NCBI GenBank assembly: GCA_014871385.1
Contig: CM026433.1
Location: 3,174,474 to 3,238,473, forward strand
From: Ceratodon purpureus
Lineage: Eukaryota; Streptophyta; Bryopsida; Pseudoditrichales; Ditrichaceae
DNA: 64,000 nucleotides
Direction: 5' to 3'
In this document: piece by piece, positions 1 to 64,000 of the stretch
Layout of the letters: each line of letters begins with the position of its first letter
How positions within the stretch are numbered: position 1 is the stretch's first letter
The notes under the pieces: generated by a model
What the model was told of the DNA's origin: nothing
Seen by the model: only the letters and a program-made list of their open reading frames with translations
Database searches by the model: none
Position numbers and translations under genes: made by a program

Positions 1-750
1 TGAGTGTCATTCTGCTGTTGTATGAATTGCCACCATAACTGGAGCCAGCTGAGTTGGGATGTGAGCCATAAGAATGTGCCAGCTCCATGTCCTTGACCAC
101 CAAAACACCGTTCACTTGCTCGATTTGCCATTTTACTAGCAAGGTCCAGTAGTCAAAATTGCAACAAAAGTTGCTTTGTAGGGGATGCCTTAATTATTTG
201 TGACAGTATCCTCCTGTTAATCCAGGATGTGCGTCTCCTGGAGAAAAACCTCCTTTTGTACTCTGCTTGGACCATGATAGGGTCCTTCAGGCAAGAAACA
301 CAAGAGGAAACCATGTTCACGTACAATGACCAAAACAAGTGACAGGATCATGACCATTTTGACTAGATTTTTCATAATCTGGTGAGAATGGTCATGATCC
401 TCGTCATTGCGGGCATGGTTTCCACTAGGTAAACCTCTTATTTGATGATGCCAAAGCCGCAAAGATATGCTATAGATGTGGATTGCAAGAGCTTCATTGT
501 GGGAGTTGACAGTCACTCCTTGTTCAAAACTTGGCCTGCATTCCAACTTGAAAGATATGAGCGATGTATATATGTATGTATATGTATATGATAAGAGGAA
601 TTGGACAATGTGTTAAGACCAAGGTCATTCCAATACACGTAGTCCAAAGAATAAAGGAGATTGTTGACCATTTGTTCGACAAGTTTAGACTCAAGAACTT
701 GACCTTGTAATTCTGCCTGCAAACATTTGATCTGTCTCATATAATTGGTA

Positions 751-1174
751 AGGTCGAGGCACCTATAACCGACCAATTAAGAGATTTGCCACTGAGATTG
801 GAGGTGTATAAGTTTCACGGAGATTTTTCCTTGAAGGGAAAATAGGTTTAAGGAGGAATGCAACTTTAAATGTCATGTTTACTTCAATATTTAATTTACT
901 ATGAATTTTGAAAGACATTTTTTTTGTAATACATATAACCGATATGTAGGCCCACCTAAAACCGACCACCATGACACCAAAACTTGATCACTCTACTACT
1001 GCCAAAATATTCTCCTTTGATTTCCTTTGATTCCCTTTCTACTAATCATGCTTGATACTTTCTTCTAGATCCCCTAAGATTTTGAATTTGAAAACTGGTC
1101 GGAAATGGAGATTGGAAATGGAGAAGTCTACTTATTAGTTATGGGTACCTGGTCGGCTATGGGTGCCTCGACCT
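751..1174. mobile_element. MITE, 424 bp, TA target duplication
   Basis: Terminal inverted repeats of about 25 bp begin AGGTCGAGGCACC and are matched at the right end by the reverse complement with about two mismatches. The element is flanked on both sides by TA (749-750 and 1175-1176), as expected of Tc1/mariner-derived Stowaway-like MITEs. It has no coding capacity. A diverged, inverted copy lies at 27271-27712, which confirms that it is a dispersed element rather than a chance palindrome. Confidence 0.8.
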
Positions 1175-2813
1175 TAATGAAGGCTCCTTCTTTCGAACAT
1201 AAGCTTGTTGAGCTTGTCCTTAAGCATTTGACGGCCCGCATTTGTTTGTTGCAAGTAGGTGGTACTTAGGGCTGCTTTAGACTATGGCCAAACTTTGAGA
1301 GGAGAAGCGTCCCAACCAATGAAATTACCAAAAACCACAAAGTTCTCTTCTCGGCCTTCACACTAAGGCCTAAGTCCAAAGGACGTTGCCTCCAAAAAAA
1401 CTTCGGTAGCAGCACTTTTGGGAAATTATGGCGCCAAGAGTTTCTCCTCTTGACCAAAGTTTGGGTTGAGCAAAATGCTCGACCCAAAATTCCGTCAAGA
1501 GGATAATTTTTTTTTTTTTTCATTAAAATATGCACAAGAAGACAAGGGCTATTAAGAGCTGGTCATGCTCCAGTAATATTGTCATGTTTTATTTAATGAA
1601 CCTTTTGACAATCATTGGGTTTAGAACAATGCTGTCCAAAAATAAGCTGAACTTCAATCACTCACAACTTCGTCATAACAATGTAGATTTTTTCACATAT
1701 TCTTCGTTAGTTTATACGCCTTCTCTATTTTTTTTTGATTTTTTTGATTTTTTTTTTGATTTTCCATAAATGTCTAAATATTTAGATCATAGGTCTTGGC
1801 CTTTGGCCTTTTCCTTTGGGTCTTCACACTATGCCCGGCAAAAGCCCCCAAGTGGATTATTTTAAGATTACTTTTGAGCCGAAAAGCTTCTCCTCTTGAC
1901 CAAGTTCGAGATAGTGGACTCAGACTTCTTCTCTCAAGTTTGGCCTAGTCTGAAGCGACCCTTAGAATGTTCTATGCAACACATAGATCATTGCAAGAAT
2001 AGATTTTTGAAATGGAATCCTCTTGACAAGACATGCAAGATGGAATAAAGTGCTTTAACTTGCCATTCTTCAATATTGGCTCTTTCTCTAGATCATAGAA
2101 CATTGGTGTTTATGGGATTAGAATACTACTAAGTGTTTCTTTTAGAAGAAAAAGTTTCATCGTTATTTTCTATGTCTAGTAGTTGAGAAGCCTTCTAATT
2201 TGAAGACTTTGGAGACTGAATCTCTAGTACCCACGACAAAAGAACAAGGAGATATGTAGATAGATGTCTTGAACTTCCACCGAGTAAAACAAATATTGAG
2301 CTCAAAATACTTAAAAAAAAGTTAAGCTATAATGTGGTGATCGACTCTATTTCAAGTGCCAACAAAGATCATCAATGTATGTAACAACAAGTTGTACTAG
2401 GGCTAAGCTCTAAGGAGCATGAAATAAAATTCTCTCAAACTGGTCCTGTGGAACATGCAATAACTGATTAGTAAGATTCAACAATTTTGAAGAAACAACC
2501 CTAGGTCTCTGACACCATATAGAACCTTCTATACACTCTTATTGACCAAAGAATCATCCGAGTCTCATTGAATGTTGTAAGGCTTAAGGTAGGAGTACTA
2601 GAAACCGTGAAAATAAGGTGATTCGACCACAAGGAATAGAGTTAGAAATTATGTGATTTTTTTTTGAGATGGAGAAGAAGAAATGATGAAGAATGCAACT
2701 TGTTTTGTATTTTTATTCCCTGTAAATAATTCTCTAGAATTTCTCAAAGTGGAAAGTTCATCAAACCCCCTTCTTGTATACAAGGCTCTTCGTGAACCAA
2801 ACGTGATGGTGTT

Positions 2814-2905
2814 CTAAAACGGTTAACTAACATCGTGGAAAAGTGAACGTAAGAAAACCACAATTGACATTATGTGGCAGAACCTCATTAGTCCACCAAA
2901 ACTTC
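2814..2905. repeat. Dispersed repeat shared (inverted) with 15931-16010
   Basis: The motif CTAAAACGGTTAACTAA followed, some 50-70 bp later, by TTGACATTATGTGGCAG recurs in inverted orientation at 15931-16010, with phrases like CCACCAAAACT near both copies. A short tandem duplication (TTCTCCATTTTGAGTCCACC, twice) follows at about 2905-2950. This is probably a fragment of an uncharacterised transposon family. Confidence 0.5.
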
Positions 2906-3018
2906 TCCATTTTGAGTCCACCATGCATAAATTCTCCATTTTGAGTCCACCATGTCCATGTTTCACTGTGACTATATTGCACACTTTGTGGGCTTGATCG
3001 GTTTATGGTATTCCTACA

Positions 3019-3275
3019 TTAACCCCTAAAATTCTAGGCCCGTTCTTGCCAATTTTCACTTTTAAAATATTGAGAATTTCAAAAAAATCCCTATTTTTTA
3101 TTTATTTATTTATTTATTTATTTATTTTAAATGCTGAAATTTCAACCCCATAAAGATTATGATTTATCATGTTCACTAAAAAAAATCTTGTCAAAAAATA
3201 TTAAAAATCCTAACTATGGTAGCTTGCCAAAGTTCCTGTAACCCACTTTGGGTTTTGTGGTATTTTAGGGGTTAA
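3019..3275. mobile_element. Small TIR element with TACA target duplication
   Basis: A perfect 14-bp terminal inverted repeat, TTAACCCCTAAAAT, bounds 257 bp. The bases immediately outside are TACA on both sides (3015-3018 and 3276-3279), a 4-bp target-site duplication. The interior is non-coding and contains a TTTA microsatellite (about 3098-3126). I cannot assign the superfamily. Confidence 0.65.
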
Positions 3276-3556
3276 TACATGTTTGGTAAAACCAACCTAA
3301 CAAACTAAGTGTGTTAATAATGATGTTCCTAACTAATTGAATAACTACATAGAGCAAAATCATAACAGAATAAGAACAGTCTATCTCCAACACTTAGTTG
3401 AACCAAAATATACCTGAACAAGGTTGCCATTGAAAATATTGTTGTACTTGATTTGTTGCTAGTGTTGGACGATGATTTCAGCTACCGAAATTGTGCCCAT
3501 TTAAAAAACTGAGACACTCATCTTGTCACCAATGCTGGAAAGCACTGGACTTGAAA

Positions 3557-3690
3557 CCACACTGGTAGCAAATGTGTTGCTTTTGACATACTGAACATGT
3601 GGAAAAATGCTGGTTTTTCTTGTCTGTTGTAACAACCTTGAATCACCAGCACATTCAATGGCTCAAAATAGGAATAATTAGCGACATGTT
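3557..3690 (+). repeat. Copy of the 3' flank of the 55-57 kb kinase gene
   Basis: The block from CACTGGTAGCAAA through TGGCTCAAAATA(G/A)GAATAA matches 57136-57275 in the same orientation and order (CACTGGTAGCAAA, TTGCTTTTGAC, AATGTGGAAA, ATGGAGTGGCTCAAAATAAG). It suggests that a family-2 kinase unit once extended here, or that its 3' flank was duplicated. No kinase-coding remains are visible next to it. Confidence 0.5.
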
Positions 3691-3837
3691 TGCTGCCAAT
3701 GCTACAAGTAGTCAGCTTACTTTAACGAAGAGTCCGTTTTTCCGAATGCATCTGCAAGAGATCCTTGTCATTCATGTCTTTGTTTAAGAAGTTCTGTAAG
3801 CCTTGCATCAAGGGCGTTAGATGACATAAGCATACTG

Positions 3838-5826
3838 TTACTCCCAATTCTGTGTCAGGAGACTACCAAGCTCGGAAAGCTCAGCTGCCTGTAGAGATGG
3901 CGGGAGTTCTGGTAGCCCTTGCCATGATGAGTGACCGGAACTGCTACTAGGAGTTAGCTTTTCTGCCGATGCATTGGTGTTACCATGCTCTTCGTCACCT
4001 AACCATATGCATTTCTCTCTTGGTCCTGTACGACCTTCTTGATGCAAGACTCCAGCAGGAAACTCCTCAAAAAAGGATTGCAAAGAATTGCGGATGTTTG
4101 AAGGCAATATCTTCAAAGCTTCGTCAAACTTGTTCTCGTCATTCTCAATTTTAGGACCCCACTCCCGCATGTGGTGCAGCCAGTCTGGTTCAAGGGGTGC
4201 ATCTATGTCACCCCTCTCATGCATGAATTCAGCAGAAAAAATCTGATTGTCCAAGAAAACCGGCGTTAGAACAATGTAGTAATCTATTCACAAGCCACCC
4301 AATCTTGAATTATTCACAAACTTGAAAGCACATTCTGGTTATAAATCTAGAAACTAGCTAGTTTGACTTAAAGACAGATTCACAACTCACAACTCAAAAC
4401 TCGAAGTGCTGTAACGACCAAGAGGACTTCTGCAATCAATATTGACTTGTAATATAAATATGTACCTCAAAATTTTCTGAAGAGACCAACAACTTTGAAC
4501 TAACAGTTGTGTCATTCTGCAACCCAATTCCATGGTTCTCATCTCCTTGGATGTGATTTCCCTCGTGAGGATAGCAAGAGTGGACATTCTTGGCAATATA
4601 CATGAAATACTTGTTGGCAACGTAAAACTCTAGATCAGAGATTTCAACCCACTCGCCTTTGCTTTGGTGAGAGAAATAAACAGCTTCCATCCCTCCAGTG
4701 AAGTTGCTCACCCTAAGAGTATAATGCTTCCAGTCTGCCAAATGCTCTCCCAGTCCAAGAGGAATGTCAACTTTCCCCACTCTAGCAATACTAGGCCCTC
4801 TAAAAGGGTAGAAAATCCAGCTCTGAAGATCGGTATATGTACCCCCATTAACCGGTTTGACATGAATATACACCTTTGCAGTCTTCAAGTTCCCCTTCTT
4901 CACAGTATCTTGAGTTCCATCTCCAGGAAGATCTATCCAAAACATACTATCATTTGTATCACATTGGGGTAAATTAGATCCGTCAGTTTTGATGCGAAGG
5001 GGTGGAGAGTCTTTGCTGTACAACATTGCACCAGAGTCAAAGAACCAGGCAACAGAACTAGGCAAATATTGCTCCTCTGGATGGAAAACCATAGTGGGTC
5101 CACTACAACGTTGAATTTTGCAAACTTGTTCCATTGTGGGCATGGCGTCCAGGGTGAATTCTATATTTTTGAGGCATGCTATTGGAAGATTTCTTTGCAC
5201 AGCATTGGATCGACCGCAGAAAAAGCTGCCAACGCTGACACCTCTAGCATTTGCTCCTCGTTCGGCAGGTCTTGTACTACAAAAGGTGACAATCTCCTCC
5301 AAGTCGCCACTTGTAGAGAAGAGTTTGCTGTCCAATTCCAATGCATCTGTGAGGTTGGTGCGGACACAAGTTACTTTTGTGAGCCTAGGTTTGTCTTCAG
5401 TATTTGTAACTAAGTATCCAAGAGCTGAATATCCTTTAGGAGCAATTGGTAGCCAGACCCAAGCATTTCCATTTTGCTTGCCAACCCAGGTCGAGCTCGT
5501 CCAAATCAGCTCAAAGTCCACGGGACATTTCAAAGCAGGGGAATTACAGTTCCTCTCTGGATTCACATTGGACATGGCATCCGAAACACTCCGATGAGTT
5601 TCTTGGTAATAAGCAATCAGCTCCTCCACCTTTGCATCCAGAGTTGAAGCTGGGACTCTGTTAGTACTCTGTGTGGAAAAATTACAGGCTTTGCTATCTG
5701 CAAATGACTGCGCCCCACGAGATAGCACGACCTCCTGGTTACCTCGCTCATCATCAGGAGGATTGTCCTGAGGCCTAGGAAAATTGAGATGCGCCTGCGC
5801 CTGCGCCCCCCTTAATCTGTATGCCG
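3838..5826 (-). CDS. Exons 6-7: AP2 end and main VPS62 domain
   Basis: Exon 6 (5826-4466) opens AAYRLRG, completing the AP2 domain, and after about 40 residues continues the VPS62/DUF946 domain: [88 protein letters not shown]. Exon 7 (4242-3838) carries the C-terminal signature [14 protein letters not shown] and [11 protein letters not shown] and the stop. The order and spacing follow ordinary plant VPS62-like proteins, so the domain looks intact apart from the AP2 insertion. The intron inside AP2 is phase 1 (donor GAG G/GTACGT, acceptor TTGCAG). Confidence 0.85.
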
Positions 5827-8800
5827 CTGCAAGGAGGAGGAATATACAATGAACCAAATGTGTAAGAAAGTATTACCAACAATAACTCAGGTTCAATTGT
5901 CATGATATTAAAATTCCAAGCATTTCTTAGTGAGCAGTTACGTACCCTCGTCGTACGCCATTGCTGCCTCCTCTGGTGTATCAAATGTTCCAAGCCAAAG
6001 CCTTGCCCGCTTTCGAGGTAACCGGATCTCGGCTACCCATTTACCCCAGTGCCGCTGTCGAACGCCCCGAAATGGCTTGACGCGCTTCGTCTTTGCTTGT
6101 GCATGAGGACGGACCCAAGGATTTGATGTCAATGGACTCCACAAAGTCTTGGGCACATTCAAAAGATTGTCATGGGACAATGGTGGGAACGCGAGCTGCA
6201 ACTGATATAATTGTTGGGACATAAGGGGTGGAATATCATGGAGTGGAAGGGGCGGAAGGGGTGGAACATGTGAATATTTTGGACTAATCCGAGATAGATC
6301 AGGTGGCTCCGGAAAGCTGCTCACTCTACCGGTGTATCCTCCAGACATGGTATGATGTGGTGCCACAAATGATGGGCCACTATTGAGCATACTTGTTCTT
6401 GTCGCGCTCACTCCACCAGTGTATCCTCCAGATCGCAAGCTATACATGTTATCATTTGGTACTTCAATTGATGGATCATCACTATTGAGCAAAAGCGTCC
6501 CTTTTGGAAAATCAGTTGATCCTACAGCTGCAATGGTAACCCCGCTATCAAATTCCGGCTTCATAGCTGCAATTCTGCAGGATAGCGCAGTTGAAGAAGA
6601 AAACTGCTGCGGCACCAAAGCCTGACTTAATTGGTTGCTGGTGTTTATAATATGGTCGTTTAATGACTCTGGAGCATAATTCTCCACCGATAAAGATGCG
6701 ATCGAGGATTCACCGATACACGAAGATGGAGTAGAGGAATCAAACAAATTGGTATTCAAAGAGCCTGGATGTGGCAAGGCTCCATATGGGCCCAGGACCT
6801 CCGGTAAAGACGGGAAATTGGTATTCTCTTCATGAGCTTCATTTGAGGCTAGGGCTGCCTGTGCAGTGGAAGAACTGATATTCAACTCATCAGATATCTC
6901 ATTTGCGGCTTCATTTAGGGCATGAGTTACCTGTCCAGAAGAAGTGATATTCTCCTCATCAGCTTCATTCGGGGCTGAGCTTATCTTTGATAAAAGATTA
7001 TTGATGATACCCCCATCATTCGCTTTGTTCCGGGAAAGAGGTACCCCCGTGAATGGATTACAGGTATTCTCAGAAGCTCCAGCAGACCGTGTTGGTGATG
7101 ATGGTAGTGAAGGGGACGAAGCCACAGACGAAGATTGTGGTCGACTCCCTGTTTCTTTTATGGCAAGTATCCAACCAATTCTAGCCCCAGAATTTCCCTG
7201 GCAGGAATGGCAAAGAATATTGTACCCTATTGGAATTTCATCTGGACAGTAGAAGGTAATGCCCTTGTTATCTATCCCACCCTCCAATGCAGTCCATACT
7301 GGCTTAAATGCCGAAATTTGCATGACTTCAACTTCACCAAGCGAAATGCGCCCAGTTGCAAATCCGGTCCCTGCCCAAGAAGTGACCATAAAGTGGTAAC
7401 AATATGTTAGGGTACAGTACAGACATCGATCCTTGACATGTAATATTGAAGAGGAAAAGAAAGCAAGCACACAATAGGAGGACAGGGAGTGGGAAGGTGG
7501 GATACCGGGGGTATGGTGATGAAGAACAATAAAGATGCAAATTTTTACCTGTATTACTGTCTGTCAATCTTTCCTCTTGCATTTGAATTTGAATGTCATG
7601 TTCTTTGTCCCAAGTTTCAAGTGTTGAGCTAACTAGGCATTCCTCTTGACTGGAGTACCCTTCGTAAGGTGAAGTACCGGGAGGTCTTGACCTTTCGACC
7701 AGCTTGTTGAAAGAAGGGTCTGTCAGAGAAACATAGAGTATGCACTTTGCTGAGACATTTAACGTTTAAGAGACATTAATCTAAAACATTAGCGATGTAG
7801 GACTAAAATAGCATAAGCAAGTTGGAAATTTGCTCAAATCTTACCTGTAACTTCGTTTGACTTGGTTCGCATCAAAAGGTGTGGTACTTGAAAACCGGGT
7901 TTTGTATCCCTCTCACTTTCAGATAATAAGCTAACTGGATATTCATTAATTAAGGGAGGTTGTAGCCTTTCGACAGGCTCGCTGTGACAAGAGGCTGTTC
8001 CAACAATACAAGGTATACATACTGTTAGACTAACTTTTCAGACCACAATCTACGACTTTAACTGTGACTGCCTCCAACAGTGTAGATGTAGATGCACTGC
8101 ACAACGTTAACACAAAATACATCAAATGAAATCCCACCTTCAACATCCATCTTCCTTAGATTTCCTTGAGGCATTTGAATGTCAGGTTCTGATTGGATTT
8201 GCCGTTCCAGTAAAACGGGCATTTGAATGACAGGTTCCGAAGTATATAGAGAAGTGGCTGTCAAAGAAACAAAGTTAATAAGATGCATGCTCACATCATT
8301 ACATCCACCTTCATGCAGGTGGTGAGACATTGCTTTCACCTTTTCCTCTTTAATTTGAGCATTTAGAACTGGACAGTATGTATGGTTACAATGAACTTCA
8401 AGCAGCAACTAAATGCTCAACCGATTGGATCAAGCTGACACTATCCTTTGACTATTATCAAAATCTAGAGAGCATCTTTGAGAACAAAAGTGCGATCCCC
8501 GGTATTAAAAACAAGCAATGGACTTTAAGCATCAGAAAAGAAAGGCGATATATACAACTGGTTAAAAATAGCGAGATGCACAGGAACAATTGAGGAGAAC
8601 ATGAGTATAGAGACTGCAACTTGTATGTATGATGAGAAAAGTTGTTCTTGACTATTGTGAATACAAATTGACATTGTAAAACAGATTAAAATGAGAAGCA
8701 AAGTTTTTAGCATAAAACCTGGACTGAGTAACGTCTTGCAGTATTCTTGAAACCACATGCGGATTTTGGAGAAGGTAGGTCGTTGAGCAGGATCACCCCA

Positions 8801-9769
8801 GCATGATCTCAAAAGGTTGCTTAGCAATGGTGGGCATGCTTCCGGTAACTCTGGCCTGAACCCAGACAGTATTTTACCTCTTAAGTCTTTCCAATCTAGA
8901 CCCGGATATGGATCTTTGCCAGTCAAGATCTGGGAGCATGTCACAGCAAAGCTGTAGACATCAGCTGCAAAGGCGTCAACTCTTGGCAGCCTCACATCAA
9001 CAACGGGAGGAGTCGAGATCTCATCGTGATCTGAATCTGAGCCTGATTCCGAAGACGTTCCATCTTTATCTCTCGACACATGGAGTTGTCTTGAGAGCAT
9101 CTCAAGATACTCTGGTGCTTTCCATTTAACGAAAGCAAGCTTACGGACCTGCCGTGAAATAAACGGCTTACTCTTTCTTTTGGTCCGAACTAGACCAAAG
9201 TCACTCACTTTCACCAATTTCATATTCCGATCACCATCCTTCATACAAATGACAAGAATGTTCTTCGTCTTTAGATCCCCATGCGCAATCTCTTGTTCAT
9301 GCAGGTACTCCATGCCCGAAGCGATCTGCAAGATTATGTCTAGTACTTCCGGCATTTCTAAAGCCTGCGTGGAAGCCCATGTACCAGAAGGTCCAACATC
9401 TCCAGAGTCTTTGGCAACCAGATCTTGTTCAATCTCAGTTCTTTTCTGTAAAAAGCTCAGAAGGTCATCGTCCATATGCTCCAAGACAAAGGAACAACTC
9501 CTCTTGTCCACTGTCCAACCATACGTCTTCACAATATTCTCATGGTCCTTCAGGCCTACCAAAACAGCTGCCTCTTGTAGAAAGATGTCGCTCGGTACTC
9601 CAATAAAGTCTTTTCTTGCATACCTCTTTCCTTTCCATCTTGTCTCATAGCCAACGCCGGACAGACCTTTACCCAGAAGGCGCATGCTGGGTAGGTCTCG
9701 TGACCGCAATTGAAATGAAACTGCAGCTCCAGAGCTTCCAGCATCGTTCTCACCAGTTGGACAGGCCAT
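3838..9769 (-). CDS. Kinase - VPS62 - AP2/ERF fusion gene (7 exons)
   Basis: Proposed exons on the minus strand are 9769-8719, 8257-8138, 7994-7845, 7719-7549, 7370-5946, 5826-4466 and 4242-3838, giving about 1560 residues. The first five introns are all phase 1 and the last is phase 0, so the frame is kept throughout. Order: non-RD TKL-like kinase (about 1-350), three short low-complexity linker exons, the start of a VPS62/DUF946 domain, a Ser/Asn-rich linker, an AP2/ERF domain split by an intron, then the rest of VPS62 to the stop. The VPS62-start exon has no initiator Met at its 5' edge and opens at an acceptor, which supports joining to upstream exons. Known families: VPS62-like proteins are plant proteins of poorly known membrane-related function; AP2/ERF binds DNA. 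The fusion of all parts in one mRNA is inferred. The alternative is two genes, kinase (8.5-9.8 kb) and VPS62-AP2 (3.8-8.3 kb). Confidence 0.6.
5946..7370 (-). CDS. Exon 5: VPS62 start, linker, AP2/ERF domain
   Basis: This 475-codon exon opens [18 protein letters not shown], matching the start of plant VPS62/DUF946 proteins, and continues through [18 protein letters not shown]. It then enters a Ser/Asn/Pro-rich region of about 280 residues and ends in an AP2/ERF domain: [38 protein letters not shown]. The domain is of RAP2.4/DREB A-6 type (Val at position 14). A short [10 protein letters not shown] segment before it resembles the Q-rich helix of that subgroup, so flanking sequence of the ERF seems to have come along. 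Because both domains lie in one uninterrupted frame, this part of the fusion does not depend on splice prediction. Confidence 0.88.
7549..8257 (-). CDS. Linker exons 2-4 of the fusion (phase 1-1)
   Basis: Three exons (8257-8138, 40 codons; 7994-7845, 50 codons; 7719-7549, 57 codons) each begin after a pyrimidine-rich acceptor ending CAG and end before GT in phase 1, so each can be added or skipped without breaking the frame. Two carry a related motif (EPVERLQPP and KLVERSRPP) that recurs as KPVERPRLP in a linker exon of the kinase gene at 41226-41351. No known domain is visible; the sequence is polar and probably disordered. Confidence 0.6.
8719..9769 (-). CDS. Exon 1 of the fusion: family-1 non-RD kinase
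   Basis: The translation starts MACPTGEND and contains a glycine-rich loop ([12 protein letters not shown]), a Lys in YARKDF, catalytic loop [10 protein letters not shown] (HGD in place of HRD), [12 protein letters not shown] and the late motif DVYSF. An acidic insert ([11 protein letters not shown]) lies between APE and DVYSF, as in the other family-1 copies. The kinase ends RPTFSKI; a donor (CAG/GTTTTA) follows shortly after, phase 1. If this intron is retained, the frame runs on to a stop at 8525 through hydrophobic stretches, giving a 414-residue alternative product. The family resembles plant TKL/Raf-like kinases; the substrate is unknown. Confidence 0.85.
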
Positions 9770-11728
9770 GGCGTCTTTCCTTCACGTGGTACCGTGGAGC
9801 AATTCAACACATACCTATAACACAATCACATGCTGGAGCAATGGTCACAGGCGAACTAGTGAAAGCAATTTGAGCATGTGCCGACTCGAAGTGCCTGATG
9901 CTGGATGACTGCTAGCCTCCTATCTACCCATCTCACAAACCTGCTTGCACAAGTCAAAAACAGAGGTTAGCTGCAGCAATTTGTGATTCGTTCCATCAAC
10001 GACGCACTCTTGCAACATTTAACAGTGCGCATAAGCGAACAGGGTGTAACCACATCCTTGTATTTTGTGTCGTAGCAATGGTCCCCAAGATAAGCAACCG
10101 ATTGACAAATACCGATCTGATCTAAGCAGTACTATAGCATTCTGCAACTTGTTTAGGTCACACTACTTGAATTGCCCTGCGAGTAGAAGTGAAAGATACG
10201 CACAAGAAAGCTGGCGGTCTGAAGAGGAGAAGAGAAAAGAAAACGAGAAAGTCTTCGAAGCACTGCTTACATACTAATAGCTGCTTTTAAACCCTCTTCG
10301 ATTTCATCCAACTCTGCTTCTTAGGTGTACCTGCTGTCCTAGACTCTCAGTGATGGCTGTTGTTCCTGATATGTCTGTTGTGCAGTTTAAAAGCGAATTT
10401 AAAACCGAACGAGTGACACTAATCCTCCTGTTTAGATATGAATGAGAGTTGATACGCTACCCTCTTTGTTCGGCAAGAGATCTTACTCCAAGAGAAGCGC
10501 TCGGGGTTCGTTTGAGGAACTGCGTATTAACGAAACCAGCCACATCGACAGCCACACTATTCGTCAGAACAAACAAATTATGATTGAGTGGGTGTCAACC
10601 ATCTGTGTAGCTGTAAGGGTTACCATATCGGACGAGTCTACAACTTTGATGCCACAGCGGGACGACGTCCACCAGACTTATGGTTGCACTAGGAAGTTGT
10701 GCACACTCAATTTGGGGCATGGAGTTAGAGCCTAGAGGCATTTGATTGGAACTCAGCTTGGAAGGCCCCATCTCCCTGAAATGTGGCACGAATGGTGACC
10801 AAGTTGCGGGCGGCACCTCTACTGTTCAGGAAAGTACGCGTCGCCAGTGACTATGTTTACTGACAACTTGGAGCCCTATTCAATGCTTGAAAGTCTGGCG
10901 GAGATCATCCCGATTCCCTGTTACAATGGCATCTTGAATTGTGTCTGGTTGCATTTGAAAGCTATCATTGCATGGCTCGTCCAGGCGTCATTTTGACGCC
11001 TGTCTACACAGAAAGTAGTCATCTGAAGGGTTAAAGAAACTATGGTTCAGGGGAGGGAAGCGTGCAATCGGAAGACCTACACGCACGAGCAAGAAAGTTT
11101 TGTATACATTTAGAAACTCACATGATTTAAGTCCGTTCAATTTGTGATCTCGATTCAGCAGGATACAAAACTAGCTAATAAACGCGCAACCAGGTATTTG
11201 TACGAGGTAAAACAGTGAAATTGGTGGCTTGGCAGAATTTTCCTCGCTGGACGTACATTCCGAGTCCTACAAGTAAGCTTTTAACCTGCAATTCTAGTCA
11301 TTGAGATGATTGTGCACAAGCTTGACGATCTTATCCAATTGTTAATGTACCAGTTTCATCCCATTTGTGTTATTCTTGGAGAGCGAGTTTCTTTGACCGG
11401 CTGTCGAAGAAAATTTGGTGGCGAGGATAATTTTGTAGGCCCTAGAGTCTGGACTCTCTTGCTTCATATGTTTAGGTTTTCTTGATGCCGAACGTATATC
11501 AAATTGAAGTATTGATGGTTTGTTTCAAATGGCTAAGAAGGCAGAGAAGTCGAAGCCGTTTTGCTTAGTACCTCATGGAAGAATTACTTTCAATTTTTTC
11601 GCTTAGACTGCTCACTGATCAAAGGCTTCATGTACTTCAGGAAACGAATGATTTGAGAACGTAAATGTTTGATAATCTCCCAAAACCTGAATATAACGTC
11701 TTCTCTTTACTTGCATCCTTCGTTCCAG
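9770..11728. other. Intergenic region between divergent kinase genes
   Basis: It separates the minus-strand fusion gene from the plus-strand family-2 kinase and should hold both promoters and 5' UTRs. A TTTAAAAGC element (minus strand, about 10285) is a possible TATA-like site. I found no convincing coding exon. The base before the likely ATG at 11729 is preceded by TTCCAG, so a 5'-UTR intron ending there is possible. Confidence 0.4.
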
Positions 11729-14609
11729 ATGAGGAGAAAGGAGAGTCTGGCGTCTACAGCTCTAGATACTGTCGTGAAGAGTACACCAGAGGATTTCCAG
11801 CCTTCTAACTCTCTGTTTCCAGATCTAGAGAACACCATGACTGAGTACTTCGATCTTACTGATTTTCAAATTTATGAGGACGCCAGGACTGAGTACTTCG
11901 ACACAGAGGCTTGCTTTACAATCTCAGAGAATACCGTCACACAACATGTCGAGCCCAGTGCTGGATTACGCATCAAAATAACTGATGTGATTGACCATGT
12001 CGAGCCTGCTAAAGAGCAAGCCATGATAGAGCACTTTGAGCTTGCGCAAGGGTCAAGAGGAAGCCTGCCTGAAGCTGAATTAGATTGCCATGGGCGGGTT
12101 ATAGAACTACGTCGCTGTGCTCATCCTACTGATTCGCCACTTGTTGCAGATTACTCTCAATTTGACCTATCAAAGTTTATCAGGTTGTCTTCTGAATCTT
12201 TCCCTGACCTGGAAGGCCCTCAGTTGAAGCTCTTGAGCGATCTCTGCCTTACTGCTCATCGTTCTGAGGAGTTTTTCCTCAGCGTTGCTAAAAACCAATG
12301 GGTTCGGACGTCTGTCACCTCTGATAGGCCCCCTGATGTCTTCTTTTCTGCAACTTCCGCAGACGAAGAGTGCTCTAAACTCATCTCTAGCGTCACCATC
12401 CACAGTAATGTTCTACCATGTGATCCATTCTGGACAAAGCTCCGGGCTATGAGAGATTGGGCAAGCCAGAGAGTGCATTTTCCTTTCTCTATACTCAAGG
12501 AAGCAGTACTGGAAGGAAACTCACTAATGAAGCAGCTGGTGGAATGGAGAGAGAAAAGAGAAGAATGTGACATTGGTAAGCATGGGTTAAAAAGATCCCT
12601 CGATGGAAAACTTTTACAAAAGAATTTGAGGTTACTCTGGGAAATTCGGGCTGATGTGAAGCCAGTGAAACTCATTGCAGAGGGTTCTGATGGGACGCTA
12701 TGGTTGGTAACCTGGAGAGGTGGTATATTTGCTAGAAAAGATCGCAGAATGATTTCCAACAACTCCATCGATCCTAAAATTGCCGTCGACACAGAACTCA
12801 ACGTTGTGGAGAAGCTATTTCATCCAAATATTGTTTATACCTTTGGCGTCTCTAATGCTGGAAACACGAACTCTCTTTTTATGGAATATATGCAAAGTGA
12901 TCTTTCTCATTTTATTCTCGATAGAGTTCGTATAACCGATGGCGATGAGCCACCGTTCTCACACCAAGATTCCATCGATGTACTTCTGCAATTTGCACAA
13001 GCAATGGCGTATATGCACAGGGAGGACGTGGTACATGGGGATCTGAAGTCTCTCAATATCCTCATAAGCGAGATTTTGATTTCAGAGAATGAAAAGCATT
13101 TTTTAGTCAAGGTCGCGGATTTTGGAAGTGCCCGATCCATGATCAGCTCCGACTCTGGATCCGCAGGTTTCAAACCAGGACCTGCGACCACCAAGTATGC
13201 TGCACCAGAGGTTTTGAAGATGCGTGAAGACAAGGACTTCGTTATCTCGATTCCTAAAGCACTCGATGTCTACAGCTTTGGGATTGTAGCATTTGAGGTT
13301 CTTACAGGGGAGGAGCTCTATTGCGACGTGAATTCTCAGACCAAATTGAAGAGAGGCATAATCGATGGAACTCTAAGACCGTCTCTTCGTCAAGAATGCC
13401 AGAGAGAGAACTTTCTAAATGACGAGAGGATGATATCACTTGTTGAGAGTTGCTGGCATGGTGACCCCTCTATGAGACCGTCATTTTCGAAAATCGTTGA
13501 AGCGCTTCACAGCATCGGAGTAAAAATTCTGGTGCGATTCTGACGATGCTTTCCAATTCATGTTTTTACACTCTTGCTTTCATTGAATCGATGTGTCTGG
13601 CAGAACGGGTTGAACGTCAACTTTCATAAGTGGTGGAAGTATTGTTGAACGTCCATGCTTATCTGAACAGATTCTGAAACGATCACACAATTGATTTGAC
13701 ATAAGTAGTGTAATCTCTGCTGTATTATTTGCGGACAAACCTGCCGTTTTTTAAACCGCGGGAACCAACTACAAGTTTTTGGCCGATGCTCCTTACATGA
13801 ACATGAACAAGATACTGTGTTTTTACACTTCATATAAAGCTCTCCAGGAAGTACTATTAAATACTTACAGCTAAATGTTTCCTACGTTTTATAGAATCCA
13901 ACATCTCGGAGTGACCACCATCCACGACAAGAAAAATTTCTTGGTGCCACTCCAGGTGTTCTTGAGGTAATTATAAACACAACCTTAATATCAGTTACGA
14001 AGAGAACCTATAACTTGGTTCACATGTTAGAGCTGCAGAGTGAGGAATTCAGTTCAGATTTACTTGGAGGAATCAGATCAGCGATCATAGTGTTAAGTCA
14101 AATCTGTCCACAGTCATGATGTTATTTCATTGTTCCCAGAGGATTCATCAGCTGCTGGAACCGATTAAATAAGATGTTTTTGCTACCCTTCTTTCGCAAT
14201 TCTAGCCTGATTTTCTATATACACGGTTGCATCAAAGCTTAGGTGCAGGGACAGTACCTTCTAAAACCGGTCAGGAATTCAATGTGCATTGGTATGCCGT
14301 GAGATGAAGACGTATCTGTCTCCGTCTGAAGGTTCAATACTCATAAGTCACATTTAATATTCGACGACTTGGGGTACTTTGATTACTAAATGATACATGT
14401 TCTTAATTTCCAGGTGCCGACGCCTGTAAAAGAAAGCCATCGACAGTCTCGAGTTCCTCTTCAGGTAACTAGGGCTGCAACCTCACCATACATAACTGGA
14501 ATAATAATTAGCTATCTGTATCTTTTGAAGGAAGATTGTAATAATTTGTAGAATTCTTTTACAAGAGGTTCAAGATTCACAGGTTCCAGATGTTGCTGGT
14601 TCACAGTAA
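11729..14609 (+). CDS. Family-2 kinase with long N-terminal domain
   Basis: The main exon (11729-13531, 601 codons) starts MRRKESLAST, chosen by alignment to the paralogue at 18-20 kb. Repeated short motifs (MTEYFD, RTEYFD, EHFELAQGSRGSLP) precede a shared domain with FPDLEGPQLKLLSDLCL, SEEFF, WVRTSV and IHSNVLP, which I cannot name. The kinase follows: degenerate loop AEGSDGTLWLVTW, Lys in FARKD, HGDLKSLNIL, DFGSA, YAAPEVL, DVYSFGIVAFEVLTG. A phase-0 donor follows KIL. Two downstream exons (13895-13966, 14414-14464) match exons of the minus-strand paralogue (17839-17765, 17468-17418) in length and sequence (PTS.S..H.RQEKF; SRVPLQ), which supports them. The terminal exon is uncertain: 14583-14609 ends in TAA, while 14654-14707 and 15002-15106 are alternative phase-0 exons. 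Reading through the donor stops at 13543. Confidence 0.78.
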
Positions 14610-15106
14610 TTCCCACTAATTCTCAACTGATTCAGTGGATTGTGAATTAGCAGGTGCACTCCACATGTGCGGAGGCCAGATCGAAGTCTGTATTCAGTTT
14701 CTCCTCGGTATTTCAAAGATGACTTGTAAATATTGAAACATGTATGTTCCTCCATTAAGTTAACACTTCCTCACTTACATTGCCTATGTAATTTGATGAA
14801 ACAGTTGAGTGCATGCGTTAAAGCATATGCAGTGCCTGGCGGATCTACGCACTTTACCTTCATATTTTGCGGCTTGGCTGTCATTAATTTTCTCGGATGC
14901 ACGGGCATCAAAGATCCCAAGAGCAGGATCAGGAAACCAGTCTGCCATCCGATTTTCGTCTTCTCACCAATTGATCAACTCTTATTTCAAATGTTTTTCA
15001 GGAAATGAATTTGTCTTATATGGTGCAGCAGGAGTGGGTCGGAATGAGAAGTCAGATTCTGAAGTTCGACGGCTTGAACGTCGGCAGCTTCACCGAAGCC
15101 TTTTAG

Positions 15107-17417
15107 ATTGCCTGATGAGGAAGGATGTTCAACTCAGGGGAGTCACAAGACTCAAAAGCCAAGTTCGCCACCAACAATCCATCACCGATCTGCCGCCTTC
15201 AGAATTGAATCTGACCATTACAGACGGGGTTCATCTTGGTGCTGCTTCAGTGTTTCGCAGTGCCTACTTGTATACCTTGAGAAGATGAAAAAATCGTTGG
15301 GTTTAGTATAAGTTGGGTGCACGGTGTAAAGATTGGGGGTCATTTCCTTTGAGATTCTTAGTTCAGTTTATGAAGCTCCTTAGGGCTTGGGCAAGACTGT
15401 CCATTTAAGATCGAGATAAGAAAAACTGTGTTGTAAAGGGTAGGTAAATGCTATGATCTATAGATGGTATGTTGAGGGGCTCAGTTCTAAAGTCTCTGCA
15501 AAAATTGTGAACATATCTGCAATCTCATTTAAACAGTCTACTATGTTCCACTTTTGTAACCCTATCTCACTACAGCAGGGGTCATTAATTGAAAATTGAG
15601 CATAAACTGACATCACATGACCAGTAAGGTTAAGTTGGAGTTTGTAGCACAAGAAAGCAAGTAAAATTAAGTATCAGAGCTAACAGTCCAGCTCCTTGAT
15701 GTCTCGAGTGAAAAATATATCCAGTCAATAGCCAGCGTCGAATGAAACTTCGGTTTCCGGAAAGGAGACCAACGTGAATTAAGGTGTGCAGTAGAGTTGC
15801 AATAAACTAGGGATGTGATAAACAAAAAATTGAGAATTTCCGTTTGACTGAGTTAGTTTTGGTGGAATGTGAACTAGTTTGGGTGACAGTGAGGTAGTTT
15901 TGGTGAACTGTGAGCTAGTTTTGTGATTACACTGCCACATAATGTCAAGTTGTGGTTTTTTTAAAGTAGTCTTGTGTGCGATTTTTTGTGATATTAGTTA
16001 ACCGTTTTAGGTGTTTTTATGTGTTTAAAAGGATAGCACCTCCACACTCAGTTTAGGAAGAGTCTAGTATGCATAAACACTTTAGGAAGAGTCTAGTATA
16101 CACACTCAGTTTAGGAAGAGTCTAGTATGTGATAGAATAGTTAACTTTGTCTATAATTTACACCTATAGGACAAGCAAAAAGGTTGGAATGCATCATCGC
16201 AATTATACCAGAATTTTAAACCTTCTCCAAAATCCAAATCCACTGCGTCTAATCCTGTATCGTGAAGGCTTACTAATAAGTCTGAGCATGCTCAGTCTGA
16301 GCATGCTCGACATTTGCAGTCTTTGTCCAGGATGCAGTGCATGCATCGTTTGGTATATAATTTGGCAACCTCCTTATATACAAAGGTTTGGCAGACCCCT
16401 TCGCCTTCTCAATACGGACAAGGTCGACGTATTTCAACACTCGAGTGAACGATTTCTTCATCTTCCAGATCCTATGTGCCACAACAATCTGTCAATCATG
16501 AGTGTCAACACGCAGAACTTCGGCATAGTGGCAACAAACAATTTTGATTCACCTCGCAAGACAGAGAAATAAAAGAGAGATCAAGTCGAAGTAGACTGTA
16601 TTGTTGCCATTTAAAAGTTGGAACAAGCTGTACCTTCAGCACCTTCACCTAGCAGAATTGGGATCATGCAATCAAAGTCATGTGAGCATATATATACTGT
16701 CACAGTGATGGAACTAAAACGAATGGTCGAGTTTGTGACAAGGAAAGGGAAGATAGCCTACTGTGACGCCCATGGTGAGCAGAATGTATTGTGGCAAAGT
16801 CAGAATCAACAGCTCTTGAGTTAAATTCAATAATCAGGCGCAGCTTCTGTCTCCAAAAATTGCCAAACCACAACAAACAACCCTGCTTATCAAGTCTTCC
16901 TTCTACTCTGACCGCGTCTAGGGGCTTCAGGTATTGGAAGATTACCATAATACCCTAAGACCTCTGAATTGACATTTGTGAACTAAACTAATCCTGTATT
17001 TGAAGTGTCGTATCTTATTGTCGATGGGCCATCGAAAAATAGGTGGCGCTCGGTATTTGCAGAAGTACATGTATCATGCCATTCTGTTGGATCAATTGTA
17101 ATGCCAACATCGGCGAGGTAAAGGTAACCAAGTGGAGTAGAAGTTGATTATTTACAAGTCATCTCTGAAATATTGTCGAAAGATTGAACACTGATTTCGA
17201 TCGGCCTTCAGTGCATGTGGCGTGCACCTGTTAATTCACAATCCATTGAATTAGTTGAACACCAATGGAATGAAGTAGCTTTAGGAACATATGACGCGGA
17301 CAGTACGAAGCATTTTGGTGTTATAATGTCTTGTATGAACGAGAATTCGTTAAATCTACCAACATTAACTGTAAATGACATCAACTGTTTGCTGTAAATG
17401 GGCGTGCTCCTGATTAC
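15107..17417. other. Intergenic region with short tandem repeats
   Basis: It lies between the convergent 3' ends of two family-2 kinase genes. It holds the inverted copy of the 2.8-kb repeat (15931-16010), a degenerate repeat of AGTTTTGGTGAA-like units (about 15855-15915), three copies of a 20-bp unit (16050-16128), and a doubled AGTCTGAGCATGCTC near 16277-16305. Long minus-strand frames near 16.3-16.9 kb lack any recognisable motif, but could hide further 3' exons of the neighbouring gene. Confidence 0.4.
16050..16128. repeat. Three copies of TTTAGGAAGAGTCTAGTAT
   Basis: The 19-bp unit TTTAGGAAGAGTCTAGTAT occurs three times within about 80 bp, twice preceded by CACACTCAG. This is a local tandem duplication in non-coding DNA. 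Confidence 0.75.
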
Positions 17418-19987
17418 CTGAAGAGGAACTCGAGATGGATTGTGACTGTTTATTACAGGTGCCGGTTCCTGCAAAGACAAATCACCTTAAGAGTTAAAAA
17501 CACTACCATGTTTTCTATTTCTTTGGTATTCTTGATTACTCCAAAATGCTGAAAAATAGGTAGTTCCTAGTCGAATGATAATTCCTATTATATTGTTCAC
17601 CAATTTACGGTACATGAATCTGAACCTCAGGTTAATGAAAGGCAAATATAAGTCGCCAAAAACAAGAGGAGTGCTGGATTTGTAGTTCAGCGAAGACATC
17701 TTCATTCACCTCAGCTTGTAAATCCACTTTGTTATTGATGTTAAAAGATTGTATTCCTAATTACCTCAAGTGCACAATTTGGTGCGTCATCAACAAATTT
17801 TTCTTGACGTCGATGGCGGCCACTGCATGAAGTTGGCTTCTGTAAAAACATAAATTCGATTACCTTAATAAACTTAAAACAGTGTCTCTACTATCAAGTT
17901 CTCGCACACCATAAAATAAAACCAAAATTTCTTATTCCTGTTCATGCTAGCAATTGGGGAACAAGATGAACTAAAGAATCTGGAAATCCAGACTTGCGAA
18001 ACTAAGGTAACCTGGTTCTGCAGTAAAACGATATAGGAACAAATCAAGTTATAAGCAATTAAAGATTCCAAACACTTTTTAATGATTAGATAACCATGAA
18101 CTGTAAGCATAATATTCACTCTAGATAGATAACATCCAATTCGTTACACAGGTTGAGCAAAATGAAAATGAGAAATAAAGTGAACATACATGAAGCACAG
18201 GACTAGAATCATACCAGAATTTGAGCTCGGATGTCCGTCAGCTCTTTCACGATTTTTGGGAAAGAAGGTCTTTTGGAGGGATCACCGTGCCAACAACTCT
18301 CAATAAGTGATAACAATCCATCATCATGTAGAAAGTTCTCTTTTTCGCAATCTTCACGAAGGGGTGGTCTCAGTTTACCATTAATTATGTCTTCCTTCAT
18401 TTTCCTCTGAGAATGCTCGTTTGCGTAGAGCTCCTCTCCTGTAAGAACCTCGAATGCTACAATGCCATAGCTGTAGACATCCAGTGCTTTAGGAAGAGAG
18501 ATATCCACATTCTTGTCAACACGCCTCCTCAAAACTTCTGGTGCTGCATACTTGGTAGTTGCAGCTCCTGGTTTGAAATCTGTGGATTTAGGATTCGAGC
18601 TCACAAACTGAGCACTCCCAAAATCAGCAACCTTCACCAAATAACGCTTTACATTCTCTGATATCAACACTTCACTAACAAGGATATTATGAGCCTTCAG
18701 ATCCCCGTGTACTACACTCTCTCCGTGCATGTGTGCCATTGCTTTTGCAAATTGCAGGAGTATATCGACTGAGTCCTGGTGTGAGAACGGTGGCTCGTTG
18801 TCATCTGTGTCACGAACTCGGTCAAGAATCAATTGGGAAAGATCACCTTGCATATACTCCATGAATAAGGAGCTCTTGTTTACAGCATAAGAGACACCAA
18901 AGCTATATACCATGTGTGGATGAGAAAGCTGCTCCACGACGTTGAGCTCCGTGTCGATGGCATCTCTGGGGTCAGAATTGTCGTTAATGTTGGAAGTTCT
19001 TGTGCGATCTTTTCTCACAAACAGACCACCTCTCCACCTTACCAACCATACAGTCCCATCAGACCCTTTTGCAAACTGTTTTAATGTCGTTACATCGGCC
19101 CGTATATCCCAAAATAGCCTCAAAGGGTCACTTCTAGTATTTCCATCCACAGATCTTTTCAATCCGTGCTGACCAATTTCACATGCTTCTTTCTTCATCC
19201 TCCATTCCTGCAACTTCTGCATCAATGTGTTCCCTTCATGTAATGCCTCCTTGAAAACAGCACAAGGAAAATGCACTCTCTTGCTTGCATCATTTCTCGT
19301 AGCCTGAATGTTTGTCCAGAATGGATCACGTGGTAGAACGTTACTATGGATGGTGATGCTGGAAATGAGTTTGCAACGTTCTTCGACCTTCAATGTTGGA
19401 GAAAATAATTCCTGAGGAGCTTTATCAGAAGCAACAGATGTTCTGACCCATTGATTTTTCGCAACACTGAGAAAAAACTCCTCAGAACGATGAGCAGTAA
19501 GGCATAGTTCACTCAAAAACTCCAATTGTGGCCCTTTCAAGTCAGGGAAAGATTCACTCGAGAACCTGATAAACTTGTCTCTCCCAAGTTCACTACAATC
19601 TGCAACAATTGGTGACTCAGCAGGTTGAGCATTGCGTAATTTTATAACGCGACGATAACGATCTAAATCAGCTCTAGGCAGGCTGCCTCTCGACCCTTGC
19701 GCAAGCTCGAATTGCTCAATCATGACACGGTCTTCAGCAGGCTCGGCATTCTCACTCACGTCAGTATGTTCGATGTGCACTTCAATTGGCTCGACCTGCT
19801 GAAGGATGATGTTCTCTTCAATTGGGAAAATATTAGGCTCAAAGTACTCGGTCCTGGCGTCCGCTTGCATTGAAGAATCAGTAGCCGTCAAGTACTCAGT
19901 CATACTGTTATTAGAAAATAGAAAATTAGAAGGTTGGAAATCTTGTGCTGCGTTCTTCACGAGAGCCCCTAGACTAGTGGACGCCAT
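17418..19987 (-). CDS. Family-2 kinase, paralogue of the 11.7-kb gene
   Basis: The main exon runs 19987-18215 (591 codons); the chosen start is MASTSLGALVKN, and an upstream in-frame Met exists at 20029. N-terminal repeats of EYFEP/EYLTA type and ELAQGSRGSLP precede the shared domain (FPDLKGPQLEFLSELCL, SEEFF, WVRTSV, IHSNVLP). Kinase motifs: KGSDGTVWLVRW, LFVRKD, HGDLKAHNIL, DFGSA, YAAPEVL, DVYSYGIVAFEVLTG, RPSF. The exon ends QIL at a phase-0 donor. Two small exons follow: 17839-17765 (25 codons, KPTSCSGRHRRQEKF) and 17468-17418 (17 codons, SRVPLQ), each homologous to the matching exon of the convergent paralogue. Read-through of the donor stops immediately (18209), so a short isoform is possible. 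The last exon was not found. Confidence 0.8.
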
Positions 19988-21736
19988 ACCCTCCTCTCTT
20001 TGAAATGTTACCGCAGATTCTCTTAGCATCCGTAACGAAGGATGCCGATAATGAGAAACACTATTTCAGGTTTCAAGTGAATATTACCGTGCAGTTGACT
20101 CCGAGGCTTCAATACAGAGATAAATGCCGGCAGAGAAGATGACTCCATCCTCACTCAAAAAGTCCTGGAACAGAGCACAACAAGATATTAGTTTTCTGGA
20201 GAAAATCAAGCACATAACAAATGCGCTACAGGAAGAATCTGCTTCTGAAGTTCCTTAATGTGATGAGGTGCTACGTAAATAAACCTGCTTCACCCTCCCT
20301 TGACTTCTGTCACAAACCGTTGAGCTTTAATTTTTACATAGGTTATCTATGGCCATAAACCCAAACCAGTCTTTCCACAACCTCAAACACATCGGATAAC
20401 GTAGAAGTGATCGACGCAGCCTTTGTAACCTAAGCGGCTAAGCAAGGTGCAGCATATTTGGTATTTTTGGGAAAAAGTGAGGGACCCAACTCTTGTGGTA
20501 GATTCCTTGCGGTCACAGCTATACAACGTCTGGTCTACAACCTGGTCGAACAAATTCCAGAGCCATACCTCAAGATAAGGACCAAAGAGGTACGTAACCA
20601 ACGACAAACTTGTGCATCATCTTTCAATCACATTAATCTGGGTTAGAGACTCACCTGTGGTCGGAACTAGAAGTTGCCTCCAAACAGCTCCACCGACTCT
20701 CATTAAACGGATGCTCGCTAGCGTTCTTCTGGGTAAGGTCAGAAAACGAATAGCCTTCATTCCAATAGTTCTTTGGAATTCAACGTTCATGTCTACAGAT
20801 TGCACACATTTCCCTCCTCTGTACCTGATTTCTTCTGTGGCAAAGTTTACAAGCTGAGAACATCAGATGGAGAGTATGATTCTCTAACTGGACGAGATGC
20901 TAAGATGGTGTTCAAACAGAACCCACATCTCTTAACCCTAGCCTCTGCAGACAACCTCGCGCCAAGATGTAGTGGCAGCCATCACCGAAGTTCTCTCATA
21001 AAGTATTGAACAGAATAAAAAGTTGTCTGTATAATGTCTGCACACAAAAGTTGTCTGCATAATGTCTGCACTCAAAGTTGTCTGTACACTTATCTTGTGC
21101 ACTGTAGACATTACTGTTCAAGACCTTAGGTCAACATGTCGTTCGTAACTTCGCTCTTCCTCGTTTGCGAGTGTTGCTGCTTTTCAGTGGGATGCAGCTT
21201 CCGGTGCTGATTTTCGAAGGCGTCCTTCCAGCTGTTGGCCCGGATGGAGTGTACAGCTTCGAAGAGCGCCTGCAGCAGGGGATCGACATCCAGGTGCAGT
21301 ATCTTTACTTTGGACTCCTCTTTGATGAGCACTCTCGTACGACAGTAAACCCCTACTGCTGAACCGATTTTTGTTTAGGCTTCAAGTTTTATGTACAAAT
21401 TGAGTATTTTTTGTTCAAATGATCTACACAGCTTGTAGCAAGTTTCCTGAGCATCGGTGCTCCTCAAATGCACCTCAACTGGCATGAGCTATGCTACTTT
21501 TTTCTTTAACAGTGCACTATCACTCCTTTGAAGCTCAACAGGAGAATCAATGCTACGGTCTCTGCTTTGCTTTGCTATGGAATGATAGTAGATTTTTGCA
21601 ACACTTATTATTGACTTCGAGCTGCAAAAGACAAACATATAGAATTAATAAGGGTTTTGGAACATCTATCTGTAGCAAGTGCTTCTAAACTTTCTAGTTT
21701 CCATTTTGTATTGTCTTCCTAAGTAAAATCCTCCCG

Positions 21737-21899
21737 TCTTTGCTTCTGTAGTTGGAAACAATGTGGAAGCTGACCTAAACAAGTTCAAGGGGCAGTACTT
21801 CCAAACTCTACAACCAGCGCCTGACAGTGAAGATATGCTGGCCGATAGCTTCAATACAAACGCATCGTTCAACACTTTGGTAGAGCATTCTAAAGTTTG
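21737..21899 (+). other. Possible orphan terminal exon
   Basis: After CTTCTGTAG an open frame of about 50 codons begins VGNNVEADLNKFKGQYF and ends HSKV with TGA. An upstream open stretch near 21180-21290 (GPDGVYSFEERLQQGI, ending at CAG/GTGCAG) could belong with it. I do not recognise either. They may be the remains of a gene broken in this interval. Confidence 0.25.
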
Positions 21900-22055
21900 A
21901 ATACAAGAGGGAAAAGGTTGAATCGAGAACCTCTGTGCATGGTTAAAGACCTGCGGAGGGCGTGGTACAGTCTGACTCTAATTCAACTGGCTGAGTTGTG
22001 AGGGGATCTGGACAAATATGTTAGTGGGAAGAAAACCCATTTGCTAGAGGGAGGT

Positions 22056-22524
22056 TGTCACAACCAAAATATACACACCGTGATTAGGAGTGGCACCCAG
22101 AAGTAGTAACCGGGCTTAGTTAGTGATGGCTCACCCTGGAGCGGTGAGCATGTAAGTTAGGTTGACGCCGGTTGGGATGACTCTTGTTGGAGCCGGCAGG
22201 CGGACTTTGGCCTTGGGCCTAAAATGGGGTAGGAGCCATGTGAGGTGGTGACTAGTTGAGGTGGAATCCGGAGCTAAACAAGCAAGCCTGCTTGCTTTGG
22301 GAAGGCTCACTCCCACCTGGGAGTTGTCTCTTGGGTGTGGGTCATGGGGGTTAGACTTAATGAGTCTAGAGAGTCTTGCTAAGTGACTAAGTGCCACAAA
22401 GGAGTTGCACCCTGGACTAAACTAACGTGTGAGACTTGGATGTTTGAAGGTAGCGAGGAGTAATTGGTAACGCCGCGACAAACTTGGCCTTGTGGAGCGA
22501 CGAGTGTAAGTTTGGAGCGTGACA
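22056..22524. mobile_element. Candidate solo LTR
   Basis: The 469-bp, relatively GC-rich block starts TGTCACAACC and ends GCGTGACA, so its ends form the TG...CA inverted terminus (TGTCAC/GTGACA) usual for LTRs. The flanks GAGGT and AAGGT match at 4 of 5 bases, compatible with a 5-bp target duplication. No second LTR or retrotransposon genes are present. Confidence 0.45.
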
Positions 22525-22731
22525 AAGGTGCCCTTGGCTCGTCTGGGATGCTAGAAAGCGTGATGTATCTTGCTTTATGTGATCAATTACAAGCAGCATT
22601 AAATGCAAGCTGAATTGCTAACCTTCATCTTGGGCGTTATTAATGAAGTTTCAAGGCTAATAGAACTGTGCTTGACTTCTTTGTCGACAGGGTATAGAGT
22701 TAAGCTCCTGGTTCAACTCCCACTCTTCACA

Positions 22732-24130
22732 ATGCCAGAATTCAAAGCGGGCGAACCTTGGCCTTGGCCCTTGGGCGCCTTTGAGGAAGAACTGATCTCA
22801 GGCTTCACAATGCCAGAAGTTTTTGTGAGCCGGATTCTTTCCTCGGGAGTAGGCAAGAGCGAGAACGATTCGTCTTCAACACACAAAGGGCGGCCTTACA
22901 TTTGCAATGTATGTAGGATCGAGCTTTCATCTAAGCAATCTTTGGCCAGCCATTTGAACAAGCACAAGGCAGAGAGAGCGCCTAGTGTAACCGCCCAATT
23001 TGGAGGGAGAGCTGCAACATCCTCTTTTAGTCGGACAGTTGAGGAATCTGGTGTAATCGGGGGCTCAACAACTGGTGACAATGTTGCTGGAAACTTTCAT
23101 CATCAAACAATTTCATTTCAATTGCAGTCAAAGGATTTACCGAGCAGGCGCCTACTAGGCAAAGGTCTGGCCGGCTACGGATATGAGACGACATGGAAAG
23201 GAGAGAGATTTGTAAGAAAAGACTTCATTGGAGTGCCTAGGAGAATCTTTGAGAAAGAGGTAACTGTCTTGACGGGTCTTGAGAATCACAAGAATATTGT
23301 GAAAACATATGGTTGGACTGCTGACAAAAGGAGTTGCTCTCTTGTCTTGGAGTATATGGAAAATGATCTTCTAAGCTTGTTGGAAAAGAGGAATGAGATT
23401 GAACAAGATCTTGCTGACATTGGCGCCGGCTGTCTATCTTCTGCACCGACTATCAAGGGGCCTTTCGATCTGCCACAGGCCGTTGACATAATGTTACAGA
23501 TTGCTGCGGGCATGAAGGCCTTGCATGAGCAACGAATTGCCCACGGGGATCTGAAAACGAAGAACATTCTGGTCACTTCTGTGAACAATATAGATCAAAA
23601 TCTGATGACAGTGAAAGTGACCGATTTTGGTCTTGTTCGTTCCAAAAAAGAGAGCAAATTTATCGTTTCACGTCAAGTACAGAAGCTTGATATGATTCAA
23701 TGGAAAGCACCGGAGTACTTCATTGTGCGATTCAAAGAACTGAATAATTTGTCGAATGACAGAGACGGGATTATCTTCTCAGAGTCAGGTTCCAGTTCAG
23801 AATCTGAGACAGAATCGGAAGCGAGTGCAACCTCTCTTGTGGTCAATATGAGGCTCCCTGGAGTCGATGTCTTTGCTGCCGATGTTTACAGTTTTGGTCT
23901 AATATGCTCCCATGTCTTGACTGGCAATGATCCATATCCAAATCTCAACTGGAAAGAGCTGGGGTTTAAAGTCTTGTCTGGTTTGCGACCTAGCTTACCT
24001 GCTGAATGCCCCGCCTTGTTAAGAGATCTTTTGGAATCATGCTGGAGTGATGACCCTACTCAACGACCTACCTTCTCCACCATCCACTTGAGATTGGAAG
24101 ATTTTCATGCATCCGTGTTCCTCACATCAG
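22732..24130 (+). CDS. Exon 1: C2H2 zinc finger and family-1 kinase
   Basis: From the chosen Met (MPEFKAGEPWPWP), residues C58, C61, H74 and H78 form a canonical C-x2-C-x12-H-x3-H finger (YICNVC...SLASHLNKH). The kinase spans about residues 125-460: GKGLAGYGYETTW, Lys in [27 protein letters not shown], acidic insert SESGSSSESETESE, DVYSFG, RPTF. Both domains sit in one open frame, so the finger-kinase fusion needs no splice assumption. Read-through of the donor stops at 24168. Confidence 0.85.
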
Positions 24131-26738
24131 GTTTTGTACCTCATTCTTCCTGCTCGATTTTAGTTTGATCTTTGTAAATTTGACGTTACAGTAGCTTATT
24201 TTTAAGTTGGGAAAATTTCTCTCTGAGTACAATCCCTGAAACTCCTTTTCTTCTCCAGTTGTTCCTCCGCAATTTTATTGCTTCTACGCAATTTTATTGC
24301 TTCTACATTGAGTTTTGATGATAAAATTGGAAACTGTGTGCACGCTTCCTCTAATTGCTTGAGTGCTGAGGATGGAGTGAGATTCATGTCTAAAAGTGAA
24401 ATGCATGGGTTTGTAACAGCTTGTGCAGCTCGAAGAATACAGAAAGCTTTTAGAAGCCATAATGAGAAAAAGCGACAACTGGCTGCTAATCGCATCCAGC
24501 AGAAGTTCAGAAGTTGGAAGGTACGCAAGGATTTCTTGAACCTACGGCAGCAAGTAGTGAGAATACAGGCTTACATGCGTGGAGAGAGAGTAAGGAGGGG
24601 ACTCCGGAAACTTCGGTGGTCAATTGGTGTTTTGGAAAAGGGTTGGGAACGGAAAGAGTGGGGACAGCAGGGTTTCAAGAGTGGGGACGTAACCAATATA
24701 AAGGAGAATGAGAGTGGGGACGTAGTCAATATAAAGGAGAATGATGAAGAGTTTTTGAAAAGTGGAAGAAGACAAGCTGAGTCGAAGGCAACGGTGGGAC
24801 GATTTGAGGAGGGACCCTTTGTTTCGTTTGATCTAGGACGGTGTAAGCTAGAAATGCAACAGAAGATCATCCCCATGTTTTCCTCGAGAACTGATGACAT
24901 TATGTCGAGGCATCGCCTAATCGCCCCAAAACCTAAATCCAAGACTGGGGAGACAGACAAAATCTCCTCAAAACCGATGCCTAAGACCGAGGGGATAGAT
25001 CAAACTGATTCACATTCGACCCTGTCTTCCCTATCGATTAGTGAGCTTCATCAAATGAAGATCGGAAGAAGCGAGCTTCAGAATCATATGAGAAAAAAGC
25101 GGACAACCTATTCCTCGAGGTCCTCTGAACGGTTTCGAGGTCCTCTGTGGAAGGCGCCCTTCTTGTTGCCGAAGTCAAGATCTGACTCGATCTTGGGCGG
25201 CAGAGTGGAATTTCAACCTACGGACTTCAGCAATAGTCATTCAAACAGTAGCCTAACCATGTCAAGCAAAGGAAGCTGTACTGAGGAAGACGTGGGCCTT
25301 TGCGACTCTTATCTTCCTGGAAGCTTCGAGCATCCTGGAGCTTGGTTGTCATTGGGTAGTGCGAGTACCGGAACGTCCCAAGTGGACAGTGAAAGGCAAA
25401 TTATTGATGCACATTATTTGGAGCAGCGCTATGGGGGATCATCTGAGCCACTGATGCTCACTGACTTGATGGATACAGTTTTGTGGGTGAATTCGACGTT
25501 TAAAAGATTGTCTATGGAGAAGACATCAATGCAGGTTTGTACTACGAATCGTAAATTCCAGTAGTCCCAATTTTTTGATAAATTTCAATTCCTTTCCTTT
25601 TAAATATATATATATTTTTTCGGCTGTTCGTAATATTTCTCTCATATCCATTTTTTGGTTACGCCAGGCAATTGGACCACATATTGATCCGCTGGGCATT
25701 CGCACTCATCTGGCAACGGTGAAATTTCAGCCATCATTTCCAGCATCTAAGTGCAAGGCTACGCTGTGGGCCTTTTTTAAAAAGTTTGTTATGGTATCAG
25801 AAGCCGGTAAAGGGCAAGCCCAAGCCAAGGTGCTCGCTCCACAACCCGTGAGAGCTGTTGGATCGACCATCACTGTGCAAACTATTGTCACCGTGGACCC
25901 TCACAGTGCTCCTCTGACGGATGGACTCAAATATGTTCAAGAAAGTCTAGAGAAAGGTCACATGCCATCGGTTCTCACAGACCTAAAGTTCCGTGTAAGG
26001 TGGGTGAACACTGCATACAAGAGACTAGTGGGGCAACCAAAGTGCTCTTTGTTGCCATCCGCTGGCCGCGCGAGTGCCGTCGACTACTCACTGCAGCCAT
26101 CTCGGTGGCCATCCGCAGGCCGTACGAGTGCATTCCATGACTACTCACTGCAGCCATCTCGGTTGCCATCCGCAGGCCGTGCGAGTGCATTCGACGACTT
26201 ACTGCCATCTTCGTTGAGATCCGCAATTGGTGCGAGTGCAGTCGACGACTCACTGCCATCTTCGTTGAGATCCGCAATTGGTGCGAGTGCAGTCGACGAC
26301 TCACTGCCATCTTCGTTGAGATCTGCAATTGGTGCGAGTGCAGTCGACGACTCACTGCCATCTTGGTTTACATCCGCATTCAAAAATTCACTGCCATCTC
26401 GGTTGCGATCCGCAATTGGTGCAAGTGCAGACGACGACTCACTACCATCACTCTGCCTTTTACCTGATGACGTATCGCTCGTTTGTGATGGTTCTCTGTT
26501 GCCAGCTAATACTGCAGCTTTCACCTGCCAAGCGAGGATTCAATGGAGCCACGAGGGTGAACACAGCGTCGTGTCGGTTCCATCCCAGGTTGTCAGGTTG
26601 GACGATGCGACCGATGGAAGTCTCTATGTGTGGAGATTCAAAACTACAACAAGCCCCGGCACTTGGGAGCAGGTGAGTGTAGAAAGCAGGGAGAAGATCC
26701 TCCTCAAAATGAGGAATAAGACCCTCCTCGAATGTTGA
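22732..26738 (+). CDS. C2H2 finger - kinase - CAMTA IQ - DUF7950-like fusion
   Basis: Proposed exons: 22732-24130 (phase-1 exit), 24429-25534 (or starting at 24420; phase-0 exit) and 25668-26738, about 1190 residues. Order: one C2H2 zinc finger, a family-1 non-RD kinase, three IQ-like motifs from the calmodulin-binding end of CAMTA transcription factors, then two copies of a module resembling the plant DUF7950 with a 17-residue repeat array between its halves. CAMTA IQ regions bind calmodulin, so a Ca2+-responsive kinase is plausible; this is inference. A strong donor (GAGCAG/GTGAGTG, 26672) suggests that further exons may once have followed before the microsatellite at 27 kb. The alternative is a kinase gene ending at 24168 and a separate IQ gene with no visible start. 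Confidence 0.6.
24429..25534 (+). CDS. Exon 2: CAMTA-type IQ motifs
   Basis: The exon opens ARRIQKAFRSHNEKKRQ, then RIQQKFRSWKVRKDFLNLRQ, then VVRIQAYMRGERVRRG and WSIGVLEKGW. This follows the C-terminal calmodulin-binding segment of plant CAMTA proteins motif by motif, including the VGVLEK-like end. Next come a repeated SGDVTNIKENE/SGDVVNIKENDE segment, a basic Ser-rich region, and LTDLMDTVLWVNSTFKRLS, the first DUF7950-like segment. The acceptors at 24420 and 24429 are both phase 1 and fit the kinase donor. A frame open from 24278 would miss that phase. Confidence 0.7.
25668..26738 (+). CDS. Exon 3: DUF7950-like module with repeats
   Basis: It opens AIGPHIDPLGIRTHLATVK and contains VLTDLKFRVRWVNTAYKRL (a second copy of the segment ending exon 2), an array of 17-residue repeats, then TAAFTCQARIQWSH, PSQVVRLDD and SLYVWRFKT. 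The last three resemble the end of the plant DUF7950, whose role is unknown to me. The assignment is from memory of the family pattern and is tentative. The stop is at 26738, unless the donor at 26672 is used. Confidence 0.6.
   Translation, partial: AIGPHIDPLGIRTHLATVKFQPSFPASKCKATLWAFFKKFVMVSEAGKGQAQAKVLAPQPVRAVGSTITVQTIVTVDPHSAPLTDGLKYVQESLEKGHMPSVLTDLKFRVRWVNTAYKRLVGQPKCSLLPSAGRASAVDYSLQPSRWPSAGRTSAFHDYSLQPSRLPSAGRASAFDDLLPSSLRSAIGASAVDDSLPSSLRSAIGASAVDDSLPSSLRSAIGASAVDDSLPSWFTSAFKNSLPSRLRSAIGASADDDSLPSLCLLPDDVSLVCDGSLLPANTAAFTCQARIQWSHEGEHSVVSVPSQVVRLDDATDGSLYVWRFKTTTSPGTWEQVSVESREKILLKMRNKTLLEC
26049..26445 (+). repeat. In-frame 51-bp tandem repeat in coding exon
   Basis: Units of 51 bp encode SLPSSLRSAIGASAVDD. 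Three are nearly identical, with diverged copies on either side (PSAGRASAFDD, PSRLRSAIGASADDD). All indels keep the frame, which argues that the exon has been under coding constraint. Confidence 0.85.
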
Positions 26739-26979
26739 ATCACATGGATTCGAAACAGGGTAAACCATACTTTTACCTGTCTCACACTCTCAAAGGATTT
26801 GGTGGCACCTCCACGCTCATCTTCAGAGTTTTAGTTTATCTTGTTGTTTCATACTTGTTCACTCATTTCATAAATCATGTTTTCTTACGTTCTTCAAAGT
26901 TGACATGTGTCTAAAGGAGAGATGCGCCACATTACTTATTCCATTTTAGAATGTATTACCATTCTCTCCATTGATTCAA

Positions 26980-26982
<3 letters not shown>

Positions 26983-27069
<87 letters not shown>
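26983..27069. repeat. (TA)n microsatellite
   Basis: About 43 uninterrupted TA units just beyond the fusion gene. It is likely to be length-variable and prone to assembly error. Confidence 0.95.
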
Positions 27070-27073
<4 letters not shown>

Positions 27074-27219
27074 GGAGAGGAGGTAGAAGAAGTTGTGAAA
27101 GCCTAAGGTGGGGAAGTTATGTAGTTGTAAGGAGTTGTGGGTTGTGACAGGTTTTGCAAGGGTAGGTAGTTGTGCAGTTGTGCAAGACTTTTGATGAATG
27201 ATTTCATGTTTTGAATTTT

Positions 27220-27254
<35 letters not shown>

Positions 27255-27270
27255 TTATTTTTAAACGTTA

Positions 27271-27712
27271 GGATCGAGGTATCCATAGCCGACTGGTATC
27301 CATAACTGATTAGTAGACTTCTCCATTTCCAACAAGTTTTCAAATTTAAAATCTTGGGAGATCTAGAAAAAAGTAGCAAGCATGATTGATTAAAAAGAAA
27401 TTGGATTGGGGGTGGATCAAACAAACACCTAATTCACGTCGGTCTCCTCCAAAGACTGAAGTTTCTTTTTTTCTCTCTAGAAAGGGAATCATATTGATAT
27501 ATTTTAGTAATAGTACAGTGATCAAGTTTTGGTATCATGGTGGGCGGTTTTAGGTGGGCCTACATGTCGGTTATATGTATTATACAAAAAACGGCTTTAA
27601 AATTTTATAGTAAATTAAATATTGAAGTAAACATGAAATTTAAAGTTGCATTCCTCCTTAAATCTATTTTCCCTTCAAAGAAAAATCTCCCTTAACTTAT
27701 ATACCTTTTGTT
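27271..27712. mobile_element. Second, truncated copy of the 751-bp-site MITE
   Basis: In the inverted orientation relative to 751-1174, it begins GGATCGAGGTATCCATAGCC after TTA and shares the inner blocks (TAGTAGACTTCTCCATTTCC; GGTTTTAGGTGGGCCTACAT; TTAAATATTGAAGTAAACAT). The far terminal repeat is missing after about 27712. An insert of about 80 bp (27402-27480) is a copy of 28011-28085, so the element was disrupted by, or recombined with, the neighbouring SINE-like sequence. Confidence 0.75.
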
Positions 27713-27813
27713 CTAAACACCTTTCTAAATCATAGAGGCTTTGGACAGTTCTATAATTCCAAGCCTTATGACTTAAACGCAACATGTATCTTGCATATTT
27801 GGATAAACAATGC

Positions 27814-28383
27814 TTAAGGCACCCCGGCCTTGGTGTAGTGATTTGAGTCATGGCAAGTACCAGTGAGGTGGTTGTGAATTCGAATTCAGCCCGGGACGAG
27901 CTCCAGCCTTTCGCGCACTTTGGCCTTTTTTCTCTTTAAATCCGATGGGTGATTTTGGTTGTGAGTTTGGGGGGAGTATATCTTTACTTCCATACCTTTG
28001 TCATGTGGGCATTGGATTGGGGGTGGATCAAACATACACTTAATTCACATTGGTCTTCTCTAGAGACCAAAGTTTTTCTCTCTTTCTCCGAGTTCGAATC
28101 TTCATGCCGGTGTGGGGTCTACCGCCATAGTCTATCCAACTATGGTGGGGGCTCTTAAGACCACATTGTATGGGTATTCAAAAAGACCTTTGAGGGGGTA
28201 GGGGACTTGTCGGTTGTCTTTAAGGTGCTTAGTGTAAAAAAGTGTTTACCTCCAAAAGGGGGAAGTAGCTCTAGATTCACTATTTTTTTTCCAGTGGCCA
28301 TCGGATTAGTAAATAAAATGAACAAATACTATATTCACGCCGCCGCACCGGTCCCTTTGGGATCGGAATTCTTCTTCTTCTAG
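27814..28383 (+). mobile_element. Probable tRNA-derived SINE
   Basis: The head has an A-box-like TTGGTGTAGTGATTTGAGTC and, 45 bp later, a B-box-like GTGAATTCGAATTCAG, the layout of a tRNA-type Pol III promoter. The tail ends in TTCTTCTTCTTC. Part of the body (28011-28085) is repeated inside the nearby MITE. Exact ends and target duplication were not determined. Confidence 0.45.
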
Positions 28384-29351
28384 ACAATGCTTGCAATAAG
28401 TATGCGTGAAACCAACTTGATTCTAAATTGCATGTACTTGTCTTTTATGTATTTGTTATAGGACTATAAGCAACTAAAATGTTTTGATACTTGATATTGG
28501 CAATCGATTGCATGCTTTAACCATAATATTTTACAAATTGAAAACATAATAAAACTCAAAAATCCTATAACTCGGTTGTAAATAAGGCTTGTAATTTACT
28601 AGAATGTAGTGATAATCTCTCAGCAAGAAGAAGGCTGATAATCCCTTCCTTACAATACACAATTTGTGTATAGTATAATAAAGATTGTCAACTGAGTTCT
28701 CTTTTGATAGGTGGTTGCACAATGCTTGTGCAAAATCACAGCCATTCAAGGCAAATGATTGAGGACATGTAGTACATAGGGAGCAATTCACTGATGTATT
28801 TTACAATGAAATTTTTAATTTTCAAAAATAAAATAAAAAATATGAATTGAAATTCAAAGAAACTTTTTTTAAAGTTGATTGCCAATAGTCAAATGAAAAA
28901 ATTATTTGGGTGCTTAATGTTTTCCAAGTCCATTCTCAAAACAATGCATTTCTTTGAACTTTACCTAATCTTTTGAATTGCTTCCCACTTCTTTAATATC
29001 TAACAAAACTTTATGTAGTATACAACAAGCTATAATGATAGTTGAAGCGTATCATTTTAAAATACAATTTAGATTTTCAAGAATAATTTGACCGTTTATT
29101 ATAACTATATCCTTTGTATAACAAGCACAAACGTTTTGTATCCTTGCTTTTCCAATTCTTTAGTTTTAATCATTTTTTTTTTGTTGGTTTGTGCTTGTTC
29201 CTTTGGCCTTCTAACACTTTAATATAACTATGCAGTCGGGATATAAGAGTTATTTAGTAAATAGAATTGTACAATTCTTTTTTGTTCATCATCAAATTGA
29301 AATTGAAGTTTGTAAGGTAACTCATTATTCTACATCTTCAGCAAAATGGTA

Positions 29352-29661
29352 AGGTGAAACCACCTATAAGCGGGCATTTAAGGATTATGTAAGGAATCTA
29401 TATTCTTGGGTGATGAAATGAGTGGATTACTATTTTTCAGGGATAAGGAATAGAAAAAGACAAGTTTTCCCTATTTTTTGATATTTTAAAGCACACACAT
29501 AATTAAGTACAAATTTTCAAAGCCTTAAGAAGTGGTAACCTATAAGCGGGCACCCTGTTTATGTACGCATGAGGTACATGCAAGGGATGTTATGTCTTTA
29601 TAAAGGCAAGAATCTTAGGGCATGCCCATGGGGTGGTGCCCGCTTATAGGTGGTTTCACCT
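29352..29661. mobile_element. MITE, 310 bp, perfect 25-bp TIRs, TA duplication
   Basis: The ends begin AGGTGAAACCACCTATAAGC and are perfectly inverted over 25 bp, with TA on each side (29350-29351, 29662-29663). A third, internal copy of the terminal sequence (ACCTATAAGCGGGCACC) lies near 29540. The perfect termini suggest recent activity. The terminus resembles that of the 751-1174 element (AGGTCGAGGCACCTATAA), so the two are probably related families. Confidence 0.88.
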
Positions 29662-31296
29662 TAGACATTCTTAGGTATGTTGCATCATGACAATAGCCAG
29701 AGAAATGTACACATACATCCATAAAACCGCAAATGATATTTAGAAACTTTTCATAAAAGCATAAAGTAAGAACATGTACGGATTATAATAATCATTGAGA
29801 ATGTGTTGAAGTATTGATTTTTTAACCAACACAATATGAAAACCATCAATTGCCCTACATAAATGATATTTTTGACATTTTTTCAAAGACTTCCATAAAT
29901 ACTTAAATGTAATTTTTGTCATTTGATGATTTTAATATCTTTATCATAAGATTTATCCATTATCATTTCACAAACCACATGAGTGTATTTAGAAAAAATA
30001 AACGCACCAATTCTTTAAATTGATCTTGTTATTTGGAAAAAATTCACTACAAGCAAATCTACAAATTGCCACAGTAAGTGCTTTTGCTGCTAAAGTTGTA
30101 CCTCTTTAATGTATTTTTTGTTTTTGAATAATTTTTATTAATAATTTGTTAAGCTGCATATATTGCAATTGTGACAACTTAGTCCTTCTTATAACGAATC
30201 TACAATATTTTAAATCGGTTAGTTTGATAGTGATCATGATAAACTTCATTCTATTGTGTTCATGATTGATATTTCATTTACATAGCTTGATTTGAATTGC
30301 ATTATTGTCAAGGTGGAAAAACAATAATTATAGCCACTCATTTACTAAATATTAGATGAAAATACTTATTCCATAAATATTTCCTATAGTTGAATTTTCA
30401 TACATCATAAAGAGAAATATCTAAAGTTTTTTTGTACTATTGAATTTCAAGATTAAAATTCTACAAAAGTAATAGTTTTTTAATGCATATATATAAATTC
30501 AAATAAAATAATATGAAAATGTCAAACTATCAAGACCAAAATTTCTACAAATAATAAATGACAATTTTATTATTCAAACAATTTTAAATTGGAAACCATT
30601 TTAATTCATAGTTTAAATTAATTATTAAATAAAATAAAATTATGAGCATTAAATTTATTATATTAATTAAAATTAAAATTCTAGATCTATTTGATTTTAT
30701 ATGCCAATTTTTTTTTAAAATAAATTAAACTCTATATTAAACTGGATTTTACTTTTAAGTATTACTTTTACTTCATTAAACTAATTATGTAGTAAAGAAC
30801 CAATTTATTTTTTTAATAACTACCAATTAATTGCAATATTAATTGACAATTAGACTAAGGAGTAGATTCAATCAATGGTTTGAAGCTTTGACTTAATCGT
30901 TGGATCAAGATGTAAATACAATAATCAGATTGAAGCCTCGCTTTGAGCGTTGGTTTGGAATTTTGATCAAATTAAAAATCTAATACTCAATTTTAATAGG
31001 AAAATTTGGACTGGATTTAAACAATAGATCATGATTTTATTTTGAAAATCTAACTATTATTTTAATTAAAATAAATTTCCAATTGTATTTTTTATTTCTA
31101 AAAGCAAAAGATTACTATGTATATAAATTTATGTGGATATATTTTTTCAATATTCTTATTGTTGTGTTAAGTTTTTTTTATTTGACTCTAAGTAATATAA
31201 TAACTTATTTTATTAATAGTTGAATGGATTTTTGTTTTTTATTTTTAACAATATAGGGTGTACTAATGTGAAGAATGATGGAGTATGAATCTATAG

Positions 31297-31489
31297 TCAA
31301 GTAAAAGATATTGGGGTGACGACTATAACTAAGGCATTGAAAGGTGGTTCAAGAGGTTGTATAGTAAAAAAATACAAAGGTAACACTTCATCTCAAGTAA
31401 AAGATATTGGGGTGACGACTATAACTAAGGCATTGAAAGGTGGTTCAAGAGGTTGTATAGTAAAAAAATACAAAGGTAACACTTCATCT
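31297..31489 (+). repeat. Two near-identical 96-bp tandem copies
   Basis: The block TCAAGTAAAAGATATTGG... is repeated with a 96-bp period (32 codons, frame kept: VTTITKALKGGSRG in both). It lies at the left edge of the transposon relic and probably derives from it. Confidence 0.85.
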
Positions 31490-32380
31490 TATGGAGACAA
31501 GTGGGCAACAGAAAATCGAAAATCGAAGCACTCAAAGACGTTTTTTAATACTATTTTTGTTACATTGGAGAAACCTAACCATAGCAAATTGTAGTAAAAA
31601 TATTGTACAAGCATGGTTAAAAATAGACTTCAAAAGCCCATTAACGCATTTTTTTGGAGATGCTAAATAATCCAAAATCAAGATGGATACATTACAAGAG
31701 CAATTCAGAAATTTAAAGATCAAGAAGGAGAAAAATGGATCAAGTTTTGCATAGTGGCTAGTACTTAGCACCAATTGGATAGGATTTTGAGGACCAACCC
31801 TAAGTCCTTTTGAACACGAGGATGAGAAAAGGAAAGACAACATGTCAAAACATGGAAAAATTGAACAACCTGATCAACCCAAAAAAGACTCCAATGCTAA
31901 TAAGGTTAGATTTTTTGAAAAAACTTATTTAGAGTAAATAAAAAAGCTCTTGATATTTTATTTAAATTAAAAACAATGTATTGGATTTAGATAAAACAAG
32001 ACAAAAAGTGCAGGAGGCTTTGGTAGTTACCATTGTGGAAACCAAAGAAAAGGAGAAAAAATAAAGAGATGAAGATAATAATGGAAGTAGGAACAGAGAC
32101 CAAGTTGAATCAGATGCAATATAGTGAATGAAAAAACATCAATTGCAATAGAAGCATAGAAATGGATTGAAGCAACCAATTGAATGGTTAAACGATGAAC
32201 ATCTAAATGTGGCGATGGACATTTTGTGGTACTTTGAATTGAGTCCAAAAGGATTTTAGCACGACGTCTGTTTTACTGAGCAAAATAAAAATTTCACACT
32301 TTCATTTTCCCAAAAATTATATGTAGGAGGGAATCATTGGGCTTTTGTTTATATAAACTCCTACTAAAATTGTTGCACCA
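31490..32380 (+). pseudogene. Decayed transposon segment with Ulp1-like protease
   Basis: In one frame from 32182, EWLNDEHLNVAMDILWYF is followed by an in-frame TAG, then, in the same frame, VGGNHWAFVYINSY. The first block matches the start of Ulp1/C48 cysteine proteases carried by plant DNA transposons (W-L-x-D-x-H), the second the catalytic His region (NHW). The domain is interrupted and short and lacks a visible catalytic Cys. It is best read as a relic of a CACTA- or MULE-type element that carried a Ulp1 gene. Confidence 0.55.
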
Positions 32381-33759
32381 TATATGATTTAAAAAAGTTT
32401 TTATCACTTTATAGAATCGCATATTATAAAGTGCTACTTCGAAGTGCCATTGATGTAGCAGAAACTCACATATAATGAGTTCTTACATATAATGGGCTAA
32501 TGAGATATTACATATAATGGGTTAATGTCCAGTCGGGTACTACGCGCAAATGAATTCATTTTTATGAGAAATTTTTATGAGAAGTTTAAAAATTCATTGT
32601 GAACTCAAAATTTATTGGTTTTGAAAACCGTAAAGAGTTTTAGAACCAAATCGGAGTGTACTACAATATTGTGATTAAATACCAATACTTTTATGTAATA
32701 TCATTCATTACATTACAATTACTTTATACACCATCTACTATAAACTATTCCTACCTTCTGTTTCGATTATAATGTACACTAAAATTGCAAATTTGAAATA
32801 AACTTTCAAAATTGTTCTTAGAATGTTCAGTCCGAATTAACATGAAGGTGAGCACATTCTTCTTGCAATTTGAACAGTTATCCCAGAGCATTGCTAGCGA
32901 TGATATGTACGCCTCTGGAGATAGAGGTCTTCCACACTCAACAATGTTAGAGCAGCGAACTTGAATGCTAACAAACTTCACCTATCAAACCTCCTCTATC
33001 TTCCCCCCTCAAGCACACCATGGTTTATTTCGCACTCATTACAGTGCACGCATTCCTACTTAGTGCATAGCACATACAATCGAAAGACATTGGATCTTTC
33101 AGAACTAGACTTGCAGTGCCTCAATGCAAAACCGCCCTAACAGTTGCAACGTCGATTAGTGTTGGACTTTTCCACTCGACGCACACAAAAAATGACCTAG
33201 GAGATTCTTCAGACGGTTCCGACGTCGAGCAGGGTTGCGTACCTGCAGAGTCATTATCCACACATTTAGAGCAACGTACAATCTTCTCATCATACAGAAG
33301 TGGACTAGCGACCTCTAAACTCTAGCAGCACTAACCATAAGTTTGGAATAAAAACTGCAGTTGGTATGTTAAACCATATGCAATGCCTTGTGTGAATGCA
33401 CACTGTCACATTTTCTTGCATATCTTGCATGAAGACAAATACCCCTAATAAGCTGTAATTCTAGGGCACATGGCATTCTAGACTATTGAAGCAGACGTAT
33501 GTGACTCTACATTCCACCTGAATTGATCTATAAACATGAGAACTAGAGGGCACTAGGATGACAACTACTGTACATCATTTTGTGAAGAAAGAAGACGTGG
33601 TCCTTCAGTGAACTGGAGTTTGTCCAATTTTCTCCCCTAATAAAAGAAATTACAATGTTTCTAGAATGACTGAATTGGAAGGACTTGGCAGTTACATACT
33701 GATGCTTAGAGTCCCTGCCGTTAGATACAGACATGTAAGCACGCCGAAATGCTAATTAC

Positions 33760-36386
33760 CTGGCCCTGGAGAACAGTGTTGTTTGCTCGAACTGGAGGAG
33801 ATAGATTGTGGCCGTTGTGTCCAAACACTGGCTCCTGCAAATTACATCAAACCAGTTCCTTCAGGTGTTCGAAATACTGCGTGAACTAGTTGCATTTCTT
33901 GGACAAAAACTCAGTTCTTGAATCATTAATGAACATATGTACACGACCGGGTGTTTAGCACTTCAGAGGATTTAACATTTAAACCGGAATCATCCCAGAA
34001 CAATGCTAATATTTTGTAAGTTAGTGACCTACTAGCTATCTGTAGAATAGGGTGGAATTTAGTTTAAATGAAACCCTAAATAAGAAACTGCTGCTTTCAT
34101 TGTTGAATACAAGAATCTTATAATGCAATATTACATGATCTATCAGAAGATTTTGGCGTCAAGAAGCTCTGGGTATCTGTTTATCATTAGAACGAAACCA
34201 AACCATTCAGTCACATACGATATTACGATGAAACCATTTATTGACATCACAACTTTATTGCCTTATGTCAAATACACACTCATTTTTGTATCTTTCACAA
34301 GACATATTTTCAGTGAATCTTCTAGGATGTTCTTATAGCAAATAGCTAAAACTCACACATGTTCAGTCCACTTGCATCTTTCTGTAAAACCTGAAAAATA
34401 TTGGGCTACAAGGATGGCAACTGCGAACTCTACTCATGTCGGAATACACATCCCTGCGTTGATGTGTATGCGTACGGATAGATAAACTGACTTCTAAAAA
34501 ATGTTGAGCGTGTATTTTCACTTACCTCAGAAGCTCCAGAGTAACCATTCGCTAAATTTGCTTGGCGTTGAGAGTCGTCGTTTGTTGATGATGGCTCCTG
34601 CAGAAGCAACATTCAGTTTGATTGCAAAAGCATCAGATCCTCGAACGTTGTCAAAATCATGCCTTATTGAGGTTCATGGTCAGGATAGTCATGAGCGATC
34701 AGGAATTGCGACAGCCATCAGCACTTAGCAAATGTTGAATTGCCCAACATACTTTGAAATTATTATCTGATATATATTTGAGTTTATATAATTCCATGGT
34801 TAAATCAACATGTTTAACATGTTGGCCAACAATGGATTAATTTATCAACAGAATCATACCGGAATTTGGCCACTGATGCTAACGAGCACGTCGACAATGT
34901 CCAAAAATGACGGTCGCAATTCAGGAGGCCCCCAACACCTTTCAACAAGTGATATCAATCTCTCGTCACATGAAGTGTTGAATTGTCGACAATTTTCACG
35001 AAGAGGTAGGACTTCACGCCAGTCCAGTGTACCCTCCCTTGCACCGGTCGCCACCTGTGACATGGTCATGTTGGGATATGGCTTCATTCCTGTAAGAACC
35101 TCAAACGCTACAATGCCGAAGCTGTAGACATCGATTTTTTCAGGACAAGCGAAGACCACATTCTTGTCTGTACGAAACTTTAAAACTTCCGGTGCTGAAT
35201 AGAGAGTTGTTCCATTGGCTGCCTTGAAATCTGTGGAATCCAACACCTGGGCACTACCAAAATCTGCTACTTTGGCTAGATAGTGAGAACGATTCTCTGA
35301 TGTTAGAAATTTACTTATAAGGATATTACTAGACTTCAAATCTCCATGAATCACACTCTTTTCGTGCATGTGCACCATTGCTTTTGCAACTTGCAGAAGT
35401 ATGTCGATTGAGTTGTGGCGCATGAATGGAGGGCCCTCGTCGCCACCCTCAGGTCGAGCATCGAGGTCGAAAATGACACTTTCAAGATCCCTTTCCATAC
35501 ACTCCATGAACAGAGAGCTCTGAGATCCATCACGAGAAATGCCAAAGATGTACACAATGTGTGGATGACATAGCCGTCCCATTACTTTGAGCTCTATTTC
35601 AAATCCCTCTGGCGTATTGTGGTCTTTCCTAACAAACTTCCCACGTCTCCATGTTACTAGCCAAATTGTCCCGTCTGAGCCCTGTCCAAAGGATCTTATT
35701 GTATTCACATCTGATTCAGCCCGTATCTCCCACACCTTCTTGGAGGCCGGCCTTCGAGGTTCAATATTACCATCCATCGATCTTTGCTGTACATGCTTGA
35801 CGAGGTCACATTCTTCTCTCGGCCTAAGATTTTCCTGTGCCCATTGTTGCAACTTCCTCGTTAACGTGTTTCCCTCTTCAAGATCTCCTTCTCCGAAAAT
35901 ACAACAAGGAATTAAATGCACTCTCCTCGACCCATCTTCCACAGGGGAACTTCGCTCGCTTGTCCAGTACGGGTCATATGGCAAAACATTGCTGTGGATG
36001 ACGGTGCAGCCTTCACGTTCATTATTTGTCAATGTCAAAGATAATAAATTCACAGAGGCACTGTCAGACTTGATCGCCGTTCTTAACCACTGATTCGTAG
36101 CATCGGTCACAAAAAACTCCTCGGAAGGATGAGCAGCATAGCAGAGGTTCTTCAAGACCTCCAACTGTGATTCTCGGAGGTCAGGAAACGATTCAATGGG
36201 CAACCTCATAAATCTAGACTTGTTGAATTCATCAAAATCTGTAATGGTTATTGACACGATAAACCGACCATCAGGAGACATTTCAGCTCTTGACGGGCTA
36301 TTTACGTAGCATTGTGGGAGCTGGAAGTGTTCAATCAAATCTGCTTTTAGAACTAGCAACTTCGAAGGATCACAATGCACAGCCAT
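33760..36386 (-). CDS. Family-2 kinase (34-36 kb)
   Basis: The main exon, 36386-34860 (509 codons), starts MAVHCDPSKLLVLKADL. It lacks the long EYF-repeat N-terminus of the two other copies but has the shared domain (FPDLRESQLEVLKNLCY, SEEFF, WLRTAI, VIHSNVLP) and the kinase: FGQGSDGTIWLVTW, FVRKDH, HGDLKSSNIL, DFGSAQ, YSAPEVL, DVYSFGIVAFEVLTG, RPSF. The donor after QIP is phase 0. Small phase-0 exons follow at 34597-34526 (24 codons, EPSSTNDDSQRQ) and 33834-33760 (25 codons, EPVFGHNGHNLSPP). The second resembles the tail exon of the YAK1 fusion gene at 44 kb and has the same donor (GTAATTAG). The last exon was not identified; read-through of the first donor stops at 34854. Confidence 0.78.
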
Positions 36387-39282
36387 AGTACCCTCTTGAA
36401 TCAGGACTCAGTAGGTAATCTGTCCACTGTCTTCAATGTGAACAATTCATTGCCTCCACCAATTCCGATCATACATTCAAGTAAACGCACAAATAGTGCA
36501 GGGAGCCAACCTCTTGTGGTCGAATCCGATCAAAATAACTGCAAAAAAACGAGTGGGTACGCTGCAGCCTTCAATCGATGGGTCAACAGAAAACATAATC
36601 CGCCTTGATCAATTACTATGCTCTCCCTGAACGTTAGAGTGTCGCAGTAGGTGTTGCAAGATAGTCCAGCCAGGTAGGGTAGTCATGTACTCCATGTCTC
36701 ATGTCCACGCAAGTTAACTTAAATCTTTGATACAAATACTCCACGGTTTTCTGTCATGGCCTTTGCAATCACCAACAAAGGTCTGCTGGTTACCAGTTGC
36801 TTGAAGAAATGCCAATCTCAATCAAAAAACATTGTCTTGTTCGCCGGGCTCTCCTCTGTTCCGAATCTGTTCCAGAAACCTGATTTCAAAGTATTGGCTG
36901 CAAATTTCCACGCCCAACCTGATAGAAAATTCGAACAATTGCACATCTCCTAGTGTCAACTTAGGTGCCAAATAATTGATTTCTGACTAGAATAATGGCA
37001 TTGTGGCCATTGCCGATTCTAGGTTGAAAGCTGAATGAACAATTTCTGTTATGATCCAGGATCCTCTGCAACACTAAAAGCTACTGTGCACCCAGCTCTT
37101 CACTAATGGGAAACAGAGAAATACCAAATTAACAAACACTCGCACTGTTATTAAGGGTCGGCAAAATGGAAGATAGAGCATCATGTGAGCCCAAAAACAG
37201 GGGAGCCCACACTATCAATTACAGAAGACTTTACCTCATGTACATGGTTAATCAAGAGAGCAGGTGACAAGAAACTTGAAGAGAGACAAATTCGTTTGCA
37301 GTTGTTACTGTCGGTACTCGACTTCGAGACTTCAATTACGCCAGAGAAAAAATGATAGATAAGCACGATATTTGAAGGCAACTCCATAAGCCTTGAGGAG
37401 AAATACATTATCACATTTGCATTGTCAGTTGCAAAGTGAAAGATCTTGTTACAGATCTCTAAATACCACATGTGGGAAGAAAATAGTTCTAACTCCAACA
37501 TTACCTCAAAAATTTGGTGTGTGCCTGATATCCACAAATTTACGTTCCGCCTTGATTCATAGCAATACACAAGTGCGAAGAGGAGAGTGATGGCGCCTCT
37601 GTAACTAATTTAGGATACGATGCTAGAACAAGTGGCCACGGAACTCCTATGCGGAACTCAAGATTAGCCGCCACAGCTGTGTCTAGTCAACAACGTTCTT
37701 ATCAAACAACTCACCGTTCCTCTATTCATCCTCTCTGCCCAGGACAGCTATTTTCCATGCTGGTCTCTCGTGTTGGAAGTGATCCCCAGCAATGGTCATT
37801 AGGCTTTGCTTAGGTACTATCATATCACTCATAACTAAGTTGACTCGAAGGTGCTGTCTATTACGGAAACGGAAGCAGGTTTAATTATGTAAGATATCGC
37901 GTCTTGACGATTTGGGTGTCTCGACGCGTTTCTAGTTTTAGTCTCGCACGCTGCAACTCCATCAATCAGCATTCCCTCTAACAGACCTAGAACCTTCGAA
38001 GCCCTATGATTTCTTTACCAAGGTAACTCCCTTCCTAGTGAGTCATATCTAGTATTAACCATGAGCACATAATCCTGCATTTGTGCAACCATTCTATCTT
38101 ACTACTGTAAAATCTTTTCGTATGAAAACATTTTCTCAAGAATTGCTGCACAGATGAGTAAGTTCAGGTTAGAGAAGAGCTACACTAAAATCACCATAAA
38201 CTGTGAGCCACAACATTTACGATATCGTTCACCAACCCACAGTGTGTGATTTTAGTGTAGTACTGTAACCTTCTGATAAACTACACTGCGCACCTTTCAT
38301 TGCTCGATTCGAGGTTAATGTGGAACTGTACGATTTACTGCACGCTAAAAATATCGCAACGCACGTTGCGAAACAGTGATCAACTGGCAGCCAAGCCGTT
38401 GAAAGTTTGACAGCGGAGGCTATGTTGTAACTTGTACCAATCATCGGGGAACCCATGACGAAAAATATAGCAATGCGCGTTGCAAAACACTGTTCTACAT
38501 TGATAATGATAAACTTGTCAGAAAAATGGTAATCTAGTAAAATTTTCCAGCTGTGGTTATCCAAAGGTCCCAAATTGTACCAAAGTGAGGGGCAGTTTTG
38601 CATGGTAAGTTACTGGATTCTATCGGACATCTGCAACAGTCAAGCAATCTAACGGGTGGGGTGGGAATCTGGGAGAGAAGAATGAGGGCTAGATCACAGA
38701 TGAATAGCGCAGTACCGAAACTGTCCTTTGGCGATGGAAGCAGAAGAGTGGGATCTGGAACATTTACACAGCTTGGAGAATCTGTCATCTACTCAGAGAT
38801 TTCCTCGACGGCTAAATTGTAGAGCGTGAATCCTTTCAGGAATATGTAGTTGAATTTGCTGTATCGCAGTCGTTTCCAGCTCTTGGGTGATGACATCAGA
38901 CACTCTTCTATGAAGCTTCGATATGATTTCTAGTCTCTGATTTCTACCTGTCGTTCATTTTGTTGGATGTGATGCGCTCGTAGTGTAGAATTGTGTGTCA
39001 ATTAAAATTGCCAGGACACCATAGGCCTCAACCATAGGGAATGCTTGAGCTAGTTGAAGGAGGTTGTGAGCCTTGGGGAAAATAGAGGATGTCAAAGGTG
39101 ATACGGGGGCGTTGTGAAATGGCAAGCCCATGCATCTCTAGACTTGTTTGTAGAACAGAACCTTTTAGAAAGTGTGCTCAGATTGTTTCTCTTCCCCTTT
39201 GTTCTGAACGTTGTATCCGTATGCACTTGTGTCCTGAGTTGAATCACATTGCAACAGCACTTACTCTAGAAGCACGTGATCA
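36387..39282. other. Intergenic region, no gene seen
   Basis: Frames here are short and without motifs. It holds an 81-bp foldback (38180-38260) and two diverged copies of a segment containing ATCGCAACGCACGTTGCGAA / ATAGCAATGCGCGTTGCAAA about 120 bp apart (38350 and 38465). It should include the promoters of the divergent kinase genes on either side. Confidence 0.45.
38180..38260. repeat. Foldback of about 81 bp
   Basis: CTACACTAAAATCAC at 38180 is perfectly inverted at 38246-38260, and pairing continues imperfectly into (AA)ACTGTGAG / CCCACAGT. This gives a stem of roughly 25 bp around a 30-bp loop. It could be a tiny MITE or a hairpin RNA precursor; no product is predicted. Confidence 0.5.
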
Positions 39283-42276
39283 ATGGCGACTCGACCAAGG
39301 ACAAGGACGACCTCTAGAAGCTCTGGTCCAAAGGGATCTTCTGAAGATAAGCATTCTGTGGAGAGCGCTGGCATGGCCTCTTCAACTGGTGATAGTGTTG
39401 TTAGACACTCGGAGGACGCATTTTTATTGCAATCGAGAGAGTTGCCGAGCATGCGCCTAGTAGGTAAAGGTCTGTGTGGCATTGTGTATGAGACGACATG
39501 GAATGGTGTCAGACATGCAAGAAAAGATTTTGTAGAAGTCCCAAGTGCAGTTTTTCGACTTGAGGCCCTTGTTTTGCTACATCTCGAAGGGCACAAGAAC
39601 ATTGTTAAAACCTATGGCTATACGGTTGACAAAAGGAGTTGCTCTCTTGTCTTGGAATATATGGACGATGACCTAGTTAGCTTTCTGCAGAAGAGAAAAG
39701 AGTTGAAGCAAAAACTCCGTGGAAAAGCGTCTGAAGCAGATCACCTGATTGACCCTCAAGATTTTATAGAGAGCAGGAAGAATTCAAATGTTCCGGGCAA
39801 CCTATCTGATCTATCGACTTGTCTTCCGCCTCTCCAGCTCCCAGAAGCTGTTGATATCATGTTGGAGATGGCCACCGGCATGGCATACCTGCATGAGAAT
39901 GGGATCCCGCACGGTGATCTTAAACCAAGAAATATTCTAGTCACTCTTTCGAATGGGACAGAGAAGTTAGTGAAGGTTGCTGATTTTGGTTTACATCGTT
40001 CTAAAAGTCAGAGCATGTATTTTGTTTCGCGAAGGGCACGTGTGCTTGACATGGCTCAATGGAAAGCACCAGAATATTTGGAGATGTGTAACCTAGACAA
40101 GAAGACATTAGAATCAGATTTGGACGAAGATGAAGAAATGGCGATACCTGTAGGCAGTTTTGACTGGCTGTGCAGAGCCGATGTCTACAGCTTTGCTTTG
40201 ACAAGTTTCCAGATCTTGACCGGTGAAATCCCTTTTCCTATACACAAGTGGGAATCTGAATCAGCTGTTGATAACATCGGGTTCGAGACCCGACTGAAGC
40301 CAGAATTGCCTACCATATTCCAATTAGGGCTATTGGGCAAACTTATGAAATCATGTTGGGGTGACACTGTTGAACGACCTGATTTTTCAGCTATCTGCAA
40401 GCAACTAGGGGAAATCAAAGGTAAGCCTGAGAAGTTATGTTGTGACTAGACTTTTACCACTCATGTTGTTTCTATGTTCCTTGTTGGACCTATCAATTGG
40501 CCATCAGGTTGTTGCTTAAAATCATTCAGAACTTGGATTCTCCCTTTTGAATGCTTAGAGGGAGTAATGGTACGGTGGTTGCAATGCCTTACCGTATGCA
40601 TGGAATGACAGGAGAATCTTATCAACTTACTCTGTTTTCCTTGACAGCCTCTCTTATTCCCATAGTTTTCCAGTCAACATTGACACCTATTATTTCAAAA
40701 CGGAAGCAAAGAGAACTCAATTTTATCATTCAAATGCCACGAAGGAAGCGAAGGAAGATGGCCCTTGCAGGTGAGATATGAGCCGATGCACATTTTGGTT
40801 GTGATTCGATTCTTCATCTCTAATGTTTGTTTGGCGCTTTGTTTATTTCTTTGTTGGTGGTACCAAAAATACTCTCAACACACACCTACGTCTCTGTTGT
40901 TCTGGCAGCCTCTACTTCCAGGAAGCCCGGCGAAATATTAGTTTTGGATTCTAGATCGGAGGATCCTATGATCAGTGATTATACTATTAACCCGCCATCC
41001 GAAATTGAAAGCAACATAAACTTGGTCGAATCTCAAGCATCACAACCTTCGACGCAGAGGAAGTCTATGGAAGTCACAGGTGAGATTTAAGGGAGTTTGA
41101 GCATATTCAAGATTTAGCTGTGCTGTTACTCTACATATATCCTTCGTGTTCTATTTTAGGAACAGATCAGCTCCCTCTTGATTTTCATGTCCTAACAAAG
41201 TAAGTTTTCTTGATTGCTCTGGCAGACTCTTCTTTGAGCAAGCCTGTCGAAAGACCAAGATTACCAGATTCTGTACTTGACGAAGGGTTCTTGGAACTAG
41301 AGGACGACTCGATTAACTCAATTCAAAAGCAAAGGGAGCTAGATGCTGCAGGTTAGATTTTGCTATTACATTCTGATTCTACATTGAATCTGCATCTGCA
41401 TTGTTTGATTTGGCTTTTGAAGTCACGGAATTTAAGTATCTCTTCCTCCACTCTCCCACATGTCTTTCACATCGCAGCAACAAGTTCAATCAAGACTAAA
41501 AGTTGTAGATTATTTCTTTGTAATGCAGCTACATGTCAAGCATTCTTTGAATGTAATTTCTCCTCATATAAATTAGGCAAGCTGGAATGTTAAAGAACTA
41601 ACTGATTCCATGTGCAGCTGCTCCTGAGAGTTGGGCGCCGCCAGAATTCGCTCAATATACATCTTCACCTATAAAAAAGAGAGTTTCTAGGGCATTTAAG
41701 AGATGCATAACTGTCACTAAGGATGCTCTGAAACACTCCGAAGATCATATGTTTCCAGATATAAGAGGCCCCGAGCTACATTCTCCATTTCCCGGGATAA
41801 TCTCATCCCCTGAAAGATCCCATTTTCCTCACCATCACGAACTTGGCGATGCTCCTGAGAGTTGGGCGCCGCCAGAATTCGCTCAATATACATCTTCACC
41901 TATAAAAAAGAGAGTTTCAAGGGCATTTAAGAGATGCATAACTGTCACTGAGGATGCTCTGAAACACTCCGAAGATCATATGTTTCCAGATTTAAGAGGC
42001 CCCGATCTACTTTTCCCGGGAGAAACTCCATTTCCCGGGATAATCTCATCCCCTGAAAGATCTCATTTTCCTTACCATCACGAACTTGGCGATGGTAAAA
42101 TTGGAAATCTTGGTCTAGAAACAACCAGTTCGGAGAAAGGGTGGAAGAAGGCGTTCGTTCGAATTCCCTCCAAAATCCAGCACTGGGCTGCCAACAGTAT
42201 TCAATTCTGTAAGCTATCCAAGTCAATCGAGAACTATGAGTTTCCAGGTGACTATAGATTTTCAAGTGAGGACTAG
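39283..42276 (+). CDS. Family-1 kinase with phase-1 linker exons and repeat tail
   Basis: Exons: 39283-40420, 40648-40770, 40909-41079, 41226-41351 and 41618-42276. All introns are phase 1 and the total is 738 residues. The kinase has VGKGLCGIVYETTW, Lys in [28 protein letters not shown], an acidic insert (ESDLDEDEEMA), DVYSF and RPDF. Linker exon 4 carries KPVERPRLP, shared with linkers of the VPS62-AP2 fusion. The last exon encodes two tandem copies of a 77-residue unit (APESWAPPEFAQYTSSP ... FPDIRGPEL ... HHHELGD), then a basic tail ending FSSED. The FPDLRGP motif also opens the shared N-terminal domain of family-2 kinases. No known regulator domain was recognised in the tail. Confidence 0.78.
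41620..42098 (+). repeat. 231-bp in-frame tandem duplication in the last exon
   Basis: The copy starting at 41620 is repeated from 41851 with very few changes (for example ACTAAGG/ACTGAGG). The second copy has a small in-frame insertion encoding FPGETP. The near-identity indicates a recent duplication that kept the frame. Confidence 0.9.
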
Positions 42277-42514
42277 ATTATATTTTGACACGTATATATT
42301 CAGTCAAGTACAACGTAGGAAGTTAGCACGTTTTCAAGCCAGAATCTCCAGGATTAATAGAGCCAGCCCTCTGGGAGGGCTTTCACAATAAGCAACCGAT
42401 ACGTCTGTAAACGTATGAAACCTGCATAATATATATTGGAGCCGTCCGCTCTATTCACGTGTAATACACTTGACGTGTCACGGCAAACCGCAAGTGCAAG
42501 CTATACAATTCATG

Positions 42515-43140
42515 CACTTCAGGAATTTAGTTCACAGGAATCTCAAGCCCTCCGACATTGTTATCATTGTTCACTGCGCTTCCTTGCAAAGAGTGCGAAT
42601 TTCGGCGACGGACAATTTATCTTCTTAGGAGAGAGCTTCCAACCAAGCGGACCTGGAACCACCAGATATCTACAGCGGCACAAGATGTGCTCCAGAGATT
42701 CGAGTCCAAAGTGCAACCTCTGGTAAGTAGGAGTTTCCTTATCTCCTCTTGGCTAAGTTGTCCTTGCCTAGGTTACTCATGTTGTGCAATTTTGTAGCAC
42801 TTTGAGTTTTACCTGACTGTGAGTCTGAGGCCTGAGAGCTGCATCTATGCGTTCAAAGAATGTGCTTAAAAGTTTCTAAGTGAGATAACGTCATCACAAT
42901 GATTGCCAAAGACTACATTTTTCCAGAGGTCAATTGATTTAACTCTGTTGCGATGCCTGGACTAACAGGGCATATTTGTATATACAGGACAGGGAAGCTG
43001 TCGACGTGTGGAAGTAGCTTCTTTCCTGCATCCTTCTCTACTTTGTCAATGTTGTTCATTGCCTCATGGTGTTTGCTTCGATTTGTATCGATTAACACAG
43101 CAGTGATCTTCAGAGGTTTCGCAGTTCAATAGGTTGAGGT
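42515..43140 (+). pseudogene. Decayed family-2 kinase copy (like the 55-57 kb gene)
   Basis: Segments align in order with 56025-57030: TCAAGCCCTCCGACATT (kinase loop region), TTCCTTGCAAAGA, GGAGAGAGCTTCCAACC, GGACCTGGAACCACCAGATAT, then a jump to GATGTGCTCCAGAGAT (kinase end) and the downstream GACAGGGAAGCTGTCGACGTGTGG exon, here with an in-frame stop (TGGAAGTAG). The kinase core between the activation segment and the last helix is deleted. It is non-functional. Confidence 0.8.
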
Positions 43141-43931
43141 GTGTCCGTAGGGTTCTAGTATGCAATTCAGAACGAGATCTACCTTAAGTAGTATCATTCT
43201 TCTCTGTACATAACACAAGATTCACAGAACGAGGACAGAAAATGCACTGCCCTTCAACTGTGGAGGAAACCATAGTGTTGCCAATACTCCTTTTCAGAAT
43301 AGGTTTCAAGGGTCGCCAACCAGTGTACAGTTCCTTCAATTTATCCAGAGTGGCGTCAGATTGATGTCGTCAGATTAATTATGGTAGCTATTTGAGGAAC
43401 AATAATTGAATGACGTGGAAAAACTTCAGTGAGTGCCCTTGTCTGAATTCTGTGCTTCATCCTACATAAACCCTGCTTGAATTGCTGCTGTATACATGCC
43501 TTGAATCTTCTCAATGAAGGAGCAGCATATTCAGTTGGTTCTTAGCGTCTACTCAGCTGAAATGAAACATTATCTAACTTAGGTTCTTGGGACATTCTTG
43601 TTGAGGTTCTGTAAACTTGATAATCGTACAAAGAGCACACTACTATCATTCAGTTGACCCTATCAAGCAATACATATGGCTACAGACATTGATATTGCAA
43701 ACAAGAGTCTTGAAAAATTTTAGTTGCGGCTCATGCAAATTGTAGCGGACCACGAACAAAAACCCAGCTCTAGCATACTTGTAGATGAACATATACAAGT
43801 GGCATTTCGTATTTCAGACCGGTGTCCAAGCATCGGAAACAAATTTGAGAGTCTTCACAACAAGAAATAGACTCGATTTGAGTTCTTGGCATCGGATTCA
43901 AGCATAATTAAATCTCAAATTTTCTAATTAC

Positions 43932-53729
<9,798 letters not shown>

Positions 53730-54365
53730 TAGATTTTGCCAGCTTAGGAAATACTGCACTTGGATTTTGATCTAATTGGAGGCATCACTTCATCGCTTTG
53801 CCCAAGTTTAGAACCAAGATTTCGAAACAAAGAACTATTTACAACATACCAGATTGCTACCAGAATTCACACTGCCGATGATGCTTTGATGCCCGTGAAA
53901 TATTTACAAATCTAGCGAAGCTTGTGACTCCCTGCAACTTGGGCGAAGCGTTGCCATGGTCGTGGGTTGCTCGGCGTTGCCTATCTGCAACCCTGCTATA
54001 ATCCTTACTTTAGGTTCAGTACTCCTGCCATCCTCTCACCTCGTTAGACATACCTAAAGCTCCACAAAAATGATCACGCACAACACCTGTTCTTGCTATG
54101 GAGAAATTCATCAACATGGCCAACAGAACGGTCATAATTTAAAGCTTGAAGACAGCGTAAAACGTTCAAATCCACGGTACTAAGAGCTAGAATCAACTTG
54201 TTCAAAAAATCATACACTGCTCCTTCTCCGACAAACTTCGGTTTCTGACGATGCAGAAAAATCTAGACTCTCACCACACCACAGAACCTATGAGTTTCAA
54301 CAAGACGTAGCTTAGATCAAACCAAGACAACATATAATCAAGCGGTAGTGCCCCACAATACACAG

Positions 54366-54782
54366 TTACAGAATAAAAAGTCTATCCAGGGCATCATAAA
54401 CAACTCCCGCTCTCCCACTTTGCACGCCATCCCACAAGACTGGACTGAGGTGGAAACGCCACGAGCAGAATCGGTAGCCGTGTTCCTCTCCAACAATACA
54501 TTTAATGATATTAAACGAGATTGTTGACTTCCAGTAACGAAACCACAGCATCCGCCATGGTTTAGGCCGGGTGTAGCTCAGCATCTCGCCCTTGCAAGTG
54601 TCAAGTTGGGCCCAATTCCAGGGTACCCACCAACTTATCCCATTCCAAGTCAGCTGTGGTAGAATGGAGTCAGTTTCTGGAGCCCGTTGTGTAAAACAAA
54701 TTGGGCCCTTCCATGTTGTGCTTGGAATCGAATAGTGGGTAGCCTGCAAATTGGAGCTTATTCCTCCACGCTGCTCGACCAA
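54366..54782 (-). CDS. Unassigned 138-codon open frame
   Basis: A Trp-rich open frame (for example WNGISWWVPWNWAQLD) lies in the roughly 1.3-kb interval between the YAK1 start and the family-2 gene at 55 kb. It matches nothing I know. It is long for non-coding DNA of this composition but has no other support, so it could be chance or a degenerate transposon piece. Confidence 0.25.
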   Translation of the reverse strand: MVEQRGGISSNLQATHYSIPSTTWKGPICFTQRAPETDSILPQLTWNGISWWVPWNWAQLDTCKGEMLSYTRPKPWRMLWFRYWKSTISFNIIKCIVGEEHGYRFCSWRFHLSPVLWDGVQSGRAGVVYDALDRLFIL

Positions 54783-55026
54783 GTTAGAGATCGAAGTAAG
54801 TTACGGTAGTGAAGGAGTCTGAAGGGGGAGAAGCTTAGTAGGGTTAGATCGGAGACCATTCGTTTGATCATCGCACTCTCTTTTAGGAGTCTGAAGTTGG
54901 CAAATTTGAAGGAAAGCAGATTACTTCATTACAGAATGCCTTCCAGGCTGCTCTCATCTCTGAGTGTATGTCTACCATGTTCTTAGTCCTAGGGCTACTG
55001 TGGTCACTTGGAGTCGTTTTGTCGAA

Positions 55027-56960
55027 ATGGATGTCTACTTTGAGCTCGCTCAGGGGTCATCTATGAGGTTGTGTCTCAATCTGGAGGAACAATTTCCTGA
55101 TCTTCGCGGATGGCAACTGGAGCTTATGAACTATCTTTGCCTCGTTGCTTATGAGTCAGAGATTTACGATGGAGTTTGTGAGGATGCGTGGCTTCGAACA
55201 ACCATCGTCGTGGAGGGAGACTCAAACCCTGTTTTCTCTGAGGAAAGCCCTGAACACAGTCTGTTGGCTGAAATGGCTGGAATCACAACGTCGAAGCATA
55301 CCGGATTATCAGAGTGGGCGCGAGTGGCGTATTGGAGAAGGCTGCAAGAGCGACAGTCTGACTTAACTGCGAGGATCAAAATCCACAGCAACATACTGCC
55401 TCGTGAAGCATATCGCCAGAAGCTGTTCCAGGAGCAAGTACATCAGTCGTTCTGGACAAAGCTACAATCTCTTATCAGAGACTCCTCCTGTTTCGTAAAC
55501 AAAAGATGGTTTTACCCTAGCCGAGTCCTTGCCGAAGCAGTTGAGGAAGATAGATCACTGAAGGAGAAGATGCAGGAATGGAGCAAGACAGGAGGAACAT
55601 GTGTGCTTGCAATGCATTTGCGAAGGAGCAATGTTCCACATGCGAAACCAAGGAATAGGCTCCGGGATGTGGAGCTGGCGGATGTGAAGTTGACAACGGA
55701 GAAACTCGGCGAAGGTGGCGAAGGGAGCGTGTACAAGGTCTCATGGCGCAATGGGACCTATGCGTGGAAATCGTTTGATCATGGAACCTTCGAGAGAGAA
55801 TGCGAGATCGCTCTGAGGATTCTGCACCCACATGTGATTCACCCTTTTGGACGCACTTCCGATGTGGACGGTAACCAGAAATGTTTGCTCATGGAAGTGC
55901 TGAGTGAAGATCTTTCCAGGTTCGCTGTGGAGAAGAAACGATGTGATACGTTCGATAGATGTCCACTCTTTTCACGCGTGGATACACTCGATGTGTTGCG
56001 GCAGATAGCAAGCGCCATACAATTCTTGCATTCCAGGAATGTGGTTCATGGAGATCTCAAACCATCCAACATTCTTATCAGCCACTTTGAGATATCAGAC
56101 AATTCACGGCACTTCCTTGCAAAGATTACTGATTTCGGTAATGCTCAATTCATCGTCTCAGGAGAGAGCTTCAAACCGGGTGGACCTGGAACCACTAGAT
56201 ATGCAGCACCTGAAGTTCTGCAATGGCGGAGGAATGCGGGTGTGCCATTTCTTTACCCTAAGAAATCAGATGTGTATAGTTTCGGTGTTGTGGCTTTCGA
56301 GGTATTGACAGGGCATGCGGTCTACAACGGGCACCTGAGTGTACTTGACATAACGAGAATCATAAAAGGCGAGCTGAAACCAAGTGATTGCATAGAATGG
56401 CTCAGCATGAGAAGAAGATATCCTGCTGAGATGATCCGCTGTTTGGAAAGGTGCTGGGAATTAGATCCTTCGAAGAGACCATCGTTCTTGGAACTTTGTG
56501 AAGTGCTCCAGAGATCAAAGTCTAAAATGCAACTTCTGGTAATCACATATTATTTCCTTGTCATGCTCCTTGACTTGGTTCCTTACTTGATGTTCAACAA
56601 TTTTGTAACACTTTGGCATTCACCCAACTGGGAGTCTGTGTTAGCTCTGAGAGCTGTATTTGTGTTCAATTAAGAATGTATTTCAAAGAGTCTGAAGGTT
56701 TGAAATCATTGGATCATCACTTCAGTTTCAAATAGCCTTTCGGTTCTTACATTAGGGATCGTCACAATTATTTCATAAGATGGCACCAGTACTTCAGTGA
56801 TGCCTGCTCTAACACCGGCAGTGATGTCTGTCCTTTAATTTGACAGGAAAGAAGAGCTGTCGACCTGTGGAACTTCCTTGCTGTGTGCTTCTCCGCATTC
56901 GTCATTGTTTTCATTGCCTTATGGTTGCAGAGATCTGCAAGCGGGCTCTGGTTTTCTTGA
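55027..56960 (+). CDS. Family-2 kinase with hydrophobic tail-anchor exon
   Basis: Exon 1, 55027-56538 (504 codons), starts MDVYFELAQGSSMRLCLN, aligned with the ELAQGSRGSLP motif of the longer paralogues. The shared domain follows (FPDLRGWQLELMNYLCL, AWLRTTI, KIHSNILP, LAMHLRRS), then the kinase: LGEGGEGSVYKVSW, Lys in YAWKSF, HGDLKPSNIL, DFGNA, YAAPEVL, DVYSFGVVAFEVLTG, RPSF. The glycine loop is more canonical than in other family-2 copies. The donor after QLL is phase 0. Exon 2, 56847-56960, begins ERRAVDLW and has a transmembrane-length hydrophobic run (FLAVCFSAFVIVFIALWL), then the stop, giving a 541-residue protein with a C-terminal membrane anchor. Read-through of the donor gives another hydrophobic tail (to 56673). 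The pseudogene at 42.5 kb retains traces of the same tail exon. Confidence 0.82.
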
Positions 56961-57299
56961 TAGCAGCTGATGGTTTCGATTCATTTTTAATACAGCCGTG
57001 ATCTTCAGATCTAGGCATTAAGTAGTTCGACAGGTGGCGTTGAGGTCTAGAATGCAAGCTCCATCCTAGAGTTATTCTGTAATTCCTTATATAGCAATGT
57101 AGAATTACACCACAAGATCTAAGAAATACTTGATAACACTGGTAGCAAACCCGTCGCTTTTGATTCTGTAGTTGTTGCTTTTGACGCACTGAAAATGTGG
57201 AAAGGACCACTTTATTGTGTCACGTGACTCCTCAGTTTATGGAGTGGCTCAAAATAAGAATAAAAAACGTCGAGGTTGCTACCAGTGTAATGATGTTAA

Positions 57300-57707
57300 G
57301 GGCATCCTCAGTCAGAGCCCGTCATTTGCTCCCTCCAGCAGGGCTTGACGGGCTCTCGGAGGGTAGCCGGAGGAGCATATCGGGACATGGAGCCAATGGA
57401 TTCCCATTAAGTGGTCCCGGGATTGAATCCTCGCACACACGTGGTAGGTACATACTGGCTACGAGTCTCCACAAGGAGACAGTAGGTGTTGAGGCTTTGG
57501 GCTGGGTTGCATTTATGATGTGTCAGGCCTAGAAGCGGGAGCTCCTTTGCTCACGGCAACGAGGAAAAATTTGACGAGAGCGGGAGCTCTTTTAGCGTGA
57601 CCCGGGCTGTAACGGAAGACTTAGAGTGGCCACTGGCCCGCTCCAGAAGCTCCTGCTCCCGCTTTTTGGTGATAGCGGGAGCAAATCCCTCATGACTAAG
57701 GATGCTC
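57300..57707. mobile_element. PIF/Harbinger-like MITE, 408 bp, TAA duplication
   Basis: The ends read GGGCATCCTCAGTCAGAGCC and, inverted, GAGCATCCTTAGTCATGAGG. The imperfect TIR runs about 33 bp to ATTTGCTCCC. TAA flanks both sides (57297-57299, 57708-57710), the 3-bp target duplication of Tourist-like MITEs. The GC-rich interior includes a B-box-like GGGATTGAATCCTCG near 57420 and repeated GCGGGAGCTC words. No coding capacity. Confidence 0.78.
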
Positions 57708-57710
57708 TAA

Positions 57711-59792
57711 GGAACCTCATAATAAGGCTCTCACCTTGCTTGAGCATTTCCTCTTCAAATGTCCTACAATCGTCTTTAATGCTCTTTGTGGCTCACAAAC
57801 TTGTCATTTTTTCACTAATCCATGTACCACCACTAAATGGAAATCCTCTACTTTCTCATCTTTATGTCAGCCCCTACAAGTTGTTGAGCAGACGAAGATC
57901 CGTTGCATTCTGGGTGGATCATAGTTGTCCATCGAGTCCATGTTGTCTACAATACAAACTTTAACCACTCGTTCCAACATACGGTTCCTCAAATTATAAG
58001 CCAAGAAACTTTTGTATAGGCAAATAGTAATACTAGTACCTAGATATGGATGAGTTATACATGAAGCGGCTTATATAATTTACATGTGTTTACATCGTTG
58101 AGTCTTCAACCGACTCTCCACTATATATATATTCTCTATTTCATATTTATGTTCTTCAATGGCGTTGCTTGGAGGACGCTTTCTTTCTCTTTGCGGGATT
58201 TTTTCACCGATAATAGTATTGAAAGTGGAATTTGTTGCAAAGTTGGAGGATTACCCTGATTTACGTCGAGGCAAAAAATAAATTAAATTATATGTGATTG
58301 AATGAAACCACTACAAAAGATCATTTATGTTTGATTGAGTGAATTCTCCACAATAAAGAAACAAATGTTCTATGAATCTTACTACTTGTAACAATTGCAA
58401 TATTTCATAGCATCACTTTGTATTCTGTCTGCTTCCATATTTGTTTGTTAAAGCGCCTTTTGACCTTATAGACTTATACAAAAGAGCCAATATATAAAAG
58501 AATTAATAGGGTTAGGAGCAAGAAACATGTACATCTATAAAAAGCAATTAATTTCCATCATTACCTAGATACATCCCGCCATATGTGATAAGTGTTATAG
58601 TTGTAGTTGATTTAGTAGCAAGTTGGCCCATAGGTTGTAGCTTAGAGCCCTAGCACTTGTGCAAATGGAAACTTGGTACATTCAACTCCCAATTTTCCTC
58701 CGCTCCATTAAGATATTTGCCACCTATAAATGGAACTTTGTTAGAAGGCATTTTTATCATCACCAACATTGCACCTTCTTTTAAAGGCAATAAAGAATTC
58801 ATAATGCTTTTTTCCTTGGCTATGGTGTTTCTTTCCAAAAGCACTTAAGTTTACATCAAATCTCATCTTATCTTTAAGCAACCCCATCTAAATGACAAGC
58901 ATAATAGACCCGTAATCCTCTATCTTCAAGAAATATTTTGCTTGCAACTATGTTAAGAAACTTAAGAAACTTAAAAGATACTAAGCATGAAGCAACCTAA
59001 AAATACACAAATAAATGTTACATACATACATACATACATGTACATATGTACGTATGTACGTTTATTTAAACATAGAAAGTAAAAGATATCCCTTTATGTG
59101 CTCTTAATTAGATCAAATGTTACTTTTCTATTCTCTTTTGTTCTTACTTTAAAGGGTTTAAAAATATAAATAATTTATTTTTTCCAGACTTCACCAACCT
59201 CGACTATTTGCTTTTCCATTTCAAACAAACCCAGATTCTTCCTCCCTTTCTTTCCTTTTCCTCAAGCTCTTTTCCTTCTTTCCCTTTTTCTTTTTCCTTC
59301 TTTTTCCTTTGTCCTTTTCCTTCTTTTCTTCTTCTTTTTCTTTCCATTCTTTTTCTTTTTCTTTCCATTCGTTTCTTTTTCCTTTTTTTTTCCTTTTCCT
59401 TTTCCTTTTTTTTTCCTTTTCCTTTTCCTTTTTTTTTTCCTTTTCCTTTTCCTTTTTTTCCTACTCTCGTATGTTGATAAAGTAAAATGTTTCTCTTTTC
59501 TTGGTTCTAAAATGAGAATTCATTGCACTGAAGAAGTGGAAACCCAGCTTCCAGCAGAAGCCACAGAGTAAGACACCACAATCTGCATGCCCCTCAAAGC
59601 CCACAAACTCCATCACCATCTGCTCTGGAGTCTGGACCAAGGTGATGGAATTCACAGCTTGTTACTGAGGTGATGCAGCTCACAATTGTGCTCTCAACTT
59701 CTCTTCACTCACATGTTACACCATCACAGCTGATTCAAGCTCATGTCGTCTAGCAGCTGCAAAGTTCTTCCTTTTTTATGAGTTTGCATGTG
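57711..59792. other. Intergenic, low-complexity and AT-rich
   Basis: No supported gene. It contains an ACAT/GTAC microsatellite near 59020-59065 and a long pyrimidine-rich tract (59213-59463) ahead of the L7Ae-like gene. A short frame at 58650-58844 has no recognisable motif. Confidence 0.5.
59213..59463 (+). repeat. Polypyrimidine tract (CTTTTC-rich)
   Basis: About 250 bp almost entirely C and T, with TTTTCC and TTTCTTTT repeats. It lies 330 bp upstream of the start codon at 59793 and could act in the promoter or form triplex DNA. The 89-codon frame across it is an artefact of composition. Confidence 0.85.
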
Positions 59793-61156
59793 ATGGAGCA
59801 TCCCGGAGGAGGAGTGAAGCGGCCATGGTCAGGGAAGCAGCTGGAGTCGCTGCTTCAGGCGCTCTCCAGGTAATGTCCACCACTTTTTTTTACCTGTTTG
59901 CATTGTGGGTATGGTTTAGAATCACAGTTTTATGTGCTGTGATGTGAAGAGTTGATGATGTTGTGGTGAGGAGTTTTTGGGTGTTAGGGTTTAGGGGTGG
60001 AGTGGTCTCTTCTAACGTTCGGTTTTGGTGGCGTACCAGGGCTATTGAGATTGTCCTGGAGAAGCGAGCGGAAGAGTTGGATCTGGAGAAGGGGAAAGAA
60101 GGAAGTAAGAAATGTCTTGCGAAGGAGCTGAAGGTGGTTGTTTTGTTGGTCACTTGCTGATGGATTCGAGAAAGTGGTGTGTTGTGGTGAAGAAGTGTGT
60201 AGTCTTTAGCTGAAATCGAGGATTGCTAGGTGGTTCTACGTGTTTGGTTATGAGTATGTGTGAGCGGTGGTTTCGAGTTTAGGGTTGAGGGTCTTAGTTT
60301 TATTTATGTCGGAAGTTAAGATTGATCTCCTTCATCAGGATCTGCCGGATTAGTTCTTCGAGGATGTAATCGGTTCATTGGTATCTCGGTTAGGGTATTC
60401 CTTTCCTGGTTCTTAACCTTCATTGAATTTGAGTATACTTGTACATGAGAATCTAAATCATGGAAGCATTGCAGGCTAATCTTTGCGTCGGGATCAACAA
60501 TGTGTCTCGTGCATTGGAGAGGATGCCTGCCAAGTCTGCGATTACTTCACTAGGAGAACCGCAGTCAAAACGCTCAAAGACTGTCGACAACATTGTAACA
60601 GAACTAGAGGCTTTGGGCCAGCAGATTCAACCTAAAAGAGCGAAGGCTACACCATTGCAGGTCTTGTCAATGAGTTTTCTGTTTACAGTGGGCATTGTTT
60701 TGATACTTTTTTCTATCTCACGTTGTTGTGTAGCATTGATGTGAAGTTCGCTATGCTTATGTTTACTTTTGCATATTCATTGACGAGAAGTTTGCCATGT
60801 GCAGGCAGTAATTGTCGCAATTGATGTGCAGCCCAAAGCGCTCGTTGCCCATCTCGGTGTCTTATGTGCTAGTCGAGGGGTGCTAATGCTCCCCATCCGT
60901 GGTGGTGATGGGAGCGGCTCATTGAAGCTAGGAGAAGTTCTTGGCACTCGGACGGCTATTGCAGTAGGAATTAAGGTCAGGAGGAGTCTTGCTTTCCCAT
61001 AGAAGCCGAATGCACGAAACTGGTGGTCTTCTTGTTGCAACACAGAGTTATGATCATCTTGATATGTTGCTAACTTTAATAGTGGTATCTGTTCAGGAAG
61101 GAGACACCCCGATCAATTGGGCTGTGGAATCAATTATGGAAGAAGGAGCTAAGTGA
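59793..61156 (+). CDS. L7Ae-fold protein, RNase P/MRP (POP3/Rpp38)-like
   Basis: Five exons: 59793-59869, 60040-60133, 60475-60660, 60805-60975 and 61097-61156, 195 residues, frame kept at every junction. The start is MEHPGGGVKRPWSGKQLE. The core has LCVGINNVSRALERM, then, after a basic Lys/Arg-Ser insert (PQSKRSKTVDN), AVIVAIDVQPKALVAHLGVL and the C-terminal GTRTAIAVGIKEGDTPINWA. The order G-x-N-x-V-x-x-A-L-E, V-I-V-A-x-D-x-x-P and A-x-x-V-G-I is that of L7Ae/L30e RNA-binding proteins. The single long insert and position of motifs fit Rpp38/POP3, a protein subunit of RNase P/MRP that binds kink-turn RNA, rather than ribosomal L7Ae. It is an ordinary single-copy-looking gene outside the kinase cluster. 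Confidence 0.8.
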
Positions 61157-61745
61157 ACACCACATGCTTAACCTTTCCGGACCTGAACATCACCCTCCTA
61201 CGTCAGAGGAGCCGTCTTCAGGTGATCAGCTGGACCAACATAGTCAGCATTCCTAGAAAATTTGCAGCCTTACGGAAGTTTGAGTAAGGTAGTAAGAATT
61301 AACCAAACATTCAAAAGACAGCCTCACCAAATGCAGTTCATTGCAAGTGAGGTCTTTCAAGGGAATGCCAACTATGTAAAGACATGGAGAAACAGTAGAA
61401 ATTACACCATGTTTACGGAGACGGCCAGACATAAGACTAGTGAAGAACAGTAGATAACATAACCATCAAGCCTAAGAGTTACAATGAGGCTCACTAGTAG
61501 AGCTCGAGTATTACGTCCAACACGTTCAGGTCGCTACAGACACACTGCTGGTCTGTGTGATGGTCTCACCATATAATGGTCGAAAACTTGGATATAAAAA
61601 AATCAGATTTTTTTTTTTTCCATAACTTCATCGCCTTCTGGGGTTGTTATCGTGTTGTGAGACAATTCTCAGCGCGCTTAGATTTAATCTCGGTCGACCA
61701 ATTCTCTGATTGTCAGGAGATAGAGACCTCGTAGGAATTTCGAGG

Positions 61746-61751
61746 AAAAAA
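61746..61751 (-). terminator. Pol III T-run terminator of tRNA-Asn
   Basis: Six T on the minus strand, about ten bases after the 3' end of the tRNA, the usual RNA polymerase III stop. Confidence 0.7.
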
Positions 61752-61760
61752 GAAAGAAAT

Positions 61761-61784
61761 CGCTAGAAGGAGGGGTCGAACCTC

Positions 61785-61817
<33 letters not shown>

Positions 61818-61834
61818 AACTGAGCTATTCCAGC
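61761..61834 (-). tRNA. tRNA-Asn (anticodon GTT)
   Basis: The 74-nt minus-strand sequence folds as a complete cloverleaf. Acceptor GCTGGAA pairs with TTCTAGC (one G-T), followed by discriminator G and no encoded CCA. The A box is TAGCTCAGTTGGTTA, the anticodon loop CTGTTAA carries GTT, and the B box is GGTTCGACCCC. No intron. It is of nuclear type and likely functional. Confidence 0.95.
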
Positions 61835-63411
61835 AGTGCGTGATTCCCGGAGGCACTCGAAGAGGCCCAACTGAACTTGCTGATGGAATGGTCTTCTTTT
61901 TCAGCTTTATACTTTGCACTGCTGATGTATTTGTGCTTATTCGGATTGTTGTACTCACATCTGAAGATTTTAGTCCTCACAGTTCACTTTTTATTACCGA
62001 GTAAGCTCATACCCTTTTTTTCCTATTCAAAGTTAGCCACCAAATCTTATCATTCAACATCGTAAACATCTTTAGTTCTGAAGAATTGAGTATTGTCCAA
62101 ATTTTTTTATTTCCGTAACGGATTGTCTTAAGGATTTTTCCATTGACACAATAAACTGAAATGAATCTATGATTTCAGTCCAAAGACAATATTAGTCCAA
62201 GTTCGAGGGGGCGGTTGCGAGCTATGTCAATCCAGAACACCAATTCCTGGACGTGTACCACTACTTACCCTGAGCCTTCTCTTTTCCATATTGTTCTGTA
62301 CTGATTGAACTTCTTTCTTAGCTCATGTTCACAGAAATGACAGAACTTCCCTCCGGAGCTCTTGTGAGTCGGTCGGAGTTCGTTGTGTTCCACCACGAGG
62401 GCTGTTCCAGACGGAACTGGTCGTCCTCATGCCCATGCAGGTTCGTCTTTCAAGTGCATGCACTGGAGCAGCGATGCGTCCGGAGTGCACTGCAGTTGTA
62501 TCGATCAGGTGAGTCCTATTACGTTGTTGTTCTCGTTGCGTCTGAATTCATGACTTAACCTGCCTTTCTGGGACGTAGTAGTGTTAATTTCTCATGCCAG
62601 TGGAAGGTGATCATCCATGATCAACGGTGATTTTTTACCATTGTCATGTTGAGGTCCTGACTTTGATCAATTAAGTGGTTTCTGGAATTTCTGTTGATTT
62701 TATCCTGCTGTTTAGCACTGTATCACTGTTATTGTAACATGTCTTGGAGAGTTTGGGTACCTTGGTTCGAATTTGAGGAGTCGCGAGATTTAAAGTTGAG
62801 TTTTTTGCATGAGCATGAGTGATAAGGATTGAATTGTTACTGTAAATTCTGTGAACCAGTGGGTTTCTGTTTTTGTAATTTTATGGAGTATATATTGTTA
62901 TGCTCAGGAGAATGTTTTTAGGGTTACGAGTGGGCGGTGTTGCTGTGCTGTGTATTCAGATTGGCGCTGTGTCAGCGGGTATTGCAGACGAAGAATATTA
63001 TGTGGCAGCGGTGTTGTGATGCATTTACGAGGTGACCCTCTCTCGACCTCGTTCGTTGTGTTGTGCAGCTGAAATGGTATGGACAATGTGACGTTATTTC
63101 TTGTCGGTTATGATTCGTGTTTCAGGAATTCTTGAACTTCCGCACTTGAACGTGTTTCATGAAGAATATTTCTGTACTTTTCGTTTGAATACCATTCTAA
63201 GGCTTCTAATCGGGAATTTGATGGTCTTGGATATAATTTTGAGGAAAGCTGCAATTTTGCAATCTTCATGAAATTATGTCAACCTCTCTCTGTGGCAGTG
63301 TTTCTTACGTATGTACAACACGAGAGGAATTTTCTGCTTCCGAAAGTGATTGAGGGTGTAGCTGGGGCTGAAAAAAGTTAGTGAATGCTGGGGACAGCTG
63401 GAGACAAGACA
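61835..63411. other. Intergenic region before the PI synthase gene
   Basis: I see no supported gene. It should hold the promoter and 5' UTR of the gene starting at 63412. Short frames near 62325 and 62851 lack motifs. Confidence 0.45.
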
Positions 63412-64000
63412 TGGCAGATCTTCCGACTGACTGGCCTATCTACTTATACATCCCTAACCTCATTGGTAAACCCTAAACACATGCAAACCAAGTAAGAGCA
63501 CTAATGTACTCGACAGTTTTGTTTCATCATCATGCTTCAACCATATTGTGTAGCCCCTGGGCTTTGGATGATTAATATTTCTTGCTTCACCTTCTCACTC
63601 TTGGATTTGGTCTACCTTGTATCTAAGTGAGGCTTGCTCTGGATTTGTCAACAGGGTATGCAAGAGTTATTGCAAATAGTGTAGCTGTGTCAGTGGCCTT
63701 TACAAATAAAACTGTGTTTGCTACGTTGTACTTGATAAGGTATATATTTCGTAGCCATAATTTTTTTTCTTTGCTGGTATTTTTGAAGTGAGGGGCATGC
63801 CACTTCTACTACAGATAATTGGATTAATTGGATAACTGAAAGTCTGTTGCGAGATCTAGATGGACTTGCTGTTGTAAAAGTATCTATCTATCCTGCTATG
63901 AGGTTTGTTATTTTCTTGCTTTTGTGCAATTTAGGTTCATTTCTCATTTGTGGCTCTTACTGCAGCTTCATATGTGATGAACTAGATGGTCGATTTGCTC
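63412..64000 (+). CDS. PIS: Phosphatidylinositol synthase, 5' part (runs off window)
   Basis: Exons: 63412-63466 (MADLPTDWPIYLYIPNLI, phase 1), 63655-63739 (GYARVIANSVAVSVAFTN, phase 2), and 63966 to beyond the window end (FICDELDGRFA). The N-terminus VYLYIPNIIGY...R and the F-x-C-D-x-L-D-G-x-x-A sequence are those of eukaryotic PI synthase, with DELDGRFA opening the CDP-alcohol phosphotransferase motif (D-G-x2-A-R-x8-G-x3-D-x3-D). The enzyme joins CDP-diacylglycerol and myo-inositol in the ER membrane. Phases match at both junctions. The remaining exons lie outside the window. Confidence 0.85.

Follow-up and report, generated by a model that had tools for sequence, protein, structure and literature searches.

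The window, a stretch of 64,000 nucleotides on chromosome 12 of Ceratodon purpureus (KC19 assembly; contig CM026433.1, positions 3,174,474 to 3,238,473), carries eight protein-kinase open reading frames recognized by Pfam. They fall into two families of four, F1 and F2, labels that we assigned in part with position in view. The catalytic loop reads HGDLK in all eight, which makes them non-RD kinases, so that the first-pass annotation of eight non-RD kinases of two families on both strands was borne out. Each F1 gene stands head-to-head with an F2 gene, with gaps of 1.9, 3.0, 2.9, and 8.9 kb between the kinase matches:

8525-9781, minus strand: F1 kinase frame, gene 1
11657-13543, plus strand: F2 kinase, head-to-head partner of gene 1
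18209-20065, minus strand: F2 kinase, head-to-head partner of gene 2
22603-24168, plus strand: F1 kinase frame, gene 2
34854-36407, minus strand: F2 kinase, head-to-head partner of gene 3
39280-40449, plus strand: F1 kinase frame, gene 3
45119-46309, minus strand: F1 kinase frame, gene 4
54964-56673, plus strand: F2 kinase, head-to-head partner of gene 4 across the YAK1 exons

A decayed F2-like remnant is also visible by eye.

Modules joined to the F1 kinases of the window

The F1 genes share a kinase-plus-linker module, and at three of the four different host parts are attached to it:

8719..9769, minus strand: gene 1 kinase exon with HGD loop and phase-1 donor (PF07714, E 7.4e-42; exon model)
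7549..8257, minus strand: gene 1 linker exons 8257-8138, 7994-7845, and 7719-7549, each phase 1 (spliced frame)
3838..7370, minus strand: VPS62 attached to gene 1, AP2 domain inside; exons 7370-5946, 5826-4466, and 4242-3838 (Pfam)
22603..24130, plus strand: gene 2 C2H2-like stretch and kinase in a single exon (Pfam; P0006, KC19_12G032200)
24420..25534, plus strand: gene 2 attached exon, with an IQ stretch that we take to be CAMTA-type, then a same-frame stretch DUF7950-like by eye (P0006)
25668..26738, plus strand: gene 2 attached exon, carrying DUF7950 together with short tandem repeats (Pfam DUF7950, E 2.2e-10)
39283..42276, plus strand: gene 3 kinase exon, three linker exons, and last exon with a duplicated segment (KC19_12G032400)
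46503..52056, minus strand: YAK1-type exons plus other short exons that precede the gene 4 kinase exon and read in frame with it (18-exon model)
45169..46288, minus strand: gene 4 kinase exon with phase-0 acceptor and phase-1 donor (Pfam; 18-exon model)
44486..44571, minus strand: gene 4 last exon with stop (18-exon model)

The seven exons of gene 1 splice to a single frame of 1,560 amino acids in a model whose boundaries were chosen with the frame in view, and its Vps62 (E 8.5e-132) and AP2 (E 1.2e-12) matches both lie above the Pfam cut-offs. The VPS62 copy begins at the exon-2 boundary of the ordinary VPS62 gene on C8, the first exon of which was not seen at gene 1. Origin as a retrocopy was rejected for the VPS62 part, which keeps that boundary and an intron before its last exon, and more weakly for AP2, where the alignment with the closest gene, which lies on C3, breaks off at residue 209, close to the position of the intron in the window copy. 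With a dN/dS of 0.11 in its core, the attached VPS62 is under constraint despite changes at 24 of 193 columns that are invariant in six other VPS62 proteins, as against 3 of 196 in the ordinary gene. In M758, the second accession, the VPS62 gene model is missing a start codon and the greater part of AP2. About 1.2 Mb away lies a 99.5% duplicate of the gene 1 kinase module that ends inside linker exon 4 and carries no VPS62; it is adjoined by a 3,949-base repeat of 99.9% identity whose copies are 25 kb apart. The gene 1 linkers resemble those of gene 3 by eye.

Gene 2 is annotated as one protein of 1,237 amino acids, KC19_12G032200 (P0006). Its DUF7950 match exceeds the Pfam cut-off, whereas IQ (0.0012) and zf-met (0.0048) fall below theirs; the IQ stretch shares 74% identity with a C1 locus. 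The first-pass claim that attached parts differ from gene to gene extends to the comparison of accessions, since the annotated gene 2 of M758 has an aminotransferase where KC19 has DUF7950, the kinase-to-IQ junction being identical in the two models. The join to the aminotransferase runs through about 35 codons that precede the ordinary gene's first in-frame ATG and could therefore be a merged model. The accessions KC19 and M758 are presumably the isolates R40 and GG1.

The gene 3 splice model matches KC19_12G032400 at 100% over its full length. Its last exon was rejected as a captured domain, a search having found only its own two copies.

At gene 4, 18 exons give 895 amino acids, YAK1 followed by the F1 kinase, with no internal stops as against 53 in each other frame, the exon boundaries having been chosen with the frame in view. 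No in-frame ATG is seen by eye ahead of the kinase domain in the kinase exon. One further YAK1 exon lies near 52.8 kb, and the closest copy of the YAK1 part is C13:7081578-7084271. Protein searches returned no annotated protein with the gene 1 or the gene 4 fusion, each of which rests on its splice model.

The structural half of the first-pass annotation, a conserved module joined in frame to VPS62 and AP2, to IQ and DUF7950, and to YAK1, is thus well supported, except that YAK1 lies 5′ of the gene 4 kinase and not downstream. Ordinary, unlinked copies of VPS62, the IQ stretch, YAK1, AP2, DUF7950, and the aminotransferase do occur elsewhere in the genome. We do not count them against the joins, because the window copies have either lost their own starts, as in genes 1 and 4, or, in gene 2, appear in the annotation as part of a fusion; we read the attached parts as additional copies.

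Attached parts and pairing across the genome

Leucine-rich repeats, downstream of 6 of the 20 F1 kinases, form the largest group of attached parts, the others being host domains, further kinases, and unrecognised tails; since many F1 loci were examined for 1.5 kb downstream, parts attached farther away would be missed. The Pfam scan of tails covered those other than L042, L049, and the unrecognised ones. A phase-1 donor follows the RPxF motif by 16-27 codons in 14 of 19 F1 loci. The best-scoring splice acceptor before eight downstream frames was phase 1 in three (L018, L019, L025; tied in L040), which is chance level, and we therefore draw on acceptor phase only for joins documented by a protein record, as in P0025 of M758, where F1 kinase and leucine-rich repeats are annotated as one protein. 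A kinase and an unrelated domain are accordingly annotated in a single protein for gene 2 (KC19 and M758) and P0025 (M758), and joined by splice models in genes 1 and 4; different domains are integrated within F1, several of the joins resting on position or splice models. After one F1 kinase on C12 comes a frame that looks vWA-like by eye, on the strength of a MIDAS-like motif; Pfam at E 0.01 and a PDB sequence search returned no match for it. Tandem kinase was rejected as a general description, as only P0010, P0023, and P0024 among the scanned proteins join F1 to further kinases.

The pairing seen in the window recurs across the genome. Under our family labels, a divergent F2 lies within 10 kb of 16 of the 20 F1 kinases and within 35 kb of 18; conversely, 16 of 18 F2 kinases have a divergent F1 within 10 kb and all 18 within 35 kb. 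Among 61 other related kinases that served as control, none has such a neighbour within 10 kb and three have one within 35 kb. The 18 pairs within 35 kb are spread over seven contigs. Their partners are co-inherited, the F1 and F2 trees being congruent (Mantel r 0.85 for 15 pairs and 0.88 for 16, 0 of 20,000 permutations each). The F2 clade has support 1.0, and F1 monophyly 0.234.

Relation to known receptor systems

The closest parallel is offered by the MIC1 NLR-IDs of grasses, described as a single clade that takes many different domains, stands head-to-head with domain-free genes of another clade (RGA5/RGA4 type), and acquires new fusions through DNA-level rearrangement (PMC5819176). On that description, the moss pairs likewise combine a domain-accepting clade, a head-to-head partner clade, and a proposed DNA-level origin of fusions; unlike MIC1, they have no NB-ARC and both partners are kinases, with 18 of 20 F1 paired within 35 kb.

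In the wheat kinase fusion proteins Lr9 (WTK6-vWA), whose non-kinase domain is proposed as a decoy, and Sr43, which the same report mentions (PMC10260399), a kinase is joined to a non-kinase domain as in F1, a likeness that includes the frame on C12 that is vWA-like by eye. The available text of that report describes no divergent partner kinase family, however, and in the moss the attached parts vary between neighbouring genes.

The likeness to plant MLKL/DUF1221 kinases and Pm13, as far as the accessible part of the source goes (PMC10951266), consists of sub-cut-off matches: the relatives P0026 and P0027 match DUF1221 below the Pfam cut-offs, and L071, the one F2 scanned at a loose threshold, has an MLKL_N-like start (PF22215, E 1.9e-4; 21.4 bits, where the cut-off is 27), in the N-terminal region where that class has its four-helix bundle. 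Such a start occurs in 1 of the 16 aligned F2 sequences, and the C-terminal parts of F1 are variable.

Moss kinase-NLRs (Pkn-NLR), as partial accounts portray them, are moss kinases joined, like F1, to leucine-rich-repeat recognition modules (PMC11218826; PMC3991678). Membership in this class, an N-terminal kinase followed by NB-ARC, was rejected, because none of the at least 121 NB-ARC matches listed (of 311 candidates, 121 were scored) falls inside the window or less than 200 kb from an F1/F2 pair. The one of these matches that comes nearest to any F1 is about 18 kb away, on C9, where the F1 is unpaired and degenerate. Two of the genome's kinases have an NB-ARC as neighbour, and their match to F2 is at 32% identity. 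A literature search of titles and abstract beginnings found no description of head-to-head kinase pairs as receptors.

A candidate two-gene receptor

On balance, we favor the view that the pairs probably form a two-gene receptor system of kinase sensor and kinase partner, analogous to the integrated-domain NLR pairs that stand head-to-head and built without NB-ARC. F1 would act as the sensor: its non-RD kinase exon, in most cases ending in a phase-1 donor, would have a variable module spliced onto it, be it leucine-rich repeats (the largest group), a captured host domain, further kinases, or an unrecognised tail. F2, read from one long frame, would be the partner that, divergently transcribed out of the common intergenic region, may share its regulation, and co-evolves and perhaps physically pairs with its F1. 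The attached module would bind a pathogen factor, which in the case of captured domains would be directed against the ordinary host protein, the module acting as bait; binding would alter the F1 kinase, relieve or activate F2 as the executor, and trigger defence as the output. New specificities would arise when DNA duplication moves the kinase module or a host gene.

A possible immune role with swapped decoys, the other half of the first-pass reading, gains circumstantial weight from the head-to-head partners that come from a second kinase clade, the leucine-rich repeats at six F1 kinases, the sub-cut-off MLKL_N-like start of one F2, and the constrained yet altered VPS62 copy.

The same locus might instead be a rapidly rearranging cluster of kinases beside which copies of host genes came to lie by accident, the joins being merged models or non-functional read-through of separate genes. 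The distant module duplicate with its adjoining repeat, the decayed remnant, the want of annotated fusions for genes 1 and 4, the aminotransferase joined through sequence ahead of its own ATG, and the chance-level acceptor phases would all fit. We nonetheless judge this account unlikely, though to be taken seriously: the VPS62 copy opens at exon 2 of the ordinary gene, exon 1 not being seen, and its frame stays open; the gene 4 kinase exon lacks an ATG before the kinase domain, and a single frame accommodates 18 exons; the C2H2-like stretch and kinase of gene 2 occupy the same exon; and two accessions agree on the kinase-to-IQ junction.

VPS62, CAMTA, YAK1, and AP2 are general regulators, and real, cooperating pairs could therefore serve development or abiotic stress, their attached domains targeting the kinase to places or substrates; this seems rather improbable, given that unrelated domains in one slot across genes and accessions, among which leucine-rich repeats form the biggest group, have the look of recognition modules. 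A genetic-conflict pair, such as killer and antidote kinases that linkage holds together, would account for two different kinases divergently linked and co-inherited and is very improbable, because 18 pairs on seven contigs with diverse attached domains exceed what such a system needs.

If the two-gene receptor reading is right, the divergent kinase pairs may, more tentatively, be a separate moss class of intracellular immune receptor, in which F1 is a landing pad for recognition modules, be they leucine-rich repeats or captured host proteins, F2 carries out the response, and the integrated-decoy pair principle evolved again without NLRs. Paired sensor/partner receptors with exchangeable baits would then be a general solution and not an NLR speciality. 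The captured VPS62, CAMTA-type IQ, DUF7950 or aminotransferase, YAK1, and PDDEXK_6 would each name a candidate target of moss pathogens, and the pairs would be a second receptor type, testable by gene removal in moss.

Paired kinase families in the KC19 genome

The genome searched was the 362-Mb KC19 assembly of 151 contigs, in which the window lies on contig C13 (3174474–3238473), chromosome 12 by gene name. The first-pass annotation's claim of eight kinase genes is borne out by eight kinase frames supported by Pfam, divided evenly between two families, F1 and F2, and HGDLK occurs in all eight. By eye, the four F1 frames (genes 1–4) also retain the beta-3 lysine and a DFG motif, and so look like active, non-RD kinases. 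Gene 3 as spliced here corresponds to KC19_12G032400 over its full length at 100% identity. Its last exon (window 41618–42276) contains an internal duplication of ~77 residues in KC19 that is single copy in a second accession, M758 (protein records P0001 vs P0002); 3′ of the gene, at window 42300–43000 (+), lies what by eye is a decayed F2 kinase-like remnant. A tRNA gene occupies window 61761–61834 (−) (Rfam RF00005, 71 bits).

Genome searches with F1 and F2 place a divergent F2 within 10 kb of 16/20 F1 and within 35 kb of 18/20, these totals being lower bounds as only the best candidates were scored; the 16 comprise every F1 with an F2 in any orientation at that distance. Seen from F2, 16/18 are paired within 10 kb and 18/18 within 35 kb. 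Among 61 other related listed kinases serving as a control, three have a divergent listed kinase of any kind within 35 kb, and no such neighbour occurs within 10 kb. F2 was delimited from other kinases by hand: a C10 kinase (5.64 Mb) scores above the C7 F2, yet is labelled other, and has no F1 nearby. The two partnerless F1 (C6, C9) look degenerate by eye. F1 and F2 distance matrices correlate at r 0.85 over 15 pairs and 0.88 over 16, with a recent duplicate added, and none of 20,000 permutations reached the observed r in either case; two of 18 pairs (C13 5.69, 15.20), whose F2 read HCD and were missed by the motif filter, were excluded. In the tree, the 17 F2 members form a clade with support 1.0, and F1 separates at a support of only 0.234. 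One F2 on C9 (L073) carries a long tandem array of VIEAEST-like seven-residue repeats in its N-terminal region.

Fused genes and the relatives of their attached parts

The proposed joining of regulators to F1 kinases holds as an annotated single protein for gene 2 (KC19_12G032200: C2H2-like stretch, kinase, IQ, DUF7950), and for genes 1 and 4 by splice models only; protein searches returned no record of either of these fusions. The gene 1 model is a single 1,560-aa frame of seven exons, running from kinase through linkers to VPS62. Gene 4 is modelled as 18 exons encoding 895 aa, in which YAK1-type exons lie upstream of, and in frame with, the F1 kinase exon, with no internal stops in its frame vs 53 in each of the two others; exon boundaries of both genes were picked with frame in view, which biases toward an open frame.

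Ordinary relatives of the attached parts are present elsewhere in the KC19 genome.

Locations of ordinary relatives, by attached part
VPS62 (gene 1): C8
AP2 (gene 1): C3, 56%
IQ-bearing frames (gene 2): C1 (74%) and C4 (69%)
DUF7950 (gene 2): C10 (two) and C7
YAK1-type exons (gene 4): C13 at 7.08 Mb, 60–88% by exon

In the C8 VPS62 gene, exon 1 ends in phase 1 and exon 2 begins SGFATGR. The gene 1 copy begins at this exon 2, and no C8-type exon 1 was seen by eye between its kinase and VPS62. Pfam places the AP2 domain within the VPS62 domain, at a position occupied in other moss VPS62 proteins by an insert that looks disordered. The M758 VPS62 model (M758_12G031700), marked partial, begins exactly at the first VPS62 exon of gene 1, without a start codon, and most of AP2 is missing. 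Against C8, the core of gene 1 VPS62 gives dN 0.20 and dS 1.79, a ratio of 0.11 that is rough given dS near saturation, and the N part gives 0.24 over 72 codons; the copy is old and constrained. At 24/193 columns, one of which is at the edge of the alignment, it departs from a residue invariant across six VPS62 proteins. Leave-one-out controls give 2–6 of 195–199 such columns for C8 and three moss orthologues, 23/216 for Sphagnum, and 78/271 for Lonicera, so divergence of the gene 1 copy at invariant sites is comparable to that of Sphagnum. One ordinary gene with a single 496-aa frame (L076, C7:2364000–2366700, minus strand) combines DUF7950 with an AP2-like domain.

The attachment slot across loci and accessions

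A phase-1 donor lies 16–27 codons past the RPxF motif in 14/19 F1 loci, though it is not top-scoring in six of the 14; the same stretch has a phase-0 donor in two loci and no recognisable donor in three. Downstream same-strand frames encode leucine-rich repeats at L040, L017, L018, L019, L024, and L025, with two of these loci on chromosome 12, and PDDEXK_6 plus kinase (Pfam) at L043; those at L023 and L020 have no match in Pfam. At 6/20, leucine-rich repeats are the most common slot group without being the rule. Annotation joins F1 kinase and leucine-rich repeats in a single protein in P0025 (M758_8G029500), F1 and further kinases in P0023 and P0010, and another kinase, F1, and an ACT-like stretch (below cut-off) in P0024. 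At L043 and the repeat loci other than P0025, we infer the join from position; the top-scoring acceptor ahead of eight downstream frames is phase 1 in three, so acceptor phase does not support it.

The gene 2 counterpart in M758, M758_12G032500 (chromosome 12 by gene name), equals KC19 at 378/386 aligned kinase residues and 69/70 in the IQ stretch, after which an aminotransferase domain (E 3.5e-38) stands in place of DUF7950. For the aminotransferase, the closest KC19 exons lie on C2, at up to 99% identity, and none of its 30 matches falls on C13. The M758 join reads through ~35 codons that precede the C2 gene's first in-frame ATG, and is therefore possibly a merged gene model.

Within KC19, the gene 1 pair is duplicated at C13:1.94 Mb, with an F2 copy 100% identical as rounded and an F1 stretch at 99.57, 99.49, and 98.11% identity in pieces spanning window 11268–7596. 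Since the duplicate ends within linker exon 4, ahead of VPS62, the kinase module has moved without its attached part. The duplicate also has a frame shift close to its end and a ~4.4 kb insertion (L039, between positions 777 and 5160) with a frame resembling, by eye, a pogo/Tigger-type transposase. Next to the duplicate, 3,949 bases of a PDDEXK_6/kinase gene recur 25 kb apart at 99.9% identity (L043, L049), the second copy lacking the PDDEXK_6 start.

A candidate paired receptor system

Among the NB-ARC matches listed (at least 121), none falls in the window or closer than 200 kb to an F1/F2 pair, and identity as an NLR pair was therefore rejected; by analogy, an F1/F2 pair may nevertheless work like one. 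The nearest parallel is found in grass NLRs of the MIC1 clade, described as carrying many integrated domains in one clade, head-to-head with another (PMC5819176), and both the many-domain clade and the head-to-head partner clade are shared. Kinases able to carry proposed decoys are reported among wheat kinase fusion proteins (PMC10260399), and Pm13 is presented as an MLKL-type kinase acting as a resistance protein (PMC10951266). The moss pairs may combine the two ideas: F1 would be a sensor with an exchangeable module and F2 its partner, the latter possibly, on weak grounds, of MLKL descent.

Both receptor readings are slightly weakened because repeats fill the slot in only six of 20 loci and the acceptor test is unsupportive. 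From the sequences, a two-gene kinase receptor system of F1 sensor and F2 partner, with a predicted immune function, is somewhat favored. More tentatively, and by analogy, the pairs may constitute a separate moss class of paired kinase immune receptors, in which the integrated-decoy principle would have evolved again without NLRs.
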